64,000 nt of DNA from Crossiella sp. CA-258035 (lineage in GTDB: Bacteria; Actinomycetota; Actinomycetes; Mycobacteriales; Pseudonocardiaceae): assembly GCF_030064675.1 (NCBI RefSeq), contig NZ_CP116413.1, positions 6,790,001-6,854,000 of the forward strand. The letters run 5' to 3'. The stretch's first letter is position 1. Each line of letters starts with the position of its first letter. The notes under the pieces are model-generated. The model saw nothing but the letters and a program-made list of their open reading frames with translations. It was not told the DNA's origin and made no database searches. Positions 1-64,000 of the stretch are shown piece after piece. Position numbers and translations under genes: made by a program.

Positions 1-183
1 AAGGACTTCACCTCGCTGCCCTACAACAAGGTGCAGGCGTTCTCCATCGAGACCGCGGGCACCTTCGACCTGGACGCCGAGCTGGAGCTGTGGTTCAGCG
101 GCCTGGGCAAGGTCCGCCTGGAGTTCCGCGGCGACTCCGACGTCCGCGCCATCGGCCAGCTCATCGCCCAACACACCCTCTAA
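1..183 (+). CDS. PH-domain protein, 3' end only
   Basis: The window opens inside this gene. The 60 visible residues read in frame 1 to a TAA stop and resemble the C-terminal half of a bacterial pleckstrin-homology domain (bPH_1 type): alternating beta strands around LPYNKVQAFSIETAG, then LWFSGLGKVRLEFRG, and a final helix ending AQHTL. Members of this family are small cytosolic proteins of poorly defined function. The start and the upstream context lie outside the window, so only the fold can be suggested. Confidence 0.6.
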   Translation, partial: KDFTSLPYNKVQAFSIETAGTFDLDAELELWFSGLGKVRLEFRGDSDVRAIGQLIAQHTL

Positions 184-199
184 CCCCAACTCCCCCACC

Positions 200-387
200 G
201 TGTTGGCCGATCTCGTACCGCGTGTTGGCCGTTGTCGTACCGCGTGTTAGCCGTTGTCGCACGGCGTGTTGGCCGAAGTGGGACACGGTGTTGGCCGAAG
301 TGGAACGAGCCCGGCTCACCCGGTGTGCGGGAATGGCCAAGACTGCGTACGACTTCGGCCAACACTCCGTACGAGATCGGCCAACAC
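200..387. repeat. 22-bp-period repeat array: five direct plus three inverted copies
   Basis: Five head-to-tail units, each beginning GTGTTGGCC (third copy GTGTTAGCC), start at 200, 222, 244, 266 and 288. After a 12-nt spacer (310-321), three units in the opposite orientation end at 343, 365 and 387; the two outer ones end GGCCAACAC and the inner one is degenerate. The period is exactly 22 bp throughout, so it is not a codon-length repeat, and reading frames across it shift at every unit. The array lies between the PH-domain gene stop and the stop of the opposing sigma-factor gene. Transcribed, it could fold into a large cruciform or hairpin; as DNA it looks like iterons or clustered protein-binding sites. 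There are no unique spacers, so it is not CRISPR. Confidence 0.85.
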
Positions 388-397
388 TCGGGGTGGG

Positions 398-1612
398 TCA
401 GCTCAGCTGTGCCGCCTTGGCCAGTAGGTAGCGCTGTTCTGGCTGGCTGGCGGTGCGGCGGGCGGCGCGGTGGTATGCCTCGGCGGCGGCCTCGGGCTGG
501 TCGTCGAGCTCCAGGAGGTGGGCGCGGACGGCGTCCAGGCGGTGGCTGGCGCGCAGGCGGTCGTCGGCGGCGAGTTCGTCGAGCAGGTCGAGGCCGGCCT
601 TGGCGCCGTTGACCATGGCCAGGGCGATGGCGCGGTTGAGGGTGACCACCGGGTTGGGCGCGATCCGCGCCAGGATGCCGTAGAGCACCAGGATCTGTGG
701 CCAGTCGGTGTCCTCGGGGCGGGCGGCCTCGGCGTGCGTGCCCGCGATCGCGGCCTGTACCAGGTAGGGGCCGAGCGCGCCGGTGGACAGGGTGTGCCGG
801 AGCAGGGTCAGGCCCTCGGTGATGGCGGCCCGGTCCCAGCGGGCGCGGTCCTGCTCGTTGAGCGGGATGAGCGCGCCGTCGGGGCCGGTGCGGGCGGCGC
901 GGCGGGCGTGGGTGAGCAGCATCAGCGCCAGCAGCGCGCCGGTCTCGCTGTCAGCCGGGGCCAGCCGGTGCACCAGGCGGGCCAGCCGGATCGCCTCCGC
1001 GGCCAGCTCGAGGCGTTGCAGCTCTTCGCCGCTGGAGGCGGTGTAGCCCTCGTTGAAGATCAGGTACAGCACGTGCAGCACCACCCGGAGCCGCTCGTCC
1101 CGCTCCCGCGCCGGCGGCGGGCCGAAGGCGGAGCCGGTGGCCTTGATCCGCGCCTTGGCCCGGCTGATCCGCTGCGCCATGGTCGCCTCGGGCACCAGGA
1201 AGGCGCTGGCGATCTGCGCGGTGCTCAGGCCTCCGACCGCGCGCAGGGTCAGCGCGAGCTGGGACGGGGCGCTCAGCTCGGGGTGGCAGCACAGGAACAG
1301 CAGGGTGAGCGAGTCGTCCCGCGCCGGTGGTCCGTCCGGGGCGGGGGCCTCCGGGTCGAGCGCGAATGCCTGTTCCCGGCGGCGGCGGGCCGAGTCGCTG
1401 CGCCAGGCGTCGGTGAGCCGCCGGGTGGCCACGGTCAGCAGCCAGCCGCGCGGGTTCTCCGGCGGCCCGGCCGCCCACTGGGTGCTCGCGTCCAGCAGGG
1501 CTTCCTGCACGGCGTCCTCGCAGGCGTCGAACTGGCCGTGCCGCCGGACGAGGACGCCGAGGACCTGGGGCGCGAGCTCGCGGATCAGGTCCTCGACGTC
1601 TGGCTTGTTCAC
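398..1612 (-). CDS. ECF42-type RNA polymerase sigma factor with C-terminal TPR extension
   Basis: A 404-residue protein, about twice the size of a simple ECF sigma factor. Residues 1-75 hold the sigma-2 region and residues about 105-165 the sigma-4 region, with an LSTAQIASAFLVPEATMAQR helix-turn-helix. The remaining 240 residues are the helical, TPR-like tail that defines the ECF42 group, where it is needed for activity and stands in for an anti-sigma factor. The GTG start at 1612 overlaps the stop of the upstream YCII gene by four bases (GTGA), so the pair is translationally coupled. ECF42 genes are typically paired with YCII/DGPF genes, as here. It presumably directs transcription of its own operon; other targets cannot be seen. 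Confidence 0.9.
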   Translation of the reverse strand: MNKPDVEDLIRELAPQVLGVLVRRHGQFDACEDAVQEALLDASTQWAAGPPENPRGWLLTVATRRLTDAWRSDSARRRREQAFALDPEAPAPDGPPARDDSLTLLFLCCHPELSAPSQLALTLRAVGGLSTAQIASAFLVPEATMAQRISRAKARIKATGSAFGPPPARERDERLRVVLHVLYLIFNEGYTASSGEELQRLELAAEAIRLARLVHRLAPADSETGALLALMLLTHARRAARTGPDGALIPLNEQDRARWDRAAITEGLTLLRHTLSTGALGPYLVQAAIAGTHAEAARPEDTDWPQILVLYGILARIAPNPVVTLNRAIALAMVNGAKAGLDLLDELAADDRLRASHRLDAVRAHLLELDDQPEAAAEAYHRAARRTASQPEQRYLLAKAAQLS

Positions 1613-1983
1613 ATCTCCAGCTCCATGCCGCCGGAGAACATCACCGGCCGGACCTCAATCGCCAGTCCGGGGACCTTGGTGTCCGGGATCAGCTTGGCCA
1701 GCTCCAGCGCCCGTTCCTTGCTCTCGCATTCGACCAGGTAGAAGCCGCCCATGAACTCCTTGGCCTCCAGGAAAGGGCCGTCGGTGACCACCGGCTGCCC
1801 CTCGGCCCCGCGCACCACCGCGCTGGCGGCCGGGTCGGCCAGGGCCTGGGTCAGGATCAGCTCGCCGGAGGCCTGGATGGTGCGGATGAACTCGCCGTGG
1901 CCCTCCCCGATCGCGGCGCGTTCCTCCTCGGTCAGCGCGTCCAGGATGGCCGGGTTGACCTGCATGATCAGCAAGAACTTCAC
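1609..1983 (-). CDS. YCII/DGPF-domain protein, partner of the ECF42 sigma factor
   Basis: A 124-residue ferredoxin-like alpha/beta protein of the YCII-related family, with VVTDGPFLEAKEFMGGFYLVE carrying the DGPF signature. A longer in-frame opening exists upstream, but the GTG at 1983 is preferred: it follows a GAGGAG ribosome site by six bases and gives the family N-terminus VKFLLIMQVNP. The biochemical role of DGPF proteins is not settled; they almost always travel with ECF41/42-type sigma factors. It is the first gene of the two-gene operon and couples to the sigma factor through a four-base overlap. Confidence 0.85.
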   Translation of the reverse strand: MKFLLIMQVNPAILDALTEEERAAIGEGHGEFIRTIQASGELILTQALADPAASAVVRGAEGQPVVTDGPFLEAKEFMGGFYLVECESKERALELAKLIPDTKVPGLAIEVRPVMFSGGMELEM

Positions 1984-2112
1984 GACGTGCTCCTCGTGTC
2001 CACGACGCCCCCGTTGGGCACCGTACACACCCTGATCGGAGCCGGTCCGCCGATCTCGACACGTCCCCGGCACAAGTCGCTCTTTTTTTCGGCGCAGGAT
2101 CGGACTAACGTT

Positions 2113-2129
2113 GTGTATACCGTATGCAC
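2113..2129. promoter_or_regulatory. Putative GntR-type operator and promoter of the formate dehydrogenase operon
   Basis: GTGTATACCGTATGCAC is a 17-bp palindrome with a single mismatched pair, centred at 2121, 17 bp before the chosen fdsG start. It contains a TACCGT -10-like hexamer (2118-2123), so a bound protein would block initiation. GTATAC-type half sites are common for GntR/FadR-family regulators; no such regulator is encoded nearby, so the trans factor is unknown. Confidence 0.45.
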
Positions 2130-2145
2130 GATGGGAGACACGGGC

Positions 2146-2631
2146 ATGCCGACAAACACGGGCGAGCCTTCGATGATGGACCGGGTGCGCTCGGTGGTCG
2201 ACCGGCATCGCGGTGATCGGGGCGCGCTGCTGCCGATCCTGCACAGCCTGCAGGCCGAGTTCGGCTTCATCGAGGCGGCGATGGTCCCGGTGCTGGCCGC
2301 CGAGCTGAACCTGTCCAGGGCCGAGGTGCACGGCGTGGTGACCTTCTACCACGACTTCCGCGCCGAACCCGCCGGTCGGACCGTGGTCAAGCTGTGCCGC
2401 GCCGAGGCCTGCCAGTCCGTGGGCGCGGAGGACCTGGTCGCGCACGCCGAGGCCAGGCTGGGCAGCAAGCTCGGCTCGACCACCCCGGACGGCCGGGTGA
2501 CCCTGGAGCAGGTGTTCTGCCTGGGCAACTGCGCGCTGGGACCGGCGGGTCAGGTGAACGGGCGCTTGTACGGACGACTGGACCCGGCGAGACTCGATGG
2601 CATCCTCGACGCGGAGGCGGAACGCGCATGA
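2146..2631 (+). CDS. fdsG: NAD-dependent formate dehydrogenase gamma subunit (NuoE-like)
   Basis: A 161-residue thioredoxin-fold [2Fe-2S] protein homologous to NuoE. The four cluster ligands are visible as CRAEACQS (two cysteines) and CLGNCALGP (two cysteines). The N-terminal helical region ends in VHGVVTFYHDF, typical of the family. In the Fds complex it relays electrons next to the FMN-carrying beta subunit. ATG 2146 is preferred over ATG 2131 because GGGAG lies eight bases upstream of it. The stop overlaps the fdsB start (ATGA). First gene of a four-gene operon whose order G-B-A-D matches soluble, oxygen-tolerant formate dehydrogenases. Confidence 0.9.
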   Translation: MPTNTGEPSMMDRVRSVVDRHRGDRGALLPILHSLQAEFGFIEAAMVPVLAAELNLSRAEVHGVVTFYHDFRAEPAGRTVVKLCRAEACQSVGAEDLVAHAEARLGSKLGSTTPDGRVTLEQVFCLGNCALGPAGQVNGRLYGRLDPARLDGILDAEAERA

Positions 2632-4181
2632 CGATCACGGTTTTTGTGCCCCGCGACTCCGCCGCCTGTTCGGTGGGGGCGGACGCGGTGGCGAGCGCGA
2701 TCAGCCGAGGAGCCGCGGCCGCTGGGATCGAGGTGCGCCTGGTGCGCAACGGATCCCGCGGCATGCTGTGGCTGGAGCCGCTGGTGGAGGTGGCCACCGA
2801 CGCGGGCCGGATCGGCTACGGGCCGGTCTCCGCGAGCGAGGTGCCCGAACTGGTCAAGGCGGGACTGTTCACCGGCGGCGCGCACAAGAAACGCCTTGGC
2901 CTGGTCGAGGAGCTGCCGTGGATGGTCGCACAGCAGCGGCTGTGCTTCGCCAGGGTCGGCGTCACCGACCCGGTCTCCGCCGATGACTACCTGGCCAACG
3001 GCGGCATGGCCGGACTGCGGCGGGCGCTGGCCATGGATCCGGCCGAGGTGGTCAAGGAGGTCACCGACTCCGGGCTGCGCGGCCGCGGCGGCGCGGGCTT
3101 CCCGGCCGGGATCAAGTGGAACACCGTGCTCAAGGCCGACGGCGAGCTGAAGTTCGTCTGCTGCAACGCCGACGAGGGCGACTCCGGCACCTTCGCCGAC
3201 CGGATGCTGATCGAGGGCGACCCGTTCTGCCTGATCGAGGGCATGGCCATCGCGGCGTACGCCACCGGGGCCACCGAGGGGTACGTGTACCTGCGCTCGG
3301 AGTACCCGGACGCGGTGGCCACCCTGCGCCAGGCCATCGAGGTGGCCTACGCGCGCGGCTGGCTCGGCCAGGACTACTTGGGCTCTGGGCAGCGCTTCGA
3401 CCTGTTCGTGCGGGTCGGCGCGGGCGCCTACATCTGCGGTGAAGAGACCTCGATGCTGGAGAGCCTGGAGGGCAAACGCGGGATGGTGCGGGCGAAACCG
3501 CCCATCCCGGCGATCACCGGCCTGTTCGGCAAGCCGACCGTGGTGAACAACGTGCTCACCCTGGCCTCGGTGCCCAGCATCCTGGCCCACGGCGCGGCGG
3601 CCTACGCCGCGCTGGGGGTGGGCCGCTCGCTGGGCACCCAGGTCTTCCAGCTGGCGGGCAACATCAAGCACGGCGGGGTGTTCGAGACCGCCTTCGGCAT
3701 GTCGCTGGCCGAGCTGGTCAACGACTACGGCGGCGGCACCCGGTCCGGGCGGCCGGTGCGCGCCGTCCAGGTCGGCGGACCGCTGGGCGCGTACATCCCG
3801 GCGTCCACAATGGACATTCCTTTGGACTACGAGGCGTTCGCCGCGGCACAGGCGATGCTCGGGCACGGCGGCATCGTGGTCTTCGACGACACCGTGGACA
3901 TGGCGGCCATGGCCCGTTTCGCCATGGAGTTCTGCGCCGAGGAGTCCTGCGGCAAGTGCACCCCGTGCCGGGTGGGCTCGGTGCGCGGGGTGGAGACGAT
4001 CGACCGGATCGTCGCGGGCGTCGACCCGGACAACAACCTCGCGCTGCTGGGCGATCTGTGCGAGCTGATGACCGAAGGTTCGCTTTGCGCGATGGGCGGG
4101 TTGACGCCGAACCCGGTCCTGTCCGCGCTGCGGCACTTCCCGGATGACTTCACCGCCCGTCACGAGGGGACGGCACCATGA
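2628..4181 (+). CDS. fdsB: NAD-dependent formate dehydrogenase beta subunit (NuoF-like)
   Basis: A 517-residue flavoprotein that passes electrons from the Fds complex to NAD+. About 110 N-terminal residues form a thioredoxin-like domain, followed by the NuoF core: GRGGAGFPAGIKW near residue 152 (NADH site), NADEGDSGTFADR and GAYICGEETSMLESLEGKRG (FMN site), and ESCGKCTPCRVG near residue 440, which with a later cysteine binds a [4Fe-4S] cluster. It is coupled to both neighbours by ATGA overlaps. Around 3802-3825 the codons ACA, ATT, CCT and TTG break the otherwise GC-rich usage at one copy of the dispersed GTCCACAATGGAC motif. Confidence 0.95.
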   Translation: MTITVFVPRDSAACSVGADAVASAISRGAAAAGIEVRLVRNGSRGMLWLEPLVEVATDAGRIGYGPVSASEVPELVKAGLFTGGAHKKRLGLVEELPWMVAQQRLCFARVGVTDPVSADDYLANGGMAGLRRALAMDPAEVVKEVTDSGLRGRGGAGFPAGIKWNTVLKADGELKFVCCNADEGDSGTFADRMLIEGDPFCLIEGMAIAAYATGATEGYVYLRSEYPDAVATLRQAIEVAYARGWLGQDYLGSGQRFDLFVRVGAGAYICGEETSMLESLEGKRGMVRAKPPIPAITGLFGKPTVVNNVLTLASVPSILAHGAAAYAALGVGRSLGTQVFQLAGNIKHGGVFETAFGMSLAELVNDYGGGTRSGRPVRAVQVGGPLGAYIPASTMDIPLDYEAFAAAQAMLGHGGIVVFDDTVDMAAMARFAMEFCAEESCGKCTPCRVGSVRGVETIDRIVAGVDPDNNLALLGDLCELMTEGSLCAMGGLTPNPVLSALRHFPDDFTARHEGTAP

Positions 4182-6982
4182 CCCTGTTCAAGGAACACGA
4201 CCTCGGCACCCCGGCCAAACCCGGCGAGGCCACCGTCAGCATCGAGGTCGACGGCATGCCGGTGCGGGTGCCCGAGGGCACCTCGGTGATGCGCGCCGCG
4301 GCCGAGACCGGCATCGACATCCCCAAGCTGTGCGCCACCGACTCGTTGGAGGCCTTCGGTTCCTGCCGGCTGTGCCTGGTCGAGATCGACGGCCGCCGCG
4401 GCACTCCGGCCTCCTGCACCACGCCGGTGGCCGAGGGCATGCGGGTCAGCACCCAGTCGCCGAAGCTGGAGAAGCTGCGGCAGGGCGTGCTGGAGCTCTA
4501 CATCTCCGACCACCCGCTGGACTGCCTGACCTGTTCGGCCAACGGGGACTGCGAGCTGCAGGACATGTCCGGCGTGGTCGGGCTGCGGCAGGTGCGCTAC
4601 GGCTACGAGGGCGAGAACCACCTCGACCTGGAAACCGACAGCAGCAACCCCTACTTCGACTTCACCCCGTCCAAGTGCATCGCCTGCTCCCGCTGTGTGC
4701 GGGCCTGCGGCGAGGTGCAGGGCACCTTCGCGCTGACCATCGAGGGCCGGGGCTTCGACTCCAAGGTCTCCGCGGGCGCGGGCGAGCTGTTCATGGACTC
4801 CGAGTGCGTCTCCTGCGGGGCCTGCGTGCAGGCCTGCCCGACCGCGACACTCCAGGAGAAGTCGGTCATCGAGCTGGGCATGCCCACCCGCAGCGTGATC
4901 ACCACCTGCGCCTACTGCGGGGTCGGCTGCTCGTTCAAGGCCGAGCTGCGCGGCACCGAGCTGGTGCGGATGGTGCCGTACAAGGACGGCGGCGCGAACG
5001 AGGGCCACTCCTGCGTCAAGGGCCGCTTCGCCTTCGGCTACGCCACCCACCCGGACCGCCAGCTCGAACCGATGGTGCGGGACAGCATCGAGGAGCCGTG
5101 GCGGGTGGTGGACTGGGAGACCGCGATCACCACCGTGGCCACGAAGATGCGTGAGATCCAGGCCCGCCACGGCCCGGCCTCGATTGGTGGCATCACCTCC
5201 TCCCGGTGCACCAACGAGGAGGTCTACGCGGTGCAGAAGATGGTCCGCGCGGCCTTCGGCAACAACAACGTGGACACCTGCGCCCGGGTCTGCCACTCCC
5301 CCACCGGCTACGGCCTCAAGCAGACCTTCGGCACCAGCGCGGGCACCCAGGACTTCAAGTCGGTGGCGCGGGCCGATGTGATCGTGGTGATCGGGGCCAA
5401 CCCGACCGACGGCCACCCGGTGTTCGCCTCCAGGATGAAGAAGCGGCTGCGCGAGGGCGCCAAGCTGGTGGTGATCGACCCGCGCCGGATCGACCTGGTC
5501 CGCTCCCCGCACATCGAGGCCCAGCACCACCTCCAGCTCAAGCCGGGCGCGAACGTGGCCGTGGTGAACGCGATGGCACACGTGATCGTCACCGAAGGTC
5601 TCGTCGATCAGTCCTTTGTGGACGAACGGTGTGAGGGCTTCGAGGACTGGGCGGAGTTCATCGCCAGGCCGGAGAACAGCCCGGAGGCCACCGAGGAGCT
5701 CAGCGGGGTCCCGGCAGCCGAGCTGCGCGCGGCGGCCCGGCTCTACGCCACCGGCGGCAACGCGGCCATCTACTACGGCCTCGGTGTCACCGAGCACAGC
5801 CAGGGCTCCACCATGGTGATGGGCATGGCGAACCTGGCCATGGCCACCGGCAACATCGGCCGCGACGGCGTGGGCGTGAACCCGTTGCGGGGGCAGAACA
5901 ACGTGCAGGGCTCCTGCGACATGGGCTCCTTCCCGCACGAGCTGCCGGGCTACCGGCACGTCTCCGACGAGGCGGTCCGCGAGGTCTTCGAGACCCTGTG
6001 GCAGCGGCCGATCCTGGCCGAGCCGGGCCTGCGCATCCCCAACATGTTCGACGCCGCCATCGACGGCAGCTTCCGGGCGCTGTTCGTGCACGGTGAGGAC
6101 ATCGCCCAGTCCGACCCCAACACCAACCACGTCTTCAGCGCGCTGCGGGCGATGGACCTGGTGGTGGTGCAGGACCTGTTCCTCAACGAGACCGCGAAGT
6201 TCGCGCACGTCTTCCTGCCGGGCACCTCGTTCCTGGAGAAGGACGGCACCTTCACCAACGCCGAACGCCGGATCAACCGGGTCCGCCCGGTGATGGCGCC
6301 CAAGACCGGCAAGCACGAGTGGCAGATCGTGGCCGAGATCGCCCAGGCCATGGACTACCCGATGTCCTGGCACAGCACCAGCGAGATCATGGACGAGATC
6401 GCCGCCACCACGCCCACCTTCGCCGGGGTCAGCTTCGAGCGGCTGGACAAGCTGGGCAGCATCCAGTGGCCCTGCAACGCCAACGCGCCGGAAGGCACGC
6501 CGATCATGCACGTGGACGGCTTCGTCCGCGGCAAGGGCCACTTCGTGCCGACCACCTACGTGCCCACCCAGGAACGCAGCACCCGCAAGTTCCCGCTGAT
6601 CCTGACCACCGGCCGGATCCTCAGCCAGTACAACGTGGGCGCGCAGACCCGGCGCACCAAGAACGTGGTCTGGCACCCGGAGGACCTCCTGGAGATCCAC
6701 CCGCACGACGCGGAGGTGCGCGGCATCAACGACGGTGACGAGGTCTCACTGGCCAGCAGGGTCGGTGAGACGACATTGCGCGCGGTGCTCTCGGACCGGA
6801 TGCCGGTCGGCGTCGTCTACACCACCTTCCACCACCCGGTCACCGGGGCGAACGTGGTCACCACGGAGAACTCCGACTGGGCCACCAACTGCCCCGAGTA
6901 CAAGGTCACCGCGGTCCAGGTCGGACTGCGCGGCCCGGTTGCCCCGTCCCAGGCCGGAACGGCCGAAGCACTGGTGGAGTAA
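4178..6982 (+). CDS. fdsA: NAD-dependent formate dehydrogenase catalytic alpha subunit (molybdopterin)
   Basis: A 934-residue catalytic subunit oxidising formate to CO2 at a bis-molybdopterin guanine dinucleotide centre. In order it has an N-terminal [2Fe-2S] ferredoxin domain (CRLCLVEI region), a NuoG-type HPLDCLTC [4Fe-4S] site, two ferredoxin clusters (CIACSRCVRACG and CVSCGACVQACP), the proximal CAYCGVGC...C cluster, and the molybdopterin domains including the C-terminal dinucleotide-binding region. The metal ligand is cysteine 372 in VDTCARVCHSPTG, where some enzymes carry selenocysteine; the following histidine is present. The start overlaps the fdsB stop. No fdhD sulfurtransferase or cofactor genes are in the window, so maturation factors must lie elsewhere. 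Confidence 0.95.
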   Translation: MTLFKEHDLGTPAKPGEATVSIEVDGMPVRVPEGTSVMRAAAETGIDIPKLCATDSLEAFGSCRLCLVEIDGRRGTPASCTTPVAEGMRVSTQSPKLEKLRQGVLELYISDHPLDCLTCSANGDCELQDMSGVVGLRQVRYGYEGENHLDLETDSSNPYFDFTPSKCIACSRCVRACGEVQGTFALTIEGRGFDSKVSAGAGELFMDSECVSCGACVQACPTATLQEKSVIELGMPTRSVITTCAYCGVGCSFKAELRGTELVRMVPYKDGGANEGHSCVKGRFAFGYATHPDRQLEPMVRDSIEEPWRVVDWETAITTVATKMREIQARHGPASIGGITSSRCTNEEVYAVQKMVRAAFGNNNVDTCARVCHSPTGYGLKQTFGTSAGTQDFKSVARADVIVVIGANPTDGHPVFASRMKKRLREGAKLVVIDPRRIDLVRSPHIEAQHHLQLKPGANVAVVNAMAHVIVTEGLVDQSFVDERCEGFEDWAEFIARPENSPEATEELSGVPAAELRAAARLYATGGNAAIYYGLGVTEHSQGSTMVMGMANLAMATGNIGRDGVGVNPLRGQNNVQGSCDMGSFPHELPGYRHVSDEAVREVFETLWQRPILAEPGLRIPNMFDAAIDGSFRALFVHGEDIAQSDPNTNHVFSALRAMDLVVVQDLFLNETAKFAHVFLPGTSFLEKDGTFTNAERRINRVRPVMAPKTGKHEWQIVAEIAQAMDYPMSWHSTSEIMDEIAATTPTFAGVSFERLDKLGSIQWPCNANAPEGTPIMHVDGFVRGKGHFVPTTYVPTQERSTRKFPLILTTGRILSQYNVGAQTRRTKNVVWHPEDLLEIHPHDAEVRGINDGDEVSLASRVGETTLRAVLSDRMPVGVVYTTFHHPVTGANVVTTENSDWATNCPEYKVTAVQVGLRGPVAPSQAGTAEALVE

Positions 6983-6985
6983 CGC

Positions 6986-7204
6986 ATGTCGACCACGTCC
7001 CAGTCACCCCAGGTGCGGCTGATCAACGAGATCGCGGCCCAGTTCGAGGGCCAGCCGGTGCAGCGGGCCTCGGCGGCCATCGCCGAGCACGTCCGCGCCT
7101 TCTGGGACCCGCGCATGCGCGCGGACCTCAACCGCCAGCTCACCGACAACCCCGGGGCGCTGACCCCGCTGGCACTGGCGGCGGCCACCCTGTTGCGCGG
7201 CTGA
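6986..7204 (+). CDS. fdsD: Formate dehydrogenase delta subunit
   Basis: A 72-residue protein matching the small FdsD family, with the conserved LINEIAAQF opening and the VRAFWDPRMRADL segment that identifies it. FdsD is needed for a fully active soluble Fds complex. It starts three bases after the fdsA stop and closes the operon. It has no cofactor-binding cysteines, as expected. Confidence 0.85.
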   Translation: MSTTSQSPQVRLINEIAAQFEGQPVQRASAAIAEHVRAFWDPRMRADLNRQLTDNPGALTPLALAAATLLRG

Positions 7205-7248
7205 GCCCCTCGCGCCCGTTCCGGTCCATCGGGACGGGCGCGATGGGT

Positions 7249-7254
7249 TAGGCT
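7249..7254 (+). promoter_or_regulatory. -10 element of a leaderless transcript
   Basis: TAGGCT ends six bases before the GTG at 7261, the spacing at which actinobacterial transcripts begin on the first base of the start codon. No convincing -35 hexamer is seen. It would drive the leader peptide and the methyltransferase behind it. Confidence 0.45.
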
Positions 7255-7260
7255 GGCGGT

Positions 7261-7296
7261 GTGACCTGTCCTGTGTTCGCCGCGGTCGTTCGCTGA
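7261..7296 (+). CDS. Possible 11-residue leader peptide upstream of the methyltransferase
   Basis: A GTG codon at the predicted transcription start opens an 11-codon reading frame, VTCPVFAAVVR, ended by TGA. Five bases later comes a small perfect hairpin, and the methyltransferase starts 48 bases after the leader stop. Leaderless short reading frames ahead of enzymes are common in actinobacteria and can act as attenuators. The single cysteine codon at position 3 and the terminal arginine are the only clues to what it might sense. No homologue is recognised, and it could be a chance frame. Confidence 0.35.
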   Translation: MTCPVFAAVVR

Positions 7297-7300
7297 GCCC

Positions 7301-7316
7301 GCTCCGTTTCCGGAGC
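7301..7316 (+). promoter_or_regulatory. Small hairpin after the leader peptide
   Basis: GCTCCG, loop TTTC, CGGAGC: a perfect six-pair stem between the leader stop and the methyltransferase start. It lacks a T tract. It could be an attenuator element or a simple mRNA structure. Confidence 0.35.
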
Positions 7317-7344
7317 CCCTCAGCCGAACCAGCGGAACAGGACC

Positions 7345-8412
7345 ATGAACACGGGTTTCTTCGACGACGGCCGGATCTGGCTGTCCGCGCGGGACGCACC
7401 GCGCCCACAGAACATTGTTGAGACAGACGACCGGATCGCCGCGGCCGAGGCGCTGAGGCTGTGCCGGAGCGGGGTTTTCCTGCTCTGGCAAGGAGAGTGG
7501 ACTGGCGCGCGGCGGTTGCTGCGGGCGATGGACCGCCGGATGCCGTGGCGCGGCGGGGACTTCGGGCGGTGGCGGCAGCACCGGGCGTTGCGGGCGGCGG
7601 TGCTCGGGCGGGTGCTGGTGCCACTGGACATCCCCGGCGCGCCGCCGATGACACCGGCCGCCTGCGCGCAGGTCTACGGCGCGATCGACCGACCCGCGGT
7701 GGTGTCGGCACGGGAGCTGCTCGGGGTGCTCGGCGCGTACGAGTGGCGGCGGCAGGGGGTGTTCGTGCCGGGCCTTGGCGCGCGGATCCACCCGCACTAC
7801 GGCGTCTTCCCACCGACCCGCCACGAGTACGTCGACCTGGTGGCCAAGACCGAACCATCGGCAGGCAGGCTGGCCTTCGACATCGGCACCGGCACCGGAG
7901 TCCTCGCCGCGGTGCTCGCCCAGCGCGGTTTCCAAGTCGTGGCAACGGATCTCGACCCCAGGGCGGTGGACTGCGCCAGGGACAACCTGCGCCGCCTCGG
8001 ACTGCGGGCCGAGGTCCGCCAGACCGACCTCTTCCCGCCGGAACGCGCGGACCTGGTGGTGTGCAACCCGCCCTGGCTGCCCGGCCGGGTGCGCGGCGGC
8101 CTGGACCGCGGCGTGTTCGATCCCGGCGGCCGGATGCTGACCGCGTTCCTGGACCGCCTGCCCCGGCACCTGCGGCCCGGCGGTGAGGGCTGGCTGGTGC
8201 TCTCCGACCTGGCCGAACTACTGGGCCTGCGCGAACCCGGCGCGCTGGCCGCCGCGATCACGGCCGGCGGACTGCGGGTGCTGGGCACCAGCTCGGTCCG
8301 GCCCCGGCATCCCAGGGCCACCTCGGCGGCCGGGCCGCTGGCCGCGGCGCGGGCCGCCGAGGTGGTCACCCTGTGGCGGTTGGGCGTAACTCAGCCGCGG
8401 GCGCAGCGGTAA
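7345..8412 (+). CDS. Class I SAM-dependent methyltransferase, HemK/PrmC-like
   Basis: A 355-residue protein with an N-terminal helical region of about 165 residues and a Rossmann methyltransferase domain. The SAM motif is FDIGTGTGVLAAVLA near residue 180, then ATDLDPRAVDCARDN, and the catalytic-loop signature VVCNPPWLPG near residue 235. NPPW in place of the usual NPPY is typical of N5-glutamine-type and related N-methyltransferases. The substrate is not clear: the N-terminal half does not look like a release-factor-binding domain. The last 22 bases overlap the convergent esterase gene. Confidence 0.75.
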   Translation: MNTGFFDDGRIWLSARDAPRPQNIVETDDRIAAAEALRLCRSGVFLLWQGEWTGARRLLRAMDRRMPWRGGDFGRWRQHRALRAAVLGRVLVPLDIPGAPPMTPAACAQVYGAIDRPAVVSARELLGVLGAYEWRRQGVFVPGLGARIHPHYGVFPPTRHEYVDLVAKTEPSAGRLAFDIGTGTGVLAAVLAQRGFQVVATDLDPRAVDCARDNLRRLGLRAEVRQTDLFPPERADLVVCNPPWLPGRVRGGLDRGVFDPGGRMLTAFLDRLPRHLRPGGEGWLVLSDLAELLGLREPGALAAAITAGGLRVLGTSSVRPRHPRATSAAGPLAAARAAEVVTLWRLGVTQPRAQR

Positions 8413-9944
8413 CTGCTGGCCTGCTTCGGGTCACCCTTCCCGTCGTACTGCGACACCAGCGGATACCGGCACAGGTTCCGGGTGGTGTCCTCGATCGCGG
8501 CGGGCAGGGTGTCCGGGGCCTTGCCCTGTTCCACCCAGCTCACCAGCGCGCCCAGCGGATCCACCGGGGCCGGGCCGGTGCCGCCGCCGCAGTGGTCCAC
8601 TCCGGGAGCCATGAACACGCGGTAGAACTCGTCCACCCGAGCCGCGCCGCCCATCCGGCGCTCCACCCGGTCGCGGTAGTCGGTGGTGCCCTGGGCGAAG
8701 ATGATCGCGTCCGACCAGCCGTGCCAGGTGATCATCTTGCCGCCCGCGCGGCGGAAGCCGGACAGGTCGGGGTCGTCGGTGGCGATGAACCGGTCCATCA
8801 GCGCCGGGGACTTGGCCGCGATCCGGTTGAACTCGCGGTAGTCCACCGACTTCAGGTCGAACTTCGGGTCCTGCTCGACGAAGTAGCGCACCCAGTTGTC
8901 CGCGATCGGGTTCGGCTCGGCGTCACCGACCACGGAGAACGGCGCGCCCTTGGGCAGCCCGAACCAGGCGGGGTGCCCGGCCCAGATCTTGCGCACCACC
9001 TCGGCGGCAGCCCGGCTGATGGTGATCTCCTTGCCGTCACACTGGATCTTCGTCCCGATCAGCTTCGCCGGGTCGAAACCACACCGCAGCGGCTGTTCCA
9101 GGACTCCGTCGGCCACACCGTCCTTGGTGTCGCAGGCTGCCACCGCGGCCCGCTGGAACGCCTCGAACTCGCAGAGGCTGGGCCGGGTCTTCTCCTGGTT
9201 CATCACCACCTGGCCCCACAGGTCGGCGACCAGGAACCGCGGCATGCTGATCGCCGGGGCGGCGGCCAGGATGCCGTCGTAGTCGGCCGGGTAGCGCTGG
9301 GCGTTCATCAGGCCCTGGCGGCCGCCGGTGGAGCAGCCGTTCCAGTAGCTGAAGTCCGCTGGGCGGCCGAAGTGCGCGGCGGTGACCGCCTTGCCCGCCA
9401 CCGCCAGGTCGTGCAGCGAGCGGGAGGAGAAGTTGGTCAGCAACTCCTTGTTCACCCGGCCGTCCGGGCCCAGCGCCCAGGAGGAGGGGTTGAGGCCGTC
9501 CTCGCCGACCCCGCCGTCGGTGGTGGCCGCGGCATAGCCCTGGGCCAGCGCGGAGGCCAGGCCGAAGGTGAAGTTGCCCATGGCGTAGCCGCCACCGCCG
9601 ACGCCCTGGAAGCGGCCGTTCCAGCCCGCCTTCGGCAGCCAGGCCTGCACCAGGACCTTGTCGTTGACCCCGGGGTGGGTGAGCGTCACCTTGATCTCGC
9701 AGGCCGCCGGGTAGGCCAGCGGCGGGAACCAGGGTTCCTCGACCACCCCGGGGGGCTTGGCCTCGGCGGTCACCGACAGCACGCGGGCGCCGGGCACAAC
9801 AGGAGCGGCGGGCGGCGCGCACTCGGCCGCGGGGGAAGAGGGGGCGGCGGTGGCGAGCGCCGGGAAGAGGGGGAGCAGCAGGGCTGCGGCAACAAGCGGC
9901 GCGAGCGCGCGCCGGAGTCGAGGGTGGACCGGGCTGGCAGACAT
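8391..9944 (-). CDS. Secreted tannase/feruloyl-esterase-family hydrolase
   Basis: A 517-residue exported alpha/beta hydrolase. A Sec signal peptide (charged start, then a leucine/alanine core) ends at about ALATAAP, residue 34. The nucleophile serine lies in GCSTGGRQG near residue 200, the signature of tannase and feruloyl esterases, and a late VDHCGGG supplies the family histidine. Several cysteines fit the disulfides of the extracellular enzyme. Such enzymes cleave ester-linked phenolic acids from plant matter. It is a single gene, convergent with the methyltransferase, with no clear operon partner; the small secreted peptides upstream on the same strand may or may not be related. Confidence 0.85.
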   Translation of the reverse strand: MSASPVHPRLRRALAPLVAAALLLPLFPALATAAPSSPAAECAPPAAPVVPGARVLSVTAEAKPPGVVEEPWFPPLAYPAACEIKVTLTHPGVNDKVLVQAWLPKAGWNGRFQGVGGGGYAMGNFTFGLASALAQGYAAATTDGGVGEDGLNPSSWALGPDGRVNKELLTNFSSRSLHDLAVAGKAVTAAHFGRPADFSYWNGCSTGGRQGLMNAQRYPADYDGILAAAPAISMPRFLVADLWGQVVMNQEKTRPSLCEFEAFQRAAVAACDTKDGVADGVLEQPLRCGFDPAKLIGTKIQCDGKEITISRAAAEVVRKIWAGHPAWFGLPKGAPFSVVGDAEPNPIADNWVRYFVEQDPKFDLKSVDYREFNRIAAKSPALMDRFIATDDPDLSGFRRAGGKMITWHGWSDAIIFAQGTTDYRDRVERRMGGAARVDEFYRVFMAPGVDHCGGGTGPAPVDPLGALVSWVEQGKAPDTLPAAIEDTTRNLCRYPLVSQYDGKGDPKQASSYRCARG

Positions 9945-10045
9945 GCGGCGAACCTATCGGGATCGCTGGTCCCGCACACCCGAGTTCCGCCGCGGGTGAA
10001 CCGCCGGACGGCCCGCAGGGCGCCGTCCGGCGGTCCACACCGTCT

Positions 10046-10147
10046 TCACCAACCGCAGTGGCCGCCCGGAGCGCCCTGGGCGGTGGTCAGCACACCAGCC
10101 GCCAGGACACCGGACAACGCCAGCGAAACGAGTAACACGCGCTTCAT
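10046..10147 (-). CDS. Very small secreted peptide, first of a pair
   Basis: A 33-codon gene: ATG 10147 follows a GGAG site, and the product starts MKRVLLVSLA, runs through a hydrophobic signal-like segment to an ALA-type cleavage region near residue 24, and leaves a tail of only nine or ten residues ending GGHCGW. It shares its start and layout with the next small gene upstream. No family is recognised. It may be an exported peptide or signal, or a decaying copy. Confidence 0.5.
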   Translation of the reverse strand: MKRVLLVSLALSGVLAAGVLTTAQGAPGGHCGW

Positions 10148-10195
10148 GCAATCACTCCACAACGGGAACCAGTTATTTACCCACGGTCGGTCAAT

Positions 10196-10366
10196 TCAGC
10201 AATGACCGCACTCGGCGAGCACGATGCCGCAGCCGCCAACGCAGCCACCGCCCGGCCTGCCACCGTCCACACTCGTGCTGACCTGCGCACTGAAGGCCGC
10301 GGCCAGTCCGGAGCCCAGACCGGCGAGACCGGCAAGAGCCATGACGATCACCAGCACACGTTTCAT
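10196..10366 (-). CDS. Small cysteine-rich secreted peptide, second of a pair
   Basis: A 56-codon gene starting MKRVLVIVMA, a paralogue of its 33-residue neighbour. Residues 1-25 form a signal peptide. The mature part is glycine-rich and ends with four cysteines at positions 42, 46, 53 and 56. The cysteine spacing would allow two disulfides or a metal site. No maturation enzymes are adjacent, so a modified peptide is only a possibility. The gene is divergent from an ECF sigma factor gene. Confidence 0.5.
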   Translation of the reverse strand: MKRVLVIVMALAGLAGLGSGLAAAFSAQVSTSVDGGRPGGGCVGGCGIVLAECGHC

Positions 10367-10618
10367 GAATCAGCCCCTGATCAATAAGGGAACGTCCGCC
10401 CTCGCACACGTTCCGCGCTGACCTGACGGAGGCTGAACCTAAACCACCGAACCGCGAAAGAAAAGGGCTGGGCAAATCGCGTCCCTATTGACCGGAAAGT
10501 CAGAGCAAGTTGAATGGTGAACTTTATCGACGTCAGGTTTCCATCCAGGTTTCGCCAATCCCGGGCGCGCACGATGACCGGGTTGCTCCCCACGCCGAGC
10601 GAACCGATCGGGCGGAAC

Positions 10619-11182
10619 ATGTCGCACACCCTGCACGCCGAGTCCGGCTCACTGGTCAACCGCTGTCAGAACCGGGAGGAGGACGCCTGGACCGAGCTGG
10701 TGCACCGCTACGGCCGGCTGGTCCGGGCGATCGCCGCCTCGCTCGGCCTGCGCCGGGCCGATGTGGAGGACGTCGCCCAGCAGACCTGGATCCGGGTCTA
10801 CGAGGGCATCCGCTCGGTCCGCGAACCGGAGCGGGTGCGGGCCTGGATCGTCACCGTGGCCAGGCGGGAAGCGTTGCGGCACTTGAACCGGCGGACCACC
10901 GGCGAGCTGCCCATCGGCGACCAGGACTACTTCGACATGCCCGACGAGCAGGCCTGTCCGGCCGAGCACGTGGTGCTGGAGGCGGAGCTGGACGCGGCGC
11001 TGGCGGTGGTGGCCAGGCTGCCGGAGGCGCAGCGGCGGCTGCTGGTGCTGCTCTTCGGCGCGCAGTCGGTCAGCTACGACGAGATCAGCGCGCGGCTGGG
11101 CATCCCGCGCGGCTCGATCGGCCCGACCAGGGCCCGGCTGCTCAGGCAGCTCCAGTTCGCCCTCGACGGCTGGCGGTCATGA
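10619..11182 (+). CDS. ECF-family RNA polymerase sigma factor
   Basis: A 187-residue ECF sigma factor. Sigma-2 spans residues about 10-80 (EEDAWTELVHRYGRLV and VEDVAQQTWIRVYEG) and sigma-4 residues about 115-175 (ARLPEAQRRLLVLLF and a YDEISARLGIPRGSIGPTRAR helix-turn-helix). ATG 10619 gives the normal family length; in-frame ATG 10574 and GTG/ATG 10514 are alternatives with poorly conserved extra residues. No anti-sigma factor is adjacent. The final 41 bases overlap the end of the convergent AfsR-like gene, so the two messages are antisense at their tails. Confidence 0.85.
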   Translation: MSHTLHAESGSLVNRCQNREEDAWTELVHRYGRLVRAIAASLGLRRADVEDVAQQTWIRVYEGIRSVREPERVRAWIVTVARREALRHLNRRTTGELPIGDQDYFDMPDEQACPAEHVVLEAELDAALAVVARLPEAQRRLLVLLFGAQSVSYDEISARLGIPRGSIGPTRARLLRQLQFALDGWRS

Positions 11183-14100
11183 GCTCGGGCTCGGGCAGGC
11201 CCAGCTCGCGGTAGGTCTGCTCGGCCCGCCGCCGGTGCTCGGCCGCGGTGTCCGGCTCCTCGTGCACCGCGCCGAGCCCGTGGTGGGCGTTCGCCTGCTC
11301 GTGCCGGTTGTGCGCGAGGTCGCTGCGGTGCAGGGCCTGCTCGAACCAGATCCGCGCGTTGGGCGCGTCCTCCAGCAGCCGGTGCAGGTCGCCGAGGTGG
11401 TTGAGCGTCATGCACTCGCTGAACAGGTTCCCGGTCTCCCGCTGCAACTCCAAGCCCTGCAACAGGTTCTGCGCGGCCTCGGGCAGTTGTCCCTTCCACA
11501 TCAGCACTTCGCCGAGGTAGCCCAGCGCGGCGCCCTCCCCGGACGGGCAGCCGATCTCCCGGTACACGCTCAGCGCCTGCTCCAGCAGCTCGGTGGCCTC
11601 GCCGGGCCTGCCCACCCGCAGCAGGGCCTGGCCGAGGTTGCTCAGCGCGTTGGCCTGGTGCCGCCGGTAGCCGCTTTCCCGGTGCACGGCCAGCGCGCCG
11701 CGCAGGTGGTCGAGGGCTTCGGCGTAGCGGCCGACCCGCAGGTAGGTGTGGCCGAGGTTGTTCAGCGCGCCGCCGATGCCCAGCCGGGACCCGGTGGCGC
11801 GGTTGACCTCCAGCGCGGAGCGGAAGTGCTCGATGGCCTCGGGGTAGCGGCTGGTGCGCAGGTAGAGGTAGCCCAGGTTGATCAGCGAGATGCCCTCGCC
11901 GGCGCGGAACCCGCCGCGCCGGTACAGGCGCAGCGCGGACTCCAGCCGCCGCTGGGCGTCGGCGTAGCGGCTGGTGTGCAGGAAGACGTTGGCCAGGTCG
12001 TTCTCCGCCTCGCCCTGGCCGATCAGGTCGCCGATCTCGCGGTAGATGTCCAGGGCCTGGGTGAGGCTGGCGACCGCCTCGGGGTAGCGGCCGGTGGGCT
12101 CGTAGATGCCGCCGAAGCGGCGCAGCGCGGTGGCCTCGCCGCGGCGGAAACCCGCCGCCCGGAACAACTCCAGGGCTTGTTTGAGGTTGTCCACGGCTTC
12201 CCGGTAGCGGCCCAGGCGGGCGCAGGCGGAGGCCAGGCCGAGCCTGCTGCACGCCTGGGCGTGCCGGTCGCCGAGCTCGCGGCTGGCCTCCACCGCGCCG
12301 TGCAGGGCGCGCAGCGGCGCCCGGCCCCTGGTGTCGAAGTAGGTCTCCAGGGTGTGCGGCAGCTGCCAGCCGACCTGGTGCCTGCCCTCCTCCTGGGCCT
12401 GGGTGATGGCCGCGGCCAGGTTGGGGTACTCGGCGTCCTGCCAGTTCAGCGCCTGCTCCGGGGTGCGCAGCCACGGGTGCGGCTGGGGCGCGCTGGGCAG
12501 CCAGACCAGGTTGGGGTCCAACATGATCGCGGCCGCGCCGCTGGTGCGCACGTAGTGCTCGTACATCCGTTCCAGCGCGGCCGCCCTGGCCGTCTCGGAC
12601 TCCTCCTCCTGGGCGGCGCGGCGGGCGTAGTGCCGGAGCAGGTCGTGGAACTGGTAGCGGCCGGGGGTGGGCTGCTGCACCAGGTGCACGTCGACGAGCT
12701 CTTCCAGGAGGTCCTCGGTCTCGGCCACCGGCAGGTCGGCCAGCGCGGCGGCCACCCGCACGTCGAAGTCGGGGCCGGGCACCAGGCCGAGGAAGCGGAA
12801 CAGCCGGGCCTTGGTGTGCGCGAGCTGCCGGTAGGACAGGCTGAACGCGGTGCCCACACAGCGGTCCCCGGCGGCCAGCTCGGTGAGGCGTCGGCGTTCG
12901 TCGCGCAGCCGGGTGGCCAGGTGCGCGGCGGTCCAGGCGGGCCGGGCGCGCAGCCGGGCGGCGGCGATGCGCAGGGCGAGGGGCTGGCGGCCGCAGAGCT
13001 CGACCACCTCGGCCACCGCGGCGGCTTCGGCGGTGGCCGGCGGGTGGTCCACGGTGCGGGTGAACAGGTCGGCGGCGGCCTCGCGCGGCAGCACGTCCAG
13101 GGACAGGGTCTGCGCGGTGTCCAGGTCGGTGAGCCTGCGCCTGCTGGTGACCAGGGTCAGGCAGCCGGCGGTGCCGGGCAGCAGCGGCCGGACCTGGGCC
13201 GCGCTGGCCGCGTTGTCCAGCACCAGCAGCAGCCGTTTGTCGGCCAGCTCGGCCCGCCACAGCGCGGCGCGGGCGTCCAGGCGTTCCGGGATCTTCTCCC
13301 CCGCCACGCCGATCGCGCGCAGCAGGGTGTCCAGCGCGGCGGCCGGGTCGGTGGGCTCGTGCCCGGCGGTGTGCGCGTGCAGGTCGATGAACAGCGAGCC
13401 GTCCGGGAAGTGCGCGGCCAGCTGGTGCGCGGCGTGCACGGCCAGGGTGGTCTTGCCGACCCCGGCCATGCCGTCGATGGCGGTGATCACCAGCGCGGTG
13501 CCGCCGGGCCGGTCGGTCTCGGGCAGGGTGGCCACCAGGCGGCGCATCTCCTCCTGGCGGCCGGTGAAGTCGACGATGTCGGCCTGCAGGTCGTTGCGCC
13601 GGGCGCTGACCCGCACGGCCGGGCGCTGGGGCGGGGGTTCGCACTCCCCGTGCAGGATCCGCTCGTGCAGCTCGCCGATCTCCGGCCCGGGGTCCGCGCC
13701 GAGCTCCTCGGCCAGCGCGGTGCGCAGCTCCTGGTGCACCCGCAGCGCCTCGGCCGGCCGGCCCGCCCGGCAGAGCGCGCGCATGAGCAGGGCGTGCAGG
13801 CGTTCGCGCAGCGGGTTGGCCGCGGCCAGCGCGCTCAGCTCGGCGACCAGGTCGCCGCGCCCGCCGCCGTGCTCGAGCACGCAGTCGGCCAGCTCCTCCT
13901 GGGTGAGCAGCCGGTACTCGGCCAGCCGGGCGCTCTCCGCGGCCAGCACCGGAGTGGCGCTCACCCCGGCGAAGGGCTCGCCCCGCCACAGGCCGAGGGC
14001 CTCCCGGTACCGGGCCAGGCAGGCTTCGAGCTTGCCCGCGCCCCTGGCCACCCTCGCCTGCTCGACCAGCGCCTCGAAGCGGTGCAGGTCCAGCTCACCG

Positions 14101-14402
14101 GGCCGCAGGCTGAGCAGGTAGCCCGGTGAGCGGCGTAGTAGCCAGGCCGGTCCGCCTTTGCGCTGGCCCAGCGCGCAGCGCAGCCGGGAGACGTAGGCGT
14201 AGATCTCGGCCTTGGTGTCCACCGCGGTGCCGTGCGGCCACAGCTCCTCGGCGATCCGGTCGATGCTGACGATGGCACCCGCGTTGGCGAGCAGGATGCC
14301 GAGCACGGTGCGCGCCCTCGGTGTGCCCAGCGGCAGCGACCGCCCGTCGAGCACGGCTTCCAGCGGTCCCAGTACCCGAAACTCCACTGACTGACCCCAC
14401 AC
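11142..14402 (-). CDS. AfsR-like SARP-ATPase-TPR transcriptional regulator
   Basis: A 1086-residue regulator. Residues 1-95 are an OmpR-type winged helix (VLGPLEAVLDG, then LWPHGTAV and VSRLRCALG), residues 100-250 the bacterial transcriptional activation domain, followed by an NB-ARC ATPase with Walker A GMAGVGKTTLA near residue 311 and LLLVLDNA as Walker B, and ten or so TPR units in residues 650-1060. SARP/AfsR proteins activate secondary-metabolite genes through direct repeats at promoters. It is transcribed in the same direction as the following biosynthetic operon and sits beside its terminator, so it is a good candidate cluster activator. GTG 14402 is used; GTG 14387 is an alternative. 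Confidence 0.9.
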   Translation of the reverse strand: MWGQSVEFRVLGPLEAVLDGRSLPLGTPRARTVLGILLANAGAIVSIDRIAEELWPHGTAVDTKAEIYAYVSRLRCALGQRKGGPAWLLRRSPGYLLSLRPGELDLHRFEALVEQARVARGAGKLEACLARYREALGLWRGEPFAGVSATPVLAAESARLAEYRLLTQEELADCVLEHGGGRGDLVAELSALAAANPLRERLHALLMRALCRAGRPAEALRVHQELRTALAEELGADPGPEIGELHERILHGECEPPPQRPAVRVSARRNDLQADIVDFTGRQEEMRRLVATLPETDRPGGTALVITAIDGMAGVGKTTLAVHAAHQLAAHFPDGSLFIDLHAHTAGHEPTDPAAALDTLLRAIGVAGEKIPERLDARAALWRAELADKRLLLVLDNAASAAQVRPLLPGTAGCLTLVTSRRRLTDLDTAQTLSLDVLPREAAADLFTRTVDHPPATAEAAAVAEVVELCGRQPLALRIAAARLRARPAWTAAHLATRLRDERRRLTELAAGDRCVGTAFSLSYRQLAHTKARLFRFLGLVPGPDFDVRVAAALADLPVAETEDLLEELVDVHLVQQPTPGRYQFHDLLRHYARRAAQEEESETARAAALERMYEHYVRTSGAAAIMLDPNLVWLPSAPQPHPWLRTPEQALNWQDAEYPNLAAAITQAQEEGRHQVGWQLPHTLETYFDTRGRAPLRALHGAVEASRELGDRHAQACSRLGLASACARLGRYREAVDNLKQALELFRAAGFRRGEATALRRFGGIYEPTGRYPEAVASLTQALDIYREIGDLIGQGEAENDLANVFLHTSRYADAQRRLESALRLYRRGGFRAGEGISLINLGYLYLRTSRYPEAIEHFRSALEVNRATGSRLGIGGALNNLGHTYLRVGRYAEALDHLRGALAVHRESGYRRHQANALSNLGQALLRVGRPGEATELLEQALSVYREIGCPSGEGAALGYLGEVLMWKGQLPEAAQNLLQGLELQRETGNLFSECMTLNHLGDLHRLLEDAPNARIWFEQALHRSDLAHNRHEQANAHHGLGAVHEEPDTAAEHRRRAEQTYRELGLPEPELMTASRRGRTGAA

Positions 14403-14495
14403 ACTTCACCAGCGACTATGTCCTCCCTGTCGCGGAGGCTCGGTGAATGGTTACTCCAAATGTGCGAAATACCGAATTACCCCAGACATGACGTG

Positions 14496-14527
14496 CACCA
14501 CCGGGACCAGGTCCGGCCCCGGTGGTG
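14496..14527 (-). terminator. Terminator of the fatty-acid-like biosynthetic operon
   Basis: CACCACCGGG pairs perfectly with CCCGGTGGTG across a 12-base loop, starting 11 bases past the stop of the last gene of the operon. There is no T tract, as is usual for actinobacteria. Confidence 0.6.
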
Positions 14528-14537
14528 TCCTGGCCGG

Positions 14538-15014
14538 TCAGGCCGTGGTGGCCAGTTCGGGGGCGTGCAGCAGCATCCGCATCCGGGCGGTGTAGGCGGC
14601 CTCGGCCTTGCCCTCGACCTCGCCGGTGACGCCCAGCTGGAGGTCGGTGAAGCCGAGGGCCCGCTCGGTGGCGGTGAGCAGCTCGAACACCGCGCGCACC
14701 CGGGCGCCGACCGGCACCGGCTGGTGGAAGCGCAGCCGGTCCATGCCCTTGTTGATCACCAGGTCGACCCCGTCCACGTGCATGGTCTCGCGCAGCTGCG
14801 CCGGTATCAGCGAGACGGTGAGGAAGCCGTGCGCGATGGTCCCGCCGAACATGCCTTCCTTGGCGCGTTCGGCGTGCAGGTGGATCCACTGCCGGTCCTC
14901 GGTGACCTCGGCGAACTCGGTGATCCGGCGCTGGCTCACGGTGTGCCAGGCGCTCTCGCCCAGCCGCTGGCCGACCGAGGCGCGCAGCTCGGCGGCACTG
15001 CTGAAGATCCGCAT
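14538..15014 (-). CDS. MaoC/HadB-like 3-hydroxyacyl dehydratase
   Basis: A 158-residue single hot-dog domain protein of the MaoC/R-hydratase type. The catalytic Asp/His pair lies in TEDRQWIHLHAE (residues about 38-49) and FGGTIAHGFLTVSLIP follows as in family members. It would dehydrate a 3-hydroxyacyl-ACP or -CoA to the enoyl thioester. It is the last gene of the operon, four bases after the enoyl reductase, which would reduce its product. A ketoreductase to make its substrate is missing from the cluster and must be supplied from elsewhere. Confidence 0.9.
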   Translation of the reverse strand: MRIFSSAAELRASVGQRLGESAWHTVSQRRITEFAEVTEDRQWIHLHAERAKEGMFGGTIAHGFLTVSLIPAQLRETMHVDGVDLVINKGMDRLRFHQPVPVGARVRAVFELLTATERALGFTDLQLGVTGEVEGKAEAAYTARMRMLLHAPELATTA

Positions 15015-15018
15015 CCGG

Positions 15019-15816
15019 CTATCCCCTCTCCTGGCCGGCGCCGACCGCGTGCGCCCCGCCGTCGACGTGCAGGATCTCCCCGGTGACCGAGGGCAGCCAC
15101 TCCGACAGCAGCGCGCACACCACCCTGGCCACCGGTTCGGTGTCGGTCTGGTCCCAGCCCAGCGGGGCCCGGTCCGCCCACAACCGGTCCAGCTGGTCGA
15201 ACCCGCCGATGCCGCGCGCGGCGAGTGTCCGAAGTGGACCGCAGGCGACCAGGTTGACCCTGGTTCCCTGTGGCCCCAAGGCTTGCGCGAGATAGCGGCA
15301 GCAGCTCTCCAGGCCCGCCTTGGCCACGCCCATCCAGTCGTAGCCGGGCCAGGCCAGGCTGGCGTCGAAGTCCAGGCCGACCAGGGAGCCGTGCGCGGAC
15401 TTGGCCAGCAGCGGGCCGAAGACCCGGCCGAAGGCGGCGAAGGAGTAGGTGGAGATGTGCAGCGCGGTGGCCACCTCCGCCCACTCCGCGGTGAGGAAGC
15501 CGCCGCCGAGCGCGCTGGGCGGGGCGAAGGCCACCGAGTGCAGCACCCCGTCCAGCAGGCCCCAGCGGGCGTAGAGCGCGTCGGAGACCGCGTCCAGGTG
15601 CTCGGGCTGGGTGACGTCGAGCTCCAGCACGTCGCAGGGCTGGGGCAGGGTTTCCGCGATCGCCTCGGTGATGCGCAGGCCGCGGCCGAAGCCGGTGAGC
15701 ACGATCTCCGCGCCGTGTTCCTGGGCCATCCGGGCCACCCCGTAGGCGATGGAGCTCTCGGTGAGCACGCCGGTGATGAGGATCTTCTTGCCGGACAACA
15801 GCTTCGGCTCAGTCAC
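15019..15816 (-). CDS. InhA-like NADH-dependent enoyl-ACP reductase
   Basis: A 265-residue short-chain reductase closely resembling InhA/FabI. The nucleotide site is ILITGVLTESSIAYGVARMA, and the active site YDWMGVAK (about residues 157-164) has the Tyr-x6-Lys spacing of enoyl-ACP reductases, preceded by FDASLAWPG as in InhA. It reduces the double bond left by the dehydratase. The GTG start overlaps the ketosynthase stop by eight bases. Its place within a biosynthetic operon suggests a cluster-specific enzyme rather than the housekeeping FabI, though the sequence alone cannot exclude a second primary copy. Confidence 0.9.
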   Translation of the reverse strand: MTEPKLLSGKKILITGVLTESSIAYGVARMAQEHGAEIVLTGFGRGLRITEAIAETLPQPCDVLELDVTQPEHLDAVSDALYARWGLLDGVLHSVAFAPPSALGGGFLTAEWAEVATALHISTYSFAAFGRVFGPLLAKSAHGSLVGLDFDASLAWPGYDWMGVAKAGLESCCRYLAQALGPQGTRVNLVACGPLRTLAARGIGGFDQLDRLWADRAPLGWDQTDTEPVARVVCALLSEWLPSVTGEILHVDGGAHAVGAGQERG

Positions 15817-17026
15817 GGGTCAGCACCACCACGCCGTTGGCCCCGCCGAAGCCGAAGGAGTTGCTGACCGCGGCCCTGATGTCCAGCTGGCGCGGGATCT
15901 TGCGCACGATGTCCAGGTCGATCCGCGGGTCCAGGCGGTCCAGGTTGGCGGTGGGCGGCACGATGCCGTCGCGCACGGACAACACCGTGCACACCGCCTC
16001 GATCCCGCCCGCCGCGCCGAGGGCGTGCCCGATGGTGCCCTTGACCGAGGTGACCGGGGTGCCCTCGGGGTAGAGCCGCTTGATCAGGCTGCCCTCGATC
16101 ACGTCGTTCATCGGGGTGGAGGTGCCGTGCGCGTTGACGTGCCCGATGTCGCAGGGGTGCAGCCCGGCGGCTTCGAGGGCGATCCGGCTGGCCCGTTCCA
16201 CGCCGTCGCCGTGCGGGTGCGGGGCGGTGATGTGGTAGGCGTCGGAGGCCCCGCCGTACCCGGCCAGCCGCGCGTGCACCCGCGCGCCGCGGGCCTTGGC
16301 GTCCTCGATCCGTTCCAGGACAAGGATGCCGGCGCCCTCGGCGGCGACGAAGCCGTCCCGGTCGGCGTCGAAGGGCCGGGACGCGGTCGCCGGGTCCCCG
16401 CTGCGGGTGGACAGCGCGCCGAGCTGCCCGAACCCGGCCATGATCAGCGGGGACAGCGCGGACTCCGCCCCGCCGGTGACCACCACGTCGCAGATCCCGG
16501 AGCGCAGCCAGTCCCAGGCCACGCCGAGCGCGGTGGCCCCGGAGGCACAGGCCGTGGCCGGGGCCAGGCTGGGGCCACGCGCGCCGAGATCCAGGCTGAG
16601 CCAGGCGGTGGGCGAGCCGGTGCCGGCCATCGGGATCAGCAGCGGGGTCACCTGGGACTCGCCCTCGGCGCGCAGGATCTCGTACTGCTGCTCGAAGGTC
16701 ATGGTGCCGCCGAGGGAGTTGCCCACCACCACGCCGACCCGCGCGCCGTTCCAGGTGGCCGGGTCCAGGCCGCTGTCCGCGACCGCCTCGCGGGCGGCGA
16801 CCCTGGCCAGGTGCGCGCAGCGTTCCTGCCGCCAGGCGGTGCGGCGGCCGAGCTGGGCGTCGGCGTCGAAGCCGGGCACCCGGCAGCTGAAGTCGGTGAC
16901 CATGCCGGAGAGCGCGGGGTCGGCGCTGGCGGTGGACTCCCCGCGCAGGATGCCCGCCCAGCTCGCCTCGACGCCGATCCCGGCGGCGGTGACCAGGCCG
17001 AGTCCGGTGATCGCGAGGCCGCTCAT
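15809..17026 (-). CDS. Beta-ketoacyl-ACP synthase (FabF type)
   Basis: A 405-residue elongating ketosynthase. The catalytic triad is complete: cysteine in ATACASGATALG near residue 162, histidine in VNAHGTSTPMND near 299 and histidine in KGTIGHALGAAGG near 332. It extends an acyl chain on the adjacent ACP with malonyl-ACP. No chain-length-factor partner is encoded, so it works as a homodimer like FabF, or with a partner elsewhere. ATG 17026 shares one base with the ACP stop (TGATG). A longer upstream reading frame is only read-through of the ACP region in another frame. Confidence 0.95.
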   Translation of the reverse strand: MSGLAITGLGLVTAAGIGVEASWAGILRGESTASADPALSGMVTDFSCRVPGFDADAQLGRRTAWRQERCAHLARVAAREAVADSGLDPATWNGARVGVVVGNSLGGTMTFEQQYEILRAEGESQVTPLLIPMAGTGSPTAWLSLDLGARGPSLAPATACASGATALGVAWDWLRSGICDVVVTGGAESALSPLIMAGFGQLGALSTRSGDPATASRPFDADRDGFVAAEGAGILVLERIEDAKARGARVHARLAGYGGASDAYHITAPHPHGDGVERASRIALEAAGLHPCDIGHVNAHGTSTPMNDVIEGSLIKRLYPEGTPVTSVKGTIGHALGAAGGIEAVCTVLSVRDGIVPPTANLDRLDPRIDLDIVRKIPRQLDIRAAVSNSFGFGGANGVVVLTRD

Positions 17027-17265
17027 CAGGCGGCCTCGCGCTTGGACTCGATCAGCGAGGCGATGGTGGCCAGGGTGTCCGAAGTGGACACTTCGTTGTC
17101 CTTGACCCTGACCCCGAACTCCTTCTCGGTCACCAGGCCCAGCTCCACCAGGGCGAGGGAGTCCAGGTCGAGCTCGGCGAAGGTGGCCTCGGGCCGGACC
17201 TCCTCGGGCGGCACGCCGAAGCGGGTGGTCAGCAGCGAGGTCAGCTGGTCGAGCAGGGCGCTCAT
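17026..17265 (-). CDS. Acyl carrier protein
   Basis: A 79-residue acidic, helical carrier protein. The phosphopantetheine serine lies in ELDLDSLALVELG (about residue 36). The start overlaps the cyclase stop (ATGA) and the stop touches the ketosynthase start, the tight ACP-KS arrangement of type II synthases. It presumably carries the growing chain for the ketosynthase, dehydratase and enoyl reductase of this operon. Confidence 0.95.
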   Translation of the reverse strand: MSALLDQLTSLLTTRFGVPPEEVRPEATFAELDLDSLALVELGLVTEKEFGVRVKDNEVSTSDTLATIASLIESKREAA

Positions 17266-17735
17266 GGGATGGTCCTTTCCACAGGGATGGGGGGCAGGTC
17301 GTGCAGTTGGGTGGCCGCGCCGAAGAGTCCACTCAGGACGGAGCCCATGACCCGGCGGAGCAGCCGTTCGGCCACCGGGTCCATGGCCTCGGCGAGGCTG
17401 TCGATGCCGAAGTCGAAGTCCACCTGGAAGTCCACCGTGCAGCCGGTCTCGGCCCCGGTGATCCGCCAGGCGCCGCGGAAGTGCTCGAAGTCGCCGTCGA
17501 CCTGGCCGAACTCGACGCTGGTGGTCGCCGGGTCGAGGTGCTCCCACTCCCGCCAGCGCAACCGGCCGCGGCGGAAGGCGACCTCCCAGGCGGAATGCCG
17601 TGGCTCGCCGGGGAAGACCTCGACGGAGCGCACCTCCTCGGCGATGGCCGGGAAGCGGGTGAAGTCGGTGAGCAGGGTGAAGGCTTGCGCTGGACTGGCA
17701 CCGGGCACCTCGGCCAGCAGGTGGATCCGCCTCAT
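17262..17735 (-). CDS. SRPBCC (START-like) polyketide cyclase/aromatase-type protein
   Basis: A 157-residue helix-grip protein of the Polyketide_cyc/COQ10 family, from MRRIHLLAEVPG through FTLLTDFTRFPAIAEEVRSV to a long C-terminal helix. Such proteins shape or aromatise poly-beta-keto chains in type II systems, but some only bind acyl chains. With dehydratase and enoyl reductase in the same operon, a largely reduced chain is expected, so its role as an aromatase is doubtful; it may guide a single ring closure. Coupled by ATGA overlaps on both sides. Confidence 0.75.
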   Translation of the reverse strand: MRRIHLLAEVPGASPAQAFTLLTDFTRFPAIAEEVRSVEVFPGEPRHSAWEVAFRRGRLRWREWEHLDPATTSVEFGQVDGDFEHFRGAWRITGAETGCTVDFQVDFDFGIDSLAEAMDPVAERLLRRVMGSVLSGLFGAATQLHDLPPIPVERTIP

Positions 17736-18985
17736 CCGGCCACCGCCCTGGCCGCGGTGGCGAAGGCCTGGACGAGGAAGTCGAGCTCGGCCTCGTCCAG
17801 GGTGGCCGGCGGGGTGAGCCGCAGCACCTGGGCGGAGTTGAGCGAGTGGTTGGCGATGACCCCGGCGGCCATCAGCTCGGCCAGCAGGTCCGCGGCCAGG
17901 CCGGGCTTGCTGAACTCGATGCCGATGAGCAGTCCGGCGCCGCGCACCTCGCGCACCCGGGAGCCGAGGATGTCCTGGCACAGCGCGGAAAGCTTGGTCC
18001 GGATGTGCTCGCCGAGCCTGCCCGCGGCCTCGACCAGGCCGCCTTCCTGGATCGCCTCGATCGCCCCGCACACCGCGGCCATGGCCAGCGGGCTGGCGGA
18101 GAAGGTGGAGGTGTGCAGGTAGGGGTCGCGGTCGAAGGCGCGGAAGGCGGACTCGGTGGCCAGCACCGCGGACACCGGCAGCACCCCGCCGCCGAGCGCC
18201 TTGCCCACCACCAGCACGTCCGGGGTGATCCGCTCGCGGTCCGCGCCCCACCAGTGGCCGAGGCGGCCCAGGCCGGTCTGCACCTCGTCCAGGATGAAGA
18301 AGGCCCCGTACTCCCGGCACAGCCGCTGCGCCTCGGCCAGGTAGCCGGCCGGTGGCAGGACGACGCCGGCCTCGCCCTGCACGGGTTCCAGGATCAGCGC
18401 GGCCCTGCCCTCGTGCGCGGCCAGCTCCCGGCGCAGCGCGTCCGGGTCGCCGTAGGGCACGTGGCAGACGCCGGGCAGCAGCGGCCGGAACGGTTCCTGG
18501 AACACGCTGCGGGCGGTGACGCTGAGCGCGCCGAGGGTCTTGCCGTGGTAGCCGTCCCTGGCCGAGATCAGGTGGGTGCGGCCGTGCGTGCGGGCCAGCT
18601 TGATCGCGGTCTCCACCGCCTCGGCGCCGGAGCAGGCGAAGTGCACTTTGTCCATTGTGGACGGAGCGACCGCGGTGAGCGCGGCGGCGGCCTTGGCCGC
18701 GACGGGTTCGAGCAGCAGCTTGGTGGACACCGGCAGGGTGTGCAGCTGGGCGCGCACCGCGGCGACCACCCTGGGGTGGCGGGCGCCCATCAGCAGCACG
18801 CCGTAGCCGCCGCAGTTGAGCAACGCCCGGCCGCGGTTGGTGCGCACCCAGGCCCCGGTGGCGGACTGTTCCAGCTCGCGGCCGAACAGCTCGCCGAGTG
18901 CGGCCCGGCCGCGACTGAGGTGGGTGCGGTAGGCGGTGGCGGTGCGCTCGAACTCCGCCTCGGCCGCGGTGACGTCGACGGTCAT
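17732..18985 (-). CDS. Class III PLP-dependent aminotransferase
   Basis: A 417-residue fold-type I aminotransferase of the acetylornithine/ornithine/omega-amine group. The PLP region shows SGAEAVETAIKLAR, the cofactor aspartate in FILDEVQTGLGR and the Schiff-base lysine in VLVVGKALGGG near residue 260. In this operon, next to an aldehyde dehydrogenase and acyl-ACP enzymes, the simplest inference is amination of an aldehyde or keto group on the chain, giving an amine or, after cyclisation, a nitrogen heterocycle. A primary role in arginine or polyamine metabolism is less likely from context. Confidence 0.85.
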   Translation of the reverse strand: MTVDVTAAEAEFERTATAYRTHLSRGRAALGELFGRELEQSATGAWVRTNRGRALLNCGGYGVLLMGARHPRVVAAVRAQLHTLPVSTKLLLEPVAAKAAAALTAVAPSTMDKVHFACSGAEAVETAIKLARTHGRTHLISARDGYHGKTLGALSVTARSVFQEPFRPLLPGVCHVPYGDPDALRRELAAHEGRAALILEPVQGEAGVVLPPAGYLAEAQRLCREYGAFFILDEVQTGLGRLGHWWGADRERITPDVLVVGKALGGGVLPVSAVLATESAFRAFDRDPYLHTSTFSASPLAMAAVCGAIEAIQEGGLVEAAGRLGEHIRTKLSALCQDILGSRVREVRGAGLLIGIEFSKPGLAADLLAELMAAGVIANHSLNSAQVLRLTPPATLDEAELDFLVQAFATAARAVAG

Positions 18986-20124
18986 GTCGCGTCCCTGGCC
19001 GAGCTGAGGTGGCCGAGCACGGTCTGCGTGGTGCCCGCCCGGCCGGGCGGGTGGAAGGCGACCGCGTGCGCGGCGGCCAGCAGGTAGCCGATCTCGCCGG
19101 CGGCGATGAAGGCCATGCCGCCCAGCAGTTCGGCGGCGGCGGAGGCGGTGGAGGTGACCAGCTCCTGCACGGTGTGCCTGGTGACCAGGGCCGCGGTCAG
19201 GGTGTCCACCCCGGTGTCCCCGGCGTCGATCCGGCGGGCCAGGCCCTCGGTGAGCAGCGCGGCGCTCTGGTGCCGGATGACCAGCGCGGCCCGGTCGGCC
19301 GCGCTGCCCCGGCCCCGGTGCAGCACCCGCTCGACCAGCGCCCCGGCGAGTCCACTGTAGACGGAGCAGACGCTGAGCTGGAACCAGGTCAGGCCGAGGA
19401 TCTGCAGCTCCAGCATCCGCCCGGCCAGCTCCGGGGTGGTGCGCACCAGCTGGTCCTCGGTGAGGAAGACGTCGGTGAGCCGGACCTCGTGGCTCTCCGC
19501 CCCGGCCAGGGCGAAGGTGGACCAGAACGGGTGCACGGACAGCCCGGGGGTCATGGCGGGCAACAGGATCAGCCCGAAGTCGGCCTCCCCGTCGCCGGTG
19601 GGCACGGCCACGCTGGCGGAGAGCAGGTCCATCGAGCGGGACAGGCTGCACGGTTTCTTCACCCCGTTGACCAGGTAGCCGCCCTCGACCCGCTCGGCGC
19701 GCAGGGTGGGGCGCAGGATGTCCTGGTCGGTGTTGCCCTCGGCGAACCCGGAGGCCAGCAGCAGCCGATCGGTGGCGATCCGTTGCGGCAGCACGGGATC
19801 CAGGTTCACCTGGGTGCCGATCGCGGCCAGCATCGAGTACAGGGTGCCGACGGAGAAGTGGTGCATCATGGTGGCCACCGCCATCGACGGGGCCAGCGCG
19901 CCGAGGGCCCGCATCACGCCCATCGCCTGCACCGCGGTGCCGCCGCTGCCGCCGTATGCCTTGGGCACCAGCAGGTTCGAGGCCCCGCTGGCGCGGAAGA
20001 GCTGGATGGCCTTGCCGTCGTCGGCCTCCCGTTCGGCCAGGCTCAGCCCGGCGAGCTCCGCGCGCAGGCCGGGGGCCAGCTCCTCGCAGACGTCCCGGTC
20101 GGCGGCCATGAACTGTAGATCCAT
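18982..20124 (-). CDS. Acyl-CoA/acyl-ACP dehydrogenase-like flavoprotein
   Basis: A 380-residue protein of the acyl-CoA dehydrogenase superfamily, recognisable by VPKAYGGSGGTAVQAMGVMRALG, the central LLASGFAEGN segment and the long helical C-terminal domain. The middle SLSRSMDLLSASV segment resembles the FMN/FAD-type desaturase/hydroxylase branch. It may introduce a double bond into the ACP-bound chain. The catalytic base is not obvious by eye. The start lies directly after the aldehyde dehydrogenase stop; the stop overlaps the aminotransferase start. Confidence 0.8.
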   Translation of the reverse strand: MDLQFMAADRDVCEELAPGLRAELAGLSLAEREADDGKAIQLFRASGASNLLVPKAYGGSGGTAVQAMGVMRALGALAPSMAVATMMHHFSVGTLYSMLAAIGTQVNLDPVLPQRIATDRLLLASGFAEGNTDQDILRPTLRAERVEGGYLVNGVKKPCSLSRSMDLLSASVAVPTGDGEADFGLILLPAMTPGLSVHPFWSTFALAGAESHEVRLTDVFLTEDQLVRTTPELAGRMLELQILGLTWFQLSVCSVYSGLAGALVERVLHRGRGSAADRAALVIRHQSAALLTEGLARRIDAGDTGVDTLTAALVTRHTVQELVTSTASAAAELLGGMAFIAAGEIGYLLAAAHAVAFHPPGRAGTTQTVLGHLSSARDAT

Positions 20125-21753
20125 TCACGCTCCTGGTTCGGTGATGCGGGTGTAGGCCTCGAAGACCGCGGCGCTGGGCCGCACGTTCTCCGCGATCGAC
20201 ACGCCCTGCAGGTGGGTGGTGCGCAGCACCAGGTAGTTGGCCTCGCCGAAGGCGCCGCCGGTGAGCCCGGTGCCGCCATGTGTTGGCAGGTAGGGGAGGA
20301 AGCCGATGTGCGAGTCGTTGACCTTGAGCAGGCCGCCGTTGCCGACCTTGGCCAGGAACTCCTCGATGACCAGCTCGTCCTTGGCCCACAACGAGTTGCG
20401 CAGGCCGTAGCGGTTGCTGTCCACAAAGGCCAGTACCGCGGCCAGCAGCTCCTCGTCGGGGGCTTCGCCGGGCACGACCACGGGCAGCAACGGGAAGAAG
20501 GTCTCCTCGCGGACCGCGGTCAGCTCCCGGCAGGTGTCCAGGCCGTCCACCCGCAGCACGGTGGGGGCCAGGAACGGCCCGGTCTCCGACGGTTCGCCGT
20601 CGACCTCCAGCCGCCCGCCGCCGCAGATGAGCGTGGCGCCGCGGGCCAGGGCGTCCTCGACCACGGTGCCGAAGCGTTCGGCGCGCAGCACCGGGGAGAG
20701 CAGCACGTCCGGCTCGTCCGGGTAGCCGGGGCGCAGCGCGGTGACCGCGGTGTGCAGCTTGGCGATCAGCTGCTCGGCGATGGCGGGGTGCACCACCGCC
20801 TGGTTGGGCACCATGCAGATCTGGCCGGAGCCGTAGAAGCACTCGGTGAGCGCCTCCACCGCGAGGTCCAGGTCGGCGTCCCGCCAGATCACCACGCAGT
20901 CGTTGCCGGCCAGTTCCAGGATCGGTTTCTTCCCGGCGGCCACGCAGTCCCGTTCCAGCTCGAGTCCGCGTTCCACGCCGCCGGTGTAGAAGATGTCGTC
21001 CACCAGCGGGTCGGCCAGCCAGCTCCGCAGCGCCGGCCCCGGTCTGCCGCAGAACATGTTGAGCACCCCGGGCGGCGCGCCGATCTCGGCCAGCGCGGGC
21101 ACCACGTACTCGCGCAGCACGTGCATCACGCCGAAGGGCGCGCTGCGCGGGGCCCGCACCACCACGGTGTTGCCCGCCATCAGCGCGGTGGCCCCGAACA
21201 GGGCGCTGGTGGCCGGCGCGTTCTGCGGCGGGTTGACGCAGACCACCCCGTCCGGCCGCCGTCGCAGCAGCAGTCGCCGGTCGCCGTGCCGGAACTCCTG
21301 TTCCAGCTGCCCGGCCAGCCAGCCCACGGTCTCCTCGCTGGCCACCGACAGCATCCCGGCCACCTGCCACTCGGCCAGCGGCCGCGGGTTGCCCTCGGCG
21401 ATGAGCACGTCCACGAGGTCCTTGTGCCCGGCCAGGATCCGCTGCCGCAGCGCCAGGGCCAGCTCGACCCGGACCGCCAGCGGCGTCGCGCCCCACACGG
21501 GTGCGGCCTCGGCCGCGGCGGCCACCGCGGCGGCCATGGTGTCCTCATCGGCCAGCGCGCACCGGCCGACCACCCGGTCGGCCACGGCGGCCGGGTCGAG
21601 CTGGCCCTGTTCCAGCCGCCGTTTGAGGGTCAGGCTGCCGAACAGGTCGGTGAGGATCGACCGCGCGCCCACGGTGTAGACGTAACGGTCGGAGTCGATC
21701 TCCTTCCCCGCCACGTAGGACAGGTAGGTCGGCACCGGAACCCCTGGGCTCAT
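20125..21753 (-). CDS. Aldehyde dehydrogenase-family protein
   Basis: A 542-residue member of the aldehyde dehydrogenase superfamily. The catalytic cysteine lies in FYGSGQICMVPNQ near residue 313 and the Glu/Asn pair region is ILELAGNDCVVIWRDADLD. It carries about 60 extra N-terminal residues. It could oxidise an aldehyde or, run in reverse on a thioester, release the chain as an aldehyde for the neighbouring aminotransferase; the latter is inference. It is the first gene of the eight-gene operon; the divergent protease shares the upstream region. Confidence 0.85.
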   Translation of the reverse strand: MSPGVPVPTYLSYVAGKEIDSDRYVYTVGARSILTDLFGSLTLKRRLEQGQLDPAAVADRVVGRCALADEDTMAAAVAAAAEAAPVWGATPLAVRVELALALRQRILAGHKDLVDVLIAEGNPRPLAEWQVAGMLSVASEETVGWLAGQLEQEFRHGDRRLLLRRRPDGVVCVNPPQNAPATSALFGATALMAGNTVVVRAPRSAPFGVMHVLREYVVPALAEIGAPPGVLNMFCGRPGPALRSWLADPLVDDIFYTGGVERGLELERDCVAAGKKPILELAGNDCVVIWRDADLDLAVEALTECFYGSGQICMVPNQAVVHPAIAEQLIAKLHTAVTALRPGYPDEPDVLLSPVLRAERFGTVVEDALARGATLICGGGRLEVDGEPSETGPFLAPTVLRVDGLDTCRELTAVREETFFPLLPVVVPGEAPDEELLAAVLAFVDSNRYGLRNSLWAKDELVIEEFLAKVGNGGLLKVNDSHIGFLPYLPTHGGTGLTGGAFGEANYLVLRTTHLQGVSIAENVRPSAAVFEAYTRITEPGA

Positions 21754-21925
21754 CGGTCTCCCTCTCGGCTGGCTTCGTCACTGGCACAGTGGCGCTGGGT
21801 GTCCGGCTGGATACCGCGAGCCGACTGAACTGAATTGCGCAGTGCTTTAGTCGGTGTCCGGCCACGCTGGCCGGCGCTTAGCGTCCGGGCATCCGGCCTG
21901 CGGAGCCGGTGGCTCTGGAGGCGTT

Positions 21926-22612
21926 GTGCGCGCGAGGAACTTCATCGCCGGTCTGCTGGCCGGTTCGGCCGTGCTGCTCGGACTGGCGGCCCCGGCCCAG
22001 GCTGGCGTGACCATCGTCAACGGCGAGTTCACCGCCTCGGCGCCGTGGAGCGCCCGGCTCTACCAGGACGGCAAGGACGGCTACTGCACCGCCACCGTCA
22101 TCGCCGCGCAGTGGATCCTCACCGCCGAGCACTGCGTGGGCGGCAACCACCGCTGGGGCTTCCGGATCGGCAACGTCGAGCACGCCAAGGGCCAGTACGT
22201 GGACGTGGCCCCCGGCGGCCTGACCGTGCACACCAACGCCGACCTGGCGCTGCTGAAGCTGGCCAAGCCGGTGCGCGCGCCCGCGGTGAAGCTGGGCGCC
22301 CTGGCCGATGTCGCGGTGGGCAACACGGTCACCATCCACGGCTGGGGCCAGACCGAGCAGGGTCAGCAGTCGCCTCGGTTGAAGAACGCCAAGCTGAAGG
22401 TCACCGATGTGTCCGCGCAGGACTACAAGGGCGGCCGGGCGGTCAACGGCGAGCGGATCAACGGCGTGTGCGGCACCGGCGACTCCGGCGGGCCGATGTT
22501 CGCCCCCAACGGAAACCAGGTCGGCGTGCTTTCCACCGGCAACGACACCAGCTGCCAGTACACCCACGTCGGCGCCTACCGGGACTGGATCCGCGGTATC
22601 GCGGGGGTGTGA
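21926..22612 (+). CDS. Secreted trypsin-like serine protease
   Basis: A 228-residue S1-family protease. GTG 21926 follows GGAG by five bases and gives a clean signal peptide (RNFIAGLLAGSAVLLGLAAPAQA). The triad is histidine in LTAEHC (about 68), aspartate in NADLALL (about 106) and serine in GTGDSGGP (about 186). There is no long pro-region, and the mature chain starts GVTIVNGEF, close to the IVGG-type start. It lies between two biosynthetic operons, reading against both, and is probably an unrelated passenger. Confidence 0.9.
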   Translation: MRARNFIAGLLAGSAVLLGLAAPAQAGVTIVNGEFTASAPWSARLYQDGKDGYCTATVIAAQWILTAEHCVGGNHRWGFRIGNVEHAKGQYVDVAPGGLTVHTNADLALLKLAKPVRAPAVKLGALADVAVGNTVTIHGWGQTEQGQQSPRLKNAKLKVTDVSAQDYKGGRAVNGERINGVCGTGDSGGPMFAPNGNQVGVLSTGNDTSCQYTHVGAYRDWIRGIAGV

Positions 22613-22613
22613 G

Positions 22614-23594
22614 TCACAGCGCGCCGATCAGTCGCAGCAGCCGGTAGCCCGCGCCGAGGCTGAGGCCGTGCTCGAAGGCCAGGTACTCCGGCTCGATCAG
22701 GTGGGGCGCCCACTTGGTCTTGAACCGCTCCTGGGTGCGCGCGGAGTACAGCCAGCGCTCCCGCCCGGCGATCCGGCGCATGACCCCGTCGAGGATCCTG
22801 TTGTGCGCGCCGGGAATCCGGTGTTCCGGGTGGAGCTGGACGAACGGCGTGAAGCCCAGGTGCAGCCAGTCAGCGCCCTCGCCGCGGAAGACCTCCGCGG
22901 CGTGGGCGATGATCGACTCGATCGCGCCGGTCGGGGCGGCGGGGTGGCGGCGGGTCAGGTCGTAGAGCCAGCCCGGCCGCGGCCCGTAGACCGGGGAGAA
23001 GGAGATGTAGGCGACGATCCGCTCCGCCGCCCTGGCCACGAACAGTCTGCGGTGCGCCGCGCCCCGACCACCGCGCTCGCCGACCATGAAGCCGAGCTGT
23101 TTCACCGCCCGGCCCTTGGCGCGCAACCACTCCTGGTCGATCGCGGCCAGGGTCAGCGCCAGCTCAGTGTCCATTGTGGACTCCTCGGCGACCTGGACCC
23201 CGGCGCGGCGGGCCTGGGAGAGCCGGTTGCGGGTCTCGGCGAGCTTGCCGCCGCGGAGGGTGAACTGGGCCAGGTCGATGCTGAAGGAGGCGCCGAGCTG
23301 GTTGACCGCGTAGCCCAGCTCGGCGCAGGCCGCGGCCTCCTCCTTGAGCAGCTGCACGGCGGTGATCCGGCGGCCCTGCCCGGCGGCGAAGGCCCGGAAG
23401 GCCGCGGTCAGCGCGGGCTGGTCGACCTCGGCCGCGCACGGCCCGGTCAGCTGCACCAGGTGCCGTCGACCGGCTGGCCGATAGGCGATGAGGCCGTTGA
23501 TCCCCGGAGTCTGAAAGTGTTCGGTGTCCTGGTTGTAGGCCAGGAACGCGCTGGAGCTGCGGGCGTGCGCGCGCAGCAGGTCCACGGCGGTCAC
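22614..23594 (-). CDS. DUF2156/MprF-like GNAT-fold transferase
   Basis: A 326-residue soluble protein matching the C-terminal domain of lysylphosphatidylglycerol synthases (DUF2156), without their membrane segments. It consists of two tandem GNAT-like folds; AYISFSPVYGPRPGWLYDLTRR and LHLGFTPFV are typical. MprF-type domains transfer an amino acid from aminoacyl-tRNA to a lipid or other acceptor. In this cluster it might aminoacylate the product or a lipid intermediate; that is inference. GTG 23594 overlaps the upstream stop (GTGA); it is the last gene of the tailoring operon. Confidence 0.75.
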   Translation of the reverse strand: MTAVDLLRAHARSSSAFLAYNQDTEHFQTPGINGLIAYRPAGRRHLVQLTGPCAAEVDQPALTAAFRAFAAGQGRRITAVQLLKEEAAACAELGYAVNQLGASFSIDLAQFTLRGGKLAETRNRLSQARRAGVQVAEESTMDTELALTLAAIDQEWLRAKGRAVKQLGFMVGERGGRGAAHRRLFVARAAERIVAYISFSPVYGPRPGWLYDLTRRHPAAPTGAIESIIAHAAEVFRGEGADWLHLGFTPFVQLHPEHRIPGAHNRILDGVMRRIAGRERWLYSARTQERFKTKWAPHLIEPEYLAFEHGLSLGAGYRLLRLIGAL

Positions 23595-24034
23595 CGCTCG
23601 GAGACCGCGGCGGCCAGCCGGAGGTAGGCCGGGTGCGGCTTGGGCTCGAAGGACACCGCGAACGGTTTGAGGAAGTTGCCGAGCAGTCCCCGGTCGCCGC
23701 ACAGGTGGATCGGGATGGCCAGCAGCGCCCACTCCGGTCGCACCAGCCAGCACCACAGCAGCGCGACCACGCCCGCGGTGACGAAGCTGTGCGCCAGGTT
23801 GTAGGCCACGTAGAAGCCGCGGTGGATCTTGCCGGTCGCGCTGCGGTGGAAGGCGATCAGGCCGGGCAGGTAGCCGATGACGTCGATGTAGGCGAACAGC
23901 AGCAGCGCGGGCAGCAGCCGCACTTCTGCCCAGTGCACCAGGAAGAGCCCGGCGCACACCCCCAGCGCGGCCAGGTACTCCAGGCGGAGCAGGCGGTAGG
24001 TGGTGCGGGTCTCGAACAGGTTGCGCGGATCCAC
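23591..24034 (-). CDS. Small integral membrane protein, DUF4260-like
   Basis: A 147-residue protein with about four hydrophobic segments. HRGFYVAYNLAHSF and IHLCGDRGLLGNFLK recall the conserved histidine and DR-LG motifs of DUF4260 membrane proteins, but the match is by eye only. No function is known for that family. It lies three bases after the P450 stop and overlaps the DUF2156 start, so it belongs to the tailoring operon. Membrane location suggests assembly, modification or export of a hydrophobic product. Confidence 0.6.
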   Translation of the reverse strand: MDPRNLFETRTTYRLLRLEYLAALGVCAGLFLVHWAEVRLLPALLLFAYIDVIGYLPGLIAFHRSATGKIHRGFYVAYNLAHSFVTAGVVALLWCWLVRPEWALLAIPIHLCGDRGLLGNFLKPFAVSFEPKPHPAYLRLAAAVSER

Positions 24035-24037
24035 GCC

Positions 24038-25261
24038 TCAGCCTCCCGGGGTGAACACGATGGGCAGGGACAGCGGGGCACGGCCGATGCCGGGCATCCA
24101 CTCCAGGTCTTCGTAGCGCGCGTTCAGCCGCAGGTCGGGCAGCCGGACGAACAGCCGGGCCAGCGCGGTGCGCACCTCGGCCCTGGCCAGCTGCGCGCCC
24201 AGGCAGTAGTGGATGCCGTGACCGAGGCCGAGGTGCGCATTGGCGTCGGCGCGGGCCAGGTCGAAGACGTCCGGGTCGGCGAAGCGGCGCGGATCCCGGT
24301 TGGCCGCGCCGAGGGAGACCAGCACCCGCTCGCCCTTGCCGACCGCGACTCCACCGATCACGGTGTCCTGTTTGGCCCAGCGCATGGTGGACAGCTCGGC
24401 CGGTCCCTCGTACCGCAGCGCCTCCTCCACCAGGTTGGTCACCAGGTCCGGGTCGGCGCGGAAGGCGGCGAGCTGGCCGGGGTGGCGCAGCAGGGCCAGG
24501 GTGGCGTTGGCGATCAGGCCGGCGGTGGTGACGTGCCCGGCCAGGAACAGCAGCAGCGCGTTGGCCAGCAGCTCCTCGTCGGTGAGCCGCCGCTGCTCGT
24601 CCCTGGCCGCGATCATCGCGCTGATCAGGTCCTCGCCCGGCGCGTGCTTCTTGGCCGCGATCAGCCCGGCCATGTACTCGTTCAGCCCGGCCAGTGCGGC
24701 CGCGGCCTTCTCCCTGGTCTCCGGGGTGAAGCCGACGTAGTCGTGGGCCAGCTCGAAGAAGGCGTCCCGGTCCTGTTCCGGCACGCCGAGCAGCTCGCCG
24801 ATCATGCCGACCGGCAGCCGCAGCGCGAACTCCCGCATCAGGTCGGCCTGCCCACGCGGGGCGAACTCGTCGATCAGCCGGTCCGCGGCGTCGTGCAGCG
24901 TGTCGTGCAGGGCCTCGATCCGGCGGCGGGTGAACGCGCTGCCGACCAGGCGGCGCAGCCGGTCGTGGTCGGGCGGGTCCAGGTTGAGCATGCTCGCGCC
25001 CATGCTCGGTGAGAGGCCCTGGACGGACTCGGCGTCGTAGCGGCTTTCCTTGCTCAGCAACGGATCGGTCAGCGCCTGCCGGACCTCCTCGTAGCCGGTG
25101 ACCAGCCAGGCGGTCAGTCCGGTCGGCAGGGTCAGGTAGCGCACCGGGGACACCGCGCGCAGCCGGGCGTAGGAGGGGTAGGGGTCGCGCTGGTAGTCCT
25201 CGTCGAACAGCGCGGCGTCGGCCGGGTCGGGTCGGACCGGGCATCTATCCATTGTGGACAC
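24038..25261 (-). CDS. Cytochrome P450
   Basis: A 407-residue bacterial class I P450. The heme-thiolate motif LGLGHGIHYCLGAQLARAE places the ligand cysteine near residue 353, and VEEALRYEGPAE supplies the ExxR helix. The I-helix reads FLAGHVTTAG: the acidic residue normally before the conserved threonine (AGxE/DT) is valine, which should alter proton delivery. It probably oxidises the cluster product. GTG 25261 directly follows the upstream stop; ATG 25252 is an alternative. Redox partners are not encoded nearby. Confidence 0.9.
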   Translation of the reverse strand: MSTMDRCPVRPDPADAALFDEDYQRDPYPSYARLRAVSPVRYLTLPTGLTAWLVTGYEEVRQALTDPLLSKESRYDAESVQGLSPSMGASMLNLDPPDHDRLRRLVGSAFTRRRIEALHDTLHDAADRLIDEFAPRGQADLMREFALRLPVGMIGELLGVPEQDRDAFFELAHDYVGFTPETREKAAAALAGLNEYMAGLIAAKKHAPGEDLISAMIAARDEQRRLTDEELLANALLLFLAGHVTTAGLIANATLALLRHPGQLAAFRADPDLVTNLVEEALRYEGPAELSTMRWAKQDTVIGGVAVGKGERVLVSLGAANRDPRRFADPDVFDLARADANAHLGLGHGIHYCLGAQLARAEVRTALARLFVRLPDLRLNARYEDLEWMPGIGRAPLSLPIVFTPGG

Positions 25262-26608
25262 TCATTTCCCGTCGCGGCCGAAGCGGAGCGGCGCGCGACG
25301 TCCGGTGTGCAGGGAACGGCGGTCGTTGAGTTCGAGGAAGCCCTGGCGCAGCGGGTAGCGCAGCCGGTCCAGCACCGGCGCGGGCCTGGCCCCGCCGCGG
25401 TGCCAGGGCACGGTGGGCGGTGGCAGGGGTTTGCCGTGCAGGGCGGCGGCGAGCTGGCCGCTGAGCCAGCCCGCAGTGTGCAGGGCGGGCGCGATGCCCC
25501 GGCCGTTCCAGCCACCGGCGAACCACACGCCGGACTGGACCTGGCCGACGATCGGCATCCAGTCCGGGGTGGCCCCGCTGACCCCGGCCCAGGACCGGGC
25601 GATGCGCACCCCGTCCAGTGCCGGGAACAGTTGGCGCAGCTCGCGTTCCAGGCGTCGCCAGGTGCCGCCGGAGACCCTGGGCTGGGTGCCGGGCCGGGTG
25701 CTGGGGTTGGCCGCGCGGCCGCCGCCGAGGATGAGCCTGCCGTCCGGGCTCAGCCGCGCGTAGTTGAAGTAGGCCCGCGAGTCCAGCACCAGGTCTCCGG
25801 GCCGCAGCGGGAGCGCGGCGAGCGGTTCAGTGCACAGGGCCTGTGAGCGGAACGGGACCACCGGCAGCCGCACCAGCCCGGAAACCCTGGTGTAGCCGTC
25901 GATCGCGAGCACCACCTGCGCCGCGTCCACCTCACCGAGGTCGGTGCGCACCCGCACCCGCTCGCCGGGTTCCACCGAGCGCACCGGCGTGCCCTCGAAC
26001 ACCTCCACCCCGCGCGCCAGCAGCAGGTCTCGCAGTCCCCGGCACAGCCGCAGCGGGTCCAGCTGGTAGAGCGGAGCCACCCGTAGCGCGCCGAACCCAC
26101 CTTGCAGCCCAAGGGTTTCCGCGGCCTCGCGGGGCGAGAGCCAGTCCGCCTCCATGCCCAGACGGTTCAGCTCCGGCAGGTCGCCGGTGTAGCGGCGCAC
26201 GTGCTCGGCGGTGACCGGTAGCTGGTACATCCGGCCGCGCACCAGGTCACAGTCGATGCCCTCGGCGGTGACCAGCTCGTGCAGTGCGGCCATCCCGTCC
26301 AGGGAGGCCCTGGTCAGGCTGTCCGCAGCCGCGGCGCCAACTCGCTTGTGCAGCAACCGCATCGAGCCCCACACGCCCGGTCTGGCCAGTCCGGTGCTGT
26401 GCCCGGTCGCGCCGCCGCCGACCACCACGGCCTCCAGCAGCAGGATCCGCGCCGAGGGCAGCTCTTCGCGCAGCCGGTGCGCCAGGGACAGCCCGGCGAT
26501 CCCGCCGCCCACCACCACGACGTCCGCGCGGTGCCTGCCGGTCAGCGGCGGCAGCAGCGGTTCGGCGGTCGGCGCGCCGCCCCAGGGCGAGGTGTGCGCG
26601 AGGGTCAT
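25262..26608 (-). CDS. FAD-dependent amine/amino-acid oxidase-like protein (DAO family)
   Basis: A 448-residue flavoprotein of the DadA/glycine-oxidase family. The FAD dinucleotide site is VVVVGGGIAGLSLAHRL near residue 32, and the C-terminal AGGWNGRGIAPALHTAG is the second FAD contact. Such enzymes oxidise C-N bonds of amines or amino acids to imines. With an aminotransferase in the cluster, an imine or pyrroline-forming step on an amine intermediate is plausible. The start overlaps the upstream monooxygenase stop (ATGA). Confidence 0.85.
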   Translation of the reverse strand: MTLAHTSPWGGAPTAEPLLPPLTGRHRADVVVVGGGIAGLSLAHRLREELPSARILLLEAVVVGGGATGHSTGLARPGVWGSMRLLHKRVGAAAADSLTRASLDGMAALHELVTAEGIDCDLVRGRMYQLPVTAEHVRRYTGDLPELNRLGMEADWLSPREAAETLGLQGGFGALRVAPLYQLDPLRLCRGLRDLLLARGVEVFEGTPVRSVEPGERVRVRTDLGEVDAAQVVLAIDGYTRVSGLVRLPVVPFRSQALCTEPLAALPLRPGDLVLDSRAYFNYARLSPDGRLILGGGRAANPSTRPGTQPRVSGGTWRRLERELRQLFPALDGVRIARSWAGVSGATPDWMPIVGQVQSGVWFAGGWNGRGIAPALHTAGWLSGQLAAALHGKPLPPPTVPWHRGGARPAPVLDRLRYPLRQGFLELNDRRSLHTGRRAPLRFGRDGK

Positions 26609-27936
26609 CGCGACACCGCCAGGCTCGGCGCCTGCCCGGCGCGTTCCCGGAAAGCCCTGCGGCGCAGCAGGTTCAGCCGCACCAGTGCCCCGGCCTCGCG
26701 GAGCACCGCCGGCGCGGGCACGCCGGAGAGGACCTGGTTCAGCGCGGTGCGGGCCAGCCGAGTCGCGGTGAGCAGGGTGTCGGCGTCCCGCTTGTCCGCC
26801 ATGACCTCGTCCAGCCTGCGGACGCCGGTCGCGTCCAGCCCGCGGAAGAAGGCCTTGCGCAGCGCGCCGACCGGGGCCGCGTCGCCCAGCTCCTGGCTGT
26901 ACCAGAAGTTGGCCAGCTCGGCCTGGTCCCGCCGCCGCGCCCACTCCCGCAACCGTTCCGGCAGCGCCTGTTGATCGTCCCAAGTGGACAGCAGGGCGGT
27001 GGCCAGCGCGGCGGAGTTGCGCAGCGCGTCGGTGATGCCGTGACCGATGGTGGCGTCCTTGGCGTGCCCGGCGTCCCCTACCAGGGCCCAGCCCGGCCCG
27101 AAGGGCTGCCGGAAGAAGCACGGGTAGCCGATCATCCGGCGCAGCCCGCCCACCGGCTCGCCGCCGCTGGCCAGCTCGGCGATCTCCGGACTGACCCGCT
27201 CCACCCACGGCAGCAGCGCGTCCGCCCCGGTGCGCCGGAAGTCCTCCGGATCGCCCACCGGCGGCTGTGCGCACAGGTAGTACTCCTCCGCCCCGGTGGG
27301 CAGGATGTGCGCCAGCCGCGCGCCGACCCGGTGCCACAGCAGCACCCTGGGCAGCCGCTTGCCGCGGAAGTACCGCCACACCTGGCCGCGGCCGCTGCGG
27401 AAGGTCAGGTACTGGGTGGCGCGCACCCAGCGGGCCACCGGCGAGCTGCGCCCGTCCGCGCCGACCACCAGCCGGGCCCGCACCGGCCGCACCCGCCCGT
27501 CCTGGTCGGCGACCTCCACCCCGACCACCCGGTCGCGCTCGCGCAGCAGCCCGACCACCGGGCGGCCCAGGTGCACCTCCGCCCCGGCCGCGCGGGCCCG
27601 GTCCAGCAGCAGGTTGTCCAGCAGCTCACGCGGCGGGCACAGCCCGGGGTCGGCGGGGTGCCGGAAGGTCAGCCGCAGCTCGTCCAGGCGCACCTGGACC
27701 TCCGGCAGCGGCGGCACCCCGGCGGCCACCAAGTCGTCATAGACGCCTTCGGCGCGCAGGTCCTGGGTGCCGTGGAAGATGTGCGTGGACAGCGTCGGCC
27801 CGAGCTCAACCGCCCGCTCGTACACCGCAACCCGCAGCCCGGCCCTGGCCAGCCTGGCCGCCAGCGCGGCGCCCGCGACCCGGCCGCCGACCACCGCGAC
27901 GTCCACTGTGGACGTTGTTCTCGAGGACACCGCCAT
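26605..27936 (-). CDS. FAD-dependent monooxygenase (PHBH fold)
   Basis: A 443-residue flavin monooxygenase. The FAD site is VDVAVVGGRVAGAALAARLA near residue 10, the DG motif is RLVVGADGRSSPVARW, and the second FAD motif is GWALVGDAGHAKDATIGHG. It belongs with geranylgeranyl-reductase/halogenase-like and aromatic hydroxylase-like enzymes. ATG 27936 is chosen over a longer frame because AAGGGGC precedes it and the FAD motif then lies at the usual distance. First gene of the five-gene tailoring operon, divergent from the TetR gene. Confidence 0.85.
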   Translation of the reverse strand: MAVSSRTTSTVDVAVVGGRVAGAALAARLARAGLRVAVYERAVELGPTLSTHIFHGTQDLRAEGVYDDLVAAGVPPLPEVQVRLDELRLTFRHPADPGLCPPRELLDNLLLDRARAAGAEVHLGRPVVGLLRERDRVVGVEVADQDGRVRPVRARLVVGADGRSSPVARWVRATQYLTFRSGRGQVWRYFRGKRLPRVLLWHRVGARLAHILPTGAEEYYLCAQPPVGDPEDFRRTGADALLPWVERVSPEIAELASGGEPVGGLRRMIGYPCFFRQPFGPGWALVGDAGHAKDATIGHGITDALRNSAALATALLSTWDDQQALPERLREWARRRDQAELANFWYSQELGDAAPVGALRKAFFRGLDATGVRRLDEVMADKRDADTLLTATRLARTALNQVLSGVPAPAVLREAGALVRLNLLRRRAFRERAGQAPSLAVSR

Positions 27937-28050
27937 CACGCCCCTTCGTCTCACCGACACAGAGACCACGAGGTGGCGCAGCGGATACACCTGATCGCGG
28001 AGCGCGAGAAAGTTGCCGCCACCCGGTATCCAGCGGGCCGCGGGCCTGCT

Positions 28051-28066
28051 CTGTCAAGGCAGACAG
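28051..28066. promoter_or_regulatory. Putative TetR operator between the divergent genes
   Basis: CTGTC-AAGGCA-GACAG is a perfect inverted repeat with five-base arms, 20 bp upstream of the TetR start and within the divergent spacer serving the flavin monooxygenase operon. Its position fits autorepression plus control of the tailoring genes. Confidence 0.4.
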
Positions 28067-28085
28067 GCAGCCGAGCGGAGGACAC

Positions 28086-28733
28086 ATGGACACTCCCCTG
28101 GAGCAGAGCGCGCTCCACCGCCCGTGTGAGGGGCGGCGCAGGCGGATGGCCCCGGCCGCGCGGCGGGCGGAGCTGGTGGAGACCGCGATCAAGGTGATCA
28201 CCACGCACGGCGCCGGGATCAGCATGGACCAGCTGGCCGCCGCGGCCGGGGTGAGCAAACCCCTGCTGTACCACTACTTCTACGACAAGGCCGGACTGCT
28301 CAAAGCCGCGGGCGACCGGGCCACCGAGCTGATGCTGGCCAGGCTGCGGCCCGCGCTGGCCGGGCTGCGCGAGGCGGGCACCCGGCGGCAGTGGATCCGC
28401 GGCGCGGTGGAGGCCTACCTGGTGGTGATCATGGAGCACCAGTGGCTCTACCGGTTCGGCCTGAGCAACCCGGCCGGTCCGCGGGGCGGCCAGGCGGCCG
28501 ACCCGATCGTCACCGCGCTGGCCGACCTGCTCGGCGAGATCCCCGGCCTGAGCCCGTCCCCGCCGCCGGACCCGGTGCGCTACGCGCTGGCCGGGATGGT
28601 GCAGGCGGTGTGCCACTGGTGGCTGGAGCACCGGCGGCCGGGCCGGGCCCAGCTGCTGGACGAGCTGAGCCAGCTGCTCTGCCACACCGTGGACGGCGTG
28701 TGCGCGCTGACCGCGGCCCCGAGGACCGGATAG
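28086..28733 (+). CDS. TetR-family transcriptional regulator
   Basis: A 215-residue repressor. The N-terminal helix-turn-helix spans residues about 20-70 (RRAELVETAIKVI, then ISMDQLAAAAGVSKPLLYHYF), followed by an all-helical ligand domain with several tryptophans (VCHWWLEH). ATG 28086 has a GGAGG site eight bases upstream. It is divergent from the tailoring operon and probably controls it in response to a cluster intermediate or product. Confidence 0.9.
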   Translation: MDTPLEQSALHRPCEGRRRRMAPAARRAELVETAIKVITTHGAGISMDQLAAAAGVSKPLLYHYFYDKAGLLKAAGDRATELMLARLRPALAGLREAGTRRQWIRGAVEAYLVVIMEHQWLYRFGLSNPAGPRGGQAADPIVTALADLLGEIPGLSPSPPPDPVRYALAGMVQAVCHWWLEHRRPGRAQLLDELSQLLCHTVDGVCALTAAPRTG

Positions 28734-28783
28734 GCGGCCGGACCCCCAGACCGACGCCTGTCCACGGCAGGCGGCGGGGGACC

Positions 28784-29458
28784 GTGAATCCCACCGACCC
28801 GCGAGGTCCCCCGCCGCCCGCCGCGACACTGACCGAACCGAACATGGGTGCCACCGGGATGAACCATCGACAACCACCGCCCTCGGCCCGCTGCCGCTCC
28901 TGCGGCCACGAGCCACGGGCCTGGGCCACCGACAAGCTCACCGGCCTGCTGGACCGCTGGGGCTGGGATGCCGAGGCCGGGCGCGCGCTGGCCGCCGCCC
29001 GCCGCCGGGACGAGCCGGCCGCGCTGGTGCTGCTGGACCTCGACCACTTCAAGCGGATCAACGACACCCTGGGTCATCCGGCGGGCGACCGGGTGCTGCG
29101 CGCGGTCGCCTCGGTGCTGCGCCAGGTGTGCGAGCACGCGGTGCTGGGCCGCTACGGCGGGCACGGCGGCGACGAGTTCCTGGCCTTCCTGCCGGGGGCC
29201 GACCTGGGCACCGCCACCGCGCTGGCCGCCACGCTGCGCGCGGAGGTGGGCGCGTTGCAGGTCCCGGCCCGCACCGTGCGCGGCCCGCGCACCGTCACCG
29301 ACCTGACCGTCTCGGTCGGCCTGGCCACCCACTGCCCCGGCGCCCGCACCCGCCTCGCCGACCTGGTGCTGGCCGCGGACGCCGCGCTGCTGGCGGCCAA
29401 GCACGCCGGCCGGAACCGGGTGCATTGCGCACAACCCGCCCTCGGCCGCCCGGCCTGA
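28784..29458 (+). CDS. Soluble GGDEF-domain diguanylate cyclase
   Basis: About 224 residues with one GGDEF domain: LTGLLDRWGWDAE at its start, LLDLDHFKRINDTLGHPAGD, then the intact catalytic loop HGGDEFLAF, and SVGLA at the end. No membrane or PAS domain is present; a short N-terminal segment has CRSCGHEP, possibly a metal knuckle. It should make cyclic di-GMP, which in actinomycetes controls development. No RxxD inhibitory site is evident. The start is uncertain: GTG 28784 follows a G-rich site, and ATG 28844 or 28859 are alternatives. Confidence 0.8.
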   Translation: MNPTDPRGPPPPAATLTEPNMGATGMNHRQPPPSARCRSCGHEPRAWATDKLTGLLDRWGWDAEAGRALAAARRRDEPAALVLLDLDHFKRINDTLGHPAGDRVLRAVASVLRQVCEHAVLGRYGGHGGDEFLAFLPGADLGTATALAATLRAEVGALQVPARTVRGPRTVTDLTVSVGLATHCPGARTRLADLVLAADAALLAAKHAGRNRVHCAQPALGRPA

Positions 29459-29459
29459 G

Positions 29460-29984
29460 ATGAGCGAGACTGCTCCCATGACGGCTGCACCGGAAGACCG
29501 GGAGAACCTGACCTACAGCCTGTTCGGGGAGGCGGTCCGCGACCTCGCGCAGGCCATCGCCGACGACGGCTACGCCCCGGACATCATCCTGTCCATCGCC
29601 CGCGGCGGCCTGTTCGTGGCCGGTGGCCTGGGCTACGCGCTGGACGTGAAGAACCTGCACGTGATGAACGTGGAGTTCTACACCGGCGTGGGCACCACCC
29701 TGGACATGCCCGTCATGCTGCCGCCGGTGCCCAACGTCATCGACCTGTCCGGGGCGAAGGTGCTGGTCACCGACGACGTTGCGGACACCGGCAAGACCCT
29801 CAAGCTGGTGCACGACTTCTGCGCCGACACGGTGGCCGAGGTGCGCTGCGCGGTGATCTACGAGAAGCCGCACTCGCTGGTCAAGTGCGAGTACGTGTGG
29901 CGGCACACCGACCGGTGGATCAACTTCCCGTGGTCGGTGCAGCCCCCGGTGGTCCGCCGCGCGGGCCAGGTTCTGGACGCCTGA
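29460..29984 (+). CDS. Purine-type phosphoribosyltransferase
   Basis: A 174-residue type I phosphoribosyltransferase. The PRPP loop VLVTDDVADTGKTLK is near residue 102, and ILSIARGGLFVAGGL supplies the pyrophosphate loop. The C-terminal WRHTDRWINFPW segment is typical of the xanthine/hypoxanthine-guanine group. It would salvage a purine base with PRPP; the base is not decidable by eye. ATG 29460 begins one base after the GGDEF gene stop; ATG 29478 is an alternative. Confidence 0.85.
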   Translation: MSETAPMTAAPEDRENLTYSLFGEAVRDLAQAIADDGYAPDIILSIARGGLFVAGGLGYALDVKNLHVMNVEFYTGVGTTLDMPVMLPPVPNVIDLSGAKVLVTDDVADTGKTLKLVHDFCADTVAEVRCAVIYEKPHSLVKCEYVWRHTDRWINFPWSVQPPVVRRAGQVLDA

Positions 29985-29992
29985 GCCACCCC

Positions 29993-30023
29993 GGCCGGGG
30001 CGCGCCCGAGGCCAGCCCCGGCC
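29993..30023. terminator. Bidirectional terminator between convergent genes
   Basis: GGCCGGGGC pairs perfectly with GCCCCGGCC over a 13-base loop, between the phosphoribosyltransferase stop and the stop of the opposing LysR gene. Confidence 0.5.
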
Positions 30024-30039
30024 CCCACGCCCGCCCCGC

Positions 30040-30876
30040 CTACGGCCACCGCGCCGCGATGATCAGCTCCGCCAACGCCGCCGCCGGTCCGTGCCCGGCC
30101 CGCCTGCCGCCCAGCACCGCGAAGTCCACCTCCGCCAGTGGCGGCAGCTCCCCCTCCACCGGCACCAGCCCCTCCGGCACCACCGACCGGGCGAACACCG
30201 CCACCCCCAGCCCGGCCAGCGCCGCCGCCCGCAACCCGTTGAGCCGGTCGCTCCAGCAGCCGATCCGCCACTGCATCCCGCAGGCGCGCAACGCTTCCAG
30301 CGCCCGCGCCCTGGTCAGGCTCGGCTCCGGGTAGACCACCAGCGGCACCGGCTCCCCCTTGGTCAGCCGCAGCCCCGGCCTGCCCACCCACACCAGCGGC
30401 TCCCGCCACAGCAGGTGCCCGTCGGCCTCGGTGCGGCGCTTGGCCAGCACCAGGTCCAGGCCGCCCGCGGCGAGCCGGTCGTGCAGCAGGCTGCTCAGCT
30501 CGACGGTCAGCTCCAGGTCGACCAGCGGGTGGGTGGCCCGGAAGCGGCGCAGGGTCGCCGGGAGGTGGCCCAGCACCAGGTCCTCGCACACGCCCAGGCG
30601 CACCTTGCCGCGCAGCTCCGGCCGGGCGAAGTAGGCCATGGCCAGGCGTTCCTGCTCCAGGATGTTGTGCGCGAACCCGGTCAGCGCCTCGCCGTCGCCG
30701 GTCAGCTTGACCGAATGGGTGTCCCGCACGAACAGCTGCCTGCCGGTGGCCTGCTCCAGCCTGCGCACGTGCTGGCTGACCGTGGACTGGCCGAGGCACA
30801 GCCGCCTGGCCGCCTCGGTGAAGCCGCCGGTCTCGGCGACGGCGAGGAAGCTGCGCAGCCACACCGGGTCAAGCAC
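30040..30876 (-). CDS. LysR-family transcriptional regulator
   Basis: A 278-residue LysR regulator. Residues 1-60 hold the winged helix (LRSFLAVAETGGFTEAARRL, then QSTVSQHVRRLEQATGRQLF), followed by a periplasmic-binding-like effector domain that starts KVRLGVCEDLVLGHLP. The regulated gene is not obvious: the divergent HxlR gene begins 268 bp away. That spacer holds an AT-richer stretch with GATCATGATC (31083-31092) but no clear T-N11-A site. Confidence 0.9.
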   Translation of the reverse strand: MLDPVWLRSFLAVAETGGFTEAARRLCLGQSTVSQHVRRLEQATGRQLFVRDTHSVKLTGDGEALTGFAHNILEQERLAMAYFARPELRGKVRLGVCEDLVLGHLPATLRRFRATHPLVDLELTVELSSLLHDRLAAGGLDLVLAKRRTEADGHLLWREPLVWVGRPGLRLTKGEPVPLVVYPEPSLTRARALEALRACGMQWRIGCWSDRLNGLRAAALAGLGVAVFARSVVPEGLVPVEGELPPLAEVDFAVLGGRRAGHGPAAALAELIIAARWP

Positions 30877-31131
30877 GGGTCTGTCCCGTCAACTCTCGCA
30901 CCGCACCGGCCTACCACGACGGGCGGAGCGTGGCAGGCCGGTGCGCCGGAACCCGCGTCCTCCGGCGGCTGGAGGCCGTCGGCCGGACGATCTCCGGGAT
31001 GGCGGGAGGCGCCGGGCACTCCCGTGGCGGATCATCTGCACAGGACATCCTCCCGCCGGGGACCACCGCCGGAAAGCAGTCGATCATGATCACTGTTATC
31101 GCGAAGCCCGATGGGCGGCCCGCTCGGGCAC

Positions 31132-31137
31132 TACCCT
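31132..31137 (+). promoter_or_regulatory. -10 element of a leaderless promoter
   Basis: TACCCT ends seven bases before the HxlR start codon at 31145, so transcription would begin at or one base before the ATG. No ribosome-binding site precedes the ATG, which supports a leaderless message. Confidence 0.45.
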
Positions 31138-31144
31138 GGCCGCC

Positions 31145-31480
31145 ATGGCGGAGGACGCTGCCGGGGACCGGAGCTGCGACGGCGCGCTGGTCAGGGTGTT
31201 CGCGCTGCTCGGGAAGCGGTGGAACGGAGTGATCATCGGAACCCTGGCCACCGGTCCCGCCGGGTTCGCCGAGCTGCGCAGGGCCATCGGCGGGATCAGC
31301 GACTCGATGCTCTCGGACCGGCTCACCGAGCTGGCCTCGGCCGGACTGGTACTCCGCGAGGTCAGGGACGGCCCGCCGCTGGCGGTCTCCTACCGGCTCA
31401 GCGACCGGGGCGCCGCGCTGCTGCCCGCGCTGGACGAGCTGGCCAGGTGGGCCGCGAACCACCTGCCCACCGACTGCTGA
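31145..31480 (+). CDS. HxlR-type winged-helix regulator
   Basis: A 111-residue HxlR-family regulator with FALLGKRWNGVIIGTLATGPAGFAEL and ISDSMLSDRLTELASAGLVLRE, the conserved helix-turn-helix. Such proteins often sense electrophiles or quinones as dimers; the only cysteines here are in DRSC near the start and the last residue. It is followed one base later by an AfsR-like ATPase, so the two are co-transcribed. Confidence 0.9.
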   Translation: MAEDAAGDRSCDGALVRVFALLGKRWNGVIIGTLATGPAGFAELRRAIGGISDSMLSDRLTELASAGLVLREVRDGPPLAVSYRLSDRGAALLPALDELARWAANHLPTDC

Positions 31481-31481
31481 G

Positions 31482-34394
31482 ATGCGCTTCGGCATCCTCG
31501 GCCCGGTCCAGGCCACCCAGCCCGACGGCACGCCCGTGGAGCTCGGCGGTCCCAAGGTCCGCGCCCTGCTCGCGCTGCTGGCCGCCGGGGCCGGGCGGAT
31601 CGTGCCCGCCGAGACGCTCCTGGACGGCCTGTACGCCGACGACCCACCGGAGGGCGCGGCCAACGCCTTGCAGTCCCAGGTCTCCCGCCTGCGCAGGGCC
31701 TTAGGTTCCGGACTTGTCGAGTTTCACCCGACCGGGTACCGGCTGGCGGTCGACCCGGCCGAGGTGGACGCACACCGGTTCGCCGCACTGGCCGCCGACG
31801 GCCGCGCCGCGCTGCGCCGGGGCGAGCCCGCCACCGCCGAGGCCCTGCTGGCCGAGGCCCTGGCCCTGTGGCGCGGCGACCTGCCTGCCGAGCTCGGCCC
31901 CAGCCGCTGGCCCGAGCTGCGGCTGACCGCGATCGAGGACCACGCCGAGGCCGCGCTCGCCCTCGGCCGCACCGGCCTGGCCCCGGTGCTGCGCGAACAG
32001 CTCGGCGCGCACCCGCTGCGGGAACGCCTGTGGGCGCTGCTGGTCCGCGCCCTGCTCGCCGACGGCCACCCGGCCGAAGCCCTGGCCGCCTTCGAGCAGG
32101 CCAGGACCCGCCTCGCGGAGGAGCTCGGCGCCGACCCCTCGGCCGAGCTCGCCGAAGCGCACCGCCTCGCCCTGCGCGGCGACCACCAGCGGCGCACCCC
32201 GCCACCGGCCCAGCTGACCAGCTTCGTCGGCCGCGCCGAGGACCTGCGGCAGGTCCGCGAGCTGCTGAGACAGCACCGCCTGGTCACCCTCACCGGACCC
32301 GGCGGCGCGGGCAAGACCCGGCTGGCCATCGAGGCCGCCGCCGGGACCCCGGCCTGCTTCGTCGCCCTCGCCCCGCTCACCGACCAGGCCGACCTGCCCC
32401 GCGCCCTGCTCGCCGCCCTCGGCGCGCGCGAGGGCACGCGGGACCCCCTCGACCGGTTGCGCGCCGCGCTGGCCGACCGGCCGCCGCTGCTCGTGCTGGA
32501 CAACTGCGAACACCTCATCCAACCCGTCGCCGACCTCACCGCCGACCTGCTGCACGCACTACCCGAGCTGCGCGTGCTGGCCACCAGCCGGGAAGGGCTC
32601 GGCATCACCGGCGAGGCCCGCCACCCGGTGCCCAGCCTGGACCGCGCGGCCGCGGTCGAACTGTTCACCCAGCGCGCCCGCGCCGCCGACCCCGCGCACG
32701 ACCCGGCCGCGCACCCTGATCAGGTCGAGCACATCTGCCAGGCCCTGGACGGCCTGCCCCTGGCCATCGAACTGGCCGCGGCCAGGGTCCGCGGCCTGCC
32801 CGTGCCGGAGATCGCGGCCCGGCTGGACGACCGGTTCGCGCTGCTGGCCAAGGGCGAACGCACCGCGGCCGCCCGGCACCGCAGCCTGCGCGGCGTGGTC
32901 GAGTGGAGCTGGGACCTGCTCGACGGACCCGAGCGGGTGCTGGCCGGCCGGTTCACCGTCTTCGCCGGTGGCGGCACCCTGGACGCGGTGACCGAGGTGT
33001 GCGCCGCGCCCGACCTGCTGGACGCGCTCACCGGCCTGGTGGACAAGTCCCTGCTGACCAGGACCGGTGACCGGTACCGGATGCCGGAGACCATCCGCGC
33101 CTTCTGCACCGAACGCCTCGCCGACGCCGGGGACACCGACCGCCTCCGCCACGCGCACGCCGCGCACTTCCTGGCCCTGGCGCAGGCGGCCTCACCCAGG
33201 CTGCTGCGCGCCGAACAGCTCGACTGGCTGGCCCGCCTGGACGCCGACTACGACAACCTCGTCGCCGCCCTGCGCTGGACCAGCGCCACCGACCCGCCGA
33301 CCGCGCTGCGCCTGGCCACCGCGCTCGCCCCCTACTGGTGGCTGCGCGGCCGCCGCGCCGAGGGCGCCCGCCTGACCGCGCCGCTGACCAGCCTGCTGGG
33401 CGCCACCGCCCCGCCAGAACTGGCCGAGGAGTACTCGGTCTGCGTGCTCACCACCGCCTTCGGCAGCCCGGACCCGGCCCCGCTGCGCCCGCAGTTGGAC
33501 GAGGTCCGCCGCCTGCTGGAGGCGCGCACCAGCGCGCCCCGGCAGCCCCTGCTCTGGGTGCTGTGGGCGATGGTCGAGGGCCCGCCCGCCGACCTCGCGG
33601 CGACCGCCCGCCAGTACGGCGCGATGTTCGACGCCGACCCGTGGAGCGCCGCGCTGCACGGCCTCAGCAACGGCGTGGTCGCCATCTACCGCGGCGACCC
33701 CGCGGCGGGCGAGGCGCTGCTGACCGTGGCGCTGGCCCGGTTCCGCGCCCTCGGCGAACGCTGGGCCATGATCCAAGCCCTCGGCGACCTCGCGACACTG
33801 GCCGAAGGCCGCGGCGACCGCGCGCACGCGCACGCCCTCTACGCCGAAGCCATCACCCTGGCCCGCGAGCTGGGCGCCACCGAGGAAGCCGCGGACCTGC
33901 TCAACCGCCGCGCCGCCGGCCACCTGGCACACGACGACCTGGCCGCCGCCCGCGCAGACCTCGCCCAGGTCGCACTGCTGGGCCGCCAGGCCGGGGCTCC
34001 CGACTGGGTGGCCACCGCACAGCTGGGTCAGGCCGAGCTGGCCCGCCGCACCGGCGACCTCGACCAGGCCCGAGCGCTCTGCGCCCAAGCCCTCGCCGCC
34101 AGCCCACCCGGCACGTTCGCCGCCGAGGAACTGCGCTGCCACACCCAGACCACCCTGGCCCGCATCGAATGTGCCACAGGTCACCCCGAATCAGCAAAAC
34201 CGCTGCTCAAGGAAGCTTTCGCGGTCGCGGTGGCCCGCCGCAACCTGCCGGCGCTGGCCTCCATCCTGACCGTGCTGGCCGAGCTCACCGGCTCCGCCGC
34301 GCTGCACGAGGCCGCCGCCACCCTCAACACCCCGGCCCCGCCGCCGGCCGCCGCGGACGAGGCCATCGCGCTGGCTGCCCGGCACCTGGCCTGA
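31482..34394 (+). CDS. BTAD/NB-ARC/TPR regulator (SARP-ATPase type)
   Basis: A 970-residue regulator. Residues 1-85 resemble an OmpR-type winged helix, 90-235 the BTAD domain, followed by an ATPase domain with Walker A LTGPGGAGKTRLA near residue 272 and Walker B LLVLDNCEH, and a TPR-rich C-terminal third. It resembles the large AfsR/LuxR-like regulators that pair DNA binding with a nucleotide switch. It begins one base after the HxlR stop; no biosynthetic genes are adjacent, so its targets are unknown. Confidence 0.9.
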   Translation: MRFGILGPVQATQPDGTPVELGGPKVRALLALLAAGAGRIVPAETLLDGLYADDPPEGAANALQSQVSRLRRALGSGLVEFHPTGYRLAVDPAEVDAHRFAALAADGRAALRRGEPATAEALLAEALALWRGDLPAELGPSRWPELRLTAIEDHAEAALALGRTGLAPVLREQLGAHPLRERLWALLVRALLADGHPAEALAAFEQARTRLAEELGADPSAELAEAHRLALRGDHQRRTPPPAQLTSFVGRAEDLRQVRELLRQHRLVTLTGPGGAGKTRLAIEAAAGTPACFVALAPLTDQADLPRALLAALGAREGTRDPLDRLRAALADRPPLLVLDNCEHLIQPVADLTADLLHALPELRVLATSREGLGITGEARHPVPSLDRAAAVELFTQRARAADPAHDPAAHPDQVEHICQALDGLPLAIELAAARVRGLPVPEIAARLDDRFALLAKGERTAAARHRSLRGVVEWSWDLLDGPERVLAGRFTVFAGGGTLDAVTEVCAAPDLLDALTGLVDKSLLTRTGDRYRMPETIRAFCTERLADAGDTDRLRHAHAAHFLALAQAASPRLLRAEQLDWLARLDADYDNLVAALRWTSATDPPTALRLATALAPYWWLRGRRAEGARLTAPLTSLLGATAPPELAEEYSVCVLTTAFGSPDPAPLRPQLDEVRRLLEARTSAPRQPLLWVLWAMVEGPPADLAATARQYGAMFDADPWSAALHGLSNGVVAIYRGDPAAGEALLTVALARFRALGERWAMIQALGDLATLAEGRGDRAHAHALYAEAITLARELGATEEAADLLNRRAAGHLAHDDLAAARADLAQVALLGRQAGAPDWVATAQLGQAELARRTGDLDQARALCAQALAASPPGTFAAEELRCHTQTTLARIECATGHPESAKPLLKEAFAVAVARRNLPALASILTVLAELTGSAALHEAAATLNTPAPPPAAADEAIALAARHLA

Positions 34395-34403
34395 CCCCGC
34401 GCG

Positions 34404-34877
34404 CTACTCCGTGGGGCAGCCGGAGGACTCGATGTTGGCCAGCAGGCGCTCGCACAGCGCGGTGAGCTCGGCCACCTGGGCGTTGTCCAGCGCGTCGAAG
34501 ACCAGCCGCCGGACCACCGCCACGTGGCCGGGGGCCGCGCCCTCGATGGCCGCCTTGCCCGCCTCGGTGAGCTGGATGAACGCGCCGCGCTTGTCCTCGG
34601 GACAGCCCGCCCTGGCCACCAGCCCACGCTTCTGCATCCGGCCGAGCTGGTGCGAGACCCGGCTCTTCTCCCAGTTCAGCAGCTTGGCCAGCTCCAGGAT
34701 CCGGATCCGGGGCTCGGGCAGCTCGCTCAGCCGGACCAGCACCTCGAACTCGGCCAGCGAGAGGTCCGAGTCGACCTGCAGCTGACGCCCGATGCGCACG
34801 GTCAGCTCGGCGTGCACGCGCAGGAACGCGCGCCAGGCCTGCTGCTGGGACTCCTCAAGCCACTCGATGTCGGTCAC
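34404..34877 (-). CDS. MarR-family transcriptional regulator
   Basis: A 157-residue MarR repressor with the winged helix LSLAEFEVLVRLSELPEPRIRILELAKLL and KSRVSHQLGRMQKRGLV, then the wing with EDKRGAFIQLTEAG. Two near-identical palindromes lie between it and the divergent YceI gene, and the first contains that gene's -35 element, so it very likely represses YceI and itself. Its end is nine bases from the convergent AfsR-like gene. Confidence 0.9.
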   Translation of the reverse strand: MTDIEWLEESQQQAWRAFLRVHAELTVRIGRQLQVDSDLSLAEFEVLVRLSELPEPRIRILELAKLLNWEKSRVSHQLGRMQKRGLVARAGCPEDKRGAFIQLTEAGKAAIEGAAPGHVAVVRRLVFDALDNAQVAELTALCERLLANIESSGCPTE

Positions 34878-34897
34878 AGCCGGGAGTCTACCGGAAT

Positions 34898-34946
34898 AGT
34901 TGACACATCAACTGTGGTTGTGCAGGATGTAGATGACACATCAACC
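34898..34946 (+). promoter_or_regulatory. YceI promoter with two MarR-type operators
   Basis: AGTTGACACATCAACT (34898-34913) is a perfect palindrome around CACA and contains the -35 hexamer TTGACA (34900-34905). A 17-bp spacer leads to CAGGAT (34923-34928) as -10. A second copy, AGATGACACATCAACC (34931-34946), covers the expected start site. The two sites are 33 bp apart, three helical turns, on one face of the DNA. Confidence 0.7.
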
Positions 34947-34959
34947 AAAGGAGCTCCCG

Positions 34960-35514
34960 ATGACCAGCACCCTCTCCCTCAGCGAACTGACCGGCGACTA
35001 CGCGATCGACGCCGCGCACAGCCGGGTCGGCTTCGTGGCCAGGCACGCGATGGTGACCAAGGTCCGCGGCGCCTTCAACGAGTTCGACGGCCGGATCAAG
35101 ATCGACGGTGACAACCCGGCCAACTCCTCGGTCGCGGTCACCATCAACGCCGCCAGCATCGACACCCGCAACGCCCAGCGCGACGAGCACCTGCGCGGCA
35201 GCGACTTCCTGGAGCTGGAGAAGTTCCCGGAGATCCGGTTCGTCTCCACCTCGGTGGCCCAGGACGGCGAGGACTTCGCACTCACCGGCGACCTGACCAT
35301 CAAGGACGTCACCCGCTCGGTGACCATCGAGTTCACCTTCGAGGGCACCGCCAAGGACCCGTTCGGCAACACCAGGGCCGGCTTCGAGGGCACCACCACC
35401 ATCTCCCGCAAGGACTTCGGCATCACCTGGAACGCCGCACTGGAGACCGGTGGCGTGCTGGTCAGCGACAAGATCGTGCTGGAGTTCGAGGTCTCCGCGG
35501 TCCGCGCCGCCTGA
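34960..35514 (+). CDS. YceI-family lipid-binding protein
   Basis: A 184-residue lipocalin-like beta-barrel of the YceI family: GDYAIDAAHSRVGFVARHAMVTKVRG at the start, then HLRGSDFLELEKFPEIRF and the repeated beta strands to the end. Family members bind isoprenoid-type lipids. No signal peptide is seen, so this copy is cytosolic. ATG 34960 has AAAGGAG upstream; an in-frame ATG at 34933 lies inside the promoter and is rejected. Regulated by the divergent MarR gene. Confidence 0.9.
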   Translation: MTSTLSLSELTGDYAIDAAHSRVGFVARHAMVTKVRGAFNEFDGRIKIDGDNPANSSVAVTINAASIDTRNAQRDEHLRGSDFLELEKFPEIRFVSTSVAQDGEDFALTGDLTIKDVTRSVTIEFTFEGTAKDPFGNTRAGFEGTTTISRKDFGITWNAALETGGVLVSDKIVLEFEVSAVRAA

Positions 35515-35530
35515 CTCTCCCTTTCAGACT

Positions 35531-35543
35531 GTCCACAATGGAC
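35531..35543. repeat. Intergenic copy of the dispersed 13-bp motif GTCCACWNNGGAC
   Basis: GTCCACAATGGAC lies in the 52-bp gap between the YceI and pirin genes. Exact fits to the pattern in either orientation also occur at 3802, 5611, 15227, 17077, 17327, 18650, 23169, 26977, 27901, 36465 and 60521. Near matches with one mismatch lie at 19350, 25248, 41627, 55926 and 60308. Confidence 0.7.
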
Positions 35544-35566
35544 GACCATCCCGAAAGGAAAGAAGG

Positions 35567-36328
35567 ATGACGAAAACGCTGAGTCCAGGGGTGGACATCC
35601 GGCGTGCCGCCGACCGGTCCGCCACCAGGATCGACTGGCTGGACTCGAAGCACTCCTTCTCCTTCGGGAGCGACTACGATCCGGCCAACACCCACCACGG
35701 ACTGCTGCTGGTCAACAACGACGATGTGGTCAGCCCCGGCACCGGGTTCGACACCCATCCGCACCGGGACATGGAGATCGTCACCTGGGTGCTACGGGGT
35801 TCCCTCGTGCACCAGGACTCCACCGGCCATTCCGGGATCATCTATCCCGGCCTGGCCCAGCGGATGAGCGCGGGCAGCGGCATCCTGCACTCGGAGAAGA
35901 ACGACTCCTGGCGGCTGCACGGCGCCGAACACGTCGACGAGGTGCATTTTGTGCAGATGTGGGTGGTACCGGACGAATCGGGGATCACGCCGGGCTACGA
36001 GCAGCTGGAGATCGACGACCGGCTGCTCGCCGGCGGCCTCGTCCCAGTCGCCTCGGGCATGGACCGGCACCGGGACGAGTCGGCCATCCGGATCAAGAAC
36101 AAGTACGCCGCGCTGCACGCCGCCCGGCTGACCGCCGGGCAGTCCGTGACCTTGCCGGACGCGCCGTTCCTGCACCTGTTCGTGCCGCGCGGAGCGGTCA
36201 CGCTGGAGGGTTCCGGCGAGCTGGCCACCGGGGACGCGGTGCGGTTCACCGCCATCGGCGGGCAGCGGGTCACCGCGACCGAGGACGCCGAGGTCCTGGT
36301 GTGGGAGATGCACGCGACCCTCGGGTGA
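35567..36328 (+). CDS. Pirin-family cupin protein
   Basis: A 253-residue bicupin. The N-terminal cupin carries the metal site FDTHPHRDMEIVTWVLRG (two histidines, and a third in GSGILHSEKND), as in YhhW-type pirins that act as quercetin dioxygenases or redox-sensing proteins. The C-terminal cupin is degenerate. AAGGA sits just upstream of ATG 35567. It follows YceI by 52 bases and is probably co-transcribed with it, which would place it under MarR control. A strong terminator follows. Confidence 0.85.
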   Translation: MTKTLSPGVDIRRAADRSATRIDWLDSKHSFSFGSDYDPANTHHGLLLVNNDDVVSPGTGFDTHPHRDMEIVTWVLRGSLVHQDSTGHSGIIYPGLAQRMSAGSGILHSEKNDSWRLHGAEHVDEVHFVQMWVVPDESGITPGYEQLEIDDRLLAGGLVPVASGMDRHRDESAIRIKNKYAALHAARLTAGQSVTLPDAPFLHLFVPRGAVTLEGSGELATGDAVRFTAIGGQRVTATEDAEVLVWEMHATLG

Positions 36329-36339
36329 GCTTCACGTAC

Positions 36340-36384
36340 AAGAATGGGGCCGGTGAAGACGGCGGGTTCACCGGCCCCATTCTT
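36340..36384. terminator. Strong bidirectional terminator
   Basis: An 18-base left arm (36340-36357, AAGAATGGGGCCGGTGAA) pairs without mismatch to the right arm (36367-36384) across a nine-base loop, with A/T-rich ends on both sides. It ends the YceI-pirin transcript and can stop the opposing DinB-like gene. Confidence 0.9.
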
Positions 36385-36464
36385 ATTTCACACCTTACAT
36401 TAACCGCGCACTTCGTTTCGCCCCCAACAATCCGCGTGCAAAGGATTGCCAGCGCCACCGCCCT

Positions 36465-36477
36465 GTCCACAGTGGAC
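36465..36477. repeat. Second intergenic copy of the dispersed 13-bp motif
   Basis: GTCCACAGTGGAC, a near-perfect palindrome about 80 bp past the terminator and 15 bp from the stop of the DinB-like gene. The spacer 36385-36464 around it is AT-richer than its surroundings and holds no gene. Confidence 0.6.
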
Positions 36478-36491
36478 GGTTCACCGGCTGG

Positions 36492-37088
36492 CTACCCCGC
36501 GCTGGGCGTCCACCGCGGGTCCCGCCCGCTGAGGCCGATCAGCCGATCCAGTGGCGGCTGCCCCGGGTCCACCGTCACGACCGGACCGAACAGGCCCTCC
36601 CGGTCGGCCTCGCTCTCCGGCCCGGAGAACTGCTCCACGAACTCCAGCGCGGCGGCCAGTTCCGCGGCCCGCACCGAGTAGTCCGCGCCGATCGAGCGGG
36701 CCACGTCCCAGCCGTGCACGACCAGCTCGTTCATCGCCACCATCCCGGCCACCTCGCCCGGCAGGTCCACCCCGCCGACCCTGGTCATCCCGGCCAGCGC
36801 GGCCGGGTCCCGCCAGGCCTCGGCCAGCTCGCCCAGCTGGGCGGGGTAGGCGGTGCGCCAGTCGGCAGGCAGCCGGGCGGCGTCACCGGCCGGCGGCGGG
36901 CCGGTGTCCGGGCCGAGCTCCTTGCGGGCGGCCTGGGTGAAGGCGAGCGCGAGCCCGCCGATGTGCTCGACCAGGTCACCCAGCCGGTACTCCGCGCACG
37001 GTGTCGGTCCGGCCAGCTGCTCGTCGGTGATCGCGGCGAGCAGCGCGGACATCCGGTCGGCCGCGCCGCCGAGCTCGATGGTGGTCAT
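36492..37088 (-). CDS. DinB-like protein of the TIGR03086 (maleylpyruvate isomerase N-terminal) family
   Basis: A 198-residue four-helix-bundle protein. CAEYRLGDLVEHIGGLALAF and AMNELVVHGWDVARSIG provide the conserved histidines of this metal-binding, often mycothiol-dependent family. The exact substrate is not predictable. ATG 37088 follows a purine-rich GGAGATGAG site; the longer upstream frame has no support. Single gene, convergent to pirin. Confidence 0.8.
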   Translation of the reverse strand: MTTIELGGAADRMSALLAAITDEQLAGPTPCAEYRLGDLVEHIGGLALAFTQAARKELGPDTGPPPAGDAARLPADWRTAYPAQLGELAEAWRDPAALAGMTRVGGVDLPGEVAGMVAMNELVVHGWDVARSIGADYSVRAAELAAALEFVEQFSGPESEADREGLFGPVVTVDPGQPPLDRLIGLSGRDPRWTPSAG

Positions 37089-37183
37089 CTCATCTCCCGA
37101 GGTGGTGGTGCGGCCAGTCAACCGCACCCCACCGACGAACGGGGCGGTCACAGATCGACACCGGGCCGAAGGCCCGCAGTCGA

Positions 37184-37232
37184 AACCGGGCCGGTCGCCC
37201 GCCCCGGCAGGGAGCGGGCGACCGGCCCGGTT
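37184..37232 (-). terminator. Terminator of the subtilase gene
   Basis: A perfect 19-pair stem: the left arm starts AACCGGGCC at 37184, the right arm ends GGCCCGGTT at 37232, with an 11-base loop. It begins 15 bases past the protease stop. No T tract. Confidence 0.85.
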
Positions 37233-37246
37233 CAGCGTGGTGCCGG

Positions 37247-39226
<1,980 letters not shown>

Positions 39227-39442
39227 GTCAGGTCCTTTCCGCAGGGTAACCGGGTCGGAACGTAATCCGGGCCACACCGGGCTCGGTAGAGCGCATTGGC
39301 GACAATGGCCGGATCCCGCCACCGGACTTACCGCCCTCAACGCCCTGAGCTGCGGCGATGTGGCCATTCTGTGGCAACACCCGGAAAAACCCACCCCGCC
39401 TGGCCGAACCCCCGTCCACCCGATGGACGGCCAAGCCAGGTG

Positions 39443-39496
39443 TTGACACCGCGGCGGCCCTCTGCCTACTGTCTCGCCAGACAGAACGAACGTTCT
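39443..39496 (+). promoter_or_regulatory. Consensus promoter with downstream palindrome for the secreted hydrolase
   Basis: TTGACA (39443-39448), an 18-bp spacer and TACTGT (39467-39472) make a near-consensus promoter, unusual for this genome. Just past the expected start lies AGAACGAACGTTCT (39483-39496), with perfect six-base arms. It fits a TetR-type operator and also the GAAC-N4-GTTC pattern of actinobacterial LexA boxes. The rest of the 304-bp gap (39227-39442) shows no gene or other clear signal. Confidence 0.6.
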
Positions 39497-39530
39497 TTCC
39501 CGAAGGCTCGCCAGTCCCCCGGAGGAAGCC

Positions 39531-40325
39531 ATGTCCCGCCGTTTCGCACTCCGCACCCGGATCGCCACCGCTGTCCTCGGCGTCGCCGCCCTGTTCGCCA
39601 CCCTCGCCCCGGCCGCCGTCGGCGCTGAGGACAGCGACCTGCGCGGCCCGAAGCCCACCATCGTGCTGGTGCACGGCGCCTTCGCCGACGCGAGCAGCTG
39701 GGCCGAGGTCACCCAGCGCCTGCAGCGCCACGGCTTCCCGGTGCTCGCGGTGGCCAACCCACTGCGCGGCCTGGCCCCGGACTCCGAAGCCGTCCGCCAG
39801 GTGGTCAACAGCGTCTCCGGCCCGGTCATCCTGGTCGGCCACTCCTACGGCGGCGCGCTGATCTCCCACGCGGCCGCGGGCGAGAAGGACGTCAAGGCCC
39901 TGGTCTACATCGCCGCCTTCGCCCCCGCCGTCGGCGAGTCCGCGCTGGAGCTCTCCGCGGGCGGCAAGCTCGGCCCGGACACCACCACGACCATCGGCCA
40001 CGACGTCTACCTCAAGCCGGACCGCTTCCACGAGGTCTTCGCCGCCGACCTGCCCCGCCGCACCACCGCGCAACTGGCCGCCGGCCAGCGCCCGGTCGAC
40101 GCGAGCGCCCTGTCCGCCAAGGCCACCGCCGCCGCCTGGCAGCAGATCCCCAGCTGGTACCTCATCGCCAAGCAGGACAACGCCATCCCGGCCGACTCCC
40201 AGCGCGCCATGGCCGCCCGCGCCCACTCCCACACCACCGAGGTCAACGCCTCGCACGCGGTGAGCGTCTCCCGCCCGGAGGCCACCTACACCACCATCCT
40301 GGACGCGGTCCGCGGCACCCGCTGA
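39531..40325 (+). CDS. Secreted alpha/beta hydrolase
   Basis: A 264-residue exported hydrolase. The signal peptide ends near AAVGAED (residue 33). TIVLVHGAFADASSW carries the oxyanion loop, GHSYGG (residues 103-108) the nucleophile serine, and a late NASHAVSVSRP the catalytic histidine. It resembles the esterase-like hydrolases that are common in Streptomyces. The substrate is unknown. GGAGG precedes ATG 39531. Confidence 0.85.
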   Translation: MSRRFALRTRIATAVLGVAALFATLAPAAVGAEDSDLRGPKPTIVLVHGAFADASSWAEVTQRLQRHGFPVLAVANPLRGLAPDSEAVRQVVNSVSGPVILVGHSYGGALISHAAAGEKDVKALVYIAAFAPAVGESALELSAGGKLGPDTTTTIGHDVYLKPDRFHEVFAADLPRRTTAQLAAGQRPVDASALSAKATAAAWQQIPSWYLIAKQDNAIPADSQRAMAARAHSHTTEVNASHAVSVSRPEATYTTILDAVRGTR

Positions 40326-40329
40326 CCGC

Positions 40330-40364
40330 AGGCGCCCGTTTTCCCGCGAGGGAAACGGGCGCCT
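40330..40364. terminator. Bidirectional terminator
   Basis: AGGCGCCCGTTTTCCC pairs with GGGAAACGGGCGCCT around a GCGA loop, 15 pairs with one bulged T, between the hydrolase stop and the stop of the opposing small gene. Confidence 0.75.
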
Positions 40365-40374
40365 CCGTCGTCGC

Positions 40375-40713
40375 TCAGCCGCGCGCGGCGACCAGCGCTT
40401 CCAGCCGTTCGACCACGGCCCGCCACTCGTCCACGACCACCTGCGGCAGGTTGACCGCGCTCGCCCGGCCGTGCAGCACGTCGCTGGTCTTGGCGTAGAC
40501 GTGACGGCCGAGCCGGACCAGTCCGACCGCCTCGATCCGCCTGGCTTCGGGCACGCAGCCGAGCACGAACGCCAGCCGCTTGCCGATCACCGAGTTCCGG
40601 CCAGGGGTGCCGGGCTGGCAGACGTGGTCGAACGCGGTGACCGCGACCCGCTCCAACCGGATCCGCAGCTCCAGCGCCTCCACCCGCCGCTGGGTCGCAG
40701 TCGCTGGGTTCAT
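40375..40713 (-). CDS. Hypothetical 112-residue helical protein downstream of an ATPase remnant
   Basis: No family is recognised with confidence. The protein is predicted all-helical, with RLERVAVTAFDHVCQPGTPGRN, a central IGKRLAFVLG and a conserved-looking KTSDVLHGR segment; the last recalls the R-x4-H-type motifs of HEPN proteins, but the match is weak. Its ATG overlaps the stop of the truncated ATPase gene (ATGA), so it was the second gene of a coupled pair. With the first gene broken, it may now be unexpressed. Confidence 0.55.
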   Translation of the reverse strand: MNPATATQRRVEALELRIRLERVAVTAFDHVCQPGTPGRNSVIGKRLAFVLGCVPEARRIEAVGLVRLGRHVYAKTSDVLHGRASAVNLPQVVVDEWRAVVERLEALVAARG

Positions 40714-41033
40714 CGCCGACCCACCAACCGCTCACACGCTCGGCGAGCGGCGGCGATCTCGTCCTCGGTCACCGGATCGGCCGTGGAGTTACCGTGCGCC
40801 CCGCCGTTCCAGTTGCCGAGGTAGTGGTCGCACTCCTGCCTGGCCAGCTCTACCACGTGCGGGGATCCCGCACCCGGCAACACCCTGATGGCTATCTTCA
40901 GCCGATCCTTGGTGGTGCCCTGGGAGTCGATCGCCTCCAGCAGCGGTCTAATCGGCACGCCCGCGCGAGCGGCATAGGCGAGTACCGCGGTGCGCAGCGC
41001 GTTGTCGAGCGCTTGGCGGCACAGCCCGCGCAC
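40710..41033 (-). pseudogene. C-terminal remnant of an AAA-type ATPase gene
   Basis: About 107 codons remain, starting abruptly at VRGLCRQALDNALRTAVLAY and ending in a coupled stop. The CRQAL...A pattern followed by a segment rich in basic residues resembles the C-terminal tails of large actinobacterial AAA ATPases of unknown, possibly defence-related, function. The rest of the gene is absent: the DNA switches at about 41031-41040 to a permease gene on the other strand. The GTG at 41033 could in principle restart translation, but no ribosome site is seen. Confidence 0.6.
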
Positions 41034-41036
41034 GTG

Positions 41037-42449
41037 ACCGGTTTTCCGCTGGCCTACTACGCGGCGCGGTACAACCTGGACCTCGACCTGATCACCAGGG
41101 GTTCCGGGTTCGGCTACTACGGCTCGGTGCTGACCAGCGTGATCTTCGCCAGCTTCACGTTCATCTTCTTCGCCCTCGAAGGCTCGATCATGGCGCAGGG
41201 CCTGCGGTACGGGCTCGGGTTGCCGCTGTGGCTGGGATATCTGGTGTCCACGCTGGTGATCATTCCGCTGGTGGTCTACGGGATGCGCACGCTGGCGCGG
41301 TTGCAGACCTGGACGAACCCGCTGTGGCTGGTGCTGATCGTGCTGCCGCTGGTCTACCTGGTGCTGGCCGATCCCTCGTCGGTGCAACGGTTCCTGGACC
41401 ACCCCGGCAAGGGCACCGGGCAGCTGAGCGCGGCGGCGGTGATGCTCGGCGCGGGGGTGTGCCTGTCGCTGATGGCGCAGATCGGCGAGCAGATCGACTA
41501 CCTGCGGTTCATGCCGCCGCGGACCGCGGCCAACCGGCGGTCCTGGTGGGCCTCGGTGGTGCTGGCCGGGCCGGGCTGGGTGGTCTTCGGCGCGTTGAAG
41601 CAGACGATCGGCGTCTTCCTCGCTGTGTACATTGTGGACAGTGTGGGGCTGACCAGGGCGGTGGAGCCGATCGAGCAGTTCACCTCGGCCTTCCGGCAGC
41701 TGATGCCGGGCTGGCTGGTGGTGCCGCTGGCACTGCTGCTGGTGGTGCTGAGCCAGGTGAAGATCAACGTCACCAACGCCTACTCGGGTTCGCTGGCCTG
41801 GACCAACTCCGTCACCAGGGTGACCCGGCGCTACCCGGGGCGGCTGGTGTTCGTGGTGGTGAACCTGGGCATCGCGCTGGCGCTGATGGAGGCCGACATG
41901 TTCAGCTTCCTCAACGGGCTGCTCAGCTTCTACTCCAACTGCGCCATCGCCTGGGTGGTCACGGTGGCTGCCGACATCATGGTCAACAAGCACCTGCTCG
42001 GTCTCTCGCCCAAGGTGCCGGAGTTCCGGCGCGGCATGCTCTACGCGGTCAACCCCGTTGGCGTGGTGTCGTTCCTGGCCTCCTCCGGCATCTCCATCGC
42101 GATGTACTTCGGCCTGCTCGGCGCGGCGTTGCAGCCGTACTCGCCGCCCGCGGCGGTGCTGATCGCGCTGGTGCTCACCCCGCTGACCGCGGTGCTCACC
42201 CGCGGCCGCTTCTACCTGCGCCGCACCGACGACGGGATCGCGGAGCCGGTGCTGGACGCCGACGGCAACCCCAGCGGCACCCGCTACGACTGCGTGGTGT
42301 GCCGCCAGGACTTCGAGCGGCCGGACGTGCTCGCCAGCGCGGCCGGTGGCGTGATCTGCTCGCTGTGCCTGAGCACCGACCGCACCGGCGTGCACGTGCT
42401 GCCCGCTCAGCCGCGGACGACGACCTCCTTGGGCGCCACCGCGTCGTAG
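41037..42449 (+). pseudogene. 5'-truncated purine-cytosine permease-family transporter
   Basis: The reading frame matches the permease from TGFPLAYYAARYNLDLDLITRGSGFGYYG to the end, with about ten membrane segments and a C-terminal CVVC...CSLC zinc-ribbon-like tail. The usual first 80-100 residues, including the first two or three helices and the start, are missing. An upstream in-frame ATG at 40794 exists, but the codons it would add are the antisense of the ATPase remnant, so it is not a real N-terminus. The gene is probably dead. The last 43 bases overlap the convergent yidC-like gene. Confidence 0.75.
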
Positions 42450-43075
42450 ACCGCACGCAGGGCGAGGGTCCAGGCGGTGGTGGTGAGCAGGTAGATCGCG
42501 GTGGCCAGCGGCAGGAACAGGCTGAACACCACCAGCGCGTAGGGCAGCAGGCGGGCCAGCACGCTGGTGGTGCCGGCGCGCACGGCGAGTCGTCCTGACC
42601 AGTGGGCGGTGGCGGCCAGCAGCAGGAGCAGTCCGATGGCGACCAGTGGGTGCGCGCCGAGCAGCCAGGCCACCCGCTCGCCCAGTGGCGCGCCGAAGAG
42701 CTCGTGCTGGAGCAGGCCGTTGGGTTGCCCGGCGACGGTGTCGGAGAGGAACAGCCGGTACAGCACGAAGAAGAACGGCGCCTGGGCCAGGGTGGGCAGC
42801 ATCCCGGCGAACAGCGAGCCGCCCTCGGCCTGTGCCTTGGCCATTTCGCGTTCCAGCCGTTTCGGGCTGTTCTTGTGCTGATCCTGGATCTCGCGCAGCC
42901 GCGTCAGCCAGGCCGTGCGCCGCCGCTCACCGCGCAGCGCGGCGAGGCTGAGCGGCAGCAGCAGGGCGCGGACGGCCAGGGTGAAGGCGATGATCGCGCC
43001 GACGGTGTGCAGGGGTCCGCCGAGTGCGGACACCACGAGGTACGCGCCGTGCACCGGCGCGTCGAAGATGGACAT
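42407..43075 (-). CDS. yidC: YidC/Oxa1-family membrane protein insertase
   Basis: A 222-residue protein with five membrane segments and the cytosolic basic loop (LREIQDQHKNSPKRLEREMAK) of YidC proteins; FAGMLPTLAQAPFFFVLYRLF is the conserved core. It lacks a lipobox signal and is shorter than the main YidC near oriC, so it is a second, accessory insertase. It follows the DUF6412 gene by 33 bases, an association I recall from other actinobacteria. Confidence 0.85.
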   Translation of the reverse strand: MSIFDAPVHGAYLVVSALGGPLHTVGAIIAFTLAVRALLLPLSLAALRGERRRTAWLTRLREIQDQHKNSPKRLEREMAKAQAEGGSLFAGMLPTLAQAPFFFVLYRLFLSDTVAGQPNGLLQHELFGAPLGERVAWLLGAHPLVAIGLLLLLAATAHWSGRLAVRAGTTSVLARLLPYALVVFSLFLPLATAIYLLTTTAWTLALRAVYDAVAPKEVVVRG

Positions 43076-43108
43076 GGGTGACCCGGTTTCGCTTGTGCGG
43101 TAAGGGAT

Positions 43109-43369
43109 TCAGGCGAAGGCGCGGGTCACGCCGGGGGCTCGTGGACGGGGACGGCCCGGTGCGTCCGGGTCACCGAGTCGCAGGTAGCGGTTGTGCGCGA
43201 GGCGGCCGAGCAGGTCCGGGGTCCAGGGCTGGCCCTGGGGCAGCAGGGTGCGCCGGACCTGGGCGAGGAGCTGGCTGGTGAGCAGGGCGGCCAGCAGCGC
43301 CACGACCGCGATCGTGGTCAGCAGCAGTGTGTCGGGCGTCCCGACCAGCGCCAGCCATACCCCCTGCAC
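43109..43369 (-). CDS. DUF6412-like small membrane protein
   Basis: An 86-residue protein with one hydrophobic helix (LLLTTIAVVALLAALLTSQL) and a C-terminal DPDAPGRPRPRAPG tail, a pattern I associate with DUF6412 proteins encoded beside yidC paralogues. GTG 43369 is the best start, but no clear ribosome site precedes it. It is the first gene of the pair; the function is unknown, possibly assisting the insertase. Confidence 0.6.
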   Translation of the reverse strand: MQGVWLALVGTPDTLLLTTIAVVALLAALLTSQLLAQVRRTLLPQGQPWTPDLLGRLAHNRYLRLGDPDAPGRPRPRAPGVTRAFA

Positions 43370-43410
43370 GCCAGCACAACGCGCGGACGGCGCGCGGAGT
43401 TCCCGGCCGA

Positions 43411-44091
43411 CTACTGGAGCGCCGAGCCCGCGGTGGGCAGCAGCGGCAGCGCGGTCGGCTCCGCGATCAGCCGCTCGGTCAGCGCGCGCCAGGCCGTCGT
43501 CCCCGCGCGCTCCGCCTGGTGCGCGGCCAGCTCCTCGGCAGAGGCGAACCGGCTCAGCCAGAGGAAGGCGTGCTCGCCCTCGCGCACCGGCAGCCGGGGG
43601 AAGTTGTTGGCCGCGTACTCGGTGCTGAAGGAGGCCAGTGCTGGGCCGCCGGTCGCGGTGAGCATCGGCGCGAGTTCCGCACGGTGGAACCCGCGGAAGT
43701 CCTCGTCGACCGGGCGGTCCAGGAAGCACAGCGTGGCCAGGTACACCCCCGGCTAGGCCCACGGCCCGCGCGGCAGCTCGCCGGTCTCGGGGCGGAGCAG
43801 CAGCACGTCGTCGGAGTCGACCATGGTGGCGTTGGCCGCGGCCCGGTGCTCGGCCCAGACCGGTCCCCCGTAGAAGGCGGTCAGCCCGGCCTGCCTGGCG
43901 GCCATGTCGGCGAACCCGCGCAGCCACACGAACCGGTCGGCGTCCGCCGGCGTCCGGAACTGGCCGAGCACCCGGATGCCGACCTCCTCCTGCGTGTCCA
44001 CGAACTCGCGGTCGAACAGCTCGATGAGGTCGCCGACACGCCCCGGATGGAGGGTGTACTGACGAAGTTCGATCACGGAGGGGTACGACAT
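43411..44091 (-). pseudogene. NIPSNAP-family gene split by an in-frame amber codon
   Basis: ATG 44091, with AGGAG upstream, opens a frame starting MSYPSVIELRQYTLHPGRV, the usual N-terminal half of a two-domain NIPSNAP protein (112 codons to TAG at 43755-43753). Two codons later, in the same frame, the second half continues VYLATLCFLDRPVDEDF through LPVREGEHAFLWLSRF to a stop at 43411. A single TAG thus divides an otherwise full-length gene of about 226 codons. Alternatives are two separate proteins, the second starting at GTG 43746 without a good ribosome site, or stop read-through. A sequencing error cannot be excluded. Confidence 0.7.
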
Positions 44092-44317
44092 GCGGCTCCT
44101 TCGGTAGCGGAAGCCGCACGGTACGACCCATTCACTGCCATCTACCGTCAGGGTTTGGCACGGACGAGGGTTCAACTGCCCACGCTCAGTTACAAACTGT
44201 TAAGAAAATTGAGGGAGCATCACCCGTTTGTTGGCCTCATTCCGTTGAGACCCAAGTCACAACGTGCGATCCTGTGACGCAGAGGGATCACCACAGTGGG
44301 GAAGGCTGTGATCGTCA

Positions 44318-44485
44318 ATGGCGACCGAAGCAGATGCCTGGTCAACGTTGCTGGACACCTACCGACAGGCGGCGGTGCAAACGCTGAGCTGCCACTTCTG
44401 CGCCGACAACCGGTGCAGCGCCTGCAACCAGGTCTGGCCGTGCACCGCGGCCTGCGCCGCGGAGTTCACGCTCGATCTGGACTAG
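44318..44485 (+). CDS. Small six-cysteine protein
   Basis: A 55-residue protein not matching a family I know. The first 23 residues form an amphipathic helix; then cysteines at 25, 28, 33, 36, 42 and 46 make a CxxC-x4-CxxC-x5-C-x3-C pattern fit for one or two zinc ions, followed by a short acidic tail. A purine-rich GGGGAAGG precedes the ATG. The 230-bp spacer upstream is AT-richer than its surroundings (around 44190-44220) and probably carries the promoter. It could be a small regulator or metal-binding protein. Confidence 0.55.
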   Translation: MATEADAWSTLLDTYRQAAVQTLSCHFCADNRCSACNQVWPCTAACAAEFTLDLD

Positions 44486-44569
44486 ACACCAGCACCGACG
44501 CACCAAGCACCCGCGTCACCACCTGAGCCCGTCGCACCGGCCCGTCCGACCGCGGCGGGCTCCCGTGTC

Positions 44570-45076
44570 TCACCCGGTGAACCGGCCCACCTGCTGCTCC
44601 AGCACCCCGACCAGCGGCAACACCCGGTGCGCCACCCGGTCGTTGAGCGCGACCTCGGTCCGGGTCCGGACCACCCCCGGCGTGTTGATCATCCGCTCGA
44701 TCACCGCCTCCAGGTGCCGGTTGTCCCTGGCCACCACCCGGCACAGGATGTCGCCCTCCCCCGCGATGGAGTGCGCCTCGATCAGCTCCGGGATCGCCGC
44801 CAGGCTGCGCGGCACCTCGGCGAACCGCTCCTGCGCCACGTCCACGTGCACGAACGCCAGCACCGGGAAGCCCATCGCGGCCGGGGCCAGCCTGGGCGCG
44901 TAGCCGTCGATGACCCCGTCCTTGACCATCCGGTCCAGCCTGGACTGCACCGTCGCCCGCGCCACACCGAGCAGGCGCGCGTACTCCCGCACGCCCGCTC
45001 TAGGCTGCTCCATGACCAGGCGGAGCACCGCCAAGTCGAGTTTGTCGAAGGACGTCGAAGACGACGATGTGGTCAC
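44570..45076 (-). CDS. bkdR: Lrp/AsnC-family regulator, probable regulator of the 2-oxoacid dehydrogenase operon
   Basis: A 168-residue Lrp-type protein: helix-turn-helix (LDLAVLRLVMEQPRAGVREYARLLGVARATVQSRLDRMVKDGVI) and a RAM ligand domain (AGEGDILCRVVARDNRHLEAVIERM). It is divergent from the branched-chain 2-oxoacid dehydrogenase genes with a 163-bp shared spacer, the usual arrangement of BkdR activators that respond to branched-chain amino acids. The symbol rests on this context. Confidence 0.8.
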   Translation of the reverse strand: MTTSSSSTSFDKLDLAVLRLVMEQPRAGVREYARLLGVARATVQSRLDRMVKDGVIDGYAPRLAPAAMGFPVLAFVHVDVAQERFAEVPRSLAAIPELIEAHSIAGEGDILCRVVARDNRHLEAVIERMINTPGVVRTRTEVALNDRVAHRVLPLVGVLEQQVGRFTG

Positions 45077-45143
45077 TTGGCCCCTCCGCAGGACGGATCA
45101 GTACCGGTTCAGCAGGCGTGACCGGCGCCACGTGACTGTGCCA

Positions 45144-45164
45144 TTGGTAAAAGATTTCCGCCAA
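45144..45164. promoter_or_regulatory. Possible Lrp-type binding site
   Basis: TTGG-N13-CCAA with an A/T-rich centre (TAAAAGATTT) lies midway between the Lrp gene and the E1 alpha start, the AT-richest part of this spacer. A second CCAA occurs ten bases on. Consistent with Lrp binding, but not diagnostic. Confidence 0.3.
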
Positions 45165-45239
45165 CTATTGAGCCAACGGCCATGTTTCGCTGAGATGGGC
45201 CACACTACTTGGCAGTGGAGCCGAGGAGAGGAGCGCGCG

Positions 45240-46325
45240 GTGACCGTCACCACGGACCAGATGGTCCAGTTGCTCACCCCGACAGGTGAGCGACGGCCGC
45301 ACCCCGTGTACGAGGGGTTGATCGCCGATCTGGACGGCGCCGCCCTGCGCGGGCTGTACGAGGACCTGGTGGTCGTGCGGCGGATCGACGCCGAGGGCAC
45401 CGCGCTGCAGCGCCAGGGCCAGCTCGGCCTGTGGGCGCCGATGCTCGGCCAGGAGGCCGCGCAGATCGGCTCCGGCCGCGCGCTGGCCGCCGACGACTTC
45501 GTCTTCCCCAGCTACCGCGAGCACGGCGTGGCCTACTGCCGCGGCGTGGACCCGGCCGACGTGTTCGGCATGTGGCGCGGCACCAGCCTGAGCTGCTGGG
45601 ACCCCTACGACATCAACATGGCCATCCCGGCGATCATCATCGGCGCCCAGGGCCTGCACGCCACCGGCTACGCGCTGGGCCTCAAGCGGGACGGCGCCGA
45701 GGCGGCCGCGATCGCCTACTTCGGCGACGGCGCGACCAGCCAGGGCGACATCGCCGAGGCGCTCGGCTTCGCCGCCACCTACCAGGCGCCCGCGGTGTTC
45801 TTCTGCCAGAACAACCACTGGGCCATCTCCGAGCCGGTCGGCCTGCAGGCGCAGGTGCCGATCTACCAGCGCGCGGCCGGCTACGGCATGCCGGGCATCC
45901 AGGTCGACGGCAACGACGTGCTGGCCGTGCTCGCGGTGACCAGGTGGGCGCTCCAGCGGGCCCGCGAGGGCAGCGGCCCGGCGCTGATCGAGGCGGTCAC
46001 CTACCGGATGGGCCCGCACACCACCGCCGACGACCCCACCCGCTACCGCCCCACCGGCGAGCTGGAGGAGTGGCGCGAGCGCGACCCGCTCAGCCGGATG
46101 CTGGCCCTGCTCCAGCGCGAGGGCCTGGCCGATGAGGACTACCTGGACAGCGTGCGGGCCAAGGCCGACGCGGTGGCCGCCGAGCTGCGCGCGGGCTGCC
46201 TGGCCCTGCCCGACCCGGCGCCGCTGACCATGTTCGACAACGTCTACGCCGAAGCGCACCCCCTCGTCGCGGAGGAACGCGCCCAGTACGCGGCCTACCT
46301 CGACGGGTTCGAAGGGAGCAACTGA
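45240..46325 (+). CDS. bkdA: Branched-chain 2-oxoacid dehydrogenase E1 component alpha subunit
   Basis: A 361-residue thiamine diphosphate enzyme subunit. The cofactor motif starts GDGATSQGDIAEALGFAA near residue 160 and ends QNNHWAIS; the phosphorylation-loop-like YRMGPHTTADDPTRYR follows. The two-subunit E1 decarboxylates branched-chain 2-oxoacids and passes the acyl group to E2, supplying branched acyl-CoA starters. GTG 45240 lies behind GAGGAGAGG. It starts a three-gene operon; the absence of an E3 gene means the shared lipoamide dehydrogenase is used. A pyruvate or acetoin substrate is less likely. Confidence 0.9.
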   Translation: MTVTTDQMVQLLTPTGERRPHPVYEGLIADLDGAALRGLYEDLVVVRRIDAEGTALQRQGQLGLWAPMLGQEAAQIGSGRALAADDFVFPSYREHGVAYCRGVDPADVFGMWRGTSLSCWDPYDINMAIPAIIIGAQGLHATGYALGLKRDGAEAAAIAYFGDGATSQGDIAEALGFAATYQAPAVFFCQNNHWAISEPVGLQAQVPIYQRAAGYGMPGIQVDGNDVLAVLAVTRWALQRAREGSGPALIEAVTYRMGPHTTADDPTRYRPTGELEEWRERDPLSRMLALLQREGLADEDYLDSVRAKADAVAAELRAGCLALPDPAPLTMFDNVYAEAHPLVAEERAQYAAYLDGFEGSN

Positions 46326-46328
46326 CCG

Positions 46329-47318
46329 ATGGCGACCACCAGGATGTCCATGGCCAAGGCCCTCAACGCGGGGCTGCGCAAGGCGATGGAGGACGACCCC
46401 AAGGTCGTGCTGATGGGTGAGGACATCGGCAAGCTCGGCGGGGTCTTCCGGATCACCGACGGCCTGCAGAAGGACTTCGGCGAGGACCGGGTGATGGACA
46501 CCCCGCTGGCCGAGTCCGGCATCATCGGCACCGCGGTCGGCCTGGCCTTCCGCGGCTACCGGCCGGTCTGCGAGATCCAGTTCGACGGGTTCATCTACCC
46601 CGCCTTCGACCAGATCGTCTCCCAGGTGGCCAAGCTGCACTACCGGTCACGGGGCAACGTGAAGATGCCGCTGACCATCCGGGTGCCCTTCGGCGGCGGG
46701 ATCGGCGCGGTCGAGCACCACTCGGAGTCCCCGGAGGCCTACTTCGCGCACACCGCGGGCCTGCGCGTGGTCTCCTGCGCCGACGCCGACGACGCCTACG
46801 GCATGCTCCAGCAGGCCATCGCCAGCGACGACCCGGTGCTGTTCTTCGAGCCCAAGCGGCTCTACCAGCACAAGGGCGAGGTCGACCTGGACCGCGCGCT
46901 GACCGCGCGGGAACCGCTGCACCAGGCCCGGATCGCGCGCAGCGGCACCGACCTGACGGTGGCCGCCTACGGCCCGGTGGTCGGCACCGCGCTGGCCGCG
47001 GCCGAAGCGGCGGCGGAGGAGGGCGTGTCGATCGAGGTGGTGGACCTGCGCACGCTGTCCCCGCTGGACTTCGACACCCTGGAGCAGTCCGTGCTGCGCA
47101 CCGGCCGCCTGGTGGTCACGCACGAGGCCGCGGTGTTCATGGGCATGGGCGCGGAGATCGCGGCGCGGATCACCGAGCGCTGCTTCTACCACCTGGAGGC
47201 CCCGGTGCTGCGGGTCGGCGGGTTCCACCTGCCCTACCCGGCCAGCAAGCTCGAGGAGCACCACCTGCCCGACCTCGACCGCCTGCTGCACGCCACCGAC
47301 CGCGTGCTCGCGTACTGA
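46329..47318 (+). CDS. bkdB: Branched-chain 2-oxoacid dehydrogenase E1 component beta subunit
   Basis: A 329-residue transketolase-like subunit with VLMGEDIGKLGGVFRITDGL at the start, RVPFGGGIGAVEHHSESPEAYFAHTAGL (thiamine and interface region) and the C-terminal VDLRTLSPLDFDTLEQSV domain. It completes the E1 heterotetramer with the alpha subunit three bases upstream. Length and motifs are normal for BCKDH/PDH E1 beta. Confidence 0.93.
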   Translation: MATTRMSMAKALNAGLRKAMEDDPKVVLMGEDIGKLGGVFRITDGLQKDFGEDRVMDTPLAESGIIGTAVGLAFRGYRPVCEIQFDGFIYPAFDQIVSQVAKLHYRSRGNVKMPLTIRVPFGGGIGAVEHHSESPEAYFAHTAGLRVVSCADADDAYGMLQQAIASDDPVLFFEPKRLYQHKGEVDLDRALTAREPLHQARIARSGTDLTVAAYGPVVGTALAAAEAAAEEGVSIEVVDLRTLSPLDFDTLEQSVLRTGRLVVTHEAAVFMGMGAEIAARITERCFYHLEAPVLRVGGFHLPYPASKLEEHHLPDLDRLLHATDRVLAY

Positions 47319-47347
47319 TCCCCTCACCCGAGTCTTCTGGAGCGGAA

Positions 47348-48751
47348 GTGGCCGACCTCAAGCAGTTCAACCTCCCCGACCTGGGGGAGGGCCTCACCGA
47401 GGCCGAGCTGATCACCTGGCACGTGGGCCCCGGCGAGACGGTGGCGCTCAACCAGATCATCGCCGAGGTGGAGACCGCCAAGGCCGCGGTGGAGATGCCC
47501 TCGCCGTACGCGGGCACCGTGGTCGAGCTGCACCACCAGCCGGGCAGCACGATGGAGGTGGGCTCGCCGTTCATCACCATCGACTGCGGCGGCGAGGGTT
47601 CGGCCCCGGCCGAGCCCGAGCCCGCCGCGGCTCCGGCTCCGGCCGAGCGGGAGAGCGTGCTGGTCGGCTATGGCGCGAAGACCACGACCAGCAACCGCCG
47701 CCGCCCCCGCAAGGACACCCCGGCTCGCCCGGCGAGCACCCCCGCGGCCCCGGTCGCCCCGGCTGCGAGCACCGCCACCCCGGGCTCGCTCGCCGCGCGC
47801 AGCTCCCGTCCCGCGGCCAAGCCCCCGGTGCGCAAGCTGGCCAAGGACCTCGACATCGACCTGGCCACCGTGGTCGGCACCGGCCCGCAGGGCACCATCA
47901 CCCGCCAGGACCTGTTGTCCGCCAACGGCAACGGCGTCTCCGCGCAGGCCGCCCCCGCACCCGCCACTGCCGCACCCGCTGCTGCCCCGGGCGTCCCTGT
48001 CGCGCCTGCCGCCACCGCCGCGCCCGCCCAGCCCGCCTTCGACCCGGCCGCCCGCGAGGACCGCGTCCCGGTGCGCGGGGTCCGCAAGCTCACCGCCGAG
48101 GCCATGGTCGCCAGCGCGTTCACCGCGCCGCACGTCACCGAGTTCATCACCGTCGACGTGACCCCGACCATGGAGCTGCTCGCCGAGCTGAAGACCAGCT
48201 CCGCCTTCGCCGGGGTCAAGCTCACCCCGCTGGCGCTGATCGCCAAGGCGCTGCTGCTCGCGCTGCGCCGCAACCCCTCGCTCAACTCGCGCTGGGACGA
48301 GGCGAACCAGGAGATCGTGCTCCCCCGCTACGTCAACCTGGGCATCGCCGCGGCCACCCCGCGCGGCCTGATGGTGCCCAACATCAAGGACGCGGACCGG
48401 CTCAGCCTGATCGAGCTGGCCAAGGCCCTCGGCGAGCTGACCCTGACCGCCAAGGACGGCAAGACCCCGCCTGCCGACCTGACCGGCGGCACCATCACCA
48501 TCACCAACATCGGGGTGTTCGGGGTGGACACCGGCACGCCGATCATCAACCCCGGCGAGGCCGCGATCCTGTGCCTCGGCGCGATCCGCAAGCAGCCCTG
48601 GGTGCACAACGACGAGCTGGCGATCCGGCAGGTCACCACGCTGTCGCTGTCCTTCGACCACCGGCTGGTCGACGGCGAGCAGGGATCGCGGTTCCTGGCC
48701 GACCTGGCCGCGATCCTGTCCGACACCCGCAACTTCGTCGCCTTCGGCTGA
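47348..48751 (+). CDS. bkdC: Branched-chain 2-oxoacid dehydrogenase E2 (dihydrolipoyl acyltransferase)
   Basis: A 467-residue E2. The lipoyl domain (residues 1-80) has its modified lysine in VETAKAAVEMPSP near residue 44, then an Ala/Pro linker, a peripheral-subunit-binding domain (VRKLAKDLDIDLATVVGTG, about 160-195), a second Ala/Pro linker, and the acyltransferase core with LSFDHRLVDGEQGSRFL near residue 437 carrying the catalytic histidine. GTG 47348 is preceded by GGAGCGGAA. Last gene of the operon, followed by a long perfect hairpin. Confidence 0.93.
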   Translation: MADLKQFNLPDLGEGLTEAELITWHVGPGETVALNQIIAEVETAKAAVEMPSPYAGTVVELHHQPGSTMEVGSPFITIDCGGEGSAPAEPEPAAAPAPAERESVLVGYGAKTTTSNRRRPRKDTPARPASTPAAPVAPAASTATPGSLAARSSRPAAKPPVRKLAKDLDIDLATVVGTGPQGTITRQDLLSANGNGVSAQAAPAPATAAPAAAPGVPVAPAATAAPAQPAFDPAAREDRVPVRGVRKLTAEAMVASAFTAPHVTEFITVDVTPTMELLAELKTSSAFAGVKLTPLALIAKALLLALRRNPSLNSRWDEANQEIVLPRYVNLGIAAATPRGLMVPNIKDADRLSLIELAKALGELTLTAKDGKTPPADLTGGTITITNIGVFGVDTGTPIINPGEAAILCLGAIRKQPWVHNDELAIRQVTTLSLSFDHRLVDGEQGSRFLADLAAILSDTRNFVAFG

Positions 48752-48753
48752 GT

Positions 48754-48795
48754 CGATCGGGGACGGCGGAACGAACGCTCCGCCGTCCCCGATCG
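48754..48795 (+). terminator. Terminator of the bkd operon
   Basis: A 17-base arm (48754-48770, starting CGATCGGGGACGG) pairs perfectly with 48779-48795 around an eight-base loop, three bases past the E2 stop. No T tract. Confidence 0.85.
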
Positions 48796-48846
48796 TGCGA
48801 TACTGGCACTGCTCCAACCGGGTGTCATAGGGGAAGGACGAGCGGA

Positions 48847-49224
48847 ATGCCGTTCGTAGGCGTGTTCGGGCTGCTGCTGCTGGCCCTGTGGATCTTCTGC
48901 ATCATCGACGTGATCCGCACGCCCGATGGCGAGACCAACCACCTCCCGAAGATGCTGTGGCTGCTGATCGTGATCATCATCCCCACCGTCGGCTCGATCG
49001 TGTGGCTGGTGCTGGGCCGCCCGCAGGGCCTGCTCAGCAACGACGGCGGCGCCAGGGGCGCGAGCCCGAGGGTGGCCAACCGATTCCCCGAGTACAACCG
49101 GCCGGGACGGCACGTCGCGCAGAACCCGGATGACGACGAGGCGTTCCTGCGCAGCCTGCGCGAGCGGGTCGAGGAACAGCGCCGCGCGGCGCAGCAGAAG
49201 GACAAGAAGGAAGACGACCAGTAG
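48847..49224 (+). CDS. Small membrane protein with PLDc_N domain
   Basis: A 125-residue protein with two membrane helices (FGLLLLALWIFCIIDVI and MLWLLIVIIIPTVGSIVWLVLG) forming the phospholipase-D-nuclease N-terminal (PLDc_N) domain, then a charged cytosolic tail ending in a coiled-coil-like EEQRRAAQQKDKKEDD. No nuclease domain is present; such stand-alone proteins are common in actinobacteria and of unknown function. It lies just two bases upstream of the siderophore acetyltransferase, possibly on the same transcript. Confidence 0.85.
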   Translation: MPFVGVFGLLLLALWIFCIIDVIRTPDGETNHLPKMLWLLIVIIIPTVGSIVWLVLGRPQGLLSNDGGARGASPRVANRFPEYNRPGRHVAQNPDDDEAFLRSLRERVEEQRRAAQQKDKKEDDQ

Positions 49225-49226
49225 TC

Positions 49227-49772
49227 GTGCTGCTGGACCCGGCCGACCAGGCCCGGGACCTGGACTGCGGCCGGTTCACCCTGCGCCGCCTCGACCCGGA
49301 CGCCGACCTCGGCCTGCTGCACGCCTGGATGAACGACCCCGAGGTGGCCCGGTTCTGGGAGCTGGCCAAACCCCGCCCGGAGATCGCCGCCTACCTGCGC
49401 GCCCAGGCCGGCAACGGCTGGTGCGCGCCCAGCCTCGGCCTGCTGGACGAGGTCCCGATGAGCTACTGGGAGCTCTACGACCCGCACCGCGAGGGCCTGG
49501 CCGAGCACTACCCCGCCCAGCCCGGCGACGTCGGCCTGCACCTGCTCATCGGCCCCGGCTCAGCCCGCGGCCGAGGACTCGGCGCGCCGCTGCTGCGCGC
49601 GGTCACCGACTGGCAGTTCGCCCAGGACCGGCGGGTCCGCCGGATCGTGGCCGAGCCGGACGTGCGCAACCTGGCCTCCATCCGGGTGTTCGAGCGCGCC
49701 GGTTTCACCAGGCGCGGTGAGCTGGACCTGCCCGGCAAACGTGCCGCTTTCATGATCCGCGACACCTGCTGA
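49227..49772 (+). CDS. Siderophore N-hydroxydiamine acetyltransferase (IucB/RhbD-like GNAT)
   Basis: A 181-residue acyltransferase of the IucB/AlcB group: FTLRRLDPDADLGLLHAWMNDPEVARFWEL opens the fold, GLHLLIGPGSARGRGLGAPLLRAV is the acetyl-CoA loop, and RIVAEPDVRNLASIRVFERAGF closes it. It would acetylate the hydroxylamine made by the monooxygenase encoded at 61276-59999, forming the hydroxamate. GTG 49227 follows the upstream stop by two bases. First of three siderophore genes on this arm. Confidence 0.85.
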   Translation: MLLDPADQARDLDCGRFTLRRLDPDADLGLLHAWMNDPEVARFWELAKPRPEIAAYLRAQAGNGWCAPSLGLLDEVPMSYWELYDPHREGLAEHYPAQPGDVGLHLLIGPGSARGRGLGAPLLRAVTDWQFAQDRRVRRIVAEPDVRNLASIRVFERAGFTRRGELDLPGKRAAFMIRDTC

Positions 49773-49825
49773 ACGCGACCTCGCCCGTCTAAGCTCCGAA
49801 CCGGATCACGACGGAGGAGAGGCGA

Positions 49826-51535
49826 ATGGCGGAGCCGGAGCGCAGTGCCGACGCGGTCGCGGTGCAGAACCTGGTGCGCTGCTGGTTGCGGGAGTTCCCG
49901 GTGGAGATCGAGGGCGAGGAGCTGACGCTGGCGCTGCCCAGCCTCGGGGTCAGCGTGCTGGTCCCGCTGGACTACACCTCCGCGGTCGGCTGGCACCGTT
50001 TCGGCCCGGTCCGCCTGCACACCGGCGCCAGGCTGGACGCCACCACGCTGGCCGCGCTGCTCTCCTTCGAGGCGGCCGCCCGCCGCCCGGACACCGCGGT
50101 GGACAACGCCGGGTTCGTCGGCCGGGTGGTCGACTCGCGCAACCGGGTCGCCCGCCACCTCGCGGTGCGCGCCGGCATCGCCGAGGACGCCGAGCCGAAC
50201 CCGTTCCTGCGCGCCGAACAGGCCGCCGTGCTCGGTCACCCGCTGCACCCCACGCCGAAGAGCCGGGAGGGCCTGAGCCCGGCGGAGGCCGACGCCTACT
50301 CCCCCGAGCTCCGCGGCAGCTTCCCGCTGCACTACTTCGCCGCCGACCCCTCGGTGGTGGCCGAGGACTCCGCGCTGGGCCGCCCGGCGCACGAGCTGTT
50401 CGCCGAGCTCGCCGGCCCCGAGCTGCGGCTGCCGCCCGGCACCGTCGCGGTGCCCGCGCATCCCTGGCAGGCCAAGGAGATCCGCACCCGCCCCGGCATC
50501 CGCGCCCTGCTCGAGGCCGGCCTGCTGCACGACCTCGGCCCGCTCGGCCCGCACTGGACGCCGACCTCCTCGGTGCGCACCCTGTTCCGCCACGACTCCC
50601 CGGTGATGCTCAAGTTCTCCCTGGGCATCCGGATCACCAACTCCAAGCGGGAGAACCTGCGCCCGGAACTGGCCCGCGGCCTTCAGGTGCACCGCCTGCT
50701 GGAAGCGGGTCTGGCCGAGGTGATCACCGCCGCGCACCCCGGCTTCGGCATCGTCCGCGACCCGGCCTGGCAGGCCGTCAACGCCCCCGGTGAACCCGCT
50801 GAGAGCGGCCTGGAGGTGGTGGTCCGGGACAGCCCGTTCCGCGACACCGACCGGGTGGGCGTGGTCGCCGGGCTGATCGCCGAACGCCCCGACCAGCCCA
50901 CCGGCCGCTCCCAGCTGGCCACCCTGGTGCACGAGCTGGCCGGGCGCACCGGCCGCCCGGTCGAGGAGATCGCGGGCGAGTGGTTCGACCGGTACCTGGA
51001 AGCGCTGATCGTCCCGGTGCTCTGGCTCTACGCCAGCCACGGCCTCGGCCTGGAGGCCCACCAGCAGAACACCCTGCTGGTGCTGGACGAACACGGCTGG
51101 CCGGTCGGCGGCCGCTACCGGGACAACCAGGGCTACTACTACTCCCAGACCCGCAGCCAGCGGCTGTACCGGTGGTTGCCGGACGTGGGCAAGGACCTCG
51201 GCACCCACTGCCCTGACGAGCTGATCGACGAACGCCTGGGCTACTACGTCGGCATCAACAACGTGCTCGGCATGATCGGCGCCCTCGGCTCGGCCGGCCT
51301 GGCCGACGAACGCGACCTGCTGGCCACCGCACGCCGCACGCTGGCGCGCCTGTACGCCGAACACGGCGAGGACCTCCGGCTGGCCGCCCTGCTGCTGGAC
51401 TCGCCGACCTTGCCCTGCAAGGGAAACCTGCTCACCCAGGCGCACGGCATGGACGAGCTGGTCGGCCCGCTGGAGCTCCAGTCGGTATACGTGCCGGTGC
51501 CCAACCCGCTCGCGGTGCCGGGAGCCGTGGCATGA
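49826..51535 (+). CDS. NIS siderophore synthetase, IucA/IucC family (first)
   Basis: A 569-residue NRPS-independent siderophore synthetase. LGHPLHPTPKSREGLS (about residues 138-153) is the ATP/citrate-binding HP-K motif, SVRTLF-x-LKFSLGIRITNSKRE holds further active-site residues, and AHQQNTLLVLDEHG the C-terminal catalytic loop. It activates a citrate carboxylate as adenylate and joins it to an amine or hydroxylamine. GGAGGAG precedes ATG 49826; the stop overlaps the second synthetase (ATGA). Two synthetases fit a citrate with two side arms. Confidence 0.92.
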   Translation: MAEPERSADAVAVQNLVRCWLREFPVEIEGEELTLALPSLGVSVLVPLDYTSAVGWHRFGPVRLHTGARLDATTLAALLSFEAAARRPDTAVDNAGFVGRVVDSRNRVARHLAVRAGIAEDAEPNPFLRAEQAAVLGHPLHPTPKSREGLSPAEADAYSPELRGSFPLHYFAADPSVVAEDSALGRPAHELFAELAGPELRLPPGTVAVPAHPWQAKEIRTRPGIRALLEAGLLHDLGPLGPHWTPTSSVRTLFRHDSPVMLKFSLGIRITNSKRENLRPELARGLQVHRLLEAGLAEVITAAHPGFGIVRDPAWQAVNAPGEPAESGLEVVVRDSPFRDTDRVGVVAGLIAERPDQPTGRSQLATLVHELAGRTGRPVEEIAGEWFDRYLEALIVPVLWLYASHGLGLEAHQQNTLLVLDEHGWPVGGRYRDNQGYYYSQTRSQRLYRWLPDVGKDLGTHCPDELIDERLGYYVGINNVLGMIGALGSAGLADERDLLATARRTLARLYAEHGEDLRLAALLLDSPTLPCKGNLLTQAHGMDELVGPLELQSVYVPVPNPLAVPGAVA

Positions 51536-53322
51536 CCGCCTGGCGGGCAGCGGGAAAGGCGTTGGTGGCCAAGGCGATCGCCGAGTTCTGCTACGAGGAG
51601 CTGCTCACCCCGGCGCCCGAGGCCGACCACTACCGCCTCGACTTCCCCACCGCGAGCTACACCTTCGCCGCCACCCGCGGCGCCTTCGGCGCATGGCGGG
51701 TCGAGGAGGACTCGGTGCGCCGCCTGGCGAGCAGCGGCCCGCACCACCCCGATCGCGGCACCCCGGCCGAGGACCCGCTGCTCTTCCTCACCGACGCCCG
51801 CGCCGCCCTCGGCCTGGACGGCCCGACCACGGCCGAGGCGCTGCGCGACCTCACCGCCACCTGGACCGCCGACACCCAGCTGCTGGCCACCCTGCCCACC
51901 GCCGCGGGCCTGGCCGACCTGCCCTACGCCGAGCTGGAGTCCTGGCAGCCCGGCCACCCCTGCATCGTGCTCAACAAGGGCCGCCTCGGCTTCTCCGCCG
52001 CCGACGCCCGCCGCTACGCGCCCGAGCACCGCCAGACCTTCCGCCTGCCCTGGCTGGCCGTGCACCGGGACCTGGCCACCTTCGCCGCGGTGCCCGGCGT
52101 GACCGCGGACACCCTGATCGCCGAGGAACTGGATCCAGAGACCCGCGCCGAGTTCGCCGCCCGCCTGGACCGCGCCCGCCAGGAGCAGGCCCAGCCCGCC
52201 GACGCGGCGGACTACGTGTGGCTGCCGGTGCACCCGTTCCACCTGGAGAACGCGGTGCGCCCGCTGTTCGCCCAGCAGCTCGCCGAGGGCAGCGTGGTCG
52301 AGCTGGGCGAGGCCCCTGACCACTACCGCGCGCTGGCCTCGGTCCGCACCCTGGTCAACGTCGACCACCCGGGCAAGCGCAACGTCAAGCTGGCGCTGCT
52401 GATCCGCAACACCCTGGTCTGGCGCGGCCTGCCCGCGGAGTCCGCCGCCCAGGCCCCCGAGATCACCCGCTGGCTGCACCGGCTGCCGCACCGCGACCCG
52501 TACCTGGCCGGCCGGATGGACCTGCTCGGCGAGGTCGCCTCGGTCGCCGTGCGCCACCCCGGTTTCGCCGCCGTGCCGGACGCCCCGTACCGCTACCACG
52601 AGCTGCTCGGCGCGATCTGGCGCGAACCCGCGACCGGCTACCTGGCCGAGGGCGAACGCGCCCGCTCCCTGGCCACCCTGCTGCTCACCGGCTCCGACGG
52701 CCGCGCCCTGGTCGCCGAGCTGGTCGCACGCTCCGGCGCCGACCCGCGGACCTGGCTGGCCGCGTTCCTGCGCGCGGTGCTGCCCGGACTGCTGCACGCC
52801 TTGCACGGCAACGGGATCGCCTTCTGCCCGCACGGCGAGAACACCCTGGTGGTCTACGGCCCGGACGAGCTGCCGCGGCGGATCATGCTGAAGGACTTCG
52901 CCGAGGACGTGAAGCTGCGCACCGAGGACCTGCCCGGCTACGCCGACCTCGCCCAGGCGGCCAAGGCGGTGCTGCTCCGGTGGCGGCCGGACCAGCTGGC
53001 GCACTCCGTCCTCTCCGCCATGTTCACCGGCCACTTCCGTTTCCTCACCCCGATCCTGGACCGCCACCTCGGGGTCGGCGAGGACGAGTTCTGGACGATG
53101 GTGCGGGCCGAGCTGCTCGCCTACCGCGCCCGGTTCCCGGAACTGGCCGCCCAGCACGAGGAGTACGGCTTCACCGCACCGGAGTTCGACCGGGTCAGCC
53201 TCAACCGCGAGCAGCTCACCGGCGGCGGGTTCCACGACCGCGCGGAGAAGGACGAGAACTTCGACGTCGTCCACCGCACCGTGCGCAACCCGCTCGCCGA
53301 GGTCATCGCGCCGTCGGCGTGA
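51532..53322 (+). CDS. NIS siderophore synthetase, IucA/IucC family (second)
   Basis: A 596-residue synthetase of the IucC/RhbF/DesD type. WQPGHPCIVLNKGRLGFS near residue 141 is the nucleotide motif, LRTLVNVDHPGKRNVKLALLI (with SVRTL) the substrate pocket, and FCPHGENTLVVYGPDELPRRIMLKDF the conserved C-terminal region. It probably adds the second arm to the mono-substituted citrate. Coupled to the first synthetase; its last 20 bases overlap the convergent VOC gene. Confidence 0.92.
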   Translation: MTAWRAAGKALVAKAIAEFCYEELLTPAPEADHYRLDFPTASYTFAATRGAFGAWRVEEDSVRRLASSGPHHPDRGTPAEDPLLFLTDARAALGLDGPTTAEALRDLTATWTADTQLLATLPTAAGLADLPYAELESWQPGHPCIVLNKGRLGFSAADARRYAPEHRQTFRLPWLAVHRDLATFAAVPGVTADTLIAEELDPETRAEFAARLDRARQEQAQPADAADYVWLPVHPFHLENAVRPLFAQQLAEGSVVELGEAPDHYRALASVRTLVNVDHPGKRNVKLALLIRNTLVWRGLPAESAAQAPEITRWLHRLPHRDPYLAGRMDLLGEVASVAVRHPGFAAVPDAPYRYHELLGAIWREPATGYLAEGERARSLATLLLTGSDGRALVAELVARSGADPRTWLAAFLRAVLPGLLHALHGNGIAFCPHGENTLVVYGPDELPRRIMLKDFAEDVKLRTEDLPGYADLAQAAKAVLLRWRPDQLAHSVLSAMFTGHFRFLTPILDRHLGVGEDEFWTMVRAELLAYRARFPELAAQHEEYGFTAPEFDRVSLNREQLTGGGFHDRAEKDENFDVVHRTVRNPLAEVIAPSA

Positions 53323-53827
53323 CCAGGTCCGCCCCGGAAACGTACGCCATCGCCTCGACGAACTCCGGCAGCTGCATCCGCCGGTACACCTCCTCCTCCG
53401 GCAGGTCCTCGATCCGGGTGTGCAGCCACCACAGGTTGCCGAACGGGTCCCGGACCCGGCCCACCTTGTCGCCGAAGAACAGATAGGTCATCTCGGTGAC
53501 CGACTCCGCGCCCGCGGCCACCGCCCTGGCGTGCGCGGCGTCGGAGTCCTCGAGGTAGAGCCGCAGGTGCGCCGGGGTCGCCGGCCAGTGCGGCCGGGAG
53601 TCGAAGAGCATCACCACGGAGTCGCCGATGCGCACCTCGGCGTGCCCGATCGCGCCGGTCTCCTCGTCCTGCACCCGGCCCAGCTCGACCGCGCCGAACA
53701 CCTCGGCCAGCCAGTCGATCAGCTCCGCGGTGTGCTGGCCGATGATCCACGGCGTCACGGTGTGGTAGCCCTCGGGCTGAAAGCTCTTGGCGGGGAACGG
53801 AACCGTCATCGTCATCTCCCTGGTCAC
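53303..53827 (-). CDS. VOC/glyoxalase-like protein (PhnB type)
   Basis: A 174-residue VOC protein: YHTVTPWIIGQHTAELIDWLAEVFGA, then VMLFDSRPHWPATPAHLRLYLEDSDAAHARAVAAGA and GDKVGRVRDPFGNLWWLHTRIEDL, as in PhnB/YhdB-like members. It may bind or modify a small molecule, or confer resistance. ATG 53827 or 53812 may be the start. Divergent from the PLP decarboxylase gene across a palindromic spacer. Confidence 0.8.
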   Translation of the reverse strand: MTREMTMTVPFPAKSFQPEGYHTVTPWIIGQHTAELIDWLAEVFGAVELGRVQDEETGAIGHAEVRIGDSVVMLFDSRPHWPATPAHLRLYLEDSDAAHARAVAAGAESVTEMTYLFFGDKVGRVRDPFGNLWWLHTRIEDLPEEEVYRRMQLPEFVEAMAYVSGADLVTPTAR

Positions 53828-53884
53828 CGGCGCTGGTCCGCGCCGCTGAGAACCAAGCTAGGGGCCAAGTAGGAACGAATCGGT

Positions 53885-53906
53885 CCTAGATCGAACTCGG
53901 TCTAGG
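53885..53906. promoter_or_regulatory. Palindromic operator between VOC and decarboxylase genes
   Basis: CCTAGA-N10-TCTAGG, perfect six-base arms, ending ten bases before the decarboxylase start at 53917. The TCGGTCCTAG/TCGGTCTAGG pair also forms a direct repeat. It is not the TTAGG-type iron box of DmdR/IdeR, so regulation by another factor is implied. Confidence 0.5.
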
Positions 53907-53916
53907 ATTTTCTTCC

Positions 53917-55158
53917 GTGGACCTGCCGCTTTCCGCCGGAGGCCGACCCGCGCTCGCCGCGACGGCCGTCCCGCCACACATCCGGGCCGACCTGCTCGCC
54001 CGCGCCGGTAATCCACTGGCGCCGGTGAGCGGCTACGTCTACGACCCCGCGGTGGCCGCCGAGCGGGTCCGCGCGCTGCGGGCCGCGCTGCCCGGCTGGG
54101 CCAAGATCTGTTACGCGGTCAAGGCCAACACCTATCGGCCGCTGCTGGCCGCGATGGCCCCGCACCTGGACGGCTTCGAGGTGTCCTCGGCCGCCGAAGC
54201 CGACCTGGCGCGGGAGGTGTCCCCGACGGCGCTGCTCGTCTCCTCCGGCCCCGGGAAGACCATGCCGACGTTGAACAGACTGCTGCACAACAACATCGGC
54301 GTGGTCAACGTGGAGAGCCGGTTGGAGCTGGCCCGGCTGAACCAGGCAGCCGGGCTGGCCGGGCGACGGGTCGCGGTGACCATCCGGGTCAACCCGAAAC
54401 AGGTCGAGGTGGCCGGTTCGCTGACCATGGGCGGCGCCGCCACGGTCTTCGGCCTCCCGGAGGACGAGGTCCCCGCGGCCCTGGCCGCCGCTGCCGCGCT
54501 GCCGAACCTGGACGTCGTGGGTTTCCACGTCCATGCCGTCTGTCAGAACATGGACGCGGCGGCCCACGCCGCCTATGTCCGGTGGTGCCTGGAGTGGAGC
54601 GCGGCGACGGCGGCCGAGCACGGTGTTGAGCTGCGCGCCGTCGGGGTGGGTGGCGGGATCGGGGTGCCCTTCGAGGGCGGTCCCGAGTTCGACACTATGG
54701 AGTTGTGTGAGCTGCTGGGCGCGATGGCGCCTCCTTCCGGGGTGGACGTGATCTTCGAGCCGGGCCGGTGGTGTGTCACCGACGCCGGGTGGTACGCGGC
54801 CGAGGTGGTCGACGTCAAACACGCCTACGGCACCTGGTTCGCCGTGCTGCGCGGTGGCATCAACCACTTCCAGCTGCCCACCTCCTGGGACATCCGGCAT
54901 CCGTTCGCGGTGCTCCCGGTGGACACCTGGCCGGTGGACTGGCCGCGGCCGGAAGCGGTGGACGTGCCGGTGACCGTGGTGGGTGAGCTGTGCACGCCGG
55001 AGGACACGCTGGCACGGGACTTCCAGGTGTCGCGGGTGCGCGCGGGTGATCTGGTGGTGTTCCCGATGGCCGGTTCGTACGGCTACGAGTTCGCGATGCC
55101 GCACTTCCTCGGCCATCCGCCCGCCGAGCGGCGGGTGGTGCGCGGTCAGGCCAGCTGA
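53917..55158 (+). CDS. Type III (alanine-racemase-fold) PLP decarboxylase, SbnH/PvsE-like
   Basis: A 413-residue group IV decarboxylase. The PLP lysine lies in ICYAVKANTYRPLL near residue 69; VGFHVHAVCQNMD, GVGGGIGVPF and FEPGRWCVTDAG complete the barrel site, and GELCTPEDTLARDF carries the partner-subunit cysteine. In staphyloferrin B and vibrioferrin pathways such enzymes (SbnH, PvsE) decarboxylate citryl-amino-acid intermediates; ordinary relatives act on diaminopimelate or ornithine. Its position behind two NIS synthetases favours a siderophore role. GTG 53917. Its end overlaps the ArsR gene by 13 bases. Confidence 0.8.
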   Translation: MDLPLSAGGRPALAATAVPPHIRADLLARAGNPLAPVSGYVYDPAVAAERVRALRAALPGWAKICYAVKANTYRPLLAAMAPHLDGFEVSSAAEADLAREVSPTALLVSSGPGKTMPTLNRLLHNNIGVVNVESRLELARLNQAAGLAGRRVAVTIRVNPKQVEVAGSLTMGGAATVFGLPEDEVPAALAAAAALPNLDVVGFHVHAVCQNMDAAAHAAYVRWCLEWSAATAAEHGVELRAVGVGGGIGVPFEGGPEFDTMELCELLGAMAPPSGVDVIFEPGRWCVTDAGWYAAEVVDVKHAYGTWFAVLRGGINHFQLPTSWDIRHPFAVLPVDTWPVDWPRPEAVDVPVTVVGELCTPEDTLARDFQVSRVRAGDLVVFPMAGSYGYEFAMPHFLGHPPAERRVVRGQAS

Positions 55159-55841
55159 GCCGGATCCAGGCCCAGCAGGTCGGACACGGCGCGTTCACCT
55201 GCCGGGGTCAGGCGGACCGCGCGGCCGGTGCCGACTGTCTTGAGCCAGCCACGGTCGCGAAACCGTTGGCACACTTGGGCTCCGGCCGCACCGGCGAGGT
55301 GGGTGCGGCGTTCGGTCCAGTCCAGGCAGGCCCGGACCAGCGGCCGTCCGGTCGGCGTGGACAGGTCGGCGCCCAGCTGGTTGGTGAGCCAGGTCCGGCC
55401 CTCGGCGGTGAGGCCGAGACCGTCGGCCGAGCTGAGCAGCCCGGCGGTGGTCATGGCGTCGGTAATCGCCACGCCGAGCCGGCCGGCCAGGTGGTCGTAG
55501 CAGGTGCGGCCGCGGGCCAGGGCGGCCGCGGCGGTGCTGGCCCGCAGGCCGGCCGGGCGCCGCGGGGCAGGGGTGAGGTGGGCAACGAGACCTTCCAGGA
55601 GTTCGGCGGTACGGGCGTCGGCGAGCTGCACGTACCGGTGCCTGCCCTGCCGGCGTTCGGTCAGCAGGCCGCCGGACAGGAGACGGTTGAGGTGTTCGGT
55701 GGCGGTGGAGGGGGCGACCTTGGCGTGCGCGGCCAGCTCCCCGGCGGTCCAGGCCCGGCCGTCCAGCAGGGCCAGGCAGATCGCGGCCCTGGTCGGGTCG
55801 GCGAGCAGGGCGGCGAAGGCGGCCAGCTCGGTCGAGGTCAT
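55146..55841 (-). CDS. ArsR-family winged-helix regulator with C-terminal extension
   Basis: A 231-residue protein. The N-terminal ArsR domain (residues 1-85) has LADPTRAAICLALLDGRAWTAGELAAHAKVAPSTATEHLNRLL and a winged QGRHRYVQLAD; no CxC metal site is present. The extra 140 residues, ending RLTPAGERAVSDLLG, form a second helical/winged region. ATG 55841 is preferred over longer frames that run through the operator. It divergently flanks the P450-like gene and very likely controls it. Confidence 0.8.
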   Translation of the reverse strand: MTSTELAAFAALLADPTRAAICLALLDGRAWTAGELAAHAKVAPSTATEHLNRLLSGGLLTERRQGRHRYVQLADARTAELLEGLVAHLTPAPRRPAGLRASTAAAALARGRTCYDHLAGRLGVAITDAMTTAGLLSSADGLGLTAEGRTWLTNQLGADLSTPTGRPLVRACLDWTERRTHLAGAAGAQVCQRFRDRGWLKTVGTGRAVRLTPAGERAVSDLLGLDPAQLA

Positions 55842-55862
55842 GTCCTCATTGTGCGGCCGGAT

Positions 55863-55882
55863 GTTTCGGCCGCGACCGAAAC
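55863..55882. promoter_or_regulatory. ArsR-type operator
   Basis: GTTTCGG-N6-CCGAAAC, perfect seven-base arms, in the 64-bp divergent spacer. A TAGTTT -10 element (55893-55898) follows, ending seven bases before the P450-like ATG, so that message is probably leaderless and blocked when the site is filled. Confidence 0.7.
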
Positions 55883-55905
55883 GAACCGCGTCTAGTTTTC
55901 GTGTC

Positions 55906-56613
55906 ATGCCTCCGATCGACGGCGAGTCCACTGTGGTCACGGAGCCCGCTGTGGTGCGGGCTGTGCTGATGGACCCACGCTATTTTGTGCCAACTTGGCA
56001 CCGCCACCCTCGACCAGGTGAACCCGGTTCCGAGGCGGATATGGCCTGGTTACGGGCTTCCGTGGCCCGGTTCAGCGACGGTTCGGCGCATGCGCGGCGG
56101 CGCTCCTTAGCATGTGCCGAGCTGGCACACGTACACACGATGGGGTTGTTCCGCTCGGCAGCGGCAAATCCGGCCGCCGATCCGGTGCTGGTGCTGGCTG
56201 AGGCCATGGGGCTGACCGGGGTGCGCGCCGCCGCCGTCGCGGCCGTGGCCAGGGCTTATCACCCGCACACCGCGGCGGAGTCGACCCCGGAGGCCGATCG
56301 CGCGGTGGCGGAGCTGGTCGAGTGCTGCGGCGGGACCGCCGACGAACGCACCGCGGCCCGGATCTGCCTGCTGGTGCAGGCTTCCGCCGCGACCGCAGCC
56401 CTGCGCGCGGCCGTCCGGACACACGGCTCGGTCGAGACCGCGCTCCGGCTGGCCCCACCGGTCCCGCACACCAGGCGGATCGGCCAGGACGGCGTGGAGC
56501 TGCTGCTCGAGCTCCGCGGCGACCTGGCCTTCGGCGCGGGCCCGCACGCCTGTCCCGGCCGCGCCCACGCGCTCGCCCTGGTGGCGGGCCAACTCGGAGA
56601 GGACTGCCCATGA
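55906..56613 (+). CDS. Truncated-looking P450-like protein
   Basis: A 235-residue protein that keeps only fragments of a cytochrome P450: a DGSAHARRRSLACAEL segment like the C-helix, LRLAPPVPHTRRI like the K-helix region but with threonine where the ExxR glutamate should be, and AFGAGPHACPGRAHALAL like the heme loop, with cysteine near residue 216. There is no I-helix oxygen-activation motif. It is about 160 residues shorter than a P450 with no frameshift visible, so it looks like a genuine reduced family member rather than debris. It couples to the next gene by ATGA. Confidence 0.65.
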   Translation: MPPIDGESTVVTEPAVVRAVLMDPRYFVPTWHRHPRPGEPGSEADMAWLRASVARFSDGSAHARRRSLACAELAHVHTMGLFRSAAANPAADPVLVLAEAMGLTGVRAAAVAAVARAYHPHTAAESTPEADRAVAELVECCGGTADERTAARICLLVQASAATAALRAAVRTHGSVETALRLAPPVPHTRRIGQDGVELLLELRGDLAFGAGPHACPGRAHALALVAGQLGEDCP

Positions 56614-57377
56614 CCACCGACTTCCACGCCCTGCACGCGGGCCCGGAACCGTTGCTGCTGCCCAACGCCTGGGACTTCGGCTCCGCCGCGATGCTGGCCG
56701 GGGCCGGTTTCGCCGCGATCGGCACCACCAGCCTCGGCGTCGCGGTCGCCGCCGGACTGCCGGACGCCCAGGGCGCCGCCCGCGCGGAAACCCTTGCCCT
56801 GGCCCGGTTGCTGACCCGGCTGCCCTGCCCGGTGACGGTGGACATCGAAGCCGGGTTCAGCGCGGACCCGGCCGAGGTCGGCGGGCTGGCCGCGGAACTG
56901 GCCGGGCTGGGGATAGCGGGCATCAACCTCGAGGACGGGCGCTATGCTGGCCTGGCTGATCCCGGACAGCAGGCCGAGTTGATCAGCGCGGTGCGGGTGG
57001 CGGCACCAGGTCTGTTCCTCAACGCGCGCACCGACACCTACTGGCTCGGCCAGGGCGACCTCGCGGAGACCCTGCGGCGGGTGCGCCGCTACGTCGCGGC
57101 GGGCGCGGACGGGGTGTTCGTGCCCGGACTCACCGAGACCACGGACATCCAGCGGCTGGTCGGCGAGGCCGGGGCCCCGGTGAACCTGTTGTTCGTGCCA
57201 GGGCGGCACAGCCTGGCTGAGCTGGGCGAGCTCGGGGTGCGCCGGGTGAGCACCGGGTCCCTGCTGTTCCGCGCGGCGCTGCGGACGGTGGTGGACACGG
57301 CGGCCGCGGTGCGCGACGGCGGCCCGATCCCGGCGGTGCCCGGCTATGCCGAGGTCGACCGGCTCACGGCAGGGTGA
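56610..57377 (+). CDS. Isocitrate lyase/PEP mutase-superfamily protein
   Basis: A 255-residue TIM-barrel enzyme: LLLPNAWDFGSAAMLAGAGFAAIGTTSLGVA at the start, CPVTVDIEAGFSADP (metal-binding aspartate), INLEDGR and LFLNARTDTYWLG. It matches the PEP-mutase/oxaloacetate-hydrolase branch rather than true isocitrate lyase, lacking the KKCGH loop. The reaction is probably C-C or P-C bond chemistry on a small acid, not further predictable. Cotranscribed with the P450-like gene under ArsR control. Confidence 0.8.
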   Translation: MTTDFHALHAGPEPLLLPNAWDFGSAAMLAGAGFAAIGTTSLGVAVAAGLPDAQGAARAETLALARLLTRLPCPVTVDIEAGFSADPAEVGGLAAELAGLGIAGINLEDGRYAGLADPGQQAELISAVRVAAPGLFLNARTDTYWLGQGDLAETLRRVRRYVAAGADGVFVPGLTETTDIQRLVGEAGAPVNLLFVPGRHSLAELGELGVRRVSTGSLLFRAALRTVVDTAAAVRDGGPIPAVPGYAEVDRLTAG

Positions 57378-58092
57378 GCCGAGCGAGCAGCGTGTCGGCG
57401 GTGTGCGCCAGCCCTCGCAGCATGATCTTGGCGAGCGCGCCGTGGTCCTTGCTGCCCTTCACCTTCACCATCGGCACGGTGACGCCTACCGTGCTGAGCA
57501 TGGTCGTGCCGGGGCCGTTGCGAGCGAGGTAGGCGAAGCAGTACAGGGTGTCCGGCGTGTTCGCCTTCTTGTTGCTCGCGCAGAACGCGAACACGCCGTC
57601 GACCTTGCTAGTCACCGGGATCCGCTGCTCACCCATCATCTTGAAGGCGCCCTCCTCCTCGTCCTGCCACTCCGGGCAGTGCTGGGTGGTCTGCTCCCGC
57701 AGTTCGGTGATCAGCTCCTCGGCCCGCCGGCTCGGGTAGAGGTGCGCGGTGCTGGTCACCAGGCTGGGCGCCGACTCCCAGCGCCGCAGGTAGCCGACCA
57801 GGTGCGGGGTGCGCAGCCGGGCCCAGCAACTGATCACCGGTCCAGACTCGATCGGCTCCTCCTGCATCTCGACATCCGCGCTCCTCAGCGTGCCGACGGG
57901 CAGCACCGCCTGGAACACCGCCTCGCGGAACACGCGTTCGGTCTCGGCCGCCGACTTCATGGTGGTGACAGGTGGTGCGGTCGTGGTCGTGGTGGGCGCG
58001 ACCGCCACGGCACCGGCGGGCGGCGGCTCGGCGGACTGGGCGCAGCCGGTCAGCGTCGCGCCTACGAGCACGGTCAGGAGCAGCCGTCTCAT
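57364..58092 (-). CDS. Putative lipoprotein
   Basis: A 242-residue protein with a lipoprotein signal (MRRLLLTVLVGATLTGC, lipid-bearing cysteine 17), a Thr/Pro/Ala linker to about residue 43, then a domain without a family I recognise, with four cysteines (ISCWARLR, TQHCPEW, FAFCASN, LYCFAYLA) likely in two disulfides. The layout resembles small secreted proteins of actinobacteria with a sensor or binding role. The upstream region has two strong palindromes. Its end overlaps the preceding gene by 14 bases. Confidence 0.7.
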   Translation of the reverse strand: MRRLLLTVLVGATLTGCAQSAEPPPAGAVAVAPTTTTTAPPVTTMKSAAETERVFREAVFQAVLPVGTLRSADVEMQEEPIESGPVISCWARLRTPHLVGYLRRWESAPSLVTSTAHLYPSRRAEELITELREQTTQHCPEWQDEEEGAFKMMGEQRIPVTSKVDGVFAFCASNKKANTPDTLYCFAYLARNGPGTTMLSTVGVTVPMVKVKGSKDHGALAKIMLRGLAHTADTLLARLTLP

Positions 58093-58108
58093 GGTTTTCC
58101 TCCCCAGT

Positions 58109-58155
58109 TTGAGCGTTCGCTCAATATGAAAGCAGTTCTTAAGCGATTGCTCAAG
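58109..58155. promoter_or_regulatory. Paired palindromic operators between lipoprotein and GNAT genes
   Basis: TTGAGCGTTCGCTCAA (58109-58124) has perfect seven-base arms around TT. A second, imperfect copy, CTTAAGCGATTGCTCAAG, spans 58138-58155, centre-to-centre distance 30 bp. The shape fits a TetR-family dimer pair; no TetR gene is adjacent. Confidence 0.65.
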
Positions 58156-58204
58156 TATCGGCGAGCGTGATCGGCTGACCGGACCGCGAGCAGAGGAGCT
58201 GGGG

Positions 58205-58642
58205 ATGGTTGAGGTCGGGCCGCTTGGCGAGCAGGAGCGCGACGCCTGGCAGGAGTTGTTCCGCGGCTACACCGAGTTCTACCGGCGGGTGATGCCACAG
58301 GAGAGCTACGACCGGGCCTGGCGGGAGTTCCGCGAGGACACCAGGATGCACGCGCTGGGCGCGCGGATCGACGGCCGACTGGTCGGCATCACGCACTTCC
58401 TGGTGCACCCGAGCACCTCGTCAGCGGATGTCTGCTACCTCCAGGACCTGTTCACCTCCCCCGAGGCGCGTGGCCGCGGGGTGGCGCGGGCGCTGATCGA
58501 GGCGGTGGTGGACTGGGCGCGGGCACGGGAGTGCGCGCGGGTCTACTGGCACACCCAGGAGACGAACGCGACCGCGCGGCGGCTCTACGACCAGGTGGCG
58601 CTCAACAAGGGGTTCATCCAGTACCAGGTGCCGCTGGACTGA
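58205..58642 (+). CDS. GNAT-family N-acetyltransferase
   Basis: A 145-residue acetyltransferase: YLQDLFTSPEARGRGVARALIEAVVDWAR is the acetyl-CoA loop, preceded by LVGITHFLVHPSTSS and ended by RVYWHTQETNATARRLYDQVA. It is of the general small-molecule or protein acetylating type; no substrate can be named. ATG 58205 has GAGGAGCTGGGG upstream. Its stop is four bases from the convergent ligase gene. Confidence 0.85.
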   Translation: MVEVGPLGEQERDAWQELFRGYTEFYRRVMPQESYDRAWREFREDTRMHALGARIDGRLVGITHFLVHPSTSSADVCYLQDLFTSPEARGRGVARALIEAVVDWARARECARVYWHTQETNATARRLYDQVALNKGFIQYQVPLD

Positions 58643-58646
58643 CCGC

Positions 58647-60002
58647 TCAGAGGCGCTCGAAGCCGCGGCGCAGCTCCCAGTCGGTGACCGCGGCGGTGAA
58701 GGCGTCCAGCTCGGCCTGGGCGGCCCTGGCGTAGTGGCCGACCACCTCGGCGCCGAAGGCGGCCTCGGCGACCGGGCTGGTCCGCCACAGGTCCAGGGCG
58801 GTGGCCAGGTCCGGCGGCAGGGTGCGGCCCTCGGCGCTGAAGGCGTTGCCCTGGAAGGGTTCTTCGAGCTCCAGGCGCTGCTCGATGCCGTGCAGGCCCG
58901 CGGCGATGACCGCGGCGACCGCGAGGTAGGGGTTGGCGTCGCCGCCGGGGACGCGGTGTTCCAGGCGCAGCGACTCGCCCTGGCCGACCACCCGGATCGG
59001 GCAGGTGCGGTTGTCCCGGCCCCAGCCGAGCACGGTGGGCGCGAACGCGCCGGGGGCGAACCGCTTGTAGGAGTTGACGTTCGGGGCCTGGAACAGGACC
59101 AGCTCCCTGGCGCAGGCCAGCGTGCCGGCGACGAAGTGCCGCATCAGCGCGGACATCCCCGCGCCTTGCGCGAACACCGGCCGGTCGTCCGGGTCGCGCA
59201 GGGACAGGTGCAGGTGGCAGGAGTTGCCCTCGCCGGTGTCGAACTTGGCCATGAAGGTCAGCGCCTGACCGTGCGCGGCCGCGATCTGCTTGGCGCCGGT
59301 CTTGTACAGTACGGTGTTGTCGCAGGTGGTGAGCGCGTCTCGGTGGCGGAACACGATCTCGTACTGGCCTGGGTGGCATTCGCCGCGCGCGGACTCCAGG
59401 CGCAGTCCCGCGCGCACCATGTCCCGGCGGATGCGGTTGACCAATGGGTCCACATCGGACAGTCCGGCCACCGCGTAGTCCACGTTGTGCCGGGTGGCCG
59501 GGCGCAGGTCCTGGTAGCCGCGGTCCCATGCGGTCTGGTAGTCCTCGCGGAAGACCAGGAACTCCAGCTCGGCGCCGACCTGTGCGGACAGGCCGAGGGC
59601 GGCGAGCCGGTCGAGCTGGGTGCGCAGGACCTGCCGGGGGGCCACGGTCACCGGGTCGCCGCCGGGCCAGTGCGCGTCGGCGAGCACCAGCGCGGTGCCC
59701 TCGTCCCAGGGCAGCAGGCGCAGCGTGGCCGGGTCGGGGATGAGCGTGAAGTCGCCGAATCCCGTTGCGGCGGCGTCGATCGCGTAGCCGGGGCCGGTGG
59801 TCATGTCCACGTCCACGGCGAGCAGGTAGGCGCAGGCGGCGGTGACTCCGGCCGTGTCCAGGTAGTGCTCGGCGTCCACCCGGCTGCCGACCAGGCGGCC
59901 GGTGAGGTCGGGCAGGGCGACGATCACGTTGTCCACCAGGCCCTCGGCCACCGCGGCCCGCAGCCGTTCCGGCGGCAGCGGGACCGGCTGGCGGGCGGTC
60001 AC
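58647..60002 (-). CDS. Glutamine synthetase-family ligase (gamma-glutamyl-polyamine-synthetase-like)
   Basis: A 451-residue member of the glutamine synthetase superfamily: QVGAELEFLVF (metal-binding glutamates), AKFDTGEGNSCHLHLSL (ATP/metal), NSYKRFAPGAFAPT and NRTCPIRV (glutamate binding). It lacks the Tyr adenylylation loop of GlnA. Relatives such as PuuA and Streptomyces GlnA3/GlnA4 join glutamate to polyamines or ethanolamine. GTG 60002 overlaps the N-monooxygenase stop (GTGA), putting it in the same operon as the diaminopropane-forming genes, which suggests a diamine or siderophore intermediate as acceptor. Confidence 0.85.
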   Translation of the reverse strand: MTARQPVPLPPERLRAAVAEGLVDNVIVALPDLTGRLVGSRVDAEHYLDTAGVTAACAYLLAVDVDMTTGPGYAIDAAATGFGDFTLIPDPATLRLLPWDEGTALVLADAHWPGGDPVTVAPRQVLRTQLDRLAALGLSAQVGAELEFLVFREDYQTAWDRGYQDLRPATRHNVDYAVAGLSDVDPLVNRIRRDMVRAGLRLESARGECHPGQYEIVFRHRDALTTCDNTVLYKTGAKQIAAAHGQALTFMAKFDTGEGNSCHLHLSLRDPDDRPVFAQGAGMSALMRHFVAGTLACARELVLFQAPNVNSYKRFAPGAFAPTVLGWGRDNRTCPIRVVGQGESLRLEHRVPGGDANPYLAVAAVIAAGLHGIEQRLELEEPFQGNAFSAEGRTLPPDLATALDLWRTSPVAEAAFGAEVVGHYARAAQAELDAFTAAVTDWELRRGFERL

Positions 60003-61276
60003 GGGGCCCCGAAGGTGGTGAAGGCGGTGCGTTCGGGCAGGCGGTGCACGGTGCGGCCGGTGACCGCGTTGAGGATGGTGGCCGCGCGCCAGGCGCCCAG
60101 GGTCAGGTCCGGCGCGCCGACACCGTGTGTGTGCAGCTCGCCGTTCTGCACGTACAGGCCGCCGGTGACCGCCGGGTCCAGCTCGATCCGGTAGTCGGCA
60201 TCGATGCGGTGGCGGCGGCTGTCGTCCCAGCGCACGAGGTGGCCGAGGGGATCCAGGAACGGTGGTACGCTCGCGGCGTAGCCGGTGGCGAGGACTACTC
60301 GGTCGGTGTCCACTGTGTACGGCCGGTCCTGCTGGATCTCGTGGCAGCCCAGGCGATAGCGGCCATCGACCTGTTCGACCGTGCGGATCTCGGTGTGCGG
60401 GTTGAGCTGCGCGGGCACCTCGCCGCCGCCGATGGTGCGTTCGTAGAGCAGGTCGTGGATCTCGGCCAGGGTGTCCACGCTGACCGCCTTGTACAGCTGC
60501 CACTGCGCGGGCACGAGTCTGTCCCTTGTGGACGGTGACAGGCCGCGGAAGTAGCTGGTGTAGTCCGGGGTGAAGTGTTCCAGGCCGAGCTTGGAGTACT
60601 CCATCGGCGCGAACCGGCCCCTGGTCAGCCAGCGCACCCGGCTGCCGGTCTCCGGCTGGCGGCGCAGCAGGTCGAGGAACACCTCGGCGCCGGACTGGCC
60701 GGAGCCGACCACGGTGACGTCGGCGGCCGCGGTGAGCACGGGCAGGTTCGGCAGGTAGTCGGCGGCGTGGCAGATCTCCTTGCCCAGCAAGGGCCGGAAC
60801 GCCCCGGGCACCCGTGGCTGGGTACCGACGCCGAGCACCACGTTGCGGGCCAGCAGCTCTCCCCCGCTGTACGTGACCCGGAAGGCGCCGCGGCCCGCGT
60901 CCCAGGACACCGCGGTGACCTCGGCGCCGAACCGGCAGGAGGGCAGGGAGCCGGCGACCCAGCGGCAGTAGTGGTCGTACTCGCGGCGTGGCACGTGGAA
61001 GCGTTCGGCGAAGAAGAACGGGAACATCCGGTCGTGCTCGCGCAGGTAGTTCAGGAAGGACCAGCGGCTGGTCGGGTCGACCATGGTGACCAGGTCGGCC
61101 AGGAACGGCACCTGGAGCTGGGCGCCGTCGATGAGCAGCCCGGGGTGCCAGCTGAACTCGGCGCGCCGGTCCAGGAACACCGCGTCCAGGCCGGGCACCG
61201 CGTCGGCCAGCGCGGCCAGGCCCAGGTTGAACGGGCCGAGCCCGATCCCGGCCAGGTCGTGCACCTGCGCGCTCAT
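59999..61276 (-). CDS. Siderophore N-monooxygenase (IucD/RhbE-like)
   Basis: A 425-residue flavin-dependent N-hydroxylating monooxygenase. FAD site GIGLGPFNLGLAALA near residue 9, NADPH site VTVVGSGQSGAEVFLDLL near residue 190, and the second FAD contact VVLATGYAASVPP. MVDPTSRWSFLNYLREHDRMFPFFF is typical of lysine/ornithine/diamine hydroxylases. Context points to 1,3-diaminopropane (or cadaverine/lysine) as substrate. Coupled upstream to the decarboxylase and downstream to the glutamine-synthetase-like gene by four-base overlaps. Confidence 0.9.
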   Translation of the reverse strand: MSAQVHDLAGIGLGPFNLGLAALADAVPGLDAVFLDRRAEFSWHPGLLIDGAQLQVPFLADLVTMVDPTSRWSFLNYLREHDRMFPFFFAERFHVPRREYDHYCRWVAGSLPSCRFGAEVTAVSWDAGRGAFRVTYSGGELLARNVVLGVGTQPRVPGAFRPLLGKEICHAADYLPNLPVLTAAADVTVVGSGQSGAEVFLDLLRRQPETGSRVRWLTRGRFAPMEYSKLGLEHFTPDYTSYFRGLSPSTRDRLVPAQWQLYKAVSVDTLAEIHDLLYERTIGGGEVPAQLNPHTEIRTVEQVDGRYRLGCHEIQQDRPYTVDTDRVVLATGYAASVPPFLDPLGHLVRWDDSRRHRIDADYRIELDPAVTGGLYVQNGELHTHGVGAPDLTLGAWRAATILNAVTGRTVHRLPERTAFTTFGAP

Positions 61277-62916
61277 CCGGTCTCCTCGGCTTCGCCCGCG
61301 GCGACCACGAGCGCCAGCAGGGCGTCCACGTCGGCGGTGCTGGCGTGCGGGTTGAGCAGGGTGAGCTTGAGCCGGATCCGGCCGTCGACCTCGGTGCGGC
61401 CGATGACCGCGCTGCCCTCGGTGAGCAGGCGGCGGCGCAGCGCGGCGTTCACCCGGTCCTCTTCCCCTTGCCCGGACTGGAAGTGGAACACCACGGTGGA
61501 CAGTGTGGGCTGGGCGGCGAGCACCAGGCGCGGGTGCGCGGCGATCACCGCGGCGGCGTGCCGGGCGAGGTCGTGACAGGCGTCGACCAGCGCGCCGAGC
61601 CCGGCGCGGCCCAGCGCGCGGAAGGTGACCGCGAGCTTGAGCGCGTCCAGGCGGCGGGTGGTGCGCAGCGAGTAGCCGAGCAGGCTGCGGAAGCCGAGCT
61701 CCTCGTCGTCGGCCGGGTTGAGGTAGGCGACCCGGCGGGTCAGCGGGTCGAAGGAGTCCGCGCGCCGGGTCAGGAACCCGCCCGCGGCAACGGGTTGCCA
61801 GCCGAACTTGTGCAGGTCCACCGCGACCGAGTCGGCCAGGGCGAGGCCGTGCAGCAGTGGGGCGAGCCGGTCGGAGAACAGCGCGCCGCCGCCGTAGGCC
61901 GCGTCGACGTGGAACCAGGCGTCGTGCGCGGTGGCGATCGCGGCCAGTTCCGGCAGCGGGTCGATCACGCCGAAGTCGGTGGTGCCCGCGGTGCCGACCA
62001 CCGCGATCGGCCGCCGCCCATCGGCGCGGTCGGCCATGATGGTGGCCAGCAGCGCGGCCGGGTCGAGGCGCTGGTCCGGGGTGACCGGCACCGGCACCAC
62101 GGCGTCCTCGCCGAGGCCGAGGATGCCCGCGTTGCGCTGCACCGAGAAGTGCGCGGCGGCGCTGCAGTACACCCGGGGCCGCTCGGCCGGGGTGTGCTCG
62201 CGGGCGAGCAGCAGGCCCATCAGGTTGGACTCGGTGCCGCCGGAGGTCAGCACTCCCCCGGCCTGCTCCGGCTGGTAGCCCACGAGCTCGGCGAGCGCGC
62301 GGACCACCCAGGGTTCCAGCTCGGTGGCGGCGGGCGCCTGGTCCCAGGAGTCCAGGGACTGGTTCATCGCCCCGGCCGCGATCTCGGCGGCGACCGCGAT
62401 GGCCAGTGGCGGGCAGTGCAGGTGCCCGGCGCAGCGCGGATCGGCCGGGTCGGCGGAACCCGCGGCGATGAGCCTGGTCAGCTCGGCGAGCGCGGGTTCG
62501 GCGCCGATGCCCTTGGCGGGCAAGGGGTTGTGGTCGACGGCGGCCGCGGCCGCGGCGGCGATGTGCGCGGGCGGTCCGGCCGGGGTTGGGCCGCCGCGTT
62601 CGGCGGTGCCCTTGGCCAGGGACTCCAGCACGATGTCGACGAGCGGGGCGAGCGCGGCGGCGCCGGCCACGCCACCGGCGAGGGCGGCGGGGTCCGGGGA
62701 GCCGAACTGGCCGCGGTGGGGAGCGGGGCCTGCCGAGCCGTGGCCGGGCGCAGCAGGGCCGGCGGGGCTGGGCGTGGCGGCGGAACCTGGCGCTGCGGCA
62801 GGGCCGGGCGCTGCGGCGGGGCTGGCGGTGCCGCTGGAGCCGGGCGCGGCGGAACCGGCCGGGCGCTCGGGTGTTCTTGGCACGCCGTCGGTTCGGGCGC
62901 TCCACTTCGCGGTCAT
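61273..62916 (-). CDS. L-2,4-diaminobutyrate decarboxylase (RhbB/Ddc-like) with disordered N-terminus
   Basis: A 547-residue group II PLP decarboxylase. HFSVQRNAGILGLG, HVDAAYGGG (PLP aspartate) and the Schiff-base lysine in VAVDLHKFGWQP near residue 367 are present; HCPPLAIAVAAEIAAGAMNQSLDSWDQAPAATELE is typical of diaminobutyrate/tyrosine-type enzymes. It would convert 2,4-diaminobutyrate to 1,3-diaminopropane. Residues about 10-70 are an Ala/Pro/Gly/Ser-rich stretch not usual for the family. ATG 62916 overlaps the aminotransferase stop (ATGA), supporting this start. Confidence 0.88.
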   Translation of the reverse strand: MTAKWSARTDGVPRTPERPAGSAAPGSSGTASPAAAPGPAAAPGSAATPSPAGPAAPGHGSAGPAPHRGQFGSPDPAALAGGVAGAAALAPLVDIVLESLAKGTAERGGPTPAGPPAHIAAAAAAAVDHNPLPAKGIGAEPALAELTRLIAAGSADPADPRCAGHLHCPPLAIAVAAEIAAGAMNQSLDSWDQAPAATELEPWVVRALAELVGYQPEQAGGVLTSGGTESNLMGLLLAREHTPAERPRVYCSAAAHFSVQRNAGILGLGEDAVVPVPVTPDQRLDPAALLATIMADRADGRRPIAVVGTAGTTDFGVIDPLPELAAIATAHDAWFHVDAAYGGGALFSDRLAPLLHGLALADSVAVDLHKFGWQPVAAGGFLTRRADSFDPLTRRVAYLNPADDEELGFRSLLGYSLRTTRRLDALKLAVTFRALGRAGLGALVDACHDLARHAAAVIAAHPRLVLAAQPTLSTVVFHFQSGQGEEDRVNAALRRRLLTEGSAVIGRTEVDGRIRLKLTLLNPHASTADVDALLALVVAAGEAEETG

Positions 62917-64000
62917 CGGCTCGCTCCGCGGTCGACCGCGGTCACGGCCTCGCCCAGGCGGTTGAGCACGCTGGTGGCCTCCTGGTCGGTGATGGTCAGT
63001 GGGGGCAGCAGCCGGACCACCGAGTCGCCCCGGCCGCCCAGCTCCAGGAGCAGGCCGCGGTGCAGGCATTCCGTGCGGATGGCGGCGGCCAGTTCCGGGG
63101 CGGCCGGGCGGGCGCCGAGGGCGTCCGGGGTGGCGTCCGGGTTGACGATTTCCAGGCCCAGCATGAGGCCGCGGCCGCGGACCTCGCCGATGCAGGAGGA
63201 GTTTCCTTGCAGGACGCGGAGTTCGGCCAGCATCCTGTCGCCCAGGTCGGCGGCGCGGGCGGACAGGTCCTGCTCGGCGACGAAGCGCAGGGTGGCCGCG
63301 CCGGCTGCCATGGCGAGCTGGTTGCCGCGGAAGGTGCCGGTGTGCGCGCCGGGCAGCCAACTGTCCAAAGCGGACTTGTAGACGATCACCGCGAGGGGCA
63401 GGCTGCCGCCGATGGCCTTGGACAGCACCATGACGTCCGGGGTGATCCCGCTGTGCTGCACGGCCCAGAACTCGCCGGTGCGGCCGACGCCGGTCTGCAC
63501 CTCGTCCACGATGAGCGGGATCCCGTGCTCTTCGGTGATCCGGCGCATGTCGCGCAGCCATCTGTCGGGGCTGGGGATGACGCCACCCTCGCCCTGCACC
63601 GCTTCCAGTATCATGGCGGCGGGTGGCAGGACCCCGGAGTGGCTGTCGGTGAGCAGCGACTCGACCAGGCGCGCGCCGATCTGGTGCGCCTGCGGGCCGC
63701 CGAGGCCGAACGGGCAGCGGTAGTCGTAGGGGTAGGGCAGCCGGGTCACGTTGAACCCGTTGTCCGCCAACGGCTCGCGCACCGCGAGGTTGCCGCTGGT
63801 GGCCAGCGCGCCGGCGGTCATGCCGTGGTAGGCGCCGGTGAAGGCGAGCACGTTCTGCCTGCCGGTGGCGGTGCGGGCGAGCTTGAGCGCGGCCTCCACC
63901 GCGTCGGTGCCCGCCGGGCCGCAGAAGTGGATCCGGCAGTCCGCGGCCAGCTCCGGTGGCAGGGTGTCCAGCAGCGCGGTGGTGAAGTCGTCCTTCTCCG
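62913..64000 (-). CDS. L-2,4-diaminobutyrate 2-oxoglutarate aminotransferase (RhbA/Dat/EctB-like), 5' end beyond window
   Basis: About 362 C-terminal residues of a class III aminotransferase are visible. FCGPAGTDAVEAALKLAR, ILEAVQGEGGVIPSP, LIVDEVQTGVGRTG and the PLP lysine in VLSKAIGG match Dat/EctB enzymes, which make 2,4-diaminobutyrate from aspartate semialdehyde. Followed immediately by the decarboxylase, the pair makes 1,3-diaminopropane, as in rhizobactin 1021 and schizokinen pathways. An ectoine role is less likely without EctA/EctC. The start lies past position 64000. Confidence 0.9.
   Translation of the reverse strand, partial: EKDDFTTALLDTLPPELAADCRIHFCGPAGTDAVEAALKLARTATGRQNVLAFTGAYHGMTAGALATSGNLAVREPLADNGFNVTRLPYPYDYRCPFGLGGPQAHQIGARLVESLLTDSHSGVLPPAAMILEAVQGEGGVIPSPDRWLRDMRRITEEHGIPLIVDEVQTGVGRTGEFWAVQHSGITPDVMVLSKAIGGSLPLAVIVYKSALDSWLPGAHTGTFRGNQLAMAAGAATLRFVAEQDLSARAADLGDRMLAELRVLQGNSSCIGEVRGRGLMLGLEIVNPDATPDALGARPAAPELAAAIRTECLHRGLLLELGGRGDSVVRLLPPLTITDQEATSVLNRLGEAVTAVDRGASR

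Follow-up and report, generated by a model that had tools for sequence, protein, structure and literature searches.

A stretch of 64,000 nucleotides of Crossiella (Pseudonocardiaceae) DNA, analysed here in full and called the window, repeats a 13-bp near-palindrome in genes for mostly unrelated proteins, which raises the question of whether this word is maintained as DNA and what might read it. The word has the general form GTCCACW(NN)GGAC and the best form GTCCACWGTGGAC. There were 15 matches in the window, corresponding to 13 distinct exact places, two of which are full palindromes and hence counted on both strands, compared with a mean of 0.11 and a maximum of 1 match in 100 dinucleotide-preserving shuffles. 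The claimed excess far above chance in 64 kb was thus borne out, and the G/C-centred version of the pattern gave no matches in the window (0.22 expected). The 12 exact copies listed in the original prediction were all present (the one given as 3802 begins at 3803), but one had been overlooked at 59448-59460. Copies with a single mismatch were recovered as well at 19350, 25248 (here 25247), 41627, 55926, 60308 and 63363, together with one more at 20419. With genes called by a simple purpose-made gene caller, 10 of the 13 places lay entirely within genes, eight of these sharing a single phase, and two (35531 and 36465) were intergenic, as described before; the place at 27901 straddles a gene start.

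Places of the 13-bp word in the window and their state in three Crossiella relatives (G001, G002 and G003).
Word	Context	Position	Strand	Relatives
GTCCACAATGGAC	nuoF-like gene (Complex1_51K), peptide ASTMD	3803..3815	+	same in G001, G002; G003 without site
GTCCACAAAGGAC	nuoG-like molybdopterin oxidoreductase gene, QSFVD	5611..5623	-	same in G001, G002
GTCCACTTCGGAC	short-chain dehydrogenase gene	15227..15239	-	same in G001; G002 changed at two free positions only
GTCCACTTCGGAC	acyl-carrier-protein gene	17077..17089	-	same in G001, G002; G003 fails by G centre alone
GTCCACTCAGGAC	polyketide-cyclase-like gene	17327..17339	+	same in G001, G002; G003 without site
GTCCACAATGGAC	class-III aminotransferase gene, PSTMD	18650..18662	-	same in G001, G002; G003 without site
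GTCCACAATGGAC	LPG_synthase_C gene, ESTMD	23169..23181	-	same in G001, G002; G003 site differs at free position
GTCCACTTGGGAC	FAD-dependent oxidoreductase gene, LSTWD	26977..26989	-	same in G001, G002; G003 without site
GTCCACTGTGGAC (full palindrome)	across start of gene 26605-27906(-)	27901..27913	.	G001 centre A for T; G002 same
GTCCACAATGGAC	intergenic	35531..35543	+	G001, G002 changed at two free positions only
GTCCACAGTGGAC (full palindrome)	intergenic	36465..36477	.	G001 unaligned; G002 (71.6% identity) one-base gap in site
GTCCACATCGGAC	glutamine-synthetase-like gene	59448..59460	+	in 4/4 Crossiella genomes compared, centre A or T
GTCCACAAGGGAC	lysine/ornithine monooxygenase gene	60521..60533	-	G002 same; G001 free position differs; G003 without site
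GTCCAAAGCGGAC (one-off word)		63363..63375	+	orthologous 13-mers in G001, G002 are true sites (GTCCAAAGTGGAC)

The whole 9.17-Mb genome gave 815 forward and 815 reverse matches; as 460 full palindromes match on both strands, these correspond to about 1,170 distinct places or roughly one site per 8 kb, and the reversed word, used as a control, gave 4 and 5 matches. A genome sample of 1.664 Mb, or 18% of the total, was analysed further, and here the core GTCCACWGTGGAC was about 1,000-fold over-represented. The sample contained 241 sites, 216 genic and 19 intergenic, the six straddling sites being inside the total and outside both of these counts.

The sequence rule was strict: an A/T centre, a spacer of 1 bp and one perfect half. 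Sites with an A/T centre and one perfect half were observed 241 times versus 2.3 expected, whereas the same form with a G/C centre was observed 17 times versus 14.3 expected (1.664 Mb). Inverted GTCCAC/GTGGAC pairs numbered 98 at a spacer of 1 bp and 0 or 1 at each other spacer from 0 to 12, and the imperfect half of a site retains GTCC and drops AC. Within genes, the numbers of words with 0, 1, 2 and 3 mismatches were 216, 131, 691 and 5,513, respectively, so that exact sites were commoner than one-off words, opposite to the intergenic regions where one-off words (37) exceeded exact sites (19).

The original prediction had named a codon-shuffled null beforehand as its refuting test. In 1.664 Mb this null gave 6.6 expected genic sites (maximum 14 in 60 shuffles) compared with 216 observed, and 1.2 full palindromes compared with 87 observed. 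The peptide STVD was found 84 times where 6.7 were expected, an approximately 12-fold excess, and 76 of these 84 peptides were encoded by TCC-AC[T/A]-GTG-GAC, with ACA and ACT together constituting 3.7% of the Thr codons. Selection acts on the word as DNA throughout the chromosome and keeps it even at the cost of rare codons and altered peptides.

To follow the sites among relatives, the reference genome (G000) was aligned with G001 and G002 (about 88% identity) and with a fourth Crossiella, G003 (about 83%); another genome of the same species, G503, was used for counting only. The motif was retained at 16/16 aligned G000 sites in G001 and at 16/17 in G002, the sole exception being an intergenic site that aligns poorly and has a one-base gap. 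Identical 13-mers were found at 12/16 and 14/17 sites, respectively, compared with 30% of random 13-mers (p = 3×10−4 and 1×10−5), and ACW codons were retained in 20/20 cases within sites versus 33/105 outside (p = 3×10−9). The predicted conservation of the DNA beyond the residues thus held in G001 and G002 but not in G003, where the motif was common to 3/12 aligned sites, which indicated a rapid turnover of site positions on some branch. In the reverse direction, 2/18 aligned G001 sites and 4/20 aligned G002 sites were non-sites in G000. Sites set aside for unaligned bases amounted to 1/17, 0/17 and 5/17 from G000 to G001, G002 and G003, and to 5/23 and 3/23 in reverse; S-centred sites, with 0-3 aligned and 0 or 1 retained per pair, were not numerous enough for a control of conservation. 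The site word at 5611 also recurs at the same gene position in Crossiella S99.2 and SN42 and in Amycolatopsis GM8 (locus position 11434, gene match from 10001). Together, the codon shuffle, the STVD codons, the strict rule, the conservation and the mismatch spectrum strongly support the proposal that codon choice is overridden by a constraint at the level of the DNA.

Insertion of a mobile word was rejected as the origin of the sites, since site-less orthologous 13-mers align mostly without gaps (gaps were seen in one relative at 3/13 window sites, and at a few G001 and G002 sites versus G003); the word arises through base substitution in place. A repeated protein domain was likewise rejected given the mostly unrelated proteins, some repeats being found in PKS modules.

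Across 297 Pseudonocardiaceae genomes the counts were genus-typical and ranged from 0 to 640, with genus, singleton genera included, accounting for 91% of the variance of root counts, and in a phylum sample the remaining 395 genomes had at most 2 each. Many genera are without the motif for no obvious reason. In 200 kb each of G006 and G015, two relatives with low counts, alternate palindromes were only weakly enriched, 9- and 12-fold, versus 349-fold for the arms of the motif in G011. No Pseudonocardiaceae plasmid occurred among the 60 of 1,900 entries listed. The phage contig G715, which carries capsid, DNA polymerase and exonuclease genes, had 24 places in 68.6 kb, a higher density than in the Crossiella genome, and none for the reversed control. 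Phage contigs had been picked via a motif seed, with phage structural genes shown for G715 only. Among viral stretches, 80 of 86 were read (749 kb), giving 120 W and 9 S sites, with at least 80 of the W sites being the seeds themselves; 36 contigs, preferably those with two or more sites, were counted whole and 17 of these held the seed place alone. The identity of G715 to named phages was 29-36% (40 of 356 and 60 of 2,800 listed), with uninformative hosts, and a search for relatives of its DNA polymerase returned only itself. Its capsid relatives in IMG/VR, at 16 other loci, had W-type sites in 4 (2, 1, 3 and 1) and none in 12, which makes the phage enrichment lineage-specific. The trait is genus-typical in Pseudonocardiaceae and dense also in one phage genome.

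The distribution of sites along the chromosome gave no significant ori/ter zoning (80 samples of 20 kb): the ten blocks of 8 samples each contained 13-31 sites (chi-square test, p = 0.13), with over-dispersed counts (variance/mean 1.67) and the lowest numbers, 13 and 15, in the first two blocks. With the terminus placed at half the contig, asymmetric sites were divided 42/38 and 32/31 by replichore, showing no orientation bias of the kind that KOPS/FtsK or Chi polarity would need, and 57/72 by gene strand. This lack of strand preference argues for a double-stranded DNA site rather than an RNA or strand-read motif, and an RNA hairpin was rejected for the same reason. The genic sites were spread along the genes, with no promoter preference. 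MatP/matS, SlmA and Noc sites are also palindromic chromosomal landmarks, and matS is likewise 13 bp, but such sites number in the tens as compared with the hundreds of places here. A chromosome-segregation site, one of the candidates proposed at the outset, was weakened by the absence of significant zoning and of replichore polarity.

Two other proposed candidates were not supported. Against a DnaA sink, 17 of the 20 TTGTCCACA boxes in 1.664 Mb were located outside sites, the TCCACA end of the box is not retained in the imperfect half, and lone half-sites were below expectation (GTCCACA 201 versus 251, GTCCACT 162 versus 210). Against a restriction-modification target, the word is hugely over-represented and present in phage G715, and no DNA methyltransferase family among PF00145, PF01555 and PF02384 was common to 22 motif-rich genomes, PF02384 being present in 17/22, G000 included. 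ParB_N was found in 43/44 genomes whether motif-rich or not, and a parS/ParB system was rejected for lack of tracking. No cognate protein was found among ParB_N and the three methyltransferase families.

Given the genome-wide copies, the selection at the DNA level and the presence in a phage, the word probably serves as a landmark that a protein reads, and we find it fairly likely that this is a genome-wide, double-stranded recognition site of a putative homodimeric sequence-specific DNA-binding protein. Judging from the sequence, a dimer would bind the site with each half reading GTCC(AC); one half would have to be perfect, the other would need GTCC only, and the shared central base pair would have to be A-T. 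Since there is no significant zoning, no polarity and no promoter preference and a phage carries the sites, the reader appears to treat any resident DNA alike, and we infer that it is closer to a Chi-type or self-identity landmark or to a nucleoid protein acting on all DNA than to a segregation or gene-regulatory site. On the best reading, the site resembles HIP1 or Chi in behaviour and is a member of neither. Among the matches listed for the open-access literature (titles and abstract openings), neither the word nor such a palindrome was described in these bacteria. A 13-bp site selected at more than 1,000 places and reshaping proteins, as with STVD, implies that these actinobacteria have a system acting genome-wide, and a phage with the same word suggests that the reader acts on invading DNA too. 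The 13-mer could be used directly as bait for its protein, and the contrast between motif-rich and motif-free genera makes the function testable.

What such a landmark would do can be answered only tentatively. In a Chi-like or self-identity version, possible though less likely than not, the bound site would halt or tame machinery that degrades DNA, either a defence nuclease or end resection of the AdnAB type, and the host chromosome and adapted phages would both carry it at a spacing of a few kb. The Chi sites known so far are short, lack palindromic symmetry and are recognised on one strand, whereas the present site is palindromic and dimer-type, with no strand polarity and no recombination enzyme linked to it. 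The likeness lies in over-representation and spacing, Chi of E. coli occurring once per 5 kb according to a source that also gives its sequence and a polarity criterion (PMC8022716). The site density in the genome and in G715 is consistent with this version, as is the lower number of sites in samples of low GC content (10 sites in 8 samples versus 218 in 72). RecC was absent from 22/22 motif-rich genomes tested, and 40 or more sites were found in 0/47 RecC-bearing genomes as compared with 134/250 without RecC; however, 41 of the 47 RecC-positive genomes fall in two genera, so that the association is confounded with ancestry, and genera with few sites yet without RecC exist (g3, g23, g24 and g293). 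A more specific form, somewhat unlikely as it stands, is a palindromic 'passport' in which a dimer would read GTCCACWNNGGAC about every 8 kb as self, protecting that DNA against a nuclease that RecBCD-less actinobacteria use for processing or defence, with phages of these hosts having evolved the same passport.

It is possible, if doubtful, that the site instead belongs to a sequence-specific nucleoid-associated protein shaping the whole chromosome, as would fit the lack of significant zoning and polarity. An actinobacterial protein of this kind with sites in the thousands is Gbn, the GATC-binding nucleoid protein of Streptomyces (about 2,800 bound regions), but its site GATCWT is short and of another sequence, and the term 'overrepresented' is absent from that paper (PMC9239103). 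Phage enrichment and loss from whole genera are also not what one would expect of a structural essential. That the recognition site serves other functions is rather unlikely.

A non-adaptive drive, in which a methylation- or repair-linked mutation bias makes the palindrome, appears quite unlikely. The precedent is HIP1, an iterated palindrome occurring about once per kb in many cyanobacteria, which with the alternate HIPs shares the high iteration, the clade-typical occurrence and the excess far above chance (PMC4390886). As with HIPs, the palindrome is spread through genes and intergenic DNA; it differs in being 13 bp with an odd A/T centre rather than a word of 5-8 bp (PMC4390886), and in occurring about once per 8 kb. 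HIPs accompany a methyltransferase, and here PF02384 did give a match of about 200 bits in each of G000, G003, G011 and G452, but no family was shared by the motif-rich genomes tested, no C5 enzyme matched in G000, G011, G609 or G056, and G056 lacked a match in all three families and G009 in two of them. Thirteen bp is moreover long for a methyltransferase site, and one-off words are rare in genes.

Maintenance as a DNA-uptake sequence by biased natural transformation is very unlikely: the Neisseria DUS and Haemophilus USS are likewise repeated words maintained in coding DNA, and the in-place substitution and clade-typical occurrence would agree, but they are non-palindromic, and a phage bearing the word is not predicted. 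Sites of an IclR-type transcription factor are highly improbable, since the regulatory GTCCAC-N3-GTGGAC of Streptomyces NdgR (19 loci) shares the half-site (PMC4340878) but has a spacer of 3, found here at 1 place versus 98 at spacer 1, and the present sites lie mainly along genes. Among the remaining half-site arrangements, everted pairs numbered 0-2 per spacer, and direct pairs at spacers 0, 3, 6 and 9 numbered 6, 12, 10 and 10 on both strands (single-strand expectation about 1), an excess that perhaps reflects repeated codons.

The original prediction held that a dispersed 13-bp palindrome is constrained as DNA, overriding codon usage, and named twelve exact copies in the window. All twelve were recovered by pattern search, together with an additional exact copy at 59448. 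Within the window, GTCCACWNNGGAC matched 15 times, at 13 distinct places, far above the shuffled mean of 0.11 matches; the G/C-centred version gave none (0.22 expected). The window spans 6,790,001-6,854,000 of one contig of 9,170,171 bp. The genus is Crossiella, given that a NuoG-like protein encoded in the window matches Crossiella sp. S99.2 and SN42 at 95-99%. A count over the whole genome, as had been proposed, gave 815 forward and 815 reverse matches compared to 4 and 5 for the reversed control. Given that the full palindrome GTCCACWGTGGAC (460 places) matches on both strands, this corresponds to about 1,170 places, or one per 8 kb.

The sequence requirements were examined in 80 evenly spaced 20-kb pieces plus the window (1.664 Mb in total), where the motif core yielded the top over-represented 9-mers and occurred at 98 places, against about 0.1 expected under a fourth-order Markov model. 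Among all GTCC-N5-GGAC words, 241 combined an A/T centre with one or both halves perfect (GTCCAC; 2.3 expected), compared with 17 (14.3 expected) for the same words with a G/C centre; A/T-centred words without a perfect half numbered 40 (9.1 expected) and all G/C-centred words 116 (61.6 expected). Inverted half-sites were found 98 times with a spacer of 1 and at most once with each spacer of 0 or 2-12. Words with 0, 1, 2 and 3 mismatches numbered 216, 131, 691 and 5,513 within genes and 19, 37, 114 and 642 between genes; exact sites thus outnumber one-mismatch words in genes and the reverse holds in intergenic regions. The genic excess fits a sharp loss of value in imperfect words. In the densest relative, G011, 23 of 47 sites in 160 kb were full palindromes. 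From this grammar we infer a site read by a two-fold symmetric protein, and the motif is most naturally explained by a putative binding protein that acts as a homodimer.

In the same sample 216 sites were genic, 19 intergenic and 6 straddling (genic density 0.146 per kb, intergenic 0.105 per kb). Codon shuffling within genes, the null proposed originally, gave 6.6 genic sites (maximum 14 in 60 shuffles) against the 216 observed. The predominance of a single codon phase was borne out, with 179/216 genic sites in one reading phase. The peptide STVD occurred 84 times (6.7 expected), compared to 15 or fewer for its other permutations, and 76 of the 84 were encoded with the threonine codons ACT/ACA, which are indeed rare (3.7% of threonine codons). 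Most of the proteins carrying sites are unrelated, as originally noted. Genes of at least 1,000 aa make up 10.9% of coding bases but contain 44 of the 216 genic sites.

At aligned sites the motif was kept in 16/16 cases in G001 and 16/17 in G002, two Crossiella relatives with about 88% identity to the genome studied (G000). Twelve and 14 of these 13-mers, respectively, were identical, compared to 30% of random 13-mers; the remaining kept sites had an A-to-T change of the central base or changes in the free bases, and the one unkept site in G002 was a one-base gap at 36465. ACW codons were retained in 20/20 comparisons inside sites and 33/105 outside (Fisher's exact test, p = 3e-9). In the reverse direction, 16/18 aligned G001 sites and 16/20 aligned G002 sites were sites in G000, and between G001 and G002 (94.6% identity) 21/22 and 21/23 were common to both. 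Together, the shuffled null and the orthologue conservation establish computationally the DNA-level constraint claimed. The fourth Crossiella genome, the more distant G003 (83%), shared only 3/12 aligned sites despite 330 palindromes genome-wide; site positions have therefore turned over on some branch. Since orthologous site and non-site 13-mers mostly align without gaps, sites arise by substitution.

Mapping against ori/ter and strand, also suggested originally, revealed no significant zoning (13-31 sites in each of ten chromosome blocks, p = 0.13, the lowest, 13 and 15, being the first two), no replichore polarity and no clear gene-strand orientation. With ParB located at 9.164 Mb, the origin probably lies close to position 1. 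The variance/mean ratio over samples was 1.67; the eight samples under 70% GC held 10 sites and the other 72 held 218, as if the former contained recent arrivals without the motif.

A scan of IMG/VR with CTGTCCACWGTGGAC returned 86 stretches and the S-centred (G/C-centre) control at least 120, indicating that viruses in general are not enriched. Among 36 seed contigs counted whole, a selection favouring contigs with more than one site, the seed place was alone in 17 and a few were dense (see table); the reversed control gave 0, except 1 in one contig. G715 encodes a major capsid protein, family-A DNA polymerase, primase/helicase and exonuclease; its genes for the polymerase, primase and exonuclease contain sites. 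Its polymerase matches actinophage polymerases at 29-36% among the matches listed, and 16 other IMG/VR loci with related capsids had 0-3 sites each. The proteins tested from G713, G716 and G724 matched no informative phage family. Four of the six gaps between G724 (L357) sites are near 10 kb, the others being 15.4 and 4.6 kb. In G716 (L320), one variant, GTCCACATCGGAC on either strand, accounts for 8/13 sites; this contrasts with the mixture in the host and may reflect a preference for that variant. The lack of significant zoning, the lack of polarity and the presence in a phage favour a function that extends to all intracellular DNA; a Chi-like mark, a self mark or a nucleoid protein would be examples.

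Among 297 genomes of the family, counts ranged from 0 to 640 and genus accounted for 91% of the variance in root counts (singleton genera included): Crossiella 330-500, g289 323-426, g16 6-225 (median 156), g8 68-129, g5 0-2 (25 genomes) and g297 0 (18/18). Outside the family but within the order, 16 of 24 genomes had none and eight had 1-237; across a 396-genome sample of the phylum, each of the 395 genomes other than Crossiella itself held at most two. Loci surrounding NuoG (15-23 kb each) had 4 and 7 sites in Crossiella, 6, 0, 5, 2 and 3 in Amycolatopsis, 2, 2 and 1 in Saccharopolyspora, 0, 0, 1 and 1 in Pseudonocardia, 2, 0 and 0 in Prauserella, and none in Streptomyces, Kribbella and others examined; the remaining loci (694 kb) had 0 W-centred (A/T-centre) and 3 S-centred words. 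Abrupt drops occur within genera: G710 (g16) has 6 against the median of 156, G504 (g19) 13 against 134, G511 (g31) 10 against about 100, and G043 1 against 114 in G056 (both g41). Such congeneric genomes are useful for tracing the cognate gene.

The search for a reader covered three methyltransferase families in 22 motif-rich genomes and did not find one. PF00145 (C5-cytosine methyltransferase) was absent from G000, G011, G609 and G056, among others; PF01555 was absent from G009, G018, G609, G031 and G056, and its match in G000 was partial, covering just 51 positions; and PF02384 was present in 17/22, including a 199-bit match in G000, and absent from G004, G009, G685, G647 and G056. Hence none accompanies the motif throughout. 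The motif behaves like the cyanobacterial iterated palindromes, but is not counted among them because no methyltransferase link was found with these three families.

RecC (PF04257) was present in 47/297 family genomes, all with under 40 sites (maximum 38), whereas 134/250 genomes without it have 40 or more. Two genera account for 41 of the 47, and two or fewer sites also occur in 39 genomes that lack RecC; this association is therefore a lead and not a result. RecBCD, judged by RecC, is patchy in the Pseudonocardiaceae (24/25 of g5, 17/18 of g297, 6 of 254 others), and where it occurs the 13-bp word is scarce or absent.

A second dispersed repeat, found in the window and at further loci (see table), forms facing arrays of a unit that recurs every 22 bp and reads approximately GTGTTGGCCGTTGTCGTACGGT. 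Convergent genes flank 19 of its 20 intergenic places, compared to 106 of 672 gaps of at least 60 bp, and it is perhaps a terminator-like cruciform element.

Viral contigs dense in the 13-bp site and positions of the 22-bp-periodic repeat
Feature	Location or length	Sites or setting
Viral contig G715	68.6 kb	24 places
Viral contig G716	48.9 kb	13 places
Viral contig G713	14.4 kb	9 places
Viral contig G714	64 kb	7 places
Viral contig G724	60.4 kb	7 places
22-bp-periodic repeat	window 200-400	between genes 1-183(+) and 398-1612(-)
22-bp-periodic repeat, further copy	L046 12295-12437	
22-bp-periodic repeat, further copy	L051 8145-8254	
22-bp-periodic repeat, further copy	L056 13899-14041	
22-bp-periodic repeat, further copy	L069 7708-7808
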